Both the position numbers and the translations under genes were made by a program. A stretch of DNA of 64,000 nt from Amphibalanus amphitrite (lineage: Eukaryota > Arthropoda > Thecostraca > Balanomorpha > Balanidae), in NCBI RefSeq assembly GCF_019059575.1, contig NW_024881846.1:310001-374000 (forward strand). Direction: 5' to 3'. Below are positions 1-64,000 of the stretch, piece by piece. Under the pieces are notes generated by a model. That model was given only the letters and a program-made list of their open reading frames with translations, searched no databases and had not been told where the DNA came from. How positions within the stretch are numbered: the stretch's first letter is position 1; the number at the start of each line of letters is the position of its first letter.

Positions 1-2017
1 ACTGATCAATGATCATGATCTGGATCGTAGTGTTAGTGCCTAAATGAAATCACCTTTTTTGAATTTTGTGTTTGGAAATGTAAGCTATTTTGGCTGAAGA
101 AATTGAAATAATTGCAACCAGTTAGGTTGTTGTTGAGCTGATAAGCATCAGTGCTGCCAGATTTTTAGAATTTTCATAAGCTGGAGGATTTCAACCTCTA
201 CGGTGCGGGCGCTTCACTTTCCGCTCTCTTTAACACAGTATCCACAGTACCTAAATTACCCAGTTTGGTTCAGTTTAATGCTCTATGTGAGCATCAAATA
301 GACCCTGTCCTGTCTCTCACAGGCCATAGCTCACTATATTTAAGTTAAACTTAAATCTTGCAGACAAATTTTGCTTCTGGAGGCTGTTTGGTTCAGAGGA
401 AAATTTGGAGGATTTGCTGCTGTATGAGGAAATTCAGTTTCATGGCAAAATACAATACGTTCAAAACTCAATAGGTATTTTCCTACTCAGCATCACACAT
501 CTGTAAAAAATAAATCACTGCCCTTTATCTTCGCTAGCAGAACATCATGGTGAACATTTGTTTGTCTCTTAGGTACCTACTTTGTGTAATATTGTGCCAT
601 GGTCGACTTAGTGATCGAGCGCTCCCACTGCAGGTTACCGCTGCTGCAAAATAATTTGTGTTAAAATGTAATTGTTATGCATTTGAAGCTACATTTGCAG
701 TCTGCTGTATTTTTTTTTTAACAGGCATATTATTACACTGTTTTAAGGTTCCAAACTAGAAGACTGTGCAGAGGAATTATAGTGGGGTTTGGAGGAATCT
801 GATTATCTGGAGGCTTTCTGAAACTGATCTGAAGGATAACTGTCTTTTTCATCTGCCAGTATTGATTAGCATTTAGCCATTGCTGATGCACTTTTACATA
901 TGCTGGCAAAATACTTGGTACCTACCAGTATCTCAGATCAAGATTCCTAAACCATTATTATCAGTGATAACTGATAAGATGTATCAGCATGCCTGAAACT
1001 TTATCATCTTGGGATTGTGGCTCAGTAAATTGTATGTTACTACCCCACTTTTTTTCTTGTGATGCTTTTTTGTCATTGCATGACTGAGTCATGTGTGTGA
1101 TTTTTCAATTCTGTAAAGCAAGGACATTGGTTAGCAATTGCTAGTACTGCAATGCAGAATTACCTATGTAGGACCCAGGGGCTGGGAGCAGCCACCATGA
1201 TGCGAGAGAACCTGCCACTACCTGGGGCCTGCCTCATCACATGCTTTCCCCTTAGACCAATTGAAATGCCAGCTATTTTGTTGTGGCACTGTTGCTGGTA
1301 ATGTCTGAAACATAGGTGACTGCTCCTGTTACCTATTTGGCATGTGTTTTGCAATGTGCATTCCTACAAAATTGATGGTTCTTGTCAACATTTTATCACA
1401 TGGCGATCCTCTTATCAGTTATCACAGAAGTCTGTTTGTGCTTTTGGCCTTGTGGTGCATCTCTTACTTTGCAGAGTCAGGAGTATGGCGATATTTGATG
1501 GAAATGCTGAGCCACACTGGGTTCACATAATCAAACTAACTAGCCTAGCCCTACCTGGCCCAACTTTACACCTACCTAACATTTACATAGCACCTGCATC
1601 TAGCACCTTACTGAAAATCACCATTATAAAAAGTTTTTTTTTTAATGTCTGAGCTTATAAGTGCCATTTTGAGATTAGAATATCAGAGATGAGAGAGGAC
1701 ACAGATAATCTGAAGCACCCAGTTCTTGTAAGCTACCTATCTATGGATAGCAGAATCGAGAGATAAGGCAGAGAAGATTTCAACTCAAAAGCAAAATTTT
1801 GGGAATTGGCCCAGTTACAGTATCTGAGGATAAGTGCCTGTTATTTCCCGATTTCAAGTAAGGAGTAGTTACATGCCTACACAGGAAGGGCTTAAAATGG
1901 TCTAGTTGGTGTGGCCAAAAGCTTCAATTAGCAAACAAATGGGCTGTATACATAATAAATATTGCCCCTAGGTATTTAATATCTAGACGTCATATTCTTC
2001 CCGTCCCCCGTTGCCAG
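1..2017. other. Non-coding region upstream of KANSL2
   Basis: No exon or transposon is recognisable. The first 1.9 kb is A+T-leaning with only short chance reading frames. G+C rises sharply from about 1990 and stays high through the first exon into intron 1 (to about 2650), as expected for a promoter/first-exon region. A pyrimidine tract ending in TTGCCAG stands directly before the KANSL2 ATG at 2018, so a 5'UTR intron whose 3' splice site lies at the ATG is possible. No TATA box could be assigned. Confidence 0.5.
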
Positions 2018-2122
2018 ATGCCGCGGATCCGGCAAATGCGCGGAGGCCGGCGGGTGGAGAGCCACCCGACCCGTGTGTCGGTGGGAACTGTCTGCCGACA
2101 CCCGCACCACTTCTGCCAGAAG
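2018..2122 (+). CDS. KANSL2: KANSL2 exon 1
   Basis: Encodes residues 1-35, including the first two zinc cysteines (C26, C33), and ends in phase 0 at CAGAAG/GTGAGT. The exon 1/exon 2 join restores the C-x6-C-x10-C-x2-H spacing of the family, which is the main evidence for this exon and start. The ATG sits directly after TTGCCAG, so the transcript may carry an upstream 5'UTR exon. Confidence 0.88.
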
Positions 2123-5100
2123 GTGAGTGACCACCGCACCACTTTTGCCAGGTGAGGGACCATCGTTCGCAGGCGCTACCATGGCCTGTCATTGGGTCGT
2201 ACCCGCAGAGGACAGAGATAGGTATATCCGCTGGTATATTCGCCGATCAGCTTTCTTGTCGCTGCTGTGTTTGCCCGTTGCTTGCTGCTGCGCCCGCCGA
2301 ACTCCAATCATTAACCCACTCTCTCGGCTGTCATTTCTCGGCATCGCACGATAGCTCCTAGTGCTGCCTGCTGAGCGCTATCCGGGCTTACGACGAAGCC
2401 CGGTACGCAGCCCTGAGGCCGACGCGGCCGGCGATCGCCAACTACAGGTTATAACGTACTGTTTTTACCCGGACTGACCGGCTGGCGCTCGGGCGAATCC
2501 TCCCCAAGCCGCGGTCAGCCGCAGAACGATGGATGGTGTCATAAAGGGTGATCGGCGGCCGGCCGAGAGCCGGGTGGTCTGTCGGCTCGCACTATCGACT
2601 CCGCCCCGCCCCCCAGCCATCGTACCGGCTGTCCGGGTGGGAAGGCGATCGGATGGTTGATGTTCTGTATTGATTTGTGTGTGGGTTTATCGATGAGGGC
2701 CAATGATGAAGCTTCTAGCTTTGATAAATAAGTCATTGTGTGCAGTCTTGCTTGGCCGAAATTGATGTTACTACTTGATGTTCTCTGCTTCTTTTTTATG
2801 TTATGTTTACACAAAGCTTTTGATAATAATGCTGTTTTATTTGTTTTGGAACGTCATCGTACAATCAATGTACCTAATGGACTTACGTGGCAAAATGCTG
2901 CATTCGACAAACTACTTTTAAAAGTGCCTATGTGTGCAATTGGAATTGTTTCTTGTTTCTTGCATTGCACATGTCCTGTACACATCCTCTTTTGTTATCT
3001 AGCTAATGAATCCGATCTCCACGGCCCCTCCACGTTTCCAGGAGTGTCTGGAGGGATTCAGCTTCTGTTCGGCGCACATTCTTGAGGATCGGTCGGCGCC
3101 CTACCGGCCATGTGCGTTCGTTTACAGCAATGGAAGGAAGTGCGGCACGCCCGTCCCCAAGAAGGACAGGTCAGTGCTGTGTTGTCTTCTCGGCATGTCC
3201 CTCGCATGCCAGAACGTGGTGTTAGTCCAATTCCAGTACATCATACCCTATCTAACCAACTCCTTGGTTTGTTTCCAATGACTCACAAGATGTTTGCCAT
3301 TTCTCTCCAATATCCATTTTGTTTGCGATCATTAACTCCGATGCGTAATTCAATACATTTCCTGTCATAGCCACAATCATTTGAATGTATAATATAGGTA
3401 CCTGTCATTACGTCCTGTCTACCGATCTGCACCTCGCCTGTCGTTATGCCTACCCTGTAAAAGTCTGTGATCTACCCTGTCGTGTGCACCGTGCACTGTC
3501 TCTTCCCCGCTCTCTCCCCTCCCCGTGTTCCGTTACGCCCCTACTGACCCTTCTGTCCCTGGCCTGCTGTCTCTGCCCTGCCGTTCCCCGCCGTGTTAGA
3601 CCTTGTCCGTCTACCCCGCTCCACACTAACCCGCCCCTGAATCCACCACTCCTCGGCATCGCTATTCACAGCACCTGCAAAAAGTGCGGCGGGAGCTCGC
3701 ATGGCTCGAAGAAGGGGTCGCCGGCGTCGCTGCTGGCTCGTTTGGAAGGACCAGAGGCATTGTAGGTTTGGATGCAGCATTGTTGTATGCAGCACACTTC
3801 GATCTTGCGGGATAATTGAACACTGATGTCTCTTTTGCTGCGTGATTCTCAGTCTTGCTTTTGCGGTATTTGAAACGTACTTTTGCTCTCGCACCAGCTT
3901 TGTGCCACTTTTTACCACCCACTGCCGCCCATCTATGTCTAGTCTGACACTGAACCGTCATGTCCTACTAGCCAGCGCTGCTCCCCGTAACGCCCTCTCC
4001 GCCGTGTTCCAGCTTCATGCAGTGCCAGGACCACCGGCGCCGCATCCTGCTGGCCAGGGAGCGAGCTGAGCGCGCCCGGCCACCCAAGGAGTCGGTGGCC
4101 GTAGTGGTGGAGCAGATTCAGCAGAGTATCGCCTCTGCCGCCGCCGCCGGCCCGCCGGGGTCCACCTCCGGTGCCGGACCGTCGTCAACAGGTCAGCTGC
4201 CGGGCGGTGTCAGTTGGTCAGGCCTAGGTGATACGATGGGCTGTCGAGAGTACTGAAAATTTTAGGTCGGTTCCTGCCTAGACCCGCGTTTTTTTTTGTT
4301 GTTGTTGAGTAACATGCATACTCTCTGGTCTGGCAATTAATGTGTATCGCGGTCGGTAACAATCTCTTCATTACGAGCCATCCTTGACGCGCATAATGGC
4401 CAATAGACGAAATCTGTCCTCAATAAGCTTGGGGCAAACAAGGATGAGGTTAGACGCTTTGAAGGCTTTAAATGAGCTTAATTCCGATCTTGAGCTTGAA
4501 CTGACTTGGCTCTGCAAGCTTGAACTGACTTGGCTCTGCAGTCTGTACCGATGGTTGTGGTTATATGCGCAACGATACATCCCGAAATAACATGTCAACT
4601 GCATGTATTTAAATGTATGTGCCTGTAGATTCGAGCGTGGCATTTTTGAAAGTTTCACATTCACGCTATGTTTCGTTGATTTTGGTGAATTCTGACACGT
4701 TTCCGCATTATCGAATTAAATCTTGGAACCTGCACGACAAATCTGTCACCGGGGACACTGCTCACTGCTGATCTGTTATTCGAGTCGCCGCTGCCTCACG
4801 ACCCCACGTCCTATCCCCGGTGTAACACCAGTGTCTGTGTCTCTCTCCGTACACTACCGCTGCTCCGTGCGCGTGTACCCCCGGGGTGTGCTGATCGGGC
4901 GCCGTGCCCGGCTGGTACGACCCGACCGGGACGGTGCGGAGACTCGCCATCGCGCGCCGGCCTCCCGGGATGCAGAAAACTGAGATAGAAACGGAAAGTT
5001 GGCCCGGTGTCGTTGGAAAGTAATCGCGACGAACGAATCCGGTGCCGAGCCGGTACACATAGCCGGCAGATCGGCGTAAACAATTTACTGGATAGATCGG

Positions 5101-8100
5101 AACGGCGGGTTGCGAGTTGACGGAGACGATTGGTAGGTATTGTAGTCAAGTCGCTGCTGTGAAATCAGTCAAACTTTGTAAATATCTTCAGCTGTCAAGA
5201 ACTTGGGCGGAAGGAGGATACGCTTTCTCAATCTGCTAAAACGTTTCAATAGTATTTTACCTGTTGACTGGGGCGGAAGGAGCGTGAAAGTTTTGCAACT
5301 CCCGTCAGTTTTATTGTTCCAACCGGCGTCGTTTTACTTACGATCGGAATAGGAACAAGACGTCGCCGGGCTCCTTGTAATTTTTGTGACACACGGCTGT
5401 CCACTGAACCTTTCGAAGTCTCACCATGTCGGCAGTGTCACTATTTCTCACCATGCTTTGCGTTAGTTCGGTTTGGTCTGAGGCCTCGCCAAGCGCTCTT
5501 TCGCCATAGTGCAATGATTGTATTCTCTTCCCCTCTTCTCTCCTGTTTACCTCTCATACCAGTTCTGACAGGGGCGCAGTACGAGGTTCCGACCTCCGGT
5601 CCTTACCCTCTACTACCTACAGGCGAGGGCTGGGAGTCTGAAGACTAACCCCTTCCCACCCCACAGGCGAGGGCTGGGAGTCTATACGACTGACCTCTGC
5701 CCACCCTCTCAAAGGCGAGGGCTAGGAGTCTTTAGGACTAGCTCCATCCACCCCATCCCCACCCCACAGGCGAGGACCGGGGTCTGTGTCACTGACTCCT
5801 CTCCTTCTCGACAGGCGAGGGCTGGGAGGCGGCCCAGCGCGCGCTCCAGTACGGCTCGGACTCGGAGTCGGGCGAGGGCGAGGCCGAGGGCGACCGGACG
5901 GTGGAGGGGCCGCTGGAGCCCTCTCTCAGCTCTGATGAGTGTCTGAGCGGGCTCAGTGACGACGAACACACCGTGCTGCGACACGCCGGCGTCTACACGG
6001 ACGACGAGGTGGGTGGGAACGGTGGCGGGGGCAGCGGTGCTGCTGCGTGAGCGTAAGGGGACGTGGTCACTGAACGGGATAGAACTCTATCTTCTGTCTG
6101 GGCTTGTGTCTCCAATGTGTCAAATTTGTGTTGTTCCAAAAGCAAAGTAGATTCGGATGGTACCCAGATGTTGTTAATGGTATGTTTTGAGAACAACTTT
6201 TTTATTTATGCTTGTGTTCATTATCACAACCATGAGCGAACCACTAGTGGCTGACCATGATTGCTATTTACTAACAACGCGGCTTTTTAACCGTCATTAA
6301 TTTTTTTGCCACGGCACACTACAGTGTAATAAAGCGTTACAGATGATAAATACGACACTATCTATATTACTATTTGAGGAGGGTGCGTCTGTCCGTTACC
6401 GAGGTCCCGACTTGGTGCTGCTTTGCGTGGACTACAGGCTAGACCGTTGCACCTAGCCCGGTGAAATTTGCACAACTTATAGATCATCCCCACCATTTCT
6501 CTATGTTCGCTGGTCAGGTGATTCGTTTGGCGGAGCGTCGCCTGCGGCGTCTGCAGCACCTGTACCTGGGTCAGTTCGAGCGGCTGCAGCACGTGATGAA
6601 GAACAAGCGGCGCGCCTTTCTGCTGGAGGTGGCCCGGGAGAAGGAGGCCATGAGTGAGTGGGAGCCGAGTTATACCTCTGAGTTATACCACTGGCTTGTA
6701 ACGCTAAGGCATAACCCTGAGTCCCCTCTAATGATGCTCTATGTCTATCTGACTGATGCCTATACTTTCTGGACCTCTGATGCTCTCTGGTTCTCTATCT
6801 GTCGCTGACACTATCTGTTCCCTGTTCCGCAGAGAGTATCAGCGGCGCGCCGCGGGAGACGGTGGCCGAACAGGAGGCCTACGACCTGCTGCGGGCCTAC
6901 GGCCACCACCAGAAGACGGCGGGCAAGGACTACTGGTTCTGGCAGCAGCGGCTAGAGAAACGCGCCGCCGAGGTACGGACTGAGGAAGGGGCGTGGGAGG
7001 GGAGAGGAGAATAGGGAAGGGGCAGGAGTATGCTGAAGGATGACCAGGGGAGTCCGGTTGGGTTGGTATAGTGGTACGTGAGGGTAGGCGGCAGGCGCTA
7101 TAAATGGATGCTGGTATTCCAACGCGATTAATGTTAGTAGTGGCATCGGAGCTGATACACAGCAGGCCTTGTGCTGATGTGGCGCCAGCGAATGTTCTCG
7201 AACCAAGCATCGACCTCGCCGCAGTGCAGTGGGAAAAGACGACTGCCGCATATTTAATGGATGCATTGGTGTAAGGTTCGCTGTCCTGGTGAATAGGTAG
7301 GTCCTTTCAGCATTGCTATAGCGTATAGCAGCTATCGAATCCGGGTTGGATGCCTAGTTCGGTCGCCCGCCTCTATTACTTTGAGCTACGGTAGGCTGTC
7401 ACGGTTCTGTATTTATGCCCACCTTTGTAGGGTACCCGCTGCGTCAATAGAGCATCCTGTACAGTCGGCAGAACATCCAAGACCTCATTGAACGGCAAAT
7501 AAATATCTTTTTGGTGGGTACTCCCAGCGCTGTCCAGTTTTCTATACCAATAGACACAATACACACCTTCACAGACTACCAAGTGTCCTCACCCTGTATC
7601 CAATCACCGTGGTGCATTGCTCTGGCGATGGAAATAAATTCAATAACCAGCTCCGAGAAAGGTCGCACCAGCGCCATCACTGTCTCGACATTGATCTCTC
7701 GGGTGTATTCCCTGTGGATCGCGTGCGTATATACCCCGCCCGTGTGGCCATCACTCTTCTATTGAGGCCCGGTGCCGCTGGACGGGCGGCGACACCGTCT
7801 TTTTCTGCGTCTTCGGTATTACCATGAGCGTGTCATTAGCGGCGTTCCATCGCTCGCTTCTGGTCAGATAATTGTGGGGCTGATGGCGCAGAGCTCGTAG
7901 AAATGGCCGCAGCTGCGCCGAATTGGCCATTGGTTTGACGTCAACCGGGGGAGTTTTGTTCGTCAGCGGGACTCAGAGAGTTTACCTATGGATGCCGATA
8001 GATAGGTACCGAATGACTCGTAATGGGTGTCGTGCGCTCAGCAACTGAGGGGTGAGCAAAATGGAACCCGAGCTGAATTGCTCGTAGCTAGCATCATTTG

Positions 8101-11100
8101 ACAAGAAAGTTGGCATCGTTTAATATAAAGATGGATGTTTTTTGTGCTTCGACGGAGTTTGCTATGATATGTGACTGCAAATGCCCTAGCTGTATTTGTA
8201 GATGTTTTGAGTTTGTAGATGATATGTGTCATGTTTCACGGTGACTATCAACCCTGAGAAATTTGACGAACTCTCCGCGCTCTGCTGAGCTGGCTGTAAC
8301 CGATACCCCCCCTCTCTCTCTCCGTCCCCGTACACCCGCGGGCCGGTCCTCTGAGTGCCCGTGAGTACGGTCCGTCCGGGTACGGTCCGTCTGAGTACCC
8401 GTGAGTACGGCCTGTCTCTGTACGGTTATGCTGAGTGCCCGTGAGTACGGTCTGTCTTATTACGGTCCGTCTGAGTGCCCGTGAGTACGGTCCGTCTTTG
8501 TACGGTCCGTCTGAGTACCCGTGAGTACGGCCCGTCTGAGTACCCGTGAGTACGGTCCGTCTGAGTACCCGTGAGTACGGTCCGTCTGAGTACCCGTGAG
8601 TACGGTCCGTCTGAGTGCCCGTGAGTACGGTCTATCTCTGTACGATCCGTCTAAGTGCCCGTGGGTACGGTCCGTCCGAGTACAGTCTGTCAGAGTACCC
8701 GTGAGTACGGTTTGTCTGAGTGCCCGAGAGTACGGTCCGTCCGAGTACGGTCCGTCTGAGTGCCCTCACCGTCTGTCCGACAGGCGGGCTCGGCACGCAC
8801 CCGCCCGCTGACCCGCTGTGCCCACGCCGAGGGCAGGGTACGCTGCACACTGCGCACCGTGCCACTCAGCAAGTTCTGCCTCAAACACATCATACAGGTC
8901 AGTAACGAAGGGCCGGTATAGATGTATTTGTATTTGGAAGCGTTGTTGGAAGCCGATCCAGCAAAAACAGACTTCTTTGGCTTTCTAGCCAGGCTCAAGT
9001 AGCATTGTACAGGGTCTTTCATAATGAATGTTATTTTTAAAATAGCCATAGCTCAGGTGATATACATCACAAAGTTATTGTTAATACCCGAATGAAATAA
9101 CAAATCATGGGAAAGTATGTGCACATGACTCGCATTTAGGTACCCTTCATCGATTTTTAACTGTGTCGCCTCGCTTTCGAACCCAGATTTCGCCCACTGA
9201 CGCAAATGGTGCACCACGCGCTTCACATCCTCCGTGCACAGCATTGCAGCAAACCTCTCCACTGTGACCTGTAGCTCTATGAGGGTCACTGGAAGGGTCT
9301 CTGCTTGGGGTCTCCAAGACGACTGCCCAAAATCAGAAGTCCATCGGCGAGAGATCAAGGCTCCAAGCTGGCCATGGCCGCTCAGTGAGACGGCTGATCA
9401 CTCGTCTGTCAAAGTTGCCATCCAACCACTGGCGCCCAGCCGCCGTTGTGTCACTTCTGCGCCGTCCTGCTGAAACCAGCGGCTTTGTCTTCGAACTCCG
9501 CCAGGCACATGAGGCCAGAATTCTTTCTTGAGCACTGAGCAGCCTCAGATAAGCTGGCCCGGTCACTGAAGCCAGAAGCGAACCAGTGGACGAAGACACG
9601 CCCGTCGACCACGACAGCCCAAAACATGACCTTTCGTGCGTTTTGTTCCTTGCAGTCAACCGTGACATTCTGGAATCTGTTCACAAGCCTGTGATCATTT
9701 TAGAGCGGACGTTGTGCTTCTTTTAAAAGCGTCCCCGAATCTTACGGTGGACAGCCGTGCGCTTCAGTGAGCCGTTTCCCACGACCACGTCCAAAACGCC
9801 TACGTGAAAAAAGAGCTGACCCGTGTTGTAGGGGGAGGCATTTCATGTCCGCACAAAACGGAAGTTTGGTTAAGTGTGGCAGTTTTAATAACATCAACAG
9901 AAATTCCAAGAAATTTGCAATAAGGTAAATACCAAATTTATGCTTTTATTATTTACGAACACCTTCAACTTCGCGTTTTAAAAATCACATTCATTGTGAA
10001 AGACCCTGTATGTTTGGTGTGGCCGTGGGACTATATGCCAAGAAAGTTTTCTGGGTTCAAAAGAAACTGATGGGATTTCGCTTCATTATCCGTTGCCGTG
10101 CTGTTCTTGACAAGCTCTTTATTTGAACGATTAATGTCTTTTCTTTGTGAAAAGGGAAATTTTGTCATTGATTTAAGTCATATTTAACCCTCACCTGAAA
10201 ATACGTCATATTTTGTAGAACGCACTATTTAGCAGATCGAATGTTGACGTTATTGCACCCCAGGGACCATTCCAATCACCCAACTCTTAGATGCATCATT
10301 ATCGAGGCGGTCCCTAGTGACAAGATATTTCAAATGGCCCGTGATAGTACCACTAATAGTTCTCCGCTCTGAACCATCGTTTTATCTAGATAACCACTGC
10401 TGCGTGGTGCGCCTATAACCAATGCTGCGCTCCTCGTCTCCCGCCCGCTCGTCAATCACGTGTATCACGGTTTGACGGCGGCGGCAGTTGGGTCAAATCC
10501 ATCTCTCGTTTGTTGGGGGCCGTGACGACGCTATTCAATCTCGTGCCGGCGACGGACGACTCGGCGGGATTTAATCTGAGCGGGCACGAATAGCTCATCG
10601 CTCTCCGGGGAAGGTCAAACTCGGGTCACCAGCGACCGTCAATTTGTCACCACAGGCCCGAGGAGAATGGGATGCCGCCTTGCATGTCGTCAGCTATAAA
10701 TATAAGTTCGATCGTGTTCAGGTTATTCTAGAAGATTTGTGGCTTTAACTTTTTGAAGAAGATCTACACGTCCGTGGTTCTGCTTTAGCACATAAAGGTT
10801 TTTCTTTCCAATGATAAGAGTGAGTAGTAAAGTAATCTTGATAACAGCCCCTGACCAGTGGCCATTTTATAAGTATCAAGGTCAAAGGGTCACTTTGACC
10901 TTATCCCTACGATTAATGATCTTTTTATAGATTTATTAAAGAAGGGACACAGTACGTCTTTTGGGGTTTTCCTATATGAACAAGTACGTAACCTTTTTTA
11001 CGTACGTAACCTTCCATTTGACCTTACTTCATCATAATTTCATGGGTAGGTAGTGACCCTTTAACTACCCCAGGGAACAGTGACCTGATTAGACAACACG

Positions 11101-13759
11101 ACCCACAGAGCAGTGACCCTTTGACCTGATGTCCTTGGGGGCTGAAGGACCCCGAGGGCAGTGACCCTTTAACCTATTTCCGGGGCCACTGTGACTTTTT
11201 GGCCTGACGAACCAAGGAGCAGCGACCTTTTGTACTGATGGCTCCGAGGGTAGTGACCCTTTTTCCTGATGACCTTTGGGGGCAGTGACCCTTTAACCTA
11301 TTTTCGGAGGCAGTGGCTCTTTGACCTGAGGACCCAGGGGGCAATGGTCACAAGAGCAGTGACCCTTTAACCTATTTCGGGGGGGGCATCGGCTCTTTGA
11401 CCAATGACCAGTGTGGGGGCGGTGACCCTTTGACTACCGACCTCTGGGGACAGTGACCCTTGAGCTGAGGCCTGAGGACCCCACTCAACAGCAATATTAC
11501 TTTCTGAACAGTGGCTGTCCAGTTGGGCAAACTAGGCTTTTGGAATCAAAATATGGAGGCATCAATAATTTGATTCTGGTGGGAGGAGCCATGACCAAAT
11601 ATGGGCATGGAATCAATTTTTTGATTCATTTGGGTACACTTTTGACTTCAAATGTATCGTTACGGTTGAAAAAAGGCCCATGACGGTGAGATTTTTCTTT
11701 AAAAAGGTAGAAAAATGTGGTAGCTTTCCAAAAAGTGTTACCTCAAAACTAAGAAATTGTCCCTTTGGCCTTGTGAATGGGAAAAAGACAGAGCCACTGT
11801 CCATCACGTAAAAGCTGTTTTGAGGAAATCACACTGTATGTTATTTTTGTATCATGAATGGCATACTAAACAATCAGTAATTGTGTGAAATGGCAAAATG
11901 AAATTTTCAAACCCCTTATTATCATTGTTGTAGTGCTTTTATATTTATTATATGGTTTTTACCTGTTGCTTCAGTTTTTGTATTCTTGACATTTAAAAAT
12001 TGTAAATTGTTATCAAATGTAGTGAAGGTTAACTACAACAATGCTATAGGTATCTGTTGTGGTGCTGAGGATACCACTAAATGAGAATAGTAGCAAGATA
12101 AATGATGTATTCCTGCAAGTCATTGTTGCCTATCTCTTAACATTACCTGTGAATCAAAATAATGATTAGCCAGCTGATGGGGAATCAATATTATGATTAT
12201 CTGTTTAAAGTGAATCAATTCCTTGATTGCCTTTCACTACCTATAGAATTCAAATTGTTATGATAGGAGCAATATTATTTTGCTTAGGAGATAGTTCCAG
12301 CATTTCTGTTCAAGATCAGGCATGCTCCGTCTTGAAACACTCTCTTATTTTTACGTGATTGGTAAGTTAGAAATGGTCTGCATTTATGCCCAAATATGGT
12401 CATAAGGAATCAATCTTTTGATGCCTCCATATTTTGATTCCAAAGGTCTAGTTTGCCCTTGAGTTTGCCCAACTGGTCGCCTGTCATAAAAGGAGATTAG
12501 CAAGCGCTCTCCCTAAAACATTGTTCATTTGTTCAAGCTTTGGGGCAATAACCGACATGCGAACATATTAACCGATTTGTTTTCGGCTTAAATCGAGGTT
12601 TAAGATCACTGAAGTCTAAAGACTGACAAAAAAAGGAACAGAATTAGGGGAAGCAGTGATCAGAAGAAACGAATGTCGTTCTTTGTATCATTCAGCATGT
12701 GGATCCCATTGTTGGACGTGGGGGTATAGCTCAGTGGTAGAGCATTCGACTGCAGATCGAGAGGTCCCCGGTTCAAATCCGGGTGCCCCCTCTTTTCGTT
12801 TCAATAGGATGGCGCCTGGCGCGGGGTGTCATTCCTTGCTTTTCTTCTCAGGTCTTTCTTTCATAGCATGCCTATTTCAGTGCCGCATTCTTCCTTCGTT
12901 GCTCTTGCTTCCATGATATTAATGAAATGCAATAATCCATCGGTTGTGTTCGATGTGTACGCGCGATGAGAGAGACTCACGGGTCTGACGCGTGTTTTCT
13001 GTTTATCCCGGCAGGACCAGCACCAGGTTCTGTTCCGACCGTGCGGTGGCGGAAGCACCGCCGACCCCTGTCCCACGCCAGTGGCTGGCATCCAGCCTGA
13101 GACCAGGTGCAAGCTGCACACGCCGCTGCCGGAGGACGGGCCGGTGCGGATGCCACAGGTTAGTTAGCTACTGCTGTCATCAGGATTCAGGAATCGTACA
13201 GACTTTGGAGGAGGATGGGGGTAATAATGATCTGAGGAGTAGCCTGAGTGAATGAGTGAGCAGCTCCGGTGAGCTGTCTTTCTCGTAATATAGTCTCAGT
13301 GTCTGATAGGTAAATGTTTTGTACTGGAATGGTCCTGAGTACAGGACTGGTCAGCTTTTCGTATCTTTTGATCACAAACGCTGCGTGATGTCTGTTCTGA
13401 TTCCCTCAGTGTACGGTATGTGACATTTGCTCATCTATGTTCTTCCCTTCTAGCCACCGCCCGACCCTGTGGAGACCATTCTCGGCGAACTCGACGGAGA
13501 TGACCTAGCGCTGGACGAAACGCAGAGCGAGTTGGTGGCGAGCATCGCCAACACGCTGATGGCCTCGGCCGGCCGGCTGGAGACGGCTGCAGGTGGCGCT
13601 AGTGAGCCGCTGCAAGGTGGCGCTGCCGGCGCCGGCTCCAAGTCGGGCTCTGCTGACGGGAGCGGTCAGAGGTCAGAGGTGTCCTCTGAGGTGGACGTCA
13701 CCGGGGGCACGAGGTCAGGGTCGCCCTCAGAGGGGGCTGAGGTCACTGTGACTGGGTGA
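2018..13759 (+). CDS. KANSL2: KAT8 regulatory NSL complex subunit 2 (KANSL2), nine coding exons
   Basis: Joined exons 2018-2122, 3042-3169, 4013-4191, 5815-6008, 6518-6653, 6833-6972, 8784-8897, 13015-13158 and 13454-13759 give 1446 nt, or 481 residues plus stop; vertebrate KANSL2 is about 490. All junctions have GT/AG ends and compatible phases. The protein starts MPRIR, like the vertebrate M-x-R-I-R start. It has two C3H-C3H zinc modules: C26, C33, C44, H47 with C59, C69, C82, H85, and C306, C315, C326, H329 with C342, C351, C364, H367. Between them lie an acidic stretch (exon 4) and a basic, probably helical RLxxLxxLYLxQFxRLQ segment (exon 5). Members of this family are nuclear subunits of the NSL histone acetyltransferase complex; the Cys/His spacing and mid-region match KANSL2 better than its relative INO80D. 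Function is inferred from family membership. Confidence 0.93.
3042..3169 (+). CDS. KANSL2: KANSL2 exon 2
   Basis: Follows CACGTTTCCAG and encodes ECLEGFSFCSAHILEDRSAP, the family signature around the first C3H finger, then C59 and C69 of the second. Ends KKD plus two bases before GTCAGT. Another good acceptor (TTTTGTTATCTAG, exon from 3003) is in the same frame and would add 13 residues, but it breaks the C-x10-C spacing, so 3042 is preferred. Confidence 0.9.
3170..4012 (+). other. KANSL2 intron 2
   Basis: No conserved coding sequence. The middle (about 3480-3660) is pyrimidine-rich. A phase-compatible cryptic exon at 3671-3765 runs into a stop and is not accepted as coding. Confidence 0.6.
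4013..4191 (+). CDS. KANSL2: KANSL2 exon 3
   Basis: Completes the second N-terminal finger (C82, H85 in QCQDHRRR) and then encodes a basic helix, a VVVEQIQQSI segment and a low-complexity Ala/Gly/Ser tail. Follows GTGTTCCAG; its first base completes the split codon from exon 2. Ends one base into a glycine codon before GTCAGC. Confidence 0.9.
4192..5610 (+). other. KANSL2 intron 3, repeat-free part
   Basis: About 1.4 kb with no recognised exon, tRNA or transposon. It contains a small direct duplication of CTTGAACTGACTTGGCTCTG near 4494-4540. The 3' end of the intron is the acceptor array described separately. Confidence 0.6.
5611..5814 (+). repeat. Tandem copies of the KANSL2 exon 4 acceptor plus first codons
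   Basis: Five successive copies of a 44-55 bp unit each carry a pyrimidine stretch, AG and GCGAGGGCTGGGAG or a close variant. Exon-like starts fall at 5623, 5667, 5715, 5770 and the true 5815. The first four copies reach an in-frame stop soon after the AG if used with the exon 3 phase, so only 5815 is productive. Confidence 0.9.
5815..6008 (+). CDS. KANSL2: KANSL2 exon 4
   Basis: Encodes GEGWEAAQRALQYGSDSESG and then an acidic Glu/Asp/Ser-rich stretch ending YTDDE before GTGGGT. The two bases GC complete the glycine codon begun in exon 3. Ends in phase 0. Confidence 0.9.
6518..6653 (+). CDS. KANSL2: KANSL2 exon 5
   Basis: Encodes VIRLAERRLRRLQHLYLGQF and then RLQHVMKNKRRAFLLEVAREKEAM, the conserved basic segment of the KANSL2 mid-region, probably helical. 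Acceptor GGTCAG, donor A/GTGAGT. Confidence 0.92.
6833..6972 (+). CDS. KANSL2: KANSL2 exon 6
   Basis: After the split lysine codon it encodes SISGAPRETVAEQEAYDLLR and then AYGHHQKTAGKDYWFWQQRLEKRAAE. Acceptor TTCCGCAG, donor GAG/GTACGG, ends in phase 0. Confidence 0.9.
6973..8350 (+). other. KANSL2 intron 6, part before the array
   Basis: About 1.4 kb with no recognised exon or element. Base composition changes from purine-rich (6985-7070) to mixed. Reading frames here are short and unconserved. Confidence 0.6.
8351..8770 (+). repeat. Minisatellite with 5'-splice-like GTGAGTACGG motif, before KANSL2 exon 7
   Basis: Ten exact GTGAGTACGG copies start at 8361, 8401, 8441, 8481, 8521, 8546, 8571, 8596, 8621 and 8701. 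The spacing is 40 bp for the first five and 25 bp for the next four, so a 40-bp unit gives way to a 25-bp unit. GTGAGT is a consensus 5' splice donor. The array ends 13 bp before the exon 7 acceptor. Confidence 0.92.
8784..8897 (+). CDS. KANSL2: KANSL2 exon 7
   Basis: Encodes residues 295-332: RCAHAEGRVRC, then TLRTVPLSKFCLKHIIQ, which is the first half of the C-terminal C3H-C3H zinc module (C306, C315, C326, H329). Acceptor GTCCGACAG, donor CAG/GTCAGT. 38 whole codons, phase 0. Confidence 0.95.
9010..10008 (-). mobile_element. Decayed mariner-type (Tc1/mariner/IS630) element
   Basis: A 999-bp element in KANSL2 intron 7, flanked by TA on both sides. Its imperfect terminal inverted repeats start CAGGGTCTTTCATAATGAAT and end in the complement, TTCATTGTGAAAGACCCTG. 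On the minus strand, pieces of a DDE transposase appear in three frames: KVMFWAVVVDGRV, FQQDGA around the second catalytic Asp, and a SLDLSPMDF block matching the usual SPDLTPLDF third-motif region. Stops and frameshifts separate them, so it cannot make a transposase. Confidence 0.88.
11045..11462. repeat. Irregular tandem repeat with CAGTGACCCTTTAACCT units
   Basis: Degenerate units of roughly 40-60 bp, each carrying GCAGTGACCCTTT(A/G)ACCT followed by a G-rich stretch. Unit length and sequence vary. A looser TGACCT-rich lead-in begins near 10880. No coding potential. Confidence 0.75.
11518..12478. mobile_element. Inverted-repeat (MITE-like) element with GAATCAA motifs
   Basis: The left arm begins CCAGTTGGGCAAACTAG and continues through TTTTGGAATCAAAATATGGA. 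The right arm ends with the complement (TCCATATTTTGATTCCAAA, then TTTGCCCAACTGG). Arms are about 50-60 bp; the right arm has a small duplication of TTTGCCC. GAATCAA/TTGATTC motifs recur inside. No transposase. Flanks GTGGCTGT and TCGCCTGT agree at 5 of 8 positions, too weak to call a target duplication. Confidence 0.75.
12720..12791 (+). tRNA. tRNA-Cys (GCA)
   Basis: A 72-nt cloverleaf in KANSL2 intron 7, same strand as the host gene. Acceptor GGGGGTA pairs with TGCCCCC (one G-T), discriminator T. The anticodon loop CTGCAGA has anticodon GCA; the T arm is CCCGG-TTCAAAT-CCGGG. A box TAGCTCAGTGG and B box GGTTCAAATCC are intact, and CCA is not encoded. It looks functional. Confidence 0.95.
12793..12796 (+). 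terminator. RNA polymerase III T-run terminator
   Basis: TTTT two bases after the discriminator base of the tRNA-Cys gene, the usual Pol III stop. Confidence 0.75.
13015..13158 (+). CDS. KANSL2: KANSL2 exon 8
   Basis: Encodes residues 333-380: DQHQVLFRPCGGGSTADPCP and the rest of the second C-terminal finger (C342, C351, C364, H367). Acceptor ATCCCGGCAG, donor CAG/GTTAGT. 48 whole codons. Confidence 0.95.
13454..13759 (+). CDS. KANSL2: KANSL2 exon 9 (terminal coding exon)
   Basis: Encodes residues 381-481 and the TGA stop: PPPDPVETILGELDGDDLAL, an acidic helix-like block, then a Gly/Ser/Ala-rich tail ending EVTVTG. Acceptor CCCTTCTAG in phase 0. No canonical AATAAA was found close behind the stop. 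Confidence 0.9.
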   Translation, partial: PPPDPVETILGELDGDDLALDETQSELVASIANTLMASAGRLETAAGGASEPLQGGAAGAGSKSGSADGSGQRSEVSSEVDVTGGTRSGSPSEGAEVTVTG

Positions 13760-15310
13760 GGGAGGAAGCTGGGCAGATGGTTCGTTGGATATGCTGACGC
13801 GTAACCGTAGAAGCCTGAAAGGCTCGCTCATTTCCTTAGAGTGTACTTTTGTATTGGTATTTTCGACGATGCATTATGAAGTATTGTGTAAATAGCTCAT
13901 TTTTGACGAGTGTTAGCTTTATGTATTTCCCTGAAATGTTCACTCCCGAAAATGAGTAAATTGCAGTTTAGCGCTTTTGCCTCAAAGTAAGTGCATGAAA
14001 TATTTAACACGATCTGAGAATGGGCAATTGGGTCATTATGTAATTACATAATAACTGATCATAGTTTGTTCACCGGCCACAAAACTTTAGCCATTATAAT
14101 TTCAAGGAGCTAATGCCAACATCTCGCCTCTTCTGTGCTTCCGAAACGTGTATTCCCCTATAGGCGCCGGCTGTTGATACTCGTCTTTATGGGAAACATC
14201 GATGGCCGTTGTTCTTGGTTCGTTCGATGAAGTTCTGAGCGATGTGAAATGAATTGCCGGCTAAGTATTGACATTTAGTTCTATTGTTAATTATTTGAGT
14301 TACCTGTTCATAATATACTGTCTGTATGACTGGCTATTGTGTGATGATATTGTATAATAATGTAGCACAATGTTGTAATGGTGTTTAGCTTGAGGTGGAC
14401 TGACTCATTGTTATTGCTTTAATTATTCGGGACTTAGGAGAGCATTGAAAGTCACCATCCAAAGCACACATGAAATCATCTATTTCACTTCAGATTGTTA
14501 CGGGCTATCACGTGCTCCACCAATCGATAGATATTACCGATCCATCAATCGACCATTTCACCCCTCCTAACCAATAGCGCTGGTTTAATCATTTATCGAG
14601 CGGTGCATTTCCTGTGCGCGTGGGTGACGGATTCATCAGCTGCCGACTGCCCGTTTGTTAACGATCCCCAGTTCCGTATTTACCCCATCCGGTGCCGGTC
14701 CGGTCCGGCGCGTCACGTGCTCACACGCGCGCGTCCGACGTGCCACCACGTGACAGCCGCGTCATCTCGCTCCCGCCGGCGGGACGGGCGGACTGCCCGC
14801 GCCAAAACAGCCGCGGCGCGCGGCTATTGTGGCGCGCCGAGCCATCTGTTGCGCCGGCACGTGCCCGAGCTGGGTGTTACGGTGTGTGACACCGCCCGCT
14901 GGGCTGTGACGGTGGGTAGGGGCCGGCCGGTAGATTGAGCTGGTGCTGTTGGGCGGACCTCCATACTGAACGTGACGCGAGTCCTCCGAACTGGGACCAT
15001 GGGCACCTTATTGTATTCCCACCGCACGGACGTCCTTTTAGCGGACATCCAGATGGACCGATCCCGTTATAGGATGAAACTTTGTGAGTCTAACCATTAT
15101 GGCTGCGTTTGGACTGCATCGTTTCTCGTATGTTCGCCCACACATTTCGTCCATTCGAGATGCGCAAGCAGGCTGTGATATATTGCATGCAACATGATTC
15201 AGCGCTAAGGAAATGTAAAATGTGGGACCATATGCGCGTGCAGGTGCTAACAGCAAGTCCCAATAACGGAGCGGTTTCGGCATCACCCTATCCTATCAGA
15301 CCTCCGTAGC

Positions 15311-15375
15311 AGGGCTGCGGAGTCGGAGTCGGAGTCGGTCGGGTCGACAGTTGTGACCGGAGTCGGAGTCGGAGT
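15311..15375. repeat. GGAGTC hexamer repeat
   Basis: Two short runs of (GGAGTC)n separated by a degenerate spacer. A related GTCGGTCGGAGT stretch recurs at about 35250-35300, suggesting the end of an unclassified dispersed repeat. Confidence 0.6.
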
Positions 15376-15482
15376 ACCCCAAAATCCATCGACTCCACAG
15401 ACCTGCTCCCTAGATCTGACCGATACGAAGCCTTGCTGAGGTAACGCAGCGCGATCTGTGAAACTCTCACCTCTAAATATTT

Positions 15483-15590
15483 TCTCTCGCCTCCCTCTCC
15501 CTCCTCCCTCCACCCCTCCCCCCCCCTCTCTCTCTCTCTCTCTCCCTTTCTCTCCTCTCTCTCACTCTCCCTTCTCCTCTCACCTCTCCA
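15483..15590. repeat. Pyrimidine (CT)n tract
   Basis: About 108 bases almost entirely C and T on the plus strand, with a (TC)n core near 15528-15545. Simple sequence with no coding support. Confidence 0.85.
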
Positions 15591-16823
15591 TCACCGGAGT
15601 TTGTTTCTGTGCCCGCTGCGGTCGGTGCCTTTGACGCCACTTCCGCGCCATTACCCTTTGGCGCACTGCGCGCGCGCACAAAAGTGCCGCGTTCCGGACG
15701 GTCGCGGCGCCGAGTTCATCAATGGCCAGCTCTGATTGGTGTCGACACCGCGCGACGAGCGCTATTTACTCTGGTAACGCGACTCGGGCCGACCGGGGCC
15801 GGAGACGGGCCGGGTCTCTATGAGGGAGAGGCAGAGACTGTGACCGACACTCAATAACACAGTGTATCACCACCGGTGCCGCTGTTCGACTCAATAACAG
15901 CGCCATTGTGCGAGTGAACAGGGCGGTAATGCCAGCTGGCGAGTGGGATATATTATACCGATTCACGGTGGTTTTACGGAGCCACAAAATGGCGTGCGGC
16001 ACAAGGTCAATATTATGTAAACTGTAAATGAAAAATGAGGGATCGACTTCTTTTCTTGCTGCTCTGCTTCGCTGATTCGCAGAAAGCTGATTTTAGTGTC
16101 TGAATGATGTGGTTAATGAAAATAATAAATTAGGCACAGTGTTGATTATTCATTTCATTTTTGTGCCGCTACCTGACCTCTTCATTGCAATGACTTCAGA
16201 AAATCTCATTCATCCCGTTCCTATCCCAGTAGCAAGTTTCAAATAATGACGACATAGGTATTAGGTATGCCTACTTTTTATATTTTTTTCTCGTTAGACT
16301 CGCTGTTTCTGATTGCCTGGTGTTGCTTTTGCTTTGTTAGACCACAGCATAACAGCTTCTATTCATGTTTCCCTATCAACCCTTGTTTAATTTTTCAAAC
16401 CATCAAGTAGCCACGGGCTGCTGTTTGTGATTTGATTACGCTTGTCGTTCTATGTGGCGCAGATGGCGACAGTGCGGCGGATGGCGCACCAGCGCCACGT
16501 CACGCTCATCAGCGCGGCGCTGGTGGCGCAGCGACGGCGAGACGCGCCGCAGATAAATCGGCGTCCTACTCCTAGCTGTCATCGCTTGTAAGCGGGCGGC
16601 GCGCGGCATTCGCCGCTTATGACGTGTGAAATCGGCCTAATCCGGCCGCTGTGTGTTGATTGAGATAGCGGGACCGCCCGCGGCGCCGGCCGGCGCGACT
16701 CGCGCACCCACCGCGCCGACCGGTCCCATCGGGAGAGGCGGACTGACGGGGACGAAGGCGACGGAGTCACGGACCAGCCGGATGGCATGAACGACATGCA
16801 TTCGTATATTCTTAGGAAAATAT

Positions 16824-18104
16824 CAGGGGTGGAGCTTCCTGTACAGTTGGTGCCTGTTGGGGCGGCTGCCTCACCAACTTGCCATTTTGCAATTTGCCCC
16901 AATTGTTTTGCCCCACCAACTTAAACTGATTCGCATAATAATGTTGCTTTGTAAGTTGTAACTTATTCTTTTTTTGGCATTGAGGAGCTTTGAAATATCT
17001 GTGTAATGCATGATATTATCTCTGTAATGACAAGAATTGATTCGTTTAAGCAATTTATTTAATTTAACCCGCGCACCGACGGGGGTCTGCGCCAACTTCG
17101 CACCGACGGGGGGGGGGGCGGATGACCGCCCCCCCCCCTGAGATCTCGAGAACGAAGCAAGATAGCGACAAGCGGTAAACGGCATCGGATACGCACGGAC
17201 AAGGTCTACAATTTTTACTAGGTCACTTTCAGGTCAGGTCAAAGATGACGTCACAGGGGTCGAAAAAGTCAAAATGGCGGCGCTAGATATGGAGAGAGTT
17301 TTTCTCGAATAACTTTCGAATTAGTCAAGATAGGAACAAACTAAGGGTAGCATCGTGATCCTCTCGTCAATCCGCATCGAATGATATATATGTTGACCTC
17401 GAAAGGTCAAGGTCAAAGGTTGACCTCAGGTCACGTGACCTCGAGGTCATCATGTATATCATTCGATGCGTCTTGACGAGCTGAACACAATGAGACCATC
17501 CGCGCGGCTGTATCTTGTTCCTGTATGGAGTTATTGGCAAAAAACCGCTGGTGACCTTTGATGACGTCACATGACCTTACAGCTGCCCAACAGCAAAACA
17601 GACCTCAAGGTAGTGAAGGCTGATCGTATATGAAGTCATGTATGGTATATGGGGCCATTCCGACCCGTTTTAGTGGTAAAAACAGGGAGTTGATTTTTCC
17701 CCCATTGACTTATAATGGGGAGGTCGCGAAATTGACCTGACCTTAGGTCACCGATATCAAAATTCCGAGATACACAAATTGTAGCTACTAATGACCTTAT
17801 AACATCCTGCGACTTTCAAAGGCCTCCGACATCTACTGTAGCTGATAGCTCTGGCACGGTGACAAAGTTGCAAAAAAGTGACTTGAGGTTGGGTCATTCA
17901 AAGTGACCTGGTGACCTGACCTTGAAAGTTAGGAGGTTCAAACTTGCACACCATGTGCAGAATTGATGAGAGAATAGTCATACCAAATTTCGCGGGGGGG
18001 GGCGGATATCCGCCCCCCCGTCGGTGCGCGGGTTAACAATCGGACATTGTAGGAAGGCTTAGCGACCTTTTGCCCCACCAACTTCCCTGGGAAAGCTCCA
18101 CCCA
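16824..18104. mobile_element. Probable inverted-repeat element hosting E1
   Basis: Left end CAGGGGTGGAGCTTCCTG, right end the imperfect complement CTGGGAAAGCTCCACCCA. CCCCACCAACTT recurs near both ends, and the TTAA element E1 lies between. A truncated relative is at 50745-50800 on the other strand. No target duplication is clear, so the superfamily is open. Confidence 0.5.
17068..18032 (+). mobile_element. TTAA element E1
   Basis: 965 bp between TTAA at 17064 and 18033. Left end CCCGCGC-ACCGAC-GGGGG, with the word ACCGAC repeated 27 bp further in. Right end is the complement with GTCGGT. Both ends carry a G-run/C-run hairpin. The body holds dense AGGTCA/TGACCT half-sites, TGACGTCA (17246) and an inverted CATCGAATGATAT pair. 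It matches E10 and E12 in reverse orientation. No transposase. Confidence 0.9.
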
Positions 18105-20285
18105 CATAGGCGGCGGAACGGGGAGGGCACCGGGGCACCGTACCCCCTTTGATTTTGGCATTTTAACATTAGCCCTATGGGCTAATGGAAAGAATGGGAC
18201 TAAAAGTCCTGATCGCTTTTGATCTTTGTATGTACGTGCTACTGGGGCTCGGTGATTACCCATATTTGTATGGATTCATATGTAATTACTTTTATTAATT
18301 GTGCTGTTGTAGGATTATCGTGACGACTGGTGTTCCAGCGCGCTGCATTTGCCAGTGGCCTGCTCTCTAAGTACGCACAGATTAGGCGTATTGTGCCGCC
18401 TTCGCCATTTCCGGATGTTCCCGCAGCTAACACAGTTGAGCCTCCCCCATCAGCGCTCCACAGCACCGACTGCTCTCCGTCAGTCCCCGGGGACTCTCCG
18501 TCCGGCGGCGCGACGACGCTCGTCGCCGCCGCGTCGTTATCGTCGAGCGTCAGACGGCGGCGGCCAGCGCGGCGTAATGCGCCGCTTTCGCCGCCTCAGT
18601 CCCCTTAGTTCCACTTGGAGACGCCGCTAACCGCTTAATCCTATCAGCCGGTGCCAGCGGCGCGCCGCCACTGCGGCGTTCAGTGGCGCGGCGGCATTCG
18701 ACGGCGCACGGCGCCGATCCGTGTGTGGCTCGCTTTTCCGATGTCCTGACGGTTGAGCTGGCTCGGAATGAAAGAAGACTGCGATGGCGCGTTCTATCTT
18801 CAGAGCGGAAATGGAAGTGGTCAGCCGAGAAAAGCCCTTAGCCCTGGCGGTGTCACGTTTAAAGATGGAGCTGGTTCTGAAACAGATGGCAAGGCAGGCC
18901 ACAGTCCCTGCACTTGTGAAAAAAAAAACGTTCCAATAACTCCGGGCAATTATCGTCTGCGCAGCATTCCATAAAAGCACAAATTCCGAAAGTTCTGGTC
19001 AAGATCCTTAGTTAGGTATAGGCATTGTTTATTATCGCCAATGAAATCAAGGACGTGACTGTATTATTAAATATTTTATTTACTAACTTATTCTCGCTTC
19101 CAGAGGATAACAATTAGATACTTGATTGGTATGTAAGTTTTTCTCAGTCTAAAATTGAAATTGATCGATTGTAGACGTTTCTTGCGAGAAATCAGCATGA
19201 AGATCGCAACTTACAAACATATCCTTTTTTTTAATTCCAAGTTTGGATGCATGATTATTTCATGATTCCTAATGCATAGTTGATACGAGTATACTTGGAG
19301 GAGCCACTAATGAACCCAAATGCCAACATAAGGACTCTGTGATCTCTGGTGACATGTGTCTGTGATTAAATCTCCGCAATTAAAACCATGTCTTGCTAAA
19401 TACTCAATGGACCGGAGTACATGACAGGTGTAACCGCCACCAAACCCAAACAACAGAGCGCCCTTCGGAGGGGTCATTTGTCCGCGGCGGCCGTCACTCA
19501 ATGACGGGCGGCTGCCACGCGAGCGTTTCAGGTGTCACACCGGCCGCATATCTGTGACAAATGAACCGGCCCTAATGGGGCGCCGGGCAGCACACGGGAG
19601 GTGGACGGCAGAGCTAATGGGCACCACCGACAACCTAACTGGCCGCTCGTCAGGCCAGCACCGGACGGAAATGATTGGCAGGGATGTGCCGAGTGTTTAT
19701 CAAATTGATAGTAAATATTAGCGGAACTTTGAGTTTTTTTTTTCGAAAATGGCTTACTCTTTTTGGAAAACACGGCTGTTTCTTGTTGTCCAAACATTAT
19801 GGAGTCTTGAGATACCCAACTGACCTAAGTAGGAAGAGGCCGTTCCATAGCTCCGCATGGGTGTAGTTTTCCAAAAATCATTGGGGGTGCTCAATAGCTT
19901 TCAGAAAGGCATGCCATATTTTTCGTAGTTAATTTTTTTCAGCTGTTCTTTTTGACTGTAGCCATCAGGCATCATGCAAGGAATGATGTCAAATCAGTTC
20001 GAGAGCTTGTTTTAATAGCGCCACTGTAAAACGATTTTGGCTCACCCAATGCATTAATAATCATATAGAAGTTTTTGAACATATTTCAGAACACCCTGAG
20101 TTTAAAATTTAGATTCAGGCCCTACCGGACTTTTGGTAGGTCCGCGCTTAGGCAGCCTGGTCTGCATAGCTCTGCACGAATGAGCTTATATTGAGGGCTA
20201 TCCAACATGACGCCTGACGGGACAGGCTCGATGGTTACTCTCCGGACATGGTTCTCGTGAAATATTGCATTTTGTCCCTGGAACT
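18105..20285. other. Intergenic, no gene seen
   Basis: G+C-rich patches at 18340-18730 and 19430-19660 separated by A+T-rich sequence. No supported exon, RNA gene or element. Short frames on either strand match nothing known to me. Confidence 0.5.
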
Positions 20286-20289
20286 TTAA

Positions 20290-20713
20290 CCCTCGCCGGC
20301 ACAGGCCACTTTGCGTCCTTCGATGGCACAAGGGGGGGGGGGGGGGTTGGTAAGACCACACCCCCTCGCGTTTGGCCTCTGATCGAGCTAGAGCTTCGCG
20401 GAAAAAAACGAGCGTGTTGCCCGTCACGAGAAAAAGCCGATGATACCCAATTTTAAGCTTGCAAACGCCCGGCTAATGCGAGCCGACATACGCCGAATCG
20501 CGATTCCGGCCAAACATGGTCTCGGAAAGGAGGTCACAGGTCAAAGGTTATTTGGGTCAGGGTCATGAAATTTTCAGGGTAGGTGTAAAATTGATCAATG
20601 CGAGAGTACTGAAAGTTTCGTCCCGATCGGCCTTTTTTTACGCGAGTTATTCGCGAAAACCCTTAGGGGGGGGGGTTGCATCACCCCCCCCCCCCCCCCT
20701 GTGCCGGCGAGGG
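20290..20713 (+). mobile_element. TTAA element E2 (deleted relative of E7)
   Basis: 424 bp between TTAA at 20286 and 20714. Ends CCCTCGC-CGGCACA and TGTGCCG-GCGAGGG, with a second inner TGGCACA at the left. Both termini and flanking body match E7 (31034-32480), but the roughly 1-kb middle is missing. Its right TTAA is shared with E3. Confidence 0.9.
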
Positions 20714-20717
20714 TTAA

Positions 20718-23211
20718 CCCGCGCCGGGCCGGTGCTCTGAGATTCCGCGCGGGGCGGGGGGTGTCTGAACACCCCCCGCCCCTTCTAACTCGGCTCCTGG
20801 GCAGAGGCGGCGGAAGGTATTTTGGGATGGGGGGGCACACCTGATCCTTCCCGGAACCTAGGGTACCCCCAAATCTAGTTTTCTCACCGGTTTTAGGCCA
20901 CTTTTTTCACCCCTTGGCCTTTACAACGAAAAATCGAAACGAAAACATTTGCAAAAAGTGAGATATCCCGTCTCATCTGAGTCAAGGAACTACCTTTTTG
21001 GTAACTTGGAATAAACGTTTAAAGCTTTCACACATGAGCTGTCAAATCAGGTATAGAGGGGGATTTTTTTACTTAAATAGGTATTGTCTTCCATTCAGCT
21101 TTTCTTTGAGGCCCACGGCCGCTAATATAGGGAGGACAAGCTGCCCCGACGGTTCCTGGCCCTATGAAACTTTGTGGGGGCAGCGCCTGCGCCCCCCACG
21201 GCCCCAGAGTTGTGGGGGCAGGCTACCCCCATGCTGCCCCCCGGCTCACGAGTCTATGCCGGCTGGCGTCTGGCAGAGTCGCGGGGAAAGGCCTGTGGCA
21301 CGCTCAGACGCGCTTCTGTGACGTCCGCATGCCGGGCCACTCGCGTTCCGTCCTACTCTTCCGGTTACCGGTAGCTCGTAGATAGCTGCTTGATTTCTGA
21401 GCATTATGTGTGGAGGGCGTTTGGTGGAAATGTATGATATTTAGAGAATGAATATGTGCTTACATGTTGTCACAGTCTTCTGCGTTAGAACGCTCCATAA
21501 TGAAGGTTGTTTCTGGTTAACATTTCGAAAAGGTAATAAATCTATGAAATTATGTTGGTAGATTTCCGATTTCGATTCCTCCGGTTGGAGGGCCTCAAAT
21601 ACCTACATTACGAGCCCTCCCCCCGCCGAAAAGTTGGAGGGGCTCAGCCCCCGCTAGCCCCTCCAGCCGGTTCCCGGGAACCGCCCCTCTGGTTCCCGCG
21701 CCACTGCGGCAAGTCCAGTTCAAATACGTGTAGCACGCTGTGGCTGTCACCGTGACTGTTGTTCGCGTTGAACAACTTGCTTCCTTTAAACCAATGACGT
21801 CATTAAAGTTAGCCAATTATTGGCTATTGCAAACCTTTTTGGTTGGTAACACTCGCACTGCAAAATGCTAGCCAATGTGATCAAAATATGTACGACGACA
21901 TTGACAACAATATCAATCCATTCCAAATTACTCGCTCTATTAACTTAAAAAGGTACTCAGCCAAACTGGCATATGTTCATGACGTAGTATGGAAGTATTG
22001 TGGTACTTCGTCGATAACAATTTGGGGGGGCAAAAAGATATGTTTGCACCCCCACCCTGGAAGATGGGGGGCGCCGTGCCCCCGCTGCCCCCCCGCTTCC
22101 GCCGCCACTGCTCCTGGGCCACGTAGCTACGCGCGGTAAGCGACAATCAAAAGAACGTCCAAAATAAGGACGAAAACACTTCGGGTCATTTTTTGGGTCA
22201 GGTCAAAGGTCAGGTCACCAGAGGTCACCAAAGGTAAAATGTTGACTATTTCAACATTTTGGAAACTGTCAACGGCTATCTCGGGAACCGATAGAGCTAC
22301 AGCGCCGAGGAAAAGCGCATTCGATAACCCTTTTACAGACCTTTCTGAGTAATGTTCTTAGATTTGACCTCAGGTCAACGGTTTAGCCTCCAGAGGGCAA
22401 AAACTCCAAAAATAACCGTTTTTACGAAAAATGTTTTTTCGGCAATAACTTTTGACTCAAAAGAGCCATGACATTACTTTTGCCAGCATCGTGTTCCTCT
22501 CGTCGAGACGCGTCGAATGAACTATAATTTGACTTTCAAAGGTCAACTTGAAAATTTGACCCCAGGTCAAGGTCATGACCTGACCGGAAAAGGTCATGTG
22601 GCTTATCAGTCGGTCCACAACGTCGAGCCAAACACACCTAAGGCGTTTTCAGCGCTCTAGCACGCCTCTAGCAGAAGTGATTAGCGAAAAACTGTTAGAT
22701 TCTGTTCGTGACCTGAGATGACCTCGGGGGACATAATCAGGGGTCACAGTTGCCATTTTTCGGTTCAGTGCGTCAATTTTACCTACATCTCGATGTTTGA
22801 GAGTGTCTAGAATGGCGTTCGTGCAAATCAGACGTTTTTCAATTTTCTCCCATTGACTTATAATGGAGAGGTCGCAAAATTGACCTGACCTTAGGTCACC
22901 GATATCAAAATTCTGAGATAAACATTTTATAGATAATGTTGCTCTTATCAATTGCTGAAAGTTTCAAGGCAATCGATCAATCGGTGTAGCTATGACGAGC
23001 ATTCTTTTTTTCTGAGGTGAGGTCACTTGGCGTGACCTGGTGACCTGACCTAAGGCGACCTGGGTCTAAAATTTTCATAACATGTGCGGAAAAGATGCCC
23101 GAACAGGTGTGCTAACTCAAAAACGGCGGCGCGGAGCGCCGCCGTTTTTGAGATATCTGCGAAAAACCGCGGGGGGGTGTTCAAACACCCCCCCCCCCGG
23201 CCCGGCGCGGG
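20718..23211 (+). mobile_element. TTAA element E3, interrupted by a hAT element
   Basis: Left end CCCGCGC-CGGGCCG after the TTAA shared with E2; right end CGGCCCGG-CGCGGG followed by TTGA, a mutated TTAA. The inner left word is CGGGGCG. The body resumes after the hAT insertion at 22119 and holds many AGGTCA half-sites. It ends with the hairpin GGCGGCGC-GGA-GCGCCGCC and a GGGGGTGTTC-type terminal hairpin. Confidence 0.82.
20802..22110. mobile_element. hAT-type non-autonomous element in E3
   Basis: 1309 bp with an exact 8-bp duplication CTCCTGGG at 20794-20801 and 22111-22118. Ends CAGAGGCGGCGGAAGG and GCTTCCGCCGCCACTG are imperfect inverted repeats. An 8-bp duplication with CAG...CTG ends is typical of hAT. 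No transposase frame. Its segment near 21140-21300 resembles 48690-48810. Confidence 0.88.
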
Positions 23212-23323
23212 TTGAAACTGAGTCCATCAAAGCCCGCCTCATTCATACCGATGTCATGTTCTTGTACGCACTCCTTCACCACCGTACCGACTGCGCTTAC
23301 CTGGTATCGATGTTTGGCCTTAA

Positions 23324-23415
23324 CCCTCGCCGGCACAGGGGGGGGGATGCAACCTTCCCACCCTCGGGGGGTTTGTTGTAACGGGGGGTTTGTTTGTTTG
23401 TTGGGGGGGGGGTGT
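23324..23415. mobile_element. Truncated TTAA-element end
   Basis: TTAA at 23320 is followed by CCCTCGCCGGCACAGGGGG and ATGCAACC, matching the single-word end of E2/E7. Similarity then stops in G-rich sequence (GGGG and TTTG runs to 23411). The rest of the element is absent. Confidence 0.75.
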
Positions 23416-23589
23416 GGTAATTTATTCAATGTATATTATCATTTCTCTTAGTAACTGAATTGAGTAAGCATACATAGTATTTGCACAGGCGCGTAACCAC
23501 CACTGGGGACACTGGGGACCGGTCCCCAGTAACTTTTGGGATACTGGGGACCGTCCCCAGTAAACCGACGACCTCCTGAATTTGCTTAA

Positions 23590-24056
23590 AGGGACCCTCC
23601 CACCTTCAAAAAAGTTAATGAATTGGCACGAAAGTGATGTCGCTCGGTTCAGAAAGAGCGAAAACGAATATCTACCAAATTTCATCGAAAAATATTCACC
23701 GGTTTTCAAGATATTAGACTTTTACTTTTGTTTACTTTTTGGGATCTCCGCTGTTCCTAGCGACTTTATTTGAAAGTGCGGCATTTGTTGCGCGCAAAGC
23801 AGCATATACCACCGCGTGCTACCAAACGTTTTAGTAAAAGATTTAAAAATCGTTAGATCTCCGCTGACGTCACAAATTCTAAGGGGGCATACCAATGCAC
23901 TAGCCCCTTAGAATCCGAAAACTGCAAGTTTGAAATTCCATATCTCCGAATTAAAGCATTTGTCGATGTTGTGAGTGCCCAAACCGGTATTTGCAGGCCA
24001 TGGCCACCAATTTGGCTATCTCAACTCAAAACTAATGTTAAGGTGGGAGTGTCCCT
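23590..24056. mobile_element. TTAA MITE, copy A (empty-site copy)
   Basis: 467 bp between TTAA at 23586 and 24057. Inverted ends AGGGACCCTCCCACCTT and AAGGTGGGAGTGTCCCT. Its internal TTAA at 24038-24041 is the unoccupied equivalent of the site where E9 sits in copy B (46939-48454). No coding capacity. Confidence 0.92.
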
Positions 24057-24361
24057 TTAAATAGCCAAATATTTTCTCTAAATCGACGTGAAGAGTAATA
24101 TGTAGTCAACGGAAGATAAAACTATGGATGTTTTGTTTAGCCAGCGCCCGGGTGGGCCTCTCAGCCAACCTCGCCACGGTGGGGGGGGGGGGGAGCTTTT
24201 GGCCACACCAGATTATCTCGGAAAGTAAGCAAGCTAGAAAGGCGCGGTGAAAAGCAACAGATAGCTCGCTCGCTACAGTATCTTTCAGAATTAGGTACCT
24301 ATGTAATTTTTGATCAGGCGATCGCTGAGGTCTTTGTAGGTCACCAAAAGTAAAATTTTAA

Positions 24362-26176
24362 CCCTCGCCCCGTTGGGGGGGCATTTTGGCCCCCCTGTGG
24401 TTTTTCCTGAATAGCAAGAAAACGGCGGCGCGCAGCGCCGCCAAATTTTCAGTACCTTTCCGGACATCAATTTGACACCTTCACACCAAATTTCAAGTCT
24501 TAGGTCACCTTAGGTCAGGAGTTACTGAGGTTAAACTGAGGTCATGTTCGAGCAAAAATGAGCAAAAAACATGCAATCTTGAAACGCTCACCAAATCTAC
24601 AGTTATCAAGTAATTTCAAAGTTCTTTATATGGTCTAATAGACAAAAAGCGGCGCTACAAAACTGCTATCTCGGTTTTTCAAAATTTTGGGTTTTTGACC
24701 CAAAAAAATTCAAAAAATTGATTTTTTTAGAAAAACTAAAAAAAATCCAAAATTTTTCCGAATTTCGAAAAAACAGGAATATATGTGATAGTCCCTGCGC
24801 TCTTCTATATACATACCAAATTTCAGATCGATATCTCGTTTTTTGGCCAAGTTATAGCGAAAAAACTGTTCAAAAATGATGACGTCAAATTTTTGAACTC
24901 AATTTTTAGCGATTCTAGACCTCGTACGGCAAAACAAAGACCACCATTGAACTCCCCGTGACGAGCTGCATCGATTCGATACCCATTTTATGCAAAAATA
25001 TCAACTTTGAAATTTGACCTTATTTGACCTGACCTTGACCTGACCTTGACCTGAACTTGACTAAAACGTGACCTAAGCTGGCCCCAAAGGCTGCCTGACC
25101 CACATAATCGCATTTGTCATGTAAAATGGACCATAAAACATGTATCACACGACACTTTCATATTGTGACCCCCCAGTGACCTGATCTCAGTGACCTGACC
25201 TGGTATCAGTGACCTCAACTAGCAAAATATGTGTTTGAAGAACATTTCCCCATCGATGATTTTCAATGAAATGCATTTTACTCGATTTTACAACGCATTT
25301 CTTGAAATGCCTGTAAACGGTGAAAATTGGACCTTTGACCTGACCTGTGACGTCATCGGTTTGACCTAGGTCAATAAAATTGGGTCACAAGGTAGTTCCC
25401 TGATAGGGCTATCCAACACCGTTTGCCGCTTGTCGCTACGTTGCGTGGTTCTCGAGATCTTAGGGGGGGGGCCAAAATGGCCCCCCCCCAACGGGGCGCG
25501 TTGCTCGGCAGAGCCCAACGGGGCAACGACCTTTGCTCCCAATTTGGACAACTTTTCACAAACCGGTGCATAAGTCAGGAACCAAATAGGTAGAGCTGCA
25601 GTGCTGCTGCTGCTGGAAAGCGCATTCGATAGCTCTTTCAAAGGCCTTTCTGAGTAATGTTCTCAGATTTTACCTAGGGTCAACGGTTTAGCTTCCAGGT
25701 TGGCGTTTTTGCGGAAAAGGTTTTTGTATCATAACTTTTGACTTGAAACTTGTATGAGTTATGACGCTGATTTTACCGGCATCGCGTTCGTTTCGTCGAG
25801 ACGGGTGGAATGAACTAGGTAAGTAGGTATAAGTTGACCTGAATGATCAACTTGAAAATTTGACCCCTGGTCTAGGTCACGAAAAAGGTCATGTTGCATG
25901 TCATTCAATAGTTATTGTTGAGCTGAACAAATTCATGGTGTTCTAAGCGCTCTATCACTTGTTTCTACCTAAAGTTATGGTTAAAAACTGTTGGAGATGT
26001 TTCATGACCTGAGATGACCACAGGGGCATAGAAGGGGTCATAGGTGCAATTTTCCGATTCATTTTGTCATGTTTACCTGTGTCACGTGGTTTGAATGTGT
26101 TTTCGGCCAAAAGAAAAGCATTTCAATTTTCTCCCAATGACTTATAATGGATGTCGCAAAATTGACCTGACATTTT
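24362..26176 (-). mobile_element. TTAA element E4 plus truncated relative
   Basis: TTAA at 24358, then CCCTCGC-CCCGTTG-GGGG. The double-word end is at 25480-25524 (CAACGGG twice), where the element stops short of its final GGGTTAA and joins another TTAA-type body (25525-26176) resembling E3. It has the GGCGGCGCGCAGCGCCGCC hairpin near 24424 and TGACGTCA near 25350. E4 is the uninterrupted relative of E6. Confidence 0.82.
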
Positions 26177-26178
26177 GC

Positions 26179-26220
26179 GTCCCCGTAGCTCAGTTGGTAG
26201 AGCGTTGGACTCCGCTTGGT
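26179..26220 (+). pseudogene. tRNA-derived 5' fragment
   Basis: GTCCCCGTAGCTCAGTTGGT and then AGAGCG resemble a tRNA acceptor strand, D arm and A box. The anticodon arm does not fold and no GGTTCRA B box follows. Either a broken tRNA or the head of a tRNA-derived SINE. Confidence 0.6.
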
Positions 26221-26559
26221 GAGAGCACGCGTTCCCATGACGTTCTTTGAACAGATTTCATTAATCATTTCACGTGAAATTTCACGTGGAATCGGAAGTC
26301 AAGCCGTTCTTTACCGATTCCACGCGGAATTTCACGTGAAATCCCGCGGAATTCCACGTGAAATACGGCAATTGGAAAAGCTTGTCCCGAGCGCTTTTTT
26401 AAGATGGCGACGCCCAGTGGAGGAGGGAATGTGAATGTGTGCGTATGATATGGACTGGTTTTGCGGAATAGGTTACTAAAATGTTAGGTACCGTTTTTGC
26501 CAAAAACCTTTTTAGGGATTGCTTCCGCTGTTACTAACCAGCAAACTGGTCTGGAAATA
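26221..26559. repeat. Cluster of TTTCACGTGAAA-type palindromes
   Basis: 26262-26366 carries several CACGTG cores in ATTTCACGTGAAAT-like palindromes. Two of them lie in an imperfect hairpin around GGAATCGG...CCGATTCC. Related palindromes recur at about 27930-28010 beyond E5. No gene is seen in the remainder. Confidence 0.6.
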
Positions 26560-26563
26560 TTAA

Positions 26564-27751
26564 CCCGCGCCCTGGTGTGGGTCTGAGCCACCTTCGCCCT
26601 GGTGGGGGGGGGGCCAAAATGACCCCCCCCGTCTAACTCGAAAACGAAGAGGGCTAGGAAGACGCGGAAAAAAGCAAACGAAAGCCCATAACAAGTACGT
26701 TCGAAAGTATTTCGGTCATTTTTTCGCTAAGGTCAATATTGAGGTCGCTAGAGGTCATCATAGGTCAAATTTCAGTGTTTTCGGTGTTGCCGGACATATT
26801 CCGCTGTAGCCCGGAAACTAGAAGAGCTAGAGAGCCGCGGAAAAAAGCAATCGATAGCTCTTTTCAAGCTCTTTCGCCAAGGTTCGTCAGATTTGACCTC
26901 AGCTCAACGGTTTGGCCTACAGAGGTCATGCAAGGTCAACTTGGCAAATTTCGTTGAAAATGTTTTTAACTATAGCATGCATTCACGAGAAAATAGAGAA
27001 ACGATTCATGCACCATCGTGCTTGGCTCGTCGAGACGCGTCGAATGATATATAGTTTGACCTCGAAAGGTCATTTTGAAAATTTGACCTCAGGTCAAGGT
27101 CATGACCTTACCGAAATAGGTCATGCTGCATATCATTCGATCCGCATTGACGAGACAAACACGATAAACGTCGAACGGAGTCTCTATCTCTATTCAATAA
27201 CAAGTAAGTGCAGAAAAACCGCTGGTGACCTCTGGTGACCAGGGAGATGACCTAGCGTGACCTCAGCGAGGTCACAAGCAAATGGTTTCACATGGGCTGT
27301 GATTTGCTGACCCAAGACACTTCAATAACGAAATATAGGAACAATCACGCCCGATTTAGCTGAAAAACAACTACTTTTCGATTCTCCCATTGACTTATAA
27401 TGGGGAGCAGCGATGACCTGACCTGACCTTAGGTCACATTTATAAAAAATCCGAGATAGCCATTTTGTAGAGCTGGGTGACATCTTCAAGTACTGTAAAT
27501 TTTACATCGATCGGATAAAAGCTGTGCCTTTGAGAGAGCTTTGAACTTTTTTAGAGGTGGTGTCAGTTTTGGTGACCTTGTGACCTGACCTGACCTGACC
27601 CGAACCCCCAAAAAAAGGACATGATGTAAAAATGTTGAATAAACAGCTATACAAAGTTTCAGGGCGCTAACTCAAGTGGTTTCTGAGTTATCGCTGAAAA
27701 ACCACAGGGGGGGGCCAAAATGGCCCCCCCCCCCCCCCACCAGGGCGAAGG
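26564..27751 (+). mobile_element. TTAA element E5
   Basis: 1188 bp between TTAA at 26560 and 27752. Left end CCCGCGC-CCTGGTG with a second CCTGGTG after CCTTCGC; right end CACCAGG-GCGAAGG. Both hairpins read GGGGCCAAAATG...CCCC. Body rich in TGACCT half-sites with a CGTCGAATGATATA motif near 27040. Confidence 0.9.
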
Positions 27752-27755
27752 TTAA

Positions 27756-29436
27756 CCGGTAGGTATTCTTACAAGCTGTGTGCACACCAGAGACTTTTCT
27801 ATAAAAACTCCATCTGCCTCTTATCACTTAAGATGCATCATGTAACTTACCGACAATACAAGCAACGCTAAGTTCAATGCATGTTTCACAAATCTGGGCA
27901 TATTACATTTATGAAGCCTCTGCGACAATTACGCCGTGAAATTCCCGTGCGGTCGGCAAAGAACGCATCAGCTGACTGAGCCGTAAAATTTCACGTGAAA
28001 TTTCCGTGCAAGCCTTAGCCTCCCCGTATGGTTGCGGTTGGTGGCAGGCCGTAGCCAGGCGAAGTCAGTGAGGGGACCGGCCGTGCGTGGCTATGTGCGC
28101 ACGTTAAATTTTGGACTCTAAATTCTGCCATAGAACTGGAATTGCGCGATCGGAGGGTAGAGGGCAGGGTCACCGCAACAGCTTCGCTTAGCGGTGGCTC
28201 TGTCCTTGTGAGTCCTTCCTATCAGAGGGTTCGGACTAATTTTTTTTTTAAACATTAGGTCCCCGATGTGAAAACTTTGAGATATATGAATTGTTCATAC
28301 TGATTTCCTCATGCAAAAGCTCGAGTTTCAAACTTCTGGGATAAAACTGTAGGAATGACAGAGTCACAAAGTTTTTTGGAGGCATGGCTACTTTACTTTA
28401 CCTGGTGACCTGACCTTAGGTGACCTGGTGTCAAAATTTTCACACATGATGCGAAATTGAGGTATCATAAGCCATACCAAATTTCGCGGCGGTGCGCGCC
28501 GCGGTTTTCCTTACACGCGCAAAAAAAAACTGGCGGGTGTGGCCAGAAACACCCCCTCCCCCCCCCCCCCACTTGGGCGAAGGCTGATCCTGAAATATAA
28601 TATTTGGTCTTCGCGGCCCTCCATGTGGTCCCCAGTAACTTCAGAATCGTGGTTACGCGCCTGTATTTGCATGATTCACTAAGCTCATTACAAGTACTAG
28701 GAGATGGAAATACTGATTATCGAGGGCCTTGAGTCAGCTGGAAATGTTTTGAGGAGGCTGTGGGTGCTTTAAGGAGGCAGGGGGTGCTGAGCTCAGGATT
28801 GGGGGTGCTTGAGCACCCACAAAGAGATATAAAGTTACACTTATGGCTCCGATCATGCAAATGTATATAAAAAAGTTTCAATGCCGATTTCATAGTCATC
28901 CCTCGGCTCGAACCGCGTTAGAATTAAACGTTCTTCAAATGTTTTATTCTTGGCGGTTCAGAATAAAACGTCTTTATCATGGATGCGTTTCTATCCTATC
29001 CCGCCTCACTTTCATTCATCGCATTCCTCATGCGCTTTAAGAATATCGGTAAGTAGATATTGACTCGTTTCGACTTTTATCGATGTTCGAATCTCGCAAA
29101 AACACATCAATAGGTTTCAAAATACGAGGCGGCACAAGTGTTCTTCATCCACATCACCGTCTTCACGTCTCTGCCGTCTTTTTCGGTCGTCGGCCGTCGC
29201 CGTCGCTATCGTCGTATGCCGTGTCCGGCGGCAGCTGGGCGAGTTTCCGCCCTGTTCAGCTAACGAGCCGCCCGGCCCGGTCCGCCACAGACTCCCATCC
29301 ATGTTTAATGCGCCGCGATCGTCGGTGACACGCCACCAGCGCCACAGCCGCCGCCGGCGCCGCCACAGTCGGCTACCAACGTCCCATCGCGCCGGACTCA
29401 GAACGGGATGCACGCCTCTGAACAGGAGACACATAA
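27756..29436. other. Intergenic with a truncated TTAA-type end
   Basis: About 28250-28586 is the single-word half of a TTAA-type element (half-sites, GGTGACCTGACC, a C-run, then CACTTGGGCGAAGGCTGA as a mutated end); its other half is missing. 29140-29400 is G+C-rich, with a GAACGGGATGCACGCCTCTG fragment of the 32862 array next to E6. No gene recognised. Confidence 0.55.
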
Positions 29437-29891
29437 CCCGCGCCCTGATGGGGGGGCCATTTTGCCCCCCCCCCCGTGGTTTTTCTTAAATAGCGAGAAA
29501 ACGGCGGCGCGCAGCGCCGCCAAATTCTGGGTACCTTACCGGGCATCAATTTGACACCTTCACACAAAATTTCAAGTCACAGGTCACCTCGGGTCAGGAG
29601 TTATTGAGGTCAAACTGAGGTCATGTTCGAGTAAAAATGAGCAAAAAACATGACATCTTAAAACGCTCCCCAATTCTACAGTTAATAAGCAATTTTAAAG
29701 TTCTTTAAGTGGTTGTGTAGAGAAAAGACGGCGATACAAAACTGCCATCTCGGAGTTTTGAATTTTTGGATTTTTGGCCCCCAAAAATAAAAAAATTGAT
29801 TTTTTAGAAAAACTCAAAAAATTTCCGCATTTTTTTTTCGAATTTCGAAAAAAACGGAATATATGTGGTAGTCCCTATGATCTTCGATATA

Positions 29892-30691
29892 CCGGGTGGC
29901 CCAGAAAAAACGTTCCCAATTTTAAATCAATATTTCTCAGAAAGTGATGAAGATACAACATTGAAACTTCCAGTAGTCAATGCGACATATGTTTTCAGTG
30001 AATGGTACGATTTTTATGTTATTCGGTCAATTACTTTTTGAACGGTTCGTGTTTCTAGCATGCCATGTAAAAATCACTTTTTTGCTCTGATGTTTACCAA
30101 AAATGTGAGTGAACGGGCCACTTCCATCTCGGCACCACGGCCTACAGCCATGACTGCTACTGGCAGCTAGTCTCATTGGTGGTTCAGGCCTCAGGGTGAC
30201 ACATTCCATCTAGCTTTTTTCCTTATTCGGTCGATTTATTATTTGATCTTCTTGAAGGGAGGGCGATCAGCAGTAACCCATGCACCGTGCCACTCCTTCG
30301 CCTCGAAACAGGACTTGTGTTGAAACGAATGGCATCCATTAACACAACTTTGGCTTAGTATTTGAATATTTGGCACATAAGTGTGACAAAAATATATAAA
30401 ATAGCAACACACGTGCTGGTATCATTCAAACCGTTTTTTTTTTATTTTTTTTCTAACATGGTACGTCTAAGTCAATAATTACTTCCGTTCAACAACGGCA
30501 AAAAAAGCAAAAACGTCTTACTTGATTCAACATAAGATTGCTGGCTTGAAAATGATGGTACAGTGTTATAATTTGGCATACCAATGCGCAAAGAAGTGAC
30601 GCAAACTTGATGAAAATTTTGCCTCGTTATTTGCACTCGAATTTGAGATATTGGCCTCCAAAGTTCGGAACGTTTTTTTTGGGCCACCCGG
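29892..30691. mobile_element. Mariner-type non-autonomous element
   Basis: 800 bp, TA on both sides. Inverted ends CCGGGTGGCCCAGAAAAAA and TTTTTTTTGGGCCACCCGG. No transposase domain. The homologous E4 position near 24810 (CTTCTATATACATACC) lacks it, which gives an empty site and confirms a TA target duplication. Confidence 0.92.
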
Positions 30692-31033
30692 TACATACCA
30701 AATTTCAGATCGATATCTCTTTTTTTGGCCAAGTTATAGCGAAAAAACTGTTAAAAATTGATGACGTCAAATTTTTTTAACTCAATTTTTAGCAATTCTA
30801 GACCACGTAGCGCAAAACGGAGACCACCATTGAACTCCCCGTGACGAGCTGCGTCGAATCGATACCCATTTTATGCAAAAATATCAACTTTAAAATTTGA
30901 CCTCATTTGACCTGACCTTGACCTGACCTTAACCAAAACATAATCTGAACCGACCCCGAGGGCTGTCTATCCCTCATAATCGCATTTGGCATATAAAATG
31001 GACCATAAAACATGCATCACATAATATTTTTAA

Positions 31034-32480
31034 CCCTCGCCGGCACAGGCCATTTTGAGTCCTTCGACGGCACAAGGGTACTTGTACTAGTTGGTACGAC
31101 CCCCCCCCTCGCGTTTGGCCCCTGATCGAGCTAGAGCTTCGCGGAAAAAAACGAGCGTGTTGCCCGTCACGAGAGGAAGCCGATGATACCCAAGTTTAAG
31201 GTCCTAGGTCATCGGGTGACCTTCCAGGTCAGGTCAATGACCCGAAAACCGGGAAAATCGGGAACAGTTAGAAAGTCGTAAAGTGTGGCTGCTATATGTT
31301 TTTTCGGGGTGCTGATCACGAATATCGTGTTAGTTTTGATCAGAGATGATGTCTTTAAGCATTTAGACCAGGTCGGGTCAGGTCAGGTCAGGTCAACCAG
31401 TACCCAGCCAGCAATTCGCTTGGGCTAAACTATGGCAAACGTCGGGCAGCTTGGGCTTAGCTTGGGTTTTCCCACTTAGATAAAAACCAATGCATTTTTT
31501 ACTTGGGCTGAGCTTGGGCATGCCGCAGCTATGCCCCAGTGTGACCAGCTGCAGCTCAGCCCGTCATCCGCCCGCGCATCCAAAGCAGGCTCAACTTGGG
31601 CGGAGCGCGGGCTGATTAAGCTGGCTGTCTCCTTTGGCTAACTGCAGTAAAGCCAGAGTTTAGCCATGCTTGATCGGCTGTTCACGCATGCGCATTTCTA
31701 CGCCAGTCACGTTTTGGTCGGGCTTACATCGGGCTACCGCCAATGGTCGCTCAACTAGGGCTTAACTACGGTTGTCCGGAGCTCGCAGAGCGGGCATACC
31801 TCCGGCAGAGCATGGGCTTTAGTCGGCGTTTTTGTGTCATACGCCGACTTTAGCCCAAGCCCTAGCCGACTTTAGCCCGACTAAAATCTCGGGCAAGCCG
31901 CACTTTAGCCTGCTTGGGCCCGGAGTGAAATTGCTGGCTGGGTAGGGGTTGTGACGGGTATTCGTAATACGTGTCAACCGCCTCGGACAGCTTCGTAACA
32001 TGTTACGAAGGCACCAAAACTACTTCGTAAATGTTCAAATGGTTGCTAAATTCGAATTCAGCTCCAAAAACTAGCCTAGAAACATGTAAAACTCGAAAAA
32101 GTGAACCGAGGTCACCCGAGGTCACCAAAGGTCAGTGACCTGACCTGACCTTCAGGTGACCTTGACACCCACCCTAATGTATGGGAGCAACATCAAATCA
32201 CATGTTTGAACGTTAGAAACCACGAAAAGCTTGCAAACGCGCGGCTAATGCGAGCCGACATGCGCCGAACCGCGATTTCGGCCAAACATGGTCACAGAAA
32301 AGAGGTCACAGGTCAAAGGTCATTGGGGTCAGGGTCATGAAATTTTCAGGGTAGGTGTAAAATTGATCAATGCGAGGGTACTGAAAGTTTCGTCGCGATC
32401 GGCCGCTTTTTACGCGAGTTATTCGCGAAAAAACCTTAGGGGGGGGGGTTGCATCAACCCCCACCCTGTGCCGGCGAGGG
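31034..32480 (+). mobile_element. TTAA element E7, nested in E6
   Basis: 1447 bp between TTAA at 31030 and 32481. Left end CCCTCGC-CGGCACA with a second CGGCACA; right end TGTGCCG-GCGAGGG. The body has AGGTCA arrays near 31375 and 32120. It contains the MITE 31403-31942; E2 is its internally deleted relative. Confidence 0.92.
31403..31942. mobile_element. TA-flanked MITE rich in CTTGGGC, nested in E7
   Basis: 540 bp flanked by TA. Inverted ends CCCAGCCAGCAATT and AATTGCTGGCTGGG. Inside, GCTTGGGCT-type motifs and their complements recur many times. No coding capacity; superfamily uncertain beyond the TA target. Confidence 0.85.
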
Positions 32481-32861
32481 TTAATTTGTGACCCTCAGTG
32501 ACCTGACCTCTGTGACCTGACCTGGTATCAGTGACCTCAAATAGCAAAATATGTGTTTGACAAACATTTCCCCATCGATGATTTTCAATGAAATGCATTT
32601 TACTCGATTTTACAACGCATTTCTTGAAATGCCTGTAAACGGTGAAAATTCGACCTTTGACCTGACCTGTGACGTCATCGGTTTGACCTAGGTCAATGAA
32701 ATTCGGTCACAAGGTAGTTCCCCAATGGGGCTATCCAACGCCGTTTGCCGCTTGTCGCTATCTTGCGTGGTTCTCGAGATCTTAGGGGGGGGGCCAAAAT
32801 CTCCCCCCCCACCCCATCAGACCGCGCGTTGCTCGGCAGACCCCATCAGGGCGCGGGGTAA

Positions 32862-33262
32862 CTCAGAACCGGGATGCATGCGTTCCTCTGAACCGCGATA
32901 CACAACTTGGAACCGCGACACATGTCTCTGAACTGGGACAGAAGTCAGAAGTCGGAATCGGGATAAATGACTTGGAGCCGGGACACAGATCTTCCTCTGA
33001 ACCAAGAAGGATAGGTAACTTGGAGTCTGGAGATATAACTCTGAACCGAGAAGCATTCTTCTGAATCGGGACGCGTTCTTCTGGACCGGGAATGGGATAC
33101 ATAACTTTATACTAGGACACATTCTCGAAACCGGGACACAACTCGAAACCAGTTAACACATCTAAACCAGGGTATACCTACTTATATTGGAACCGAAACA
33201 TATGGCTCGGAACGGCAGCACGTACTTCGGAACCGGGGCATGTACTCGTATGTATGTATGTA
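32862..33262. repeat. Degenerate GAACCGGGACACA minisatellite
   Basis: Irregular units of about 15-40 bp around CTCTGAACCGGGACACATAA. Pieces also lie left of E6 (29399-29432) and right of the Tc1-like element (38018-38105), so E6 and the Tc1-like element both appear to interrupt one older array. Confidence 0.7.
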
Positions 33263-34235
33263 CAGTCAGTCTTATAAGTACTATTGAGCGCAGAATCCGC
33301 GCTCATACCGGGACCGAAGCGGGACAGGTCTGGTGTATCAGAGAGTGTACCGATAGTGCGCTGCGGAACAGTATTCCATCCAGGCGGCTGCTGTCTGGTG
33401 AACTTGGGTCAGCCGCCGCACGGAAGGCAGCCGCCCCGGCCTCCCTCCCCCCGAGTGGGGGAGGGAGGCCGGGGAAGCGGCGCGATTCATGCAGTCGCAG
33501 CCCGCGCGGAGTTAGTGCGGCAGTGTGTACTGTGTATATTGGGATTATTTCTCCAGCAAAATTTTGGGCTTGCTTGAAGTCCACTGATCACGGTGGCTGT
33601 TTACGGGGAGCGGGCCCGGGCGGTGTCAGTAGATAGCTGTTCCCCTACACAGGCAGGCCACAGGTATGGTGAAACGGTGCATTACTGTAATGCGGCCGAC
33701 CAGCCGGGGAAAGACCCCTTTCTGTAGGAATGCGATTAAAGAGGCTTCTGCGTTTTAAGGTGTGCCGTTGTAGTTTCGGATCGTCCTTAAATTCCGCGCC
33801 CTCTTTGCTCTCACCGCAACGTTTTATAGAAAAACTCCTGATGCTTTTGGCCCTGCTCCTTGCTCTTAACCTTGCTCTTCCAGACCATGAGCACACTGTT
33901 TATTAACTATAAATGGAAGTTTGCCATGTTTCTCAAAAATGCTCATCTCACCTAAGTAAAAAAAAAAATCCGTTCCTATCAAATAAGTACCGGAAGCACA
34001 AATCTCACCGGAAGTCTGAGCCGAACTATAAGCGAAAATGCCACAACTTCCCTATGGCCACCGCCATTCTGTCTGAACTACTTTTTGTTTCTCCAAACTA
34101 TATGGTAACATAACGTCAATGTGACATAACAATTCACATTTATTGGGCATGCGTCACGAATGCGTGCCCCTCGGTATTACCGTTATGAAAGTTGCCCGAA
34201 TCGGCGCTTAAGAACTTTGCAATTTAAAAATTTAA

Positions 34236-35157
34236 CCCTCGCCCGTGGACGCCGGACGGCATTTCGCCATCCTTTCCAGTGGAGGGGGGGGGGATACGAC
34301 CCCTTCTGCCGTTTCGAAACGCGTCGTCGTAGAGCTTAGCGGAAAAGCAGCGTATTGCTCTCGACGAGAGCTCGTGATTGCGCATATTACTTTTGACCAT
34401 AGGTCAATATTTGACCTAGGTTTGGCAGGTTAAAGATCAAAGTTCGGGAAAATCGGCATTTTTAACTTTGTGCGCCTGTAACGTCGCCGCTATGGCAGAT
34501 ATCATCATGGAATTTTCACTATCGTATTTCTGGATGAATTTGGTGCATTTTGGTGTATAGTTTGTCACATTTTACGCGATAACTTCCGGGGCAGAGCGCC
34601 CGGAAGCCGGCGGGGTCGCGTTCGCGCCCCGGGTGGTCGAAAATGCCGTCTGACAGTTGGGGTCGGAAATGTGATCTAACCTGTCGGCGACTTCTCCTTG
34701 GCCCTGAGACGCTCAATAAACCAAGAACCCGAGCTTTATTTGGCCGTCAGATTCGAATTCAGGGCCAAAAATTACCGCCGGAAAGTCAAACTTCAAGAGG
34801 TCACCAGAGGTCACTAACCTGAACTAGACCTGACCTGACCTTGACCCTACATAGGTCAATGGAGGGTGTGTCAGTGCCATGTCAGTCACTTTTGACCCAA
34901 ACAATGCCAAAGTGTACCTAACCGATATCATCGTTAATAGCACGAAAAACTACGAGTTCGTGCAAAATCGGCCTGACCTTGTTACCTTTGTGACGTCATA
35001 GCTCTGTTACCTGACCTGACCCGGTCATTTTTTCGCCAAAAGTTGCGCAAAGGATGGTCCATAAGGTAGCCGGAAAGCTGGCGGCACTATACGTGCCGCC
35101 TTTTTTCGCTATTCGTGAAAAACCTCAGGAGGGTACGACCCTTTCCACGGGCAACAA
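34236..35157 (+). mobile_element. TTAA element E8
   Basis: 922 bp between TTAA at 34232 and 35158. Left CCCTCGC-CCGTGGA with a second, altered CAGTGGA before the G-run. Right TCCACGG-GC followed by a decayed end AACAATTAA. Body with AGGTCA half-sites and the GCTATTCGTGAAAAACC single-end signature. Confidence 0.8.
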
Positions 35158-35825
35158 TTAAAATAAATATCACATAGTGCACCAATCTTCCTTTTCATCT
35201 TTTGCACAACCGTTTTAGGAATCCTCAATGCAAAAGATGTCGAAGCCGGAACCGTAGTCGGTCGGAGTGAACAGTTTTATTATGTAGTAGTCGGAGTCAT
35301 TCAAAATTTGTAGAAGCCCTGGGTGCTGATAAAACTCTCGCTGTCAATGAATTAGAGTTGACTAATTCATTATTAGAGGAAATGACTGCAATAGAGGAAT
35401 GACTGCATGCTATTTTTTTTTTTTATAGTAGCACCTACGTCTAAAAACGAAGCTTAACAGTTTTTCAAATAATAAAACAAGACATGCCAGGAGTGTCAGC
35501 TATATATTTCTTCAAGTGAAGTCCTGGGGTTTGTCGGATAAAAGGTTGAGTAATCAGGTCTATTCTCACTGCACATAATCCAGCGATGCTATATACAAGT
35601 GCTGCTGATCATAGCACTCCTAGCTCGCACTAATAGTTCAGACGTTTCAAGCCCCCTGAATATCACATCACGAAAAAAAATCAGGCATCAGCCTCTTGTC
35701 ACTGAGTCACAAGTCACATTTGTACTAATATACATCTTGCACACTAATCACATGTAGGTAACATAAGTAAAATTTATAAACAAAACACTGTTCTTTAACA
35801 TAAGATGACCAACAAACAGAACGGT

Positions 35826-36085
35826 TTAGTAGGAGGTGTGGCCGCCCGCTGCCTGGGAGCACTGCTCCAGCCGCTGCCTCATCGAGGCCACCAGGCTCCG
35901 GAAGTAGCCGGGGCGGCGGCGGAGCTCCTCCTATTTCGCCAAGACGGCGGCCCAGAGCTCGTCCTGGTTGAGCTGCCGGGCCGGCTGGCGCAGCTCCTCC
36001 TCCAGCTCATGAACCATTAGAGACCACACATTTTCGATAGGGTTCAGGTCTGAGCTCATTGAGGGCCAGAGGATGGCACGAACCT
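35826..36085 (-). pseudogene. Tc1-like transposase, C-terminal fragment
   Basis: Minus-strand translation contains LWPSMSSDLNPIENVWSLM, the SPDLNPIENVW block around the third catalytic residue of Tc1-type transposases. Then come a Glu/Leu-rich stretch, an in-frame TAG (35931-35933) and a typical tail ending GGHTSY. The part carrying the first two catalytic Asp residues is missing upstream. Confidence 0.88.
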
Positions 36086-36521
36086 GCGAACAAAACCATG
36101 TTTGTTACTCACTGTAACGTGATATAGGTTGACACATCGGTCATGACTATGAAGCTGTATGGTGCAACGAATAACACCTGTTGGAAAGTGCTTGATCATT
36201 ACTGAGCAATTTTGTAAGGCATCTTAAGAACTTTTTAAATAATTGTTTAAGTTATCTCGATAAGTTTATAACAGGCGGGGACGAGGCGATCAGGGGCAAA
36301 GCGGCCTTTCGCACATAGCCGTAGGCCTCGCCTCCTCTAATTGGGATGCATTGCTGTTGGGGTGAAAATGAATAAACAGATAAATAAATAAACAGCATCT
36401 CAAGATTTTTTTTTTTTTAATAATGCCATCAGGTCACCGGTCACCTAGCTAAACCATACCACAACTTAAGGCCGCCCCACACTGGACCTCGCATGCGGGT
36501 TTTGAGTTTGCGGGCATAATT
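36086..36521. other. Non-coding stretch inside the Tc1-like element
   Basis: No transposase motifs. It separates the C-terminal fragment from the GAGCG-family insertion and may be part of that insertion's flank or a deletion scar. Confidence 0.4.
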
Positions 36522-37310
36522 ACGAGCGAGCGAGCGCAGCGAGCGAAGCGAAGTCTTTTCAATATAACGGAAAAATCTCAGTATGAGCGGCCCGGCCCGG
36601 CCCGGCCTGTAACGCTTTTGAAAGGCTTATTTCTCAGCAACCGCTGGACCGATTGGCCTGCGGTCTTTTTTGCTGGGTAGCCCCATCCCTTCTACCCCGT
36701 AATTGACATACTTTTGATACATCTCAGTGACCGTCGTGGCACGTGCCACGTGAATAGTCAGGGGTGTTCAAGTTGTTTTGCAAAAGCAGTGATTTTGAGA
36801 GGCTCATATCTCAGCAGCCGCTTGGGCGATTGTCTTGCGGTACTTTTTGTAGGGTATAGCTGCATCCCTTCTACCAAAGGTCGGATACTCTTGATCTATG
36901 TGATCACTGCACGTGCAAAATACAAAAAGAAGAGGTGCCACATTTGTTCCCATTTCAATAACACGGTAATTACTGGGGCGATTTCGCTGAAACTTGGCAT
37001 ACCTACTAGGCACCCACCAGGCAATGCATTCCCATGTGTTGCGGTTAGGGTGATACCGCACGTGCGCACGTGCAGGGGCGCTCCCAGATCTCGAGAACGG
37101 CTGGGCCGATTACGCTCAAATTTGGTACACGGTTGGGGACCGGTTAGTAGGGTGCCGTGCAAAAGTCAGTTTGGACCCCGGTTGCACGTGCGCACGTGCA
37201 GAATGCCGCTTCCAGATCTAAGGAACGGCTGCGCCGATTGCGTTCAAATTTGGCACACGGCTAGCGACCGGTTAGAAGGGTGCTTTGAACAAGCCCGTCT
37301 TGCACGCTCG
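36522..37310 (+). mobile_element. GAGCG-family repeat element, copy G1 (3' truncated)
   Basis: Starts ACGAGCGAGCGAGCGCAGCG. Inside are diverged units of roughly 115-140 bp built on AGATCTCGAGAACGGCTGGG...CAAATTTGG, two of them with ACGTGCGCACGTGCA palindromes (near 37062 and 37184). The right GAGCG inverted end is missing compared with G2 and G3. It interrupts the Tc1-like transposase gene. Confidence 0.8.
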
Positions 37311-37368
37311 TCTTGACCTAGAAATGCAGAGACAACAGCAACAAATAATAAAAGAAAAGTACGAACCT

Positions 37369-37699
37369 CCACCATGCGCCTGTCTTCCTCCTCCGTCGTC
37401 TTCCGTTTTCTTCCACACTTATCATAGCGCGCTTTCAAACCCCTTTCCCCTTCCTGCTCATAATGGTGTTTCCACCGTCTGGCAGTAGTTAGAGCTACAC
37501 CGAGAATCTCTGCCGCCTGCTTGACAGAGTGACCTTGAACGAAAGGCAAGATGAGCCTGCCCTTGTCAAGATCACTGAGGTGTGCTATCACGCTCACGTT
37601 AACGTCTAGCCGCACACACTCCACGCGGGCTGCGGCCGCATACTGCGGCTCTCCTTCCCCGGCTTTCCGCCCCACTCGGAACAGAAATAGCCAGGTCAT
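37369..37699 (-). pseudogene. Tc1-like transposase, N-terminal fragment
   Basis: The minus-strand frame contains SDLDKGRLILPFVQGHSVKQ and AAEILGVALTTARRWKHHYE, a helix-turn-helix of the Tc1/mariner DNA-binding type, followed by a basic KCGRKRKTTEEEDRRM linker. It runs into unrelated sequence where the GAGCG element was inserted, so the catalytic core is lost. Confidence 0.88.
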
Positions 37700-37843
37700 G
37701 TCATTCCGTGACCCTCAAAGGATACTGTGCCGCATCACACTAATCGGTACACTCTCTGACACACCAGGCCTGCCCCGCCGTGGCCCAGCCTCGGTCCCGG
37801 TATGAGCGCGGATTCTGCGCTCAATAGTACCTCGCATCATTCC

Positions 37844-37988
37844 GGTGGATCCATCAGGCCCGACTGAGGAAGGGCTGCTAAATTTGAGAGTCACCGAACC
37901 AATTGACGTCCTCATCCATCCCCCAGGTCAATTGGTTCGGTGACTTAAATTCAGCAGCCCTTCCTTAGTCGGGCTTGATGGATCCACC
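37844..37988. repeat. 145-bp near-perfect hairpin
   Basis: Arms of about 63 nt, GGTGGATCCATCAGGCCCGA... and its complement ...TCGGGCTTGATGGATCCACC, pair with few mismatches around a loop of about 19 nt. It sits within the right terminal repeat of the Tc1-like element and looks like a separate snap-back insertion. Confidence 0.9.
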
Positions 37989-38007
37989 GCACTTTCAAGA
38001 CTGACTG

Positions 38008-39497
38008 TGACTGTCGTGAATAACTCTGAGCCGCGATACATTCCCACTTCTGAAATCAGGACTTATTCCTCCGAACCGATTGCATGCCTCGGAGCTGGAA
38101 GTTAAAACACCTCGGTAAAAATGTAATATTCCAATGGAATATCGAATCAAAATATGCAGACCAACAATAAAATCTGCTCATCAAAGCGAAGCTGATCTGT
38201 GTGCTCTTTTGTTTATGAGTTCAGTCGTTGATCCATTACAATGCTCTTAGTCACTGCCATATTTCCCAGTCCCACTTTAAAAGCATGAACGAGAGCGTCT
38301 AATAAACATTAAACACACTGAAGGGCTGAAGGTAAACAAAGCTGTTACGTCTGATCGCATAAAATCTGTATGACTCATTGGAACACGAACCTTAGTTTAG
38401 GTAATCAAACGGCGATAATGGATGTTAAAAGGCTGTCTTATACTCCTGTAATGACCACTTTTAAGAACCTTTACGTCAGATTTTTTGTCACTTTGTGGGA
38501 TTTCTTTGAACGATGCTGGGAAATTCACATGACTACCAATCGAGCCGCACCAGAGCAAAGCTCGTGTGCAAAGTTTTTTTTTAGATGCCGGGACCAAAAA
38601 AAAAAACAACTTCAAAACGAAGTATATATAGTGTGGCTGATTTGCGGATTGGCAGTTGCGGATTGGCCTTTGCAATCGCGCAGCCAAGTTGGGTCCTTCC
38701 TCCTTACGGCCAAGTGTACGTGATTTCTTAACAAATTTGTTTTTTGGCAACCTTACAAAATTAAGTGGCCGAACTCCGGGTGAAAATGGATTTGGAGATA
38801 GGTTAGGTTCTGCCGGACCCATCCTAACGAAAAACCCAATGGGCAATTGATTGGCCCCACCTTTTAGATGCCCCCAGATCCACCCTTGTCTATAAATCGC
38901 ACAGGCGCGTTTCACGACACGTGCAAGAGCAAAAGAGCTCACCGCTCTTTTAAGCGCTTACCGATCGCCGCAGAGCGGTCAACATAAGTTGGTAAATGCC
39001 ATACATGAGCATTGAGCGTAGATACGATTGCGTGAGGGCCATATAAGAGACTACGGGGCTCCTACCCAATGTCTCGGTCCGTGACATATGCAGAGTGTTC
39101 CCGTTCATCACCCCACCGCCGCCGCTCCGGTCCCGGCGCGGCGTCAGCGTGGTCCCTCGCCCATTCACCCGTATCCCACCGCGCTGTATACGCCTCGGAC
39201 ACATTACCGCGACCCAGGTCCGTGGCAATACGACCATTACTGACCATTAATGGCGCGGACCCGTGCGGTACTGTAACTGGGCGGTAACGGGGTGTGACGG
39301 CCGTCGCGGCCGCCGCACTGAGCCGTACACAATGCGCCTCCGGTCCTTAGCGCTCGTGATACCCACTCGGCTCCATTCAGGGCCGCCGCAGCTGGATCGC
39401 CCACGCCCGCCGGCGCATCGGTCTCGTTAGTCAGCTGTGACAGCGTCGCGTGCGACGCCAAATCTGCACCCGTGCGCCGCGTTTGTCATCAACTATA
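38008..39497. other. Intergenic, no gene seen
   Basis: Starts with remnants of the GAACCGGGA array (to about 38105). 38490-38900 looks like dispersed-repeat sequence. 39060-39480 is G+C-rich. The longest frame (181 codons, minus strand) has no recognisable domain. Confidence 0.5.
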
Positions 39498-40089
39498 GGG
39501 GAGAGTGGGGTGGGTTGTATCAGTTTTTACTCCGAGACCCATAACCTCGTATCTATCCGTGATAAACTCATTATTTCCATACTATCTCCTTCCTTGATTC
39601 TTCTGCTTTTTTGTGCCAAGTAACTTTTCCGCTACCTTTACCAGTTTTTCTTCTACGGTCTGCCGAATAGAACAATGTTTTTGATACAACTTGCCCCATG
39701 GCTTGGGTGAGTTGTATCACATGGTGGGGTAATTTGTATCACTATTTCACGTTTCAGGGAGTGTGCTTGCTACTGGTTTTGAACATAACAACAACATTAA
39801 ATGTGGTCAATACAATGTATATGCTCAAAGGCTTCTCTTTTATTGGACCAAACCTAGGTCATGCAAACTGAACGAAACAACGAAACAATTGAAACACCAA
39901 TTGACTAGAGGCAATACTCGTTCAGCCGAGCATTGCCAAACGCGAACACGAGCCAGAGCTGAGCTCTCGCGATCAAAAGCTCACTTAACCCACACACATC
40001 GCTAGTAGGTAAACTCCGAATCCACAGATTCAACAAACGCAAGCCAGGGCTTAGCTTTGCGGAAAAGCTCTCTTAACCCACACACGTCG

Positions 40090-41825
40090 CTAGTAGGTAA
40101 AGTCCGAATCCCCAGATTCACAGTTGTGACAGATGTATACAATGCCATCTGTATTGGTACACTGCGTGTGCGCCCAACGTTTGCACTCCTGACACCTGAT
40201 CCATTTCTCACCTGGCCGACTATTACCCCACGGTTCAATACAAACCAAGCAGAATGCTTCTTCATCCTCGGACTCATCATCAGAGAAGTTCAGTTTCTTC
40301 TTCCCTTTTGTTTTCCGGCCTTTTTCTTGACCTTTACTGCGCGCATTCTTGGCCTTAGTATTTTTTGACATTCGTCTTTCTTTTGCAGCTCTTTGTTCGT
40401 CCTCTAGCATGTGTTTCACCGGTGTGTCTGTGAGTACCATCGCCTTTCTCTTCTTCCGTCCTCCCTTTCTCTTTCTAGGAGAAAGCTGGCGCCCCAGGAT
40501 TGGACGCACGTCTTTCGGCGAAAAGTTGATGTCTTTGCTCGGGCCCGGCTGCTGCTGCAGCGGCTTGGAGCTCGGGCCCGGCTGCTGCAGCGGTGTGGAG
40601 CTCGGGCCCGGCTGGTGCTGCAGTGTGGAGCCAGGGTCCGGCTGCTGCAGCGGTGTGGAGCTCGGGCCCGGCTGCTGCAGCGGTGTGGAGCTCGGGCCCG
40701 GCTGCTGCAGCGGTGTGGAGCCAGGGTCCGGCTGCTGCAGCGGTGTGGAGCTCGGGCCCGGCTGCTGCAGCGGTGTGGAGCCAGGGTCCGGCTGCTGCAG
40801 CGGTGTGGAGCTCGGGCCCGGCTGCTGCAGCGGTGTGGAGCTCGGGTCCGGCTGCTGCAGCGGTGTGGAGCCAGGGTCCGGCTGCTGCAGCGGTGTGGAG
40901 CTCGGGCCCGGCTGCTGCAGCGTTGTGGAGCTCGGGTCCGGCTGCTGCTGCAGCGGTGTGGAGCTCGGGCCCGGCTGGTGCTGCAGTGTGGAGCCAGGGT
41001 CCGGCTGCTGCAGCGGTGTGGAGCCAGGGTCCGGCTGCTGCAGTGATGTAGAGCCAGAGTCCGGCTGCTGCGGCGGTGTGGAGCCAGGGTCCGGCTGCTG
41101 CAGTGATGTAGAGCCAGGGTCCGGCTGCTGCAGCGGTGTGGAGCCAGGGTCCGGCTGCTGCAGTGATGTAGAGCCAGGGTCCGGCTGCTGTAGGCGGTGT
41201 GGAGCTCTGGCCCGGCGGCTGCTGCTGTGGGCGGTGTTGTGGAGCTCGGGCCTGGATGCTGCAGCGCTGTGGAGCTCGGGCCCGGCTGCTGCAGCGGTGT
41301 GGAGCTCGGGCCCGGCTGGTGCTGCGGTGTGGAGCCAGGGTTCGGCTGCTGCAGTGATGTAGAGCCAGGGTCCGGCTGCTGCGGCGGTGTAGAGCCAGGA
41401 CCCGACTGCTGCTTCTGTGCGCGGTTTGGAGCTCGGGCCCGCCTGCCGTTGCGATGTGGAGCTCGGGCCCGGCTGGTGCTGCTGCGGTCAGGAGCTCGGG
41501 CCCGGCTGCCGCTGCTGTAGGCGGTGTGGAGCTCTGGCCCGGCGGCTGCTGCTGTGGGCGGTGTTGTGGAGCTCGGGTCTGGATGCTGCAGCGCTGTGGA
41601 GCTCGGGCCCGGCTGCTGCAGCGGTGTGGAGCCAGGGTCCGGCTGCTGCAGCGGTGTGGAGCTCGGGCCCGGCTGCTGCAGCGGTGTGGAGCTCGGGCCC
41701 GGCTGCTGCAGCGCTGTGGAGCTCGGGCCCGGCTGCTGCAGCGGTGTGGAGCCAGGGTCCGGCTGCTGCTGCTGCTGTGGGCGGTCGGTCACCAGAGACG
41801 GACTGAAGTCGACATCAGTGAACAC
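40090..41825 (-). pseudogene. pogo-like transposase, C-terminal half with repeats and PHD finger
   Basis: Continues the transposase from VFTDVDFSPSLVTDRP, then runs through about 1.2 kb of 30-bp repeats (PGPSSTPLQQ per unit). After KDINFSPKDVRPILGR and a basic KRKGGRKKRKAMVLTDTPVK stretch, it ends with a PHD-type zinc finger (CLVC...CQECKRWAHTQC...CHNC) and the stop at 40090. CTGTAGGCGG variants near 41190 and 41515 shift the frame inside the repeats, so even without the insertion the PHD part is out of frame with the catalytic part. Confidence 0.88.
40540..41775. repeat. 30-bp coding minisatellite (about 40 units)
   Basis: Units read CGGCTGCTGCAGCGGTGTGG followed by AGCTCGGGCC or AGCCAGGGTC on the plus strand, encoding Pro/Gln/Ser-rich decapeptides on the minus strand. 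Two main unit types alternate irregularly, suggesting unequal exchange. Long open frames on both strands are by-products of the repeat. Confidence 0.93.
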
Positions 41826-42600
41826 TAGGGTTGTTCAAAAAAACCGAATTTTGGAAAAGTATATGGGCTCATGGCTCATGTGGTGCGGTATTCTTTTCTG
41901 AGACCAATGATGCCCTTTTTACTGAAAAGTATTAACTGTTAGAGGCTCCTCAAACGGCTTAAAGAGGACCATGTTACGCCCGCCGACCGGCCGGTGTCAA
42001 TAATGGCGAGAATTCGACGCCGCACGGCGGCGGCAGCGCCTTATCGGCACCGCGCGCCACGACATCTGCCGGGCGGCCGGCTGGGCGGTGGGAAGTTATA
42101 AGTGCGTGGTCTTATTGCACACGATCGGGGTGAGCTATCCCATGTTTTCGGGGTGGAAAGTTTCAGTGCAGCATCGGTGCGTCTGCCACGGTGGTCTGTG
42201 TCGATGGTATAGAAAATAACTCAAGCAGACTTCAGGAAAGAATGAATGATTCCGGGTAGTTGCCTCGAAATAATCCGTTTCAAGAATACAGCTGCCTTCT
42301 TAACGTACCGTATCACTTGTTAATTCTTCAAAAAGCAAACTCTGAGCAATAACACACCTCTTTGCATTGCTGTTGACAATCTACGTTAGTTTTTGACGGT
42401 GGCTCGCACCCCAATATGCTGCCGCGCAACTTTATTCCAACGGCGAAACGGCAACTTCGCGAGAATCGAAAATTCACGATATACGTACAGCAGGGGCTGG
42501 CAATGCAGTATGCACAAGGACAGAATATGGAGGAGACCCGACAGTCATCGGCCCAAGTTTGGGGGTGGCTTTGACGAGCATATGCGTCACCAATGTCATT

Positions 42601-43276
42601 ACGGAGCGAGCGAAGCGAGCGGAGTCTTTCCTTAGATTAACGGAAATTTCTGAGTATGAGCGGCCGGCCGGCCGGCCGGCCGGCCGGCCGGCCGGCCGTG
42701 CGGACGCTTTTGCGAGGCTTATATCTCAGCAACCACTTGACCGATTTACATGCGGTAAATTTTGTAGGGTAGCTTCATTCCTTCTACCAAGTATTGGACT
42801 ATTCCCGATGCATGTGGGTGACCCCTTATGCACGTGCCACGTGCAAAACGAAGAGGTGTCAGTTTTGTAATTGTTGCAATATCTCGGTAACTACTTGGCC
42901 GATTGCGCTGAAAGTTGGCATGTAGATAGGCACCCACTAGGCACTGCATATCCATGTGCCAGAGTTGGGGTGCTGCTGCACGTGCGCACGTGCAGGGGTC
43001 GTTTCCAGATCTCGAGAACGGCTGGACCGATGGCGCTCAAATTTGGTACACGATTAGGGACCAGTTAGTAGGGTGCCGTGCATAATTCAGTTGGGACCCA
43101 TTTTGCACGTGCGCACGTGCAGGGTGCCGCTTCCAGATCTCGAGAACGGCTGGGCCGATTGTGCTCAAATTTGGCACATCGCTAGAGACCGGTTAGTAGG
43201 GTGCCGTGCACAAGTCAGTTGGAGGTACCCCCTCGAAATTTCGCACGTGCAAGGCTCACCCTCTCGCTCGCTCCGT
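42601..43276 (+). mobile_element. GAGCG-family repeat element, copy G2
   Basis: Inverted ends ACGGAGCGAGCGA and CTCGCTCGCTCCGT. Internal units carry ATCTCGAGAACGGCTGG...CAAATTTGG and perfect TGCACGTGCGCACGTGCA palindromes near 42979 and 43105. Includes a (CCGG)n run at 42661-42698. Same family as G1 and G3. Confidence 0.85.
42661..42698. repeat. (CCGG)n simple repeat
   Basis: About 38 bases of uninterrupted CGGC/CGGCCGGC. The equivalent position in G1 and G3 is a CGGCCC repeat, so this is a local expansion within the family. Confidence 0.9.
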
Positions 43277-44345
43277 TAGTCGCCCCATAAGGCGCTATAC
43301 TGGTTATTCAGATACGTTGATGTCAGATGCTGGGGCAACAGAATCGACGCCAGGTGTAACTTAGATTAGCGGGTCGAAAGAAAACATAACATGTCTGGGA
43401 ATGACAGAGTGGCCACCCTGACAGTGTGACGAAGTGAGACATGAGTAGAGACATTAGCCGGAGTACCTACTCATATAAATCAAGCGCCGTTTATCCAATC
43501 CTTCGAGCATAAGCGACGCCGGCAGTCCGGCCAGGGCGGCCGTGCCCACCGATGCCGATCAAGACCCGAATCCAGACCCGGCATAGAACACAGCTCTGCC
43601 CTGACGTGACACATTACCCCGGTGTGTCACTCATGACGGATAGACCAATGCAGGAGCCTTGCCAGCTCCTGTTGTACCTACTTCGTTAAATTTTCGATTC
43701 TCGCTAAGTTGCCGTTTCGTCGTTGGAATAGAGTTACGCGGCAGCATATTGGGGCTGCGAGCCACCGTCCAAAAACAACTTAAATTGTCAACAGCAATGC
43801 AAAGAAGTCTGTTATTGCTCAGAGCTTGCTTTTTGAAGAATTAACAAGTGATACAGTACGTTAAGAAGGCAGCTGTATTCTTGAAACGGATTATTTCGAG
43901 GCAACTACCCGGAATCATTCATTCTTTTCTGAGCTCTGCTTGAGTTATTTTCTATACCATCGACATAGACCACCGTGGCAGACGCACCGATGCTGCACTG
44001 AAACTTTCCGCCCCGAAAACATGGGATAGCTCACCCCGATCGTGTGCAATAAGACCACGCACTTATAACTTCCCATCGCCCAGCCGGCCGCCCGGCAGAT
44101 GTCGTGGCGCGCGGTGCCGATAAGGCGCTGCCGCCGCCGTGCGGCGTCGAATTCTCGCCCTTATTGACACCGGCCGGTCGGCGGGCGTAACATGGTCCTC
44201 TTTAAGCCGTTTGAGCAGCGCCTAGCAGTAATACTTTTCGGAAAAAAGGGTATCATTGGACTCAGAAAAGAATACCGCACCACATGAGCCATGAGCCCAT
44301 ATACTTTTCCAAAATTCGGTTTTTCTGAACAACCCTAGTGAACAC

Positions 44346-45527
44346 GTCAGGGTTGTATGGCACGATGCCTGCGACCTGGAACCCACTGGCTATGTTCTTC
44401 TCCGTGCACGCCAGGGGCCATATCTCCCTCAGTATTCCCGGGAGGTCGTGGACAGTCATCGTCCGGCCGCGGTTGTTCCGAAGCCAGTTGGACTGCGCTG
44501 ATGCTGCGTAGGCCTTCAGGGGACCAAATACGCTTCGGTCCAGCGGCTGTAGCTGATGGCTGCAGTGAGGAGGAAATGAGAGCATCACAATGCCGTTATC
44601 CTTGGCGAACTGCACTCCCTCGATCGCCAGATGACTCTCATGATTGTCAAGTAGTAGGAGCGTAGGTCGCTCGGGAGAGCACTTCGTATGCTTAACGAAG
44701 TGCTCCAGGAAGGCCTTGAAATTCTCAGCCGTCATCCATCCTGACGGATATGATGCCCCAAGACATCCTGGCGGACCATCCCTCACGAAGTAGTCCTTGT
44801 ATCGCGCTCTGGGGAAGATCATCATGGGAGGAACTTTGTTGCCGTAGGCGTTGACGGCTGCACAGATGGTTACCAATTCCCCCCTTTCCGCTGACGTCAT
44901 CGAGCCCACTTGCCTGGTTCCCTTTGGCGCCACCACTTGTGGGGGTTTTTGCACTGTTGTCAAGCCTGTTTCATCGACATTCCATATATCACCTCCGTCA
45001 AATTTGTACTTGTCCATCACCTCTCCGAGCTTCTTGAAAAACTCGCCCACGTTCGACCTATTGAAACCGCTCGCTCGGCCCAAGCTTGTGGCTTCCGGTA
45101 CTCGAATGGACAGTCGCCGTCTCTTTCGGAAGGATCTGAACCATTCTTCCCCAGCCATCTTGTTCTTGGTCCATGACTCCGGCACAGTGATGTCGTGGCG
45201 CATCGCACATTCGTATGCGAAAACTCTAACTTCTTTTGGCGTTAGCCCGAAGAAAACATCTGCCGATTCTTTAATATACGCTAACAACAGTTCTTCCTGT
45301 TCATCCGTAAACACTCTCGATCCTGAGTTTTGGTACCCCATGTTCGGATCCATACCTTCCTTCTTTTTCCTTACGAACCGGTTCAGAGTTTGGTAGTTTA
45401 CTCCGTAGTCCTTTGCTGCGCTGCGGATAGAAGCTCCATCATTCATAACTGCGTTGCAAGCCCGCAGAAGGACATCTTTGGGGCTGTTCTTGCGCCTGTC
45501 TGATTTCCGGGTGTAGTTCCGCGGCAT
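44346..45527 (-). pseudogene. pogo-like transposase, N-terminal HTH and DDE domain
   Basis: Starts MPRNYTRKSDRRKNSPKDVL. Residues 1-55 form a pipsqueak-type HTH (SIRSAAKDYGVNYQTLNRFV), followed by a second basic DNA-binding region. The DDE_1 catalytic core has D185 in NVDETG, D294 in LLLLDNHESH and D330 in HQLQPLD, a DD35D spacing. The frame is intact to residue 396 (NPDVF), where the hAT element enters; translation would run about 25 residues into the insertion and stop. The remainder is at 40090-41825. Confidence 0.93.
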
Positions 45528-46319
45528 TTCGGCTTCTCAAACTGAAAACAAGGGCAAAGATACAGCTAGTTAGGTATGTTATGCACTGACTAAATGATTC
45601 GCTGAAAATGGTTAGGTGCATGATTGTAGGTGCTAGGTAGGTATTAAGAATAGAATGGATTGCCTGGACATCGAAAGGGGAGGTGGTGGTCGTAGTCGGG
45701 AGGGGGGGGGGGTGTCGGGACAGGCGGCGGAGCGGTCAACAGTACCTACTGTCCGCCCAGATGATCGCACAATTTCCAGGCCTATTATACATACCTAGAT
45801 GCCTATAGGTACGTACACAATGCATATGACAAAACAATGGATAGGCTACTGATGTTCAGCGGTAGCCTATATTGGGGTGAGTTGTATCATATTGGGGTGA
45901 GTTGTATCACTGTTACAACATACCCCACCCGGCTCTGATACAACATGTACATCGCCGCCATCTTGGAAAAAACATCCTCGTGCTCAAAAACAGCGGACAG
46001 CTGGAGAAATCCATTTTCACTCACGCAGCCTCACAACCTACCCTCACCACCGCTACGGAGATCTTTCAAATTCGTGCACATCTAAATGCCCAAAACACAC
46101 ATTTTCTTGCAACCTATTTTTTTAGAATGACATTAAAAAAACATAAAATCGGCTCTCACCTCGAGACGCGTCCAGCCGGCCTCACGTCACAACATGGAAA
46201 GATGGCGCCCGGAAAACCTCGTCAGCTGGTCGTGTCACGAGCGCCATCTGTTGGATAAGTTTGGCACAATTCGCCCTGATACAACTCGGACATGATACAA
46301 CTCTCCCCACTCTCCCCTA

Positions 46320-46746
46320 CGACCGAGCGGCGATCGCGCCGCTCGCCTATTACCTGCGGCGCACGGCGCGGCCGAAATCGGCCAAAATCGACCGAAATCA
46401 GCGGACATCGGCTGGAATCAGTGGCAGATTCAGGGGTGATATCAGCGATAGCGCCGGCTGGCGGAACCGGGTTCGGCCTAAACGTAACGCGATCGGGCCA
46501 TTTGGTCGGCGCAGCAGCGGCCGGCGCCGGCCATTGGACGCTCCGCCGCCGGCCGTTGATTGGCTGATGGGCCGCCGCGGCTCGCGCGCTGATTGGTCGG
46601 ACCGTGAGAGCCTGGCGGCGATTGGCGAAGACAGGGGGCGGCGCAGAAAACACCGTGGGAGTTCCGCCGGGAATGGGGAGCGGAGTTTTGTGCGGACACG
46701 GGTCGGATTTCGACGCTGCCTGCTGCAGTGGAGAACTGCCGTAGCC
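46320..46746 (+). promoter_or_regulatory. Poxn 5' flank/promoter and 5'UTR
   Basis: G+C-rich, TATA-less sequence between the pogo element end and the Poxn ATG. ATTGG (inverted CCAAT) occurs at about 46533, 46557, 46591 and 46620, mostly with GC-rich neighbours. The start site cannot be placed, so promoter and 5'UTR are not separated. Confidence 0.5.
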
Positions 46747-46759
46747 ATGCCGCACACAG
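46747..46759 (+). CDS. Poxn: Poxn exon 1 (coding part)
   Basis: ATGCCGCACACAG/GTAGGT encodes MPHT and the first base of the glycine codon completed by exon 2. Too short for frame-finders. Support comes from exact agreement with the conserved Poxn start, the consensus donor and the matching phase 9.9 kb downstream. Confidence 0.88.
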
Positions 46760-49700
46760 GTAGGTTTACAGCTCTTTATGCAGCTAAGGTAACAAGCATG
46801 CTTACGATTTTGGTAGAAATAAAAACTTGATTACCTGATATGACTTTCATAGATATTCATAACCACGCGATCCGAATGCTGAACTCTAAAGCGAATATTT
46901 TTGTTCATCGTGTCAGTATGCACCGCTCTCACATTTAAAGGGACACTCCCACCTTAACCCTCGCCCTGGCAGGGGGGTTCGATGCGACCCCCCCTAAGGT
47001 TTTTCGAAGATAGCGTAAAAACGGCGGCGCGCAGCGCCGCCAAATTTGGCACAGCCTATGGGGCAACCTTTTTACATATGACCTGAAAATTTCAGGTCCG
47101 GGTGACCTTGGGTCAGGTCACCAGGTCAGAAAAACCGGTACAAGGTCATGGTCAAATTTCAATTTTCTTTTTCCACCTGTCCAACTCACAGTTTTGCACT
47201 GATTTCCTTCAAACTTTCAGGATGTGCTAAGTTCACCGAGGTGTATAACATATAGTTCGGGTTTTTTTAGGTCACTGACCTGAGGTCAGTTAGAGGTCAT
47301 TACGTCGTAATGTTAAGCCTATGGGAAAATACTAAATTCGGAAAATACTGGAGATATTCGCTTCGTTCTATCACTTTTGTGCTTTGAAACCACAGTACTT
47401 AACAGCAGGTCACTTTGTGCTTCTTTGTTTGGTGTACTTATCCATGGGTCAGGTCAAATGAGGTCAACTGAGGTCAAATGACGTTTTTGCCAATAACTTG
47501 GCACATAATGACGCTAGAGCTTAAAAATGGTATCATTGTGTTCCTGGTGATCAGCCGAATCGAATGATATGCGATATGATGCAATTTGGTTAACTTGAAC
47601 TTAATTTATAAATTTAAGTTTACTTAAAATTTAAGAAAAACTTTAAGTTCACTTAAGCAAGCTAAAAAGTATATCATTCGACGCGCGAAATAATAATATA
47701 AGCGATATAAGCGGCATAGCGGCATACCGGCATAATATAAGGGAAAAACTTTTGACCTGTTTTTCGCGAAATTTTTACATTTATACCCCCCAAAACCCCC
47801 CTAAATATTGACCTAGAGCAACCAAATTTGCACAGGGGGGAGAACTCCAGGGGGCCCACCTACCTACCAAATTTGGTGTTTCTATGTGCCATAGGAGCCA
47901 ATCGCGAGGGGGGGGTCGCATCGACCCCCCCCCCCCCCCTGCCAGGCCGTGTTATGAAAAATGGCCTGCCAGGGCGAGGGTTAACATTAGTTTTGAGTTG
48001 AGATAGCCAAATTGGTGGCCATGACCTGCAAATACCGGTTTGGGCACTCACAACATCGAAAAATGCTTTAATTCGAAGATATGGAATTTCAAACTTGCAG
48101 TTTTCGGATTCTAAGGGGCTAATGTATTGGAATGCCCCCTTAGAATTTGTGACGTCAGCGGAGATCTAACGGTTTTTAAATCTTAGACTAAAACCATCGT
48201 TAACACGTGGTGGTATACGCTGCTTTGCGCGCAACGTCTGCCGCACCTTAAGGCTGCCAAATTATTGCTTCCAAATAAAGTCGCTAGTAACAGGGGAGAT
48301 CCAAAAAAGTAAGCAAAAGTAAAAGCCTAATATCTTGAAAACCAGTGAATATTTTTCGGTGAAATTTGGTAGATATTCGTTTTCGCTCTTTTTGAACCAA
48401 GGGACATCACTTTCATGCCAATTCATTAACTTTTTTGAAGGTGGGAGGGTCCCTTTAAGTTCCCATGATGTTGGATGTTTGGATGTTTTCATGACGTAAA
48501 GTTTCATGACTACCTCAAAAAAGACAATCTAGTTTCAAGCGAAATGCAAATTAAAAACGTGAAAGGGCATACTTACCAGCATTAGTTCTTCAAAATGGCT
48601 ATCTTGGATTTTCAAAAAATGTTTTGTTCACCATTTAATTACAAAAATGACCTTTGCTCTACGATCCCTAGCCTGGGGAAAACAAGCTACCCACACTGCC
48701 CCCCAACGGTTCCTGGGCCTATGAAAAGTTGTCGGGGCACCGCTCCCACGGCCCCAAAGTTGGGAGGCGGGCAAGCTGTCCCCAGTGCCCATCCGGTTCC
48801 CTCGCGTATGAAGGCAATAGATATAAGCCGTTTTCACGACGGCCATCTGGTACACATTTGGTGCACATCTGGTGCAGATTAGGTGCAGATTTGGTCAAAT
48901 TAGGTTCAGTGTGTCTCTTAGTAGCTATCAGCTAGGGTTGCACTAATTGCTTATAAGCCTGCTTTGTCATATTATCAGAGAGTAGGTATCATCGATTAAA
49001 ACACTGAAATAAATTTATAAAATAACGATATTCGCTGTAAAAGAGATTAGGTGCAGCAGCGGCGTATTTAGGAAATCGCGAAGGGCGGGGGGGGCAAGGA
49101 TTTGGAGGGCGCCACCTCATTTAAGGAGGGCGCCATACGGTCGCGAGATAAAAATCCTTAACGATCGCTGACGGGGGTGAGGCGTTTTTTTTTACCACGC
49201 CACCAGTTTTTTTTTTGCGTAACTTGGTAAAGATTATGCTGCATTGATTTCGCATCGTGTATTTTTGTTTTTACTCCAGGTCACAAAAGGTCAAGTCACC
49301 AGCTCAGCTTAACCCTATTCCTGGCGGGGGGGGCCTCAGGAGCCCCCCCCCCCTGAGGTTTTTTGGTTATTTCTCCCAAACGCGTTGAGCTAGGAAGCTC
49401 AAATTTTCTGACTTTTCCTAAAAGGCTTCTACGCAACATGTCTGAAAATTTTGAGTTGATCTGACCTCAGGTCAGGTCACCAGAGGCGGTTTGGTGACCC
49501 TACCTCAGAAAAGTTTGCAATCACACCAGAGCTAGAGTTTTTGACCGATCAATTTCTTCTCTTCAGGGTTTAGTTAGGGTACCAGTATGTGCAATTTGTA
49601 TATCTCGGAATTTTGATATCGGTGACCTAAGGTCAGGTCAATTTCGCGACCTCCCCATTATAAGTCAATGGGGGAAAAATCAACTCCCTGTTTTTACCAC

Positions 49701-52700
49701 TAAAACGGGTCGGAATGGCCCCATATACCATACATGACTTCATATACGATCAACCTTCACTACCTTGAGGTCTGTTTTGCTGTTGGGCAGCTGTGAGGTC
49801 ATGTGACGTCATCAAAGGTCACCAAAGGTTTTTGGCCAATAACTCCGTACAGGAACAAGATATAGACGCGTGGATGGTCTCATTGTGTTCAGCTCGTCAA
49901 GACACATCGAATGATATACATGATGACCTCGAGGTCACGTGACCTGAGGTCAACCTTTGACCTTGACCTTTCGAGGTCAACATATATATCATTCGATGCG
50001 GATTGACGAGAGGATCACGATGATGCCCTTAGTTTGTTCCTATCTTGACTAATTCGAAAGTTATTCGAGAAAAACTGTCTCCATATCTAGCGCCGCCATT
50101 TTGACTTTTTCGACCCCTGTGACGTCATCTTTGACCTGACCTGAAAATGACCTTAGTAAAAATTGTAGATCTTGGCCGTGCGTATCCGATGCCGTTTACC
50201 GCTTGTCGCTATCTTGCTTCGTTCTCGAGATCTCAGGGGGGGGCCGAATCGGCCCCCCCCCGCCAGTTTCTTGTCCCGGCGGAGCCCGCCAGGAATAGGG
50301 TTAAGTGACTATGCTTAGAGCTCCTTCTAAAGTTAGGTCACTTGACATGACCTGGTGACCTTGCTTTTAGCGACTATGGTTTGCATTTTTTAGAGCACGT
50401 GTAAGAGCAATGCACCAAAAGGTTTGCCCCTCCCGCTCACCCCCTTCCATCCCCCGCAAGAAAAAAAAACAGAAGCTCGTAGTGGCACATTTTTCGGATT
50501 TTTTTAACCGCATATCTGAAGAGACGTCCTGGCGCGGGTAAATCTCACACGTGACAAAAAGGTTGCAAGTGATTGGCATAGGTACTAAGTTCCTACTAAG
50601 GAAGTGTTCTTGAAATGCTGCGCCGAAGGCGCGCGAAATTTTTAAAACAATCTTTTCCTCCGCTTTTAGGCACATCTTTTATATGCTCACTGTTCAAAGC
50701 TCCTCTCGCTCTTTTACCAAATTTGAAGGTGTAAAAATATCTAAAAGGTTCGGTGGGGCCGCTGCCACAAAAACTGTATAGGAAGCTTCGCCCATGGGTG
50801 ACAATGTAGACATCAGATACACATCAGATCACCGTATCGGATTGACACCGGATCGCGAGATGCGTAAAAACAAGGACAAGCGCACAACGAGAAGGCAGCA
50901 GCAACAGAAAGATACTCGTAAACCATAACAGGACTGTTCCTCATGAGATAGATTAGCCTCCTCGGGCTTCTCATCCAAATTACCTCAGACCAGCCCTCAT
51001 GGCCTTCTCACAGATGCATACAATACATTGTTGAGTACCTACACAACCAGTTTCAATCACCGAAACTCCAGATGCCTGCTGTTGCGGCCGAACCTGTTGA
51101 CAATACTTAACCCGCGCCCCGCTGGGCTATTCAGCCATACGCGCCCTGCTGGGGGGGGGGGGGGGGCAGATTCTGCCCCCCCTGTCTAACTTCCGAACCG
51201 ATGGTCGTAGAAAGACGGGGAAAACGGCAATCGAAAGCTCTCAACAAGGCGGATCTTAAGAGCCCAAATTTTTTTGCTTAAGTAGGTCAGAGGTCAGGTC
51301 AAGGTCAGGTCAAGGGTACAAGGTGCAAGTTTCTACAGTATCGGCCGTGCACCGTAGTTGCCGAAGAATGGACTGAGACTGATTGCCCAAAACGTGTTCT
51401 TAGACTACCAAGACAATATTCGTTGCATACAATGGCATTCAAAGGTCAAGGTCAAGGTCAGGTCAGGTCATGTCAGGTCACCGAAAAACAAAATATAGAA
51501 AAGGGCATGTGCGACACATGTTTTATGGGTCATTTTACTCATAGAATTCAATAGGCACACTCAATAAGTGATATGGACTACCTCTGGATGAATTTCAGGT
51601 CGAGGTCAGGTCAAGGTCAGGTCAAGTGAGGTCAAATTTTGAAGTTGGTTGTTAAGGCCCAAAAAGGTGTCTATCTGATGCAGTTTTTCACGGCGAATCG
51701 AATGGTGCTATTTTTGTTTCCGTACGAGGTCTAGAACTTCCAAAAAATCATTTTTCAAAATTTTTGTGTGTCGTGACGTCATAAAAATTTGAATAACTTC
51801 CACATTTTTGAACCGATTCTTCTAAAAATTGGTATGTAGGTGCATATAGACCACTTCTTTGACATATATTCCGGTTTTTTCGATACACTCAAAATTTTGG
51901 ATTTTATAAATATTTTCCCAAAAAAGTCAGTTTTTTGAAAAAATTTGGGCCAAAATCAAAAATTTTCAAAAAAACGAGATAGCCATTTAATAGACAAAGT
52001 AGAATGACGTATAACCTTTTTTGTTACGTCTTGATTCCTTTAAAAATGAAGATGTTAGCGGCGTTTGAAATTTTCCCATTTTTTAGGCGAAAATGGCGAA
52101 CATGACGTCACTAAAACGTCATTTTCTCAAACATTTTCCGACGGATTTCGCTCAAATTTTCAGGGAACGTGTCAAATTGATGTATGATAAGGTACTGAAA
52201 GTTTGACGTCGCTGGCGTAACGCGTTTAGAAGTTATTGGCGAAAAACGGGAGGGGGGGCAGATTCTGCCCCCCCCCAGCGGGGCGCGGGTTAATCGTGAT
52301 TCATATATTTAGATGTCATGATGCACGCAAAGTAAGCTCAATCCCTTAACCCTATTCCTGGCGGGGGGGGGCCTCCTAGGAGCCCCCCCCCCCCTGAGGT
52401 TTTTTGGTTATATCTCCCAAACGCGTTGAGCTAGGAAGCTCAAATTTTCTGACTTTTCCTAAAAGGCTTCTACGCAACATGTCTGAAAATTTTGAGTTGA
52501 TCTGACCTCAGGTCAGGTCACCAGAGGCGGTTTGGTGACGCTACCTCAGAAAAGTTTGCAATCACGCCAGAGCTAGAGTTTTTGACCGATCAATTTCTTC
52601 TCTTCAGGGTTTAGTTAGGGTACCAGTATGTGCAATTTGTTTATCTCGGAATTTTGATATCGGTGACCTAAGGTCAGGTCAATTTCGCGACCTCCCCATT

Positions 52701-55700
52701 ATAAGTCAATGGGGGAAAAATCAACTCCCTGTTTTTACCACTAAAACGGGTCGGAATGGCCCAATATACCATACATGACTTCATATACGATCAACCTTCA
52801 CTACCTTGAGGTCTGTTTTGCTGTTGGGCAGCTGTGAGGTCATGTGACGTCATCAAAGGTCACCAAAGGTTTTTGGCCAATAACTCCGTACAGGAACAAG
52901 ATACAGACGCGTGGATGGTCTCATTGTGTTCAGCTCGTCAAGACGCATCGAATGATATACATGATGACCTCGAGGTCACGTGACCTGAGGTCAACCTTTG
53001 ACCTTGACCTTTCGAGGTCAACATATATATCATTCGATGCGGATTGACGAGAGGATCACGATGATGCCCTTAGTTTGTTCCTATCTTGACTAATTCGAAA
53101 GTTATTCGAGAAAAACTCTCTCCATATCTAGTGCCGCCATTTTGACTTTTTCGACCCCTGTGACGTCATCTTTGACCTGACCTGAAAATGACCTTGGTAA
53201 AAATTGTAGATCTTGGCCGTGCGTATCCGATGCCGTTTACTGCTTGTCGCTATCTTCCTTCGTTCTCGAGATCTCAGGGGGGGCCGAATCGGCCCCCCCC
53301 CCCCCCGCCAGTTTCTTGTCCCGGCGGAGCCCGCCAGGAATAGGGTTAAGACCAAAGACGTTTTTATGCATGGTAGAGCGTAGATAGTTTTGGTATGCTT
53401 CATTCATTGTGCTGAGCCTGAATGCACGTTCATTTGTGGCAATTTCCACAGGCAAGACATCAAATATGTGCAAGAGAACGGCTAAGTTGGGAAACATGCC
53501 AAAGGAGTAGATAAATGATAGGAGGGCAGCGATCAACGGAGGTCGCCAATAGGTAGAAGGGCTGCGATCGACAGGAGGGCGCTAATAGGCAAAGGAGAGC
53601 CCCGATCAACATCCCGAGTTTCGACAGGAGGGCACCGATAGGTAGGAGAGTGGCGAGCAGCAGGAGGGCGCCAATGGATAGAAGGGCGGCGATCAACAGG
53701 AGGGCGCCAATAGGACAGGTAGGAGGACTTTGATCAACAATCAACGGGAGGGTGCCACCAGGTAAGAGGGCGGCAAGGAACAGGAGAGCACCAATAGATA
53801 GGAAGGTGGCGATAAACAGCAGATCGCCGATAGGTAGGAGGGCGGTCATTAACAGGAACTCGCCAATGAGTAGAAGGGTGACGATTAACAGGAGTGTGGC
53901 AATGGTGAGGAGGGCGCCTTTGCCCAAGAGGGTGACAATGAACAGGAGGGCGCCTGTGAGAAGGGCGCCGATCAACAGGAAGGTGCCAGTGGTTAGGAGG
54001 GCGGCCCCGATTAACATTCAACAGGAGGGACTGGGGAACCAATAGGTAGGAGGGCGCCAATGGCTAGGAGGGCGGCAATCAACAAGATGGTGCCAAAGGG
54101 AAGAGGACGGCCATAAAAATTTCACATGAGGCGCAATAGGTAGGAGGGCACCAATAATTAGTAGGGCGCCGACCAGCAGAAGGGTAGAAATGTGTAGAAA
54201 GGTGGTGACCTACAGGAGGGTGCACCTTCGGGTGAGAGGGCGCCTATTTACTAGGAGAGCGCCAATAGGTAAAACTACGCCGATCAAATGAGGGCGCCAG
54301 AGTGGGCAGGAGGGTAGCGATCAACAGGCTTACATAGGCGACTACCGCTACGCTTAGACAGCTACAGCCTACAAATGCGGACGCGGTTGGAGGGCGCCCT
54401 CCAACCGTATTTTCCCTGTAAATACATTCGCGATTGGGGCGCCCTCCAGTCGCGATTGTTTTTTTTTTTATTCCATTTTATCACAATTGCATTTGCGATT
54501 GGAGGGCGCCTTCGGCGCCCTCCAATCGCAAAGGGCGCCTTCGGCGCCCAAGGGGGGGCATGGCCCAGTGCCCCCCCCTGCCTACGCCCCTGAGGTGCAG
54601 ATTTGGTCAAATTAGGTGCACTCGCCGGATAGCCCGTCTTGAAAACGGCTGTATATTCCAGATACCTGGCTCTAATGTCTTACAGAATCATGGCCATTTT
54701 TTATCAGGTCACCATTGAGGTCACTGGAGGTCACCAAAAGTAAAACTGTCACGAACAATATTCCCAACTAGTTGACTATTGTTTTCGAATCGGCGACCTC
54801 GGGGACGAATAAAGCTACGGGGCCGTAGTAACGCGCATTCGATAGTTCAGTCATGGATGAGATAATAACAGTGTTATCTATCTCATCCATGGTTCAGTTC
54901 AAAGCTGTTTCCGAATAATGTTATCATAATTCAAATTCAACTAAGGATTAACGGTTTAGCCTCCAAGTCCAGACAAGATGTCAAAAACTCAAAATTTGAC
55001 GTGTTTTGCCGAAAACGTTTTTACGCTGTTAGGTGCTTTTGACAATAAGCTTTATTACGTTGACTATACCGGTATCGTCTCTCGTTGAGACGCGTCAATG
55101 AGACGTTGACCTGGAAAGGTCAACTTAAACCACGCATGACTAGGGTATTTTCCATAACGTGGTTGGCGGGGGGGGACTCTACAAAGCCCCCTTCTATCTC
55201 CGAAACTACAAGGCCGATTGTCAAAATTCAAACGGCAGCTAATAGCCCTGGACAAACTTTCGAGCAAATCCAAATTTCATTGACCTCGAGGTCACCTATT
55301 ACGTCACAGGTCAGGTCAAATTAAAAATCATCAACATTTTGGCTTGTTCACAATTTGGGCTCTGGCCGCCGGCTTTTAAGTCCGATCAGGCCCGTTTTTG
55401 AGTTACCCACTCGTTGATATATGCTTACGCAACCCTGTGATTACTGAACTTGTAATTCGAATTTTTCAGCTCAAGGCCAGGTCATCCTAGGTCACGGAAA
55501 TGCTAGGTATATCATATAGGTATCGGTCACGTGACACATGTTTTATGGTTTATTTCAGCCACAAATTTCGTAAACAGTGGCGTCTGTGTCATTTTAGGTC
55601 ATTTTCAGCTGAATTTAGCTGAGGTCAGGTCACTTCAGGTAAAAAATGTCAAATTTTTAAAATTTAAAATTTAAAATTTATTTTTTTTTTTCAGCTAAAA

Positions 55701-58700
55701 AGGTGTCTATCAGATGCAGTTTGAGCTCAGGAACACGATGGTGCGTGCTATTTATATTGCTGTACGACGTCGGAATCGCACCAAACATTGGATTTGAAAA
55801 ATCTATAATTGTGAAATGTTGACTATGATACGTATAACTTGGCCATTTTTGAAGATATCAGGCTGTCTTTCTAGATTAGGTCAACGGTGAGCGTGCTTTT
55901 AACATATTCTGGTTTTTCGAAAAGGTAAAAACTTTAAAAAAAAATATATATTTTTGTTATTGTATATGTATATTTTTCCAAATGTTCCAAATTTGGAAAA
56001 TCCGAGAGAGCAGTTTGAAAGCAACGTCTATTCTCAGTCCACTCATGCAAACAAAAAATCTAGCTTAAAGATTGAGCTCTGGACTTCTTGAGAGCGATTG
56101 CCGTACATAGTTCAATTTTAATTATGCTTCAAAATCGGCCGACATGACGTCACTCTGACGTCATTTTCGGCCGACCTCCGCTAGCTATAAATTTGAACTT
56201 TAGACACAAGTTGTCAAATTGATGCCGGTGAAGTTACTGCAAGTTTCGTGCCGATATGTCAATGGTTTGGAAGATATTGTCGAGAAACGGGAGGAGGCTC
56301 TGTAGAGCCCCCCCCCCCCCCACCAGTCATGCGCGGGTTAAATTCAGTACCTGACCTGACCTGATCTGCCGTGACCTCCCGCAGGTCAGGCCGCTGTGAA
56401 CCAGCTGGGCGGTGTGTTCGTGACGTTACCTGACCTGCCTTGACCTCCCTTGCAGGTCAGGCCGGTGTAAACCACCTGGGCGGCGTGTCCGTGACCTGCC
56501 GTGACCTGCCGTGACCTGCTGTGACCTCCCCGCAGATCAGGCAGGTGTGAACCAGATGGGTGGTGTGTTCGTGACCTGACCTGCCGTGACCTCCCTTGCA
56601 GGTCAGGCCGGTGTGAATCAGCTGGGCGGCGTGTCCGCGACCTGCCGTGACCTGCCGTGTCCTCCCTTTCAGGTCAGGCCGGTGTGAATCAGCTGGGCGG
56701 CGTGTTCGTCAACGGCCGCCCGCTGCCCGAGTACGTGCGCCGGCGGATTGTCGAGCTGGCGTTGCTCGGCGTTCGGCCGTGCGACATCTCCCGACAGCTG
56801 CTCGTCAGCCACGGCTGCGTCTCAAAGATCCTCACCCGGTTCTACGAGACGGGCAGCATCAAGCCGGGCGCCATCGGAGGCAGCAAGGCCAAGGTAGGCC
56901 GAGGTCTGCTTAGTAGCCAAACTAACAAAGGCCGAAGTTTGCATGGTCGTGAGGCTAAGGTAGGCCGAGGTCCGGCTGTAGGGCCAATGTAGACCGAGAT
57001 CTACATAATAGTGAGGCTTAGCTAGGCCGAGATTCGGCAGTAAGGCCAAACGGCGGGCCGAGGTCCGGTAGTGGGCTAAGGCCGGCCGAGTCGTTCTGGC
57101 TCTGGCAATACTTTCATTCAACCGTTCCACCCAAGTTTTATCTTAAAAAAGCAGATCAAAATAAGATAGTCAGATGTTATAGCTTTGGTCATTCGAATAT
57201 CCAATTAGTATGGTATTTTGTATTCTTAGATTAATGAGGAGATGACTTAAGGCTGCAACAGCCCTGCCGTGACACCTTGCACTATGGCGTGCTGGCGCCG
57301 TTGATTGTCGCCGCTCGTTCGCAGCAAGTGGCCACTCCGACGGTGGTGAAGAAAATCCTGCGTATGAAGCAGGAGAACCCTGGCGTGTTCGCCTGGGAGA
57401 TCCGTGACCAGCTGCTCAGCCAGCGGGTCTGCAACCCGAGCAGCATCCCGTCCGTCTCCAGCATCAACCGTATCCTGAGGAACAGCGGCGTCTGGACGCC
57501 AGGTCCCGGTCAGCCGGAGCCGGCCGCCGAGCCAGGTAAGTGACGTCATAACAGAGTAGGGACGTCATAGTGGAGCTAATACGAGTCAAGTGGGTGACCG
57601 CTGAGGTAGTGAAGATGTCATGAAACACTAAAAGAATTTGCACTTTAAAAACGACCTAAGGTCAGCTAGGGTCACAGCTCAGTGTCAGAGGCCGCAGTTC
57701 ACAGACCAGCTCCTCGGCTGGTGTCACGGGGCAAAGTAGGGCGGTACTCGGATCCACCTGCCGTGTCAGCCGACCGTGCCTCCTTTGAACCCCGGCGTGG
57801 CCGGTCGGAGTGGACCGCCTCGCCGCGCTATCAGCGGGAGCCGCGGTGATTTTCTGAGGTCGCACCTGCCCTCCGTATGAATAGTTGAAGCGGTCCGCGT
57901 GGCATCGGTCGCACTTCTCACCTGGTTTGGTGACGGATACATTATTCACGGGCTCCGGCGGCGCTCCTTTGTATGGTAAACGACCTATAACCGCGGCGGC
58001 AACCACCTGCCGGCCGCCAGCGGAGCGACCGACGGTGGCACGCCGCGTGAAACAACAGTGCACCGGACCATCGGCCACGGCGGACATCGGCCAACGCAGC
58101 CGGGCAGCTAAATGGGGCGCTAATTGGCGCCCCTGTTTGTACTTCGTTATGATAAGGAATAGGGTCATTTGATGTTTAATTGAGGTACGCTGTAAGTTAT
58201 GGGGTTAACAGTGTTTGAACTCTCACTGTTCCTCAGAGCATCAAATAAATCGATCGTCGGAATGTTCATGTTCATATCTTCGAAATGGGAATGAAGGACG
58301 GAAAAATCAACCCGAAGTCACGACGTATGATATAATGTAAATACGAATACTGACAAACCAAACTATGTGCAATATTTTTTGGACATAGCGTACACCAAGC
58401 ATGAAGCTCTCTTGTCGATGGGTTGAACACGTTTATTACGAGCGAGCGAGCGCAGCGAGCGAAGTGAGCCTTTTCAATATAACGGAAAAATCTCTGTTCT
58501 GAGATTTTTCTCTCTAAAAAATCTCTGAAAAATCTCTGAGCGGCCCGGCCCGGCCCGGCCTGTAACGCTTTTGAGAGGCTTATATCTCAGCAACCGCTGG
58601 AACGATTGGCCTGCGGTCTTTTTTGTTGGGTAGCCCCATCCCTTCTACCCCGTAATTGACTACTTTTGATACATCTCAGTGACCGTCGTGGCACGTGCCA

Positions 58701-59840
58701 CGTGAAAAGTCAAGGGTGTTCAAGCTGTTTTGCAAAAGTAGTGATTTTGAGAGGCTCATATCTCAGCAGCCGCTTGGGCGATTGACTTGCGGTAATTTTT
58801 GTAGGGTAGCAGCATCCCTTCTACCCAAAATAAGATACTCTCGATGTATGTGGGTCACCCCCAGTGCACGTGCAAAATACAACAATAAGAGGTGCCAAAT
58901 TTGTTCCCATTTCAGTAACTCGGTAATTACTGGGGCGATTTCGCTGAAACTTGGCATACAGGTAGGCACCCACCAGGCAATGCATTTCCATGTGTTGCGG
59001 TTAGGGTGCTACTGCACGTGCGCACGTGCAGGGGGCGTTTCCAGATCTCGAGAATGGCTGGGCTGATTGCGCTCAAATTTGGTACACGGTTGGGGACCAG
59101 TTAGTAGGGTGCCGTGCAAAAGTCATTTTGGACCCCGTTTGCACGTGCGCACGTGCAGAATGCCGCTTCCAGATCTCAGGAACGGCTGGGCCGATTGCGT
59201 TCAAATTTGGCACACCGCTAGCGACCGGTTAGAAGGGTGCTTTGCACAAGCCCGTCGGAAGCACCCTCTCGCCCTTCCGCACGTGCAGGGCTCACTATCT
59301 CGCTCGCTCGTTCTTCGCCCAAAAGGCGTTTTACTGGTACATATCCTTAACTAACTGTTGCTTTGGATCGTTTCGCCGTGTCCTAATTCCTCAGCTCGCT
59401 AACCTTCCCCGCTCCCGGCAGGACCCAGCGGGTACTCAGAGTCCCCGATACCGTCTCTGTGGGCCGCCCCGTCATCCGCCGGCGGTCTCGGCTCACCCCT
59501 AGAGCCCGCCGGTGGACCGCTGGGACCCTCCCTGCACCCGGCCGCCTACTACCAGCTGGCCTCGCGGTGCTACTACACCTACGTGGCCACGCTGAACCAG
59601 TCGGCTGCCGCTGCTGCTGCTGCGGCGGCGGCTGCCTCAGCGGCTCTGGTGGGTACCGGGCCGGCCTCGACTGGGACGGACTCCGGCGCGGCGGCGGCCG
59701 TGCCGGCCAAACGGCGCTGCGCCTACTCCATCGAGGAGCTGCTCAGGGACACCCGGGAGGAACGGCCAGAGGAGGAGGAGGAGGAGCAGGAGGGAAGACG
59801 GGTGGTGAGGACTGAGCGGGAGGACGCCGTACAGGAGTGA
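46747..59840 (+). CDS. Poxn: Pox-neuro paired-domain transcription factor, four coding exons
   Basis: Joined exons 46747-46759, 56673-56893, 57325-57535 and 59422-59840 give 864 nt, or 287 residues plus stop; the Drosophila protein is longer, over 400. The protein starts [14 protein letters not shown], as in arthropod Poxn. The paired domain covers residues 5 to about 132 (PAI subdomain with [23 protein letters not shown] subdomain with INRILRNSG). No octapeptide or homeodomain follows, which is typical of Poxn. The tail has a polyalanine run and [12 protein letters not shown] (245-256), a conserved C-terminal Poxn motif. Poxn is a nuclear DNA-binding factor specifying sensory-organ type in Drosophila; its role here is inferred. 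Confidence 0.94.
46939..48454. mobile_element. TTAA MITE, copy B (filled-site copy)
   Basis: Between TTAA at 46935 and 48455. Ends AGGGACACTCCCACCTT and GAAGGTGGGAGGGTCCCT. Inverted relative to copy A (23590-24056) and carrying E9 at its internal TTAA. Without E9 it is about 489 bp. Lies at the start of Poxn intron 1. Confidence 0.92.
46958..47980 (-). mobile_element. TTAA element E9
   Basis: 1023 bp between TTAA at 46954 and 47981. Left CCCTCGC-CCTGGCA; right TGCCAGG twice, then GCGAGGG. Hairpin cores TTCGATGCGA and TCGCATCGA are complementary between ends. Has the GGCGGCGCGCAGCGCCGCC hairpin near 47022. Copy A of the host MITE provides the empty site. Confidence 0.95.
48459..49312. other. 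Poxn intron 1 segment, mixed repeats
   Basis: 48690-48810 resembles part of the hAT element at 20802-22110. GGTGCAGATTTGGTCAAATTAGG at 48876-48898 recurs at about 54594-54617, so both probably belong to one interrupted repeat. 49080-49200 is G-rich and T-rich low-complexity sequence. No exon seen. Confidence 0.5.
49313..50300 (-). mobile_element. TTAA element E10
   Basis: 988 bp between TTAA at 49309 and 50301. Left CCCTATT-CCTGGCG; right CGCCAGT, then CGCCAGG-AATAGGG. Almost identical to E12 and homologous to E1. Body includes TGACCTCGAGGTCA, TGACGTCA and the inverted CATCGAATGATAT pair. Confidence 0.93.
50305..51106. other. Poxn intron 1 segment
   Basis: 50745-50800 is a truncated, reversed copy of the left end of the element at 16824-18104. 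Nothing else is recognised; no exon. Confidence 0.5.
51111..52289 (+). mobile_element. TTAA element E11
   Basis: 1179 bp between TTAA at 51107 and 52290. Left CCCGCGC-CCCGCTG with an inner CCTGCTG; right CAGCGGG-GCGCGGG. Both end hairpins are GGGGCAGATTCTGCCCC. Body with runs of GGTCAGGTCA near 51440-51480 and two-part TGACGTCA-like sites. Confidence 0.93.
52350..53345 (-). mobile_element. TTAA element E12 (twin of E10)
   Basis: 996 bp between TTAA at 52346 and 53346. Same ends and body as E10, differing by scattered substitutions and homopolymer lengths. Seven AGGTCA/TGACCT half-sites lie in 56 bp at 52965-53020, including TGACCTCGAGGTCA. Direct orientation relative to E10, about 3 kb apart. 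Confidence 0.94.
53350..54362. repeat. GGAGGGCGCCAATAGGTA minisatellite region
   Basis: From about 53518 to 54330, degenerate units of roughly 18-30 bp built on AGGAGGGCGCCAATAGGTAG and GGGCGGCGATCAACAGGAGG. The period keeps a long open frame on the minus strand (Leu/Ile/Gly-rich, 185 codons) and a basic one on plus; neither has a gene-like composition. Confidence 0.8.
54363..55124. other. Inverted GGCGCC motifs and truncated TTAA-type body
   Basis: 54380-54590 carries snap-back motifs such as GCGATTGGAGGGCGCCTTCG with its complement. 54700-55124 matches the internal part of E3-type elements, hosts a 41-bp palindromic insertion (54851-54891) and is the target of E13. No exon. Confidence 0.6.
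54851..54891. mobile_element. 41-bp palindromic micro-insertion
   Basis: TCATGGATGAGATA...TATCTCATCCATG folds into a short hairpin. GTTCAG flanks it on both sides (54845-54850, 54892-54897), and related bodies lack the segment, as expected for an insertion with a 6-bp duplication. Confidence 0.75.
55129..56337 (+). mobile_element. TTAA element E13
   Basis: About 1209 bp between TTAA at 55125 and 56338. Left ACCACGC-ATGACT; right AGTCAT-GCGCGGG. The inner left word is too decayed to read. Body homologous to E14, with two TGACGTCA-related sites near 56150. Ends 47 bp before the Poxn acceptor array. Confidence 0.85.
56342..56672 (+). repeat. Tandem copies of the Poxn exon 2 acceptor plus first codons
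   Basis: Units of 66-80 bp each contain TGACCTGCCGTGACCTCCC-like sequence, CAG and (G/A)TCAGGC(C/A)GNTGTRAA, the paired-box start. Exon-like starts are at 56385, 56456, 56536, 56602 and the true 56673. Each upstream copy meets a stop when read in the exon 1 phase, so only the last is productive. Confidence 0.93.
56673..56893 (+). CDS. Poxn: Poxn exon 2 (paired domain, PAI part)
   Basis: Residues 5-78: [20 protein letters not shown], then [20 protein letters not shown] to GAIGGSKAK. Acceptor CCCTTTCAG, donor CCAAG/GTAGGC, phase 0 at the end. A second identical donor context lies at 56957-56961. Confidence 0.96.
56894..57090 (+). repeat. Tandem repeat spanning the Poxn exon 2 donor
   Basis: Units of about 35-65 bp containing (A)AGGTAGGCCGAGGTC. 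The first is the real splice donor (GT at 56894) and the second a perfect copy (GT at 56960); later copies decay to AATGTAGACCGAGATC, TAGCTAGGCCGAGATT and CGGGCCGAGGTCC. Confidence 0.85.
57325..57535 (+). CDS. Poxn: Poxn exon 3 (paired domain, RED part)
   Basis: Residues 79-148: [55 protein letters not shown]. Acceptor CGTTCGCAG, donor CCAG/GTAAGT. The split at the start of QVATPT matches the family break inside the paired domain. Confidence 0.96.
57536..58437 (+). other. Poxn intron 3, first part
   Basis: G+C-rich sequence at 57690-58130 with no supported exon; then A+T-richer sequence up to the GAGCG element. Confidence 0.5.
58438..59311 (+). mobile_element. GAGCG-family repeat element, copy G3
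   Basis: Inverted ends ACGAGCGAGCGAGCG and CGCTCGCTCGT, 874 bp. Diverged internal units carry TATCTCAGCAACCGCTGG- or ATCTCGAGAATGGCTGGG-type phrases, CAAATTTGG and TGCACGTGCGCACGTGCA near 59014 and 59139. Lies in Poxn intron 3, about 110 bp before exon 4. Confidence 0.87.
59422..59840 (+). CDS. Poxn: Poxn exon 4 (terminal coding exon)
   Basis: Residues 149-287: a Gly/Pro/Ser-rich linker, [19 protein letters not shown], a polyalanine run, [12 protein letters not shown] and a Glu-rich tail ending DAVQE. Acceptor TCCCGGCAG; its first two bases complete the split glycine codon. YSIEELL is the family C-terminal motif and fixes the frame. Confidence 0.93.
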
Positions 59841-62222
59841 GGGGAGTGGGGAGGATGGGTGAAAATTCACCCCCTCTGAGCCCTGGTGGGCCAGCACAGG
59901 TCATACAAATAGACTTCAGAGCCGAGAAGTGAGAACACTACAACAGAAAAGGCTTGGCAGTAGGTACCTACAATCAGTGATAGGTCAGTAGGGTTTTGCA
60001 GAACAAACTATTCAAGGAGACATGTAAACTTGCAAATGTGTAAAAAGTGCTCAAACATATATCACTAAGGGAGTATTCGTAATTGATTTGTCTGAAGTTG
60101 TGATAGTGAGGCGATTGGCTAGATTCTCTCGGATAAAGCTGATTGAAGTACACATGGTGTCATTTGTGTCGTCTTTTTCGTAAAGTTAGCTATGCCGTCA
60201 TAGGTTAAACCACCGAGTTCCGCTCCGCTATGCTGTTGACAAATGCATGCAGTTCGTCTCTCGCGATATGATACGCAATATGCGTACCTAAGGAGTAACA
60301 ATGCACTGCATGCGATGGAGGGAGTAACAACTGATGCTTAAATCCTTCAGTTAATGTTAGAGCTATTGATAGAAGTCATCTTGTCGTGACAAACAGTAGA
60401 GAAGTCACATTTGCTGATATTTGGTGTAAGTGTATGCGCATAATAATGTCCGTGTGAGTGTATTATGATACTGATGCTAGTCCTTACGTGATCGATACTC
60501 ACGTAGTCTTGTCACAGCAATGTTGTTATCGATAACCGCTGATGATTAGGTATTGGTGGTCTCATTTCTCAATGCATTCTTTATCATTGCGGCTGTAACT
60601 AAATATTGTAAGCGAAAACAAATTGTTCGAGGCAGTACAATTTATATGTGTGCTGCATCTTGTCGGCATTCAATTGTTCTCATAGCACTTACCTCAAACT
60701 TGACTGTTATAAGATTAAATTTGTTTCGCGTAATATGCAATCCTCTCGAGGAATCTGACTGGTTTGGCAAGGGCTTTGAAAGTCACATGCTCACATTCAG
60801 ACTTACTGAACGACGTATTACTGAAATATGGCAATCAATCGCATCGATGAACGAGTGAGTTGCCGTCTTTATTGTGTCTTGTCCAGATAAACCATTAGTT
60901 ACCATTAGTGAGATAAACCAGTACGTGAATGATGATGTTAGTGATGCTTCAAAGATAATGATGCTAGTCAGCGTGAATTAAATGTAGAAACAAAATGCAG
61001 TCATGCTAGTAAAATGTAAATAAATATAAAACAAACACTGTTTCACTTTCAAGAGAATATTCTTTTTTTAAGGTCATAACGAAAAAAGTTTGTTGCCGAA
61101 GCGTCATTATTCTTTTCCTCAGGTTAATAAATCTCTAAAAAGTTGATTGTTTTCAAAACGGGCTTCGCTGAGGAAAACTAAATATTATAACCAAATATTT
61201 CGGCTTTATTGATCAGCCTTGTTCCAATGATGGAATTGTGATCCATTGATGGATAGAAATGGGCTGGTTCTGATGACAGTGAGGAGAGGAGATGAAATGA
61301 ACAGCCAATAACTACTCACCTATAAAAAAAACGAGCAGCTGAGGCTCGAGACGACAGACGGCCTTCCAGATCGCTTGGAGACAGTGTGCGGCATTGTGAA
61401 CGGCACAGGGCACAGCCGCGCTCCGAGCGCCCTCTGAACTGCGGTATCGCCGATTGTAGCGCTACCTAGGCCGGCTAGCCAGATGTGAGCTGGAGTCCAG
61501 CGTGACTACACTGTGTTCGGTGTTCCGGCGTTGCCCAGTTTATGTAGTGTGCGGTTGCAATGTGCAAGATCGTTACTTCATATGGCTTCAATTACTTTTT
61601 ATTTTTATATTCCTCTTACCCACGCTCATGGAGTGCATACATCCTTTTTCTCAAGACCACAAACTTAGAAAGTAGAAACCCCTATCCCGGGCTGGTTGTA
61701 TATAATTGATCCGACGTGAGAACTGAGGAGACCCGAGACTGGCATCAGGGTGATCAGGCATGGCTCACAATTCACGTGCAGTGGAGTGACTATCGGCCAT
61801 TAGCACAGCTGGGTGATTTGTCTCTCGTGATAACCGCGCCAGTGCCAGTGCACCACGGTGGCCTCCGATGATCCCATCCGACCGAAAGAACCTAACCAAC
61901 AGCAAAAATGACCCAGAATAATTGATAAACACATCACAAGCTCAAACGTGACGTATACCTACTCTACGTGGCTAGCGTGGCCCAGGTACCGAGTTAGTAA
62001 AGGATGCGTGTTTGAACACCTCCTCCCCCAGCAACAGGGCGTGGAAATCCGGGAACCCCATGGTAGGGCGAGGGTTATCATGAACTATATAAATAGGGGA
62101 GACCGAGGCAAAGTAATGCTTTTCTAATGCTAATGCTTTTCCTATGCCGGCGCCGACGCAACTATAAGACTATATTTACTATATTTATAAGAAAGATTCG
62201 TCCTATACCAAAATGATTGGTG
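59841..62222. other. Poxn 3' flank and downstream intergenic
   Basis: 3'UTR of unknown length, then A+T-rich sequence. A 101-codon frame at 60553-60858 has no recognisable domain. At about 62055-62075 CCCCATGGTAGGGCGAGGGTTA looks like a lone TTAA-element end. No other gene seen. Confidence 0.5.
61019..61024 (+). promoter_or_regulatory. Possible poly(A) signal AATAAA for Poxn
   Basis: AATAAA in AATGTAAATAAATATAAAAC, 1.18 kb after the stop, with T-rich sequence (TTCTTTTTTTAAGG) about 40 bp later. A candidate only. Confidence 0.3.
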
Positions 62223-62226
62223 TTAA

Positions 62227-63415
62227 CCCGCGCCCCACTGGGGTCTGCGTATAACACGCCCTACTGGGGGGGGGGGGGGCTATTCATAGCCCCCCCCCCC
62301 TCCTAACTCCGAAACTACTGGGCCGATCGTCAAAATTCAAACGGGGTCTGATAGCCCCGGAAAAACTGTCGAGCGAAACCTAATTTCATTGACCTCGAGG
62401 TCACCGATGACGTCACAGGTCAGGTCAAAGTAAAAATTATTAGCATTTTGGCTTGTTCACGTTTTGGGCTCTGGCCGCCGACTTACAAGTCAGATCAGGC
62501 TCATTTTTGGTTCACACACTCGTGAACAGATGCTCTAGATACTCTGAGGGTACCAAACTTGTACTTTGATTTTCAGGTCAAGGTCAGGTCATCACAGGTC
62601 ACGAAAATATTATATCATCCATCGGTCACGTAACACATGTTTTATGGTCCATTTAGGTCAGAGATTTCGAATTTGATGTCGTCTGTGTCATTCGAGGTCA
62701 TTTTGAGTCAAATTTAGCTTAGGTCAGGTCACTTTCAGGTCAAAAAAGGTCAAATTTTGAAGTTAAAATTTTTCAACAAAAAGGGTATCTATTGGATGCA
62801 GTTTGAGCTCAGGAACACGATGGTGCTATTTATATTGGCGTACGATGTCAAATTCATGCTGAAAAATTGATTTGAAAAATTAATAATTGTTAATTTTTTG
62901 CAATAATGCGTATAACTTGGCCATTTTTGAAGATATTTAGTTAAAACTTGCTAGAGTTAGTCATAATAATGCGTTCTATAACATATATTCCGGTTTTTTT
63001 CGAAAAGTCAAAACATTTTCGAAAAAAAAATGTAAAAATATAAATTTTGAGTTTTATTATATGAAATTTTCGAAATTTTCAAAATTTTGAAAATCCGAGA
63101 TAGCAGTTTGATAGCGCAGTCCATTCTGAGTCCTCCCATGCAAAGAAATTGGATCTAGCTTAAAAACTGAGCTCTTGGGAGCGATTGCCGCGGTTCAATG
63201 TTTTGCGTCGAAATCGGCCGAACATGACGTCACTCTGACGTCATTTACGGCCGACCTATGGTAGGTACGAAGTTCAAATTTTGACACAAGGTGTCAAATT
63301 GATGCAGCCGAAGGTACGAAAGTTTGGCGTTGATACGTCAAGCGGTTTGGAAGTTATTGCAGAAAAACGGGAGGGGGGGGCTATAAATAGCCCCCCCCCC
63401 CCAGTGGGGCGCGGG
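62227..63415 (+). mobile_element. TTAA element E14
   Basis: 1189 bp between TTAA at 62223 and 63416. Left CCCGCGC-CCCACTG with an inner CCTACTG; right CAGTGGG-GCGCGGG. Hairpins GGGCTATTCATAGCCC and GGGCTATAAATAGCCC. Body homologous to E13 with TGACGTCA (62407 and the 63226-63243 pair) and many half-sites. Confidence 0.94.
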
Positions 63416-63419
63416 TTAA

Positions 63420-64000
63420 ATTGCCTCTCAATTCAACTTTGCTTCGTTTCTAAGGGCGTTCACATGTACACTGATAAAAAATACTGTTCAAATGAAAGCG
63501 ATCTGGTCTTTATCGTATTGATCTGGTCAAAGACTGCAGTCAAATTGGGTCACTAAAATTCGAAGTAAAATTAATTTCCTACAAGACCAAGTAAATTTCA
63601 TTCCGTTACCACTACCAGAACTATAACTAGAGTGATAGCCATTTAAAAATCGATGCATCTCATTTTTAACTATATTCGATGCCCTATACCTATCTTAGGG
63701 ATATGTTATCGAATTTCGAAAATACTTTACGTAAGTTAGTTTTGTTTATCTGTTTTTGAATGACCTCCTTGCTAAATGATAGTTTTCATTCATGTGTTTT
63801 TTGTTCCTATGTATTTGATATTTTCATGTATTTCATTCATTACCCATTTTTACACAAAAAATACATGAATGAAAAGTATAATTTTGTAAGGAGGTCATTC
63901 AAAAACGATTTAACGATTCAAATGCCTTACATTCGGCAAGCACTGAACTAGTGATGTCAATTACGGAAAATCGGAATACCGATACCAAACCAAATATCAA
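63420..64000. other. A+T-rich intergenic end of window
   Basis: No gene. ATGACCTCCTTGC near 63760 and the reversed GGAGGTCATTCAAAAACG near 63890, with ATGAATGAAA-type inverted pieces between, suggest a small inverted-repeat element (about 63750-63905). Not classified. Confidence 0.4.

Follow-up and report, generated by a model that had tools for sequence, protein, structure and literature searches.

Matched terminal words, doubled ends and a body under different ends in TTAA elements of probable piggyBac type from Amphibalanus amphitrite

The tip of the piggyBac element of T. ni reads CCC. As described in PMC7351741, the transposase of this element contacts bp 7-16 of the TIR, which is followed by a palindromic internal repeat at bp 17-33 with a narrowed groove centred near bp 25, and the 63-bp right end carries a 17-bp insertion and a duplicated repeat, with its bp 34-63 nearly equal to bp 7-35 of the left end, i.e. 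at an offset of 27. Such asymmetric ends are not universal in the piggyBac superfamily, as evident from piggyBat of Myotis lucifugus, for which PMC11707139 describes a short repeat (GCGGGA) just before imperfect palindromes and its repetition at the left end, a feature shared with the elements reported here. However, the left end of piggyBat contains three repeat-palindrome units 44 bp apart, and at its right end, according to the same source, the repeats are solely truncated or reversed and a palindrome of this kind is missing. The CMITEs of the coral Acropora, as presented in PMC2872659, are non-coding elements of ~100 bp with TTAA and CCC tips, whose 75-bp shared interior is conserved across families with different TIRs, including one element with an interior resembling that of another family, and they represent an earlier published case of a single interior combined with different TIRs.

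In the window, as the whole 64,000-nt stretch of analysed DNA is called here, 15 TTAA elements were found, comprising E1-E14 of the initial annotation and an older element, E15, whose two ends probably belong together judging from word frame and palindrome (Table 1). With nested elements set aside, their length is 0.4-2.5 kb, the shortest being 432 bp and the longest without a recognised nested element being E3. These elements are small, non-coding, densely packed mobile DNA, and E2 and E3 even abut, with one TTAA between them common to both. They share TTAA, CCC tips and lack of coding capacity with the CMITEs, whereas the length, the doubled end and a 646-column core under different ends distinguish them; since even the shortest exceeds the ~100 bp of the CMITE group, they are set apart from it on the basis of length.

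Table 1. TTAA elements and a lone end in the window, with positions on the forward strand and their terminal words
Feature	Positions	Strand	Words and remarks
E1	17064..18036	+	doubled end first; ACCGACG at all three sites; body common to E10/E12
E2	20286..20717	+	word CGGCACA, inner TGGCACA; family of E7; right TTAA common with E3
E3	20714..23215	+	word CGGGCCG, inner CGGGGCG, offset 25
Lone single-type end, CGGCACA (E2/E7) family	23320..23346	+	27 nt, 100% complementary to E2 end
E15	24137..28587	+	words CCGGGTG / CACGGTG / CCAAGTG; old; absent from initial annotation; contains E4 and E5
E4	24358..25533	-	CCCGTTG at all three sites; tip of doubled end decayed
E5	26560..27755	+	CCTGGTG at all three sites
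E6	29433..32861	-	word CCTGATG, inner TCTGATG, offset 29; interrupted by E7
E7	31030..32484	+	CGGCACA at all three sites; nested in E6 at a TTAA
E8	34232..35161	+	word CCGTGGA, inner CAGTGGA, offset 34; single-end heptamer changed to TTGTTGC
E9	46954..47984	-	CCTGGCA at all three sites
E10	49309..50304	-	heptamer CCCTATT; word CCTGGCG, inner ACTGGCG, offset 26
E11	51107..52293	+	word CCCGCTG, inner CCTGCTG
E12	52346..53349	-	family of E10, 97.8% identical
E13	55125..56341	+	words ATGACTA / ATGACTG; no recognisable inner copy
E14	62223..63419	+	word CCCACTG, inner CCTACTG, offset 26; E13 relative (75%)

The ends are built in two ways, with one end (single, S) consisting of tip, word and palindrome, and the other (doubled, D) of tip, word, spacer, a second word and palindrome. 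The tip reads TTAA-CCCKCGC, the word occupies bp 8-14 and a palindrome of G-run and C-run arms follows, with the G-run length slipping and varying between copies. When each element was oriented with the doubled end first, the main matches between elements were colinear, in agreement with the earlier observation that this end always lies on the same side of the body. Among the 14 elements with an assigned inner copy (E13 left out), the word offset at the doubled end is 27 in eight, 25-29 in 13 and 34 in E8. In the first assignments ties were broken towards 27, the published value being already known, and a search over offsets 8-70 without this preference reproduced all of these offsets, with a single best value in 13/14 elements and a tie at 27 and 60 in E11. 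The palindrome centre lies at a median of bp 26.5 at the single end (range 18-35, 15 elements) and, after subtraction of the word offset, at a median of bp 29.0 at the doubled end (range 24.0-36.5), with palindromes exceeding the 95th percentile of 400 random places in only 10/15 S ends and 9/15 D ends.

Up to this point the layout parallels that of T. ni piggyBac as given in PMC7351741 in the TTAA target, the position of the contacted repeat (bp 7-16), the palindrome near bp 25 and the duplicated repeat at an offset of 27. At the same time, the elements differ from T. ni piggyBac by the GC-rich word that varies between families, the G-run/C-run palindrome arms, the tip CCCG at both ends in a third of elements and the lack of any transposase found here. 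Examination of one window with 15 elements suggests that the asymmetric piggyBac end, with its duplicated repeat and 27-bp offset, recurs outside the moth element. The piggyBac-type relationship suspected in the initial annotation is thereby strengthened, with membership argued from the layout of ends; its statement that no named family has this property is not supported, as in piggyBac, too, the repeat is single at one end and doubled at the other, and an interior common to elements with different TIRs is found in coral CMITEs.

Quite probably, the elements are nonautonomous, transpose by cut-and-paste and depend on piggyBac-type transposases, with ends kept matching by selection for one enzyme and with bodies exchanged between families. 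The word and the palindrome are putative transposase-binding sites, and by analogy with T. ni piggyBac, the core of the transposase is expected to bind the word and the zinc-binding tail to bind the palindrome, with an extra dimer at the doubled end. An element would move only if all its sites fit one enzyme, and hence words, and mostly palindromes, would match within a family and drift between families, selection through an enzyme presumed to read the word being the likely cause of the matching.

Matching of words within elements is pronounced. The outer word of the doubled end equals that of the single end in 13/15 elements, the only mismatches being in E13 (ATGACTA/ATGACTG) and the decayed E15 (CCGGGTG/CCAAGTG). 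Over seven positions, the mean number of mismatches between outer D and S words is 0.20 within and 3.80 between elements, with corresponding values of 0.87 and 4.06 for outer versus inner D words and of 0.93 and 4.09 for inner D versus S words, each reached in 0/100,000 permutations of the 15 elements. When E12 and E7 were dropped as same-family copies, the values for the remaining 13 elements were 0.23 versus 3.78, 0.92 versus 4.04 and 1.00 versus 4.06, respectively, again with 0/100,000 permutations in each case. These means retain the chance best inner match of E13, and the distances of the inner copy are optimistic because the best of 15 offsets was taken; the same best-of-15 search using words of other elements gave a distance of at most 1 in 4.5%, as compared to 11/13 with the own word. 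The inner copy is exact in 5/15 elements (E1, E4, E5, E7 and E9), has one change in 8/15 (E2, E3, E6, E8, E10, E11, E12 and E14), is unrecognisable in E13 and decayed in E15. The claim of a word alike within an element and different between elements is hence borne out, and that of three copies stands for the outer pair, with the inner copy most often one change off. Covariation of the outer heptamer, also proposed earlier, is present but weak (0.87 within versus 1.96 between, 93/100,000 permutations with 15 elements; 1.00 versus 1.79, 853/100,000 with 13).

Words were initially regarded as private to each copy, and neither this view nor that of specially fast-changing sites is upheld. One word is common to E10 and E12, which are 97.8% identical, and another to E2 and E7, and thus words mark families. 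Distances for the 21 pairs among seven families with 20-bp spacers are 0.50 for the word and 0.48 for the spacer, and those for the 55 pairs among 11 families with gapped spacers are 0.46 and 0.38, gapping flattering the spacer in the latter comparison. A hypervariable word beside a stable spacer accordingly finds no support across families, although E4 and E6 do fit, since each of their three words shows the same pair of changes between the two elements and the adjoining spacer is 19/20 identical. The frame CCNRNYR is common to 8/13 families, and 13 words therefore need not mean 13 enzymes.

Words shared within families and a word distance near the spacer distance between them are also what pure common descent predicts, whereby perfect terminal repeats are inherited from the founder of each family and co-change reflects founder history with no force beyond family divergence. 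This is an unlikely account, as it leaves unexplained how founders changed three separate sites in step (E4/E6) and why a matched end pair encloses a shared body (E1/E10), and it is largely the selection model with the enzyme removed. Correction of short inverted repeats can be templated by the repeats themselves. Ends might on that basis be kept alike by copying rather than by selection, through template switching between inverted repeats or gene conversion within an element, which would agree with words exact in 13/15 elements and with the same two changes in three words of E4/E6, where the spacer between two of these words is 19/20 identical. However, the hairpin centres speak against copying. 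Their similarity is 0.69 within and 0.18 between elements (0/20,000 permutations) for 13 elements without E7 and E12, with manual trimming and entry of the centres, yet E10, E12, E2 and E7 combine matching words with palindrome centres, located further inside, that are unlike at the two ends, and where palindromes differ, end-to-end homology amounts to only ~18 bp plus the G-run. Moreover, the inner copy lies nearest to the outer word and yet is exact less often (5/15) than the word at the far end (13/15). Copying is on these grounds improbable, and of the two causes of end matching named in the initial annotation, selection is favoured and gene conversion between ends is not supported in view of E10, E12, E2 and E7.

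One body occurs under different ends. The cores of E1 and E10 are identical in 627/646 columns and both of their ends are different, the S side showing 52% identity as compared to a mean of 46% and a maximum of 50% in 200 shuffles. This common core with different ends indicates that bodies move between end-families. Exchange would most simply proceed through internal conversion or gap repair, with a tract that stops short of the ends of the recipient, which stay in place. Apart from the coral CMITEs, no other report of one body between different end codes was found in the open-licence literature.

Regarding insertion, E7 inserted at a TTAA. E6 without E7 and one TTAA aligns to its paralogue E4, which lacks E7, with a single 1-base gap seven bases past the TTAA. 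The E4 sequence at this place has no TTAA today, which makes the empty place a site in a diverged paralogue rather than in an allele. Chance or an assembly artefact in G-rich repeats, whose G-runs slip and vary in length between copies, is hardly credible, with chance being refuted for the words by 0/100,000 permutations and with the bodies, TTAA sites and paralogous empty place being consistent.

The TTAA ends described initially are present at both ends of 11/15 elements and altered at one or both in E3 (single end TCAA), E4 (TTAA and heptamer both lost at the doubled end), E6 (TTAC and ATAA) and E15 (TTAG and TCAG); the single end of E8 reads TTAA-TTGTTGC. The terminal motif CC[C/T]T, given for the piggyBac superfamily in PMC2872659, is found at both ends in 5/15 elements, all with CCCT (E2, E7, E9, E10 and E12), another 5/15 have CCCG at both ends (E1, E3, E6, E11 and E14), and tips are mixed or decayed in the remaining five. 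Termini are 5'-CC ... GG-3' apart from a single decayed end in E4, another in E8 and the AC end of E13. No piggyBac transposase or fragment was found in a profile scan of E3 and eight ORFs outside the elements, as E3 in six frames with stops as X matched 0 Pfam families and the eight ORFs of the window yielded nothing but an ORF of pogo-type DDE_1. Among the 120 of 2122 hits listed for this ORF in a protein search, those that bear an organism name, a minority, come from animals, which does not single out a species, and a PAX exon is likewise indicative of an animal. Coding elements were not seen in the window, and stop-free frames do not exceed 119 aa in any element, the longest frames in the 14 elements other than E3 being 60-113 aa. 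Viral contigs, which are not an animal collection and say little, yielded 0 matches to the end pattern and to an 18-base body pattern, and six end-pattern matches in bacterial/archaeal contigs, not animal genomes and equally of little weight, were taken as chance, having no inverted partner (exact 11-base tip) within 5.6-8 kb. With no transposase found here, Kolobok or another TTAA superfamily could be considered instead of piggyBac, since Kolobok and KolobokP of animal hosts also duplicate TTAA and Kolobok is present in many animals (PMC9587614). Such an origin is nevertheless very improbable, as Kolobok termini are given as 5'-RR ... YY-3' in that source and the elements here have 5'-CC, the long terminal direct repeats reported there for KolobokP are not seen in these elements, and repeat offset and palindrome position match piggyBac.

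Taking the piggyBac-type reading further, a tentative possibility, rather doubtful at present, is that of a recombining pool of TTAA elements in one genome, with interchangeable bodies that circulate between about a dozen end codes and a separate piggyBac-type transposase for each code. New codes would originate from concerted changes in all three words, chiefly at their positions 3 and 5, and such a pool would document in nature how transposase specificity branches into lines that exclude one another. A shift in the DNA specificity of a transposase that does not strand its own ends is difficult to observe, as it demands simultaneous change at several sites. With families that coexist densely, carry a short readable code at three positions and have bodies in common, such a shift could be traced from sequence alone.

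All 14 TTAA elements of the initial annotation (E1-E14), numerous in the middle and right part of the window, were recovered, and one older element, E15, was added. They follow a common plan, whose doubled end reads TTAA, a heptamer (mostly CCCKCGC), a motif of about 7 bp termed the word, a spacer of about 20 bp, the word again (the inner copy) and a palindrome with a G-run and a C-run as arms, while at the single end the body is followed by the complement of the palindrome, the word, the heptamer and TTAA. With nested elements excluded, lengths range from 432 bp to 2.5 kb, and 11 of the 15 elements have TTAA at each end. None of the 15 elements has a stop-free frame longer than 119 aa. The 64-kb window, which contains 13 ORFs of at least 150 aa and a PAX paired-domain exon, appears to be animal DNA; a profile search of E3 in six frames and of eight window ORFs outside the elements found no piggyBac transposase.

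The agreement of words between the two ends of one element, as initially proposed, is borne out by statistics that all derive from this single window. The single-end word is identical to the outer word of the doubled end in 13/15 elements, with a mean mismatch over the seven positions of 0.20 within elements versus 3.80 between them, and for the inner copy the means are 0.87-0.93 versus 4.06-4.09. None of 100,000 permutations was as extreme in either the outer or the inner comparisons, using 15 elements or 13 (same-family copies E12 and E7 dropped). The claim of a third word inside the doubled end holds in part, since the inner copy is exact in five elements and has one change in eight, but has decayed in E15 and cannot be recognised in E13. 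Covariation of the heptamer is present, but weaker than that of the word.

The clearest instance of all three word sites changing together is offered by E4 and E6, which are 84-89% identical. Positions 3 and 5 distinguish the word of E4 (CCCGTTG) from that of E6 (CCTGATG), and the same two changes occur at all three word sites, with one extra change in the E6 inner copy, while 19 of 20 positions agree in the spacer that separates the outer from the inner copy. Selection exerted by a transposase that changes or differs would account for this co-change, and copying between the word sites would yield it too. However, copying tracts would be expected to even out neighbouring palindrome centres, and hence E10, E12, E2 and E7, in which words match beside non-matching centres, count against copying. 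Generally, centres agree within elements (similarity 0.69 versus 0.18 between elements, 0/20,000 permutations; 13 elements with E7 and E12 omitted, centres trimmed and typed by hand), E10 and E2 being clear exceptions and the centres of E7 and E12 likewise differing between their two ends. Not every palindrome is conspicuous: scores above the 95th percentile, set by 400 random places, are reached at 10/15 single ends and 9/15 doubled ends.

Words had been considered private to each copy; instead, they are common to families such as E10/E12 (97.8% identical, same word and same heptamer) and E2/E7 (88-91% identical, with one common word also borne by a lone end at 23320). Divergence per site is 0.50 in the word and 0.48 in the adjoining spacer (seven families with 20-bp spacers, 21 pairs), or 0.46 and 0.38 with gapped spacers, where gapping favours the spacer (11 families, 55 pairs). 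Since the word has diverged about as far as the adjoining spacer, word differences between elements look like ordinary family divergence. The frame CCNRNYR fits 8 of 13 families, with variability highest at word positions 3 and 5, and hence a single enzyme may recognise more than one of the words.

Bodies are also found under different end codes. E1 (word ACCGACG, heptamer CCCGCGC) is identical to E10, which like E12 has the word CCTGGCG and heptamer CCCTATT, in 627/646 columns from the doubled-end palindrome to about position 720; outside this core, identity is 48/77 columns in the doubled-end unit and 157/302 on the single-end side, gaps counted. Realigned alone, the single-end sides are 52% identical (200 shuffles, mean 46%, maximum 50%; local match 64% over 154 columns) and hence are distant relatives rather than recent copies. 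The simplest account would be that a single internal tract was copied between families, leaving the recipient's matched ends untouched, so that joint replacement of both ends need not be supposed. E3 shares an 82-bp patch with E10 and E12 at 94-95%, and with E1 at 83% over 125 bp, where the surrounding identity is 40-68% per 41 columns. A body common to different ends resembles the CMITEs, TTAA elements of Acropora corals, for which one interior under different TIRs is described (PMC2872659).

The plan resembles piggyBac ends, as described in a piggyBac structure paper (PMC7351741). There, the left end comprises a tip, then a repeat at bp 7-16 contacted by transposase, then a palindromic internal repeat (bp 17-33, centred near bp 25) bound by the C-terminal zinc domain, while the right end carries a duplicate of the repeat together with an insertion of 17 bp, its bp 34-63 being almost equal to left-end bp 7-35 at an offset of 27; in cells, the native enzyme performs both excision and integration only with the asymmetric end pair. 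In the window elements, the word occupies bp 8-14, the palindromes of the single ends are centred between bp 18 and 35 (median 26.5), and the word repeat offset at the doubled end is most commonly 27 (8/14 elements; 25-29 in 13/14, 34 in E8). These offsets were first measured with the published values known and ties broken towards 27; a preference-free search of offsets 8-70 returned the same values with one tie (E11, 27 or 60). A piggyBac-type plan accounts for three words per element and for the doubled end lying always on one side. Tips with CCCG do not follow the CC[C/T]T rule (PMC2872659), and Kolobok, as outlined in PMC9587614, also makes TTAA duplications but has ends starting 5'-RR, unlike the 5'-CC of these elements.

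E7 sits within E6. Once E7 and one TTAA are removed, E6 aligns to its E7-free paralogue E4, and the only gap in this alignment, of 1 base, falls seven bases beyond the TTAA. Since E4 has no TTAA there today, the empty place belongs to a diverged paralogue, not an allele. One TTAA is common to E2 and E3, one of which probably landed at the other's flank.

Neighbouring features are listed in the table. An E13 end lies 11 bp upstream of the PAX acceptor array. The 30-bp tandem array leaves several overlapping reading frames open, on both strands, and Pfam gave no match for two of its long ORFs. By eye and uncounted, GGTCA/TGACCT motifs crowd several element bodies (e.g. 17200-17950 and 26700-27600), often as direct repeats; AGGTCA is the nuclear-receptor half-site.

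Coordinates of individual features within the window
Feature	Position	Strand	Remarks
tRNA-Cys gene	12720-12791
E15	24137-28587		Older element; E4 and E5 within it
Insert in E6	29887-30696		~810 bp; 37-nt inverted ends of CCGGGTGGCCCA type; looks like a separate MITE
Insert in E7	31410-31945		~540 bp; inverted CCAGCCAGCAATT-type ends (by eye only)
Tandem array	40537-41769		GC-rich; 30-bp unit, ~40 copies
Inverted repeats, ~657 bp	41818-42474 / 43689-44345		94-96% complementary; one arm partly overlapped by the pogo-type ORF (region 41818-45527)
Pogo-type transposase ORF	44262-45527	minus	DDE_1 and Psq domains
PAX acceptor array and exon	56352-56893	+	Four more tandem copies of the splice acceptor and first ~35 coding bases precede the exon (by-eye count), separated by TGACCTG-rich repeats
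PAX paired-domain exon	56675-56893	+	Pfam PF00292, 3.1e-39; nearest solved structure Pax5

Overall, the pattern is confirmed and well structured, and appears mostly explained by known piggyBac biology, the elements being best read as nonautonomous piggyBac-type families with family-specific putative binding sites. More surprising are how many end codes coexist within 46 kb, the palindromes with G-runs and the occurrence of one body under different end codes.
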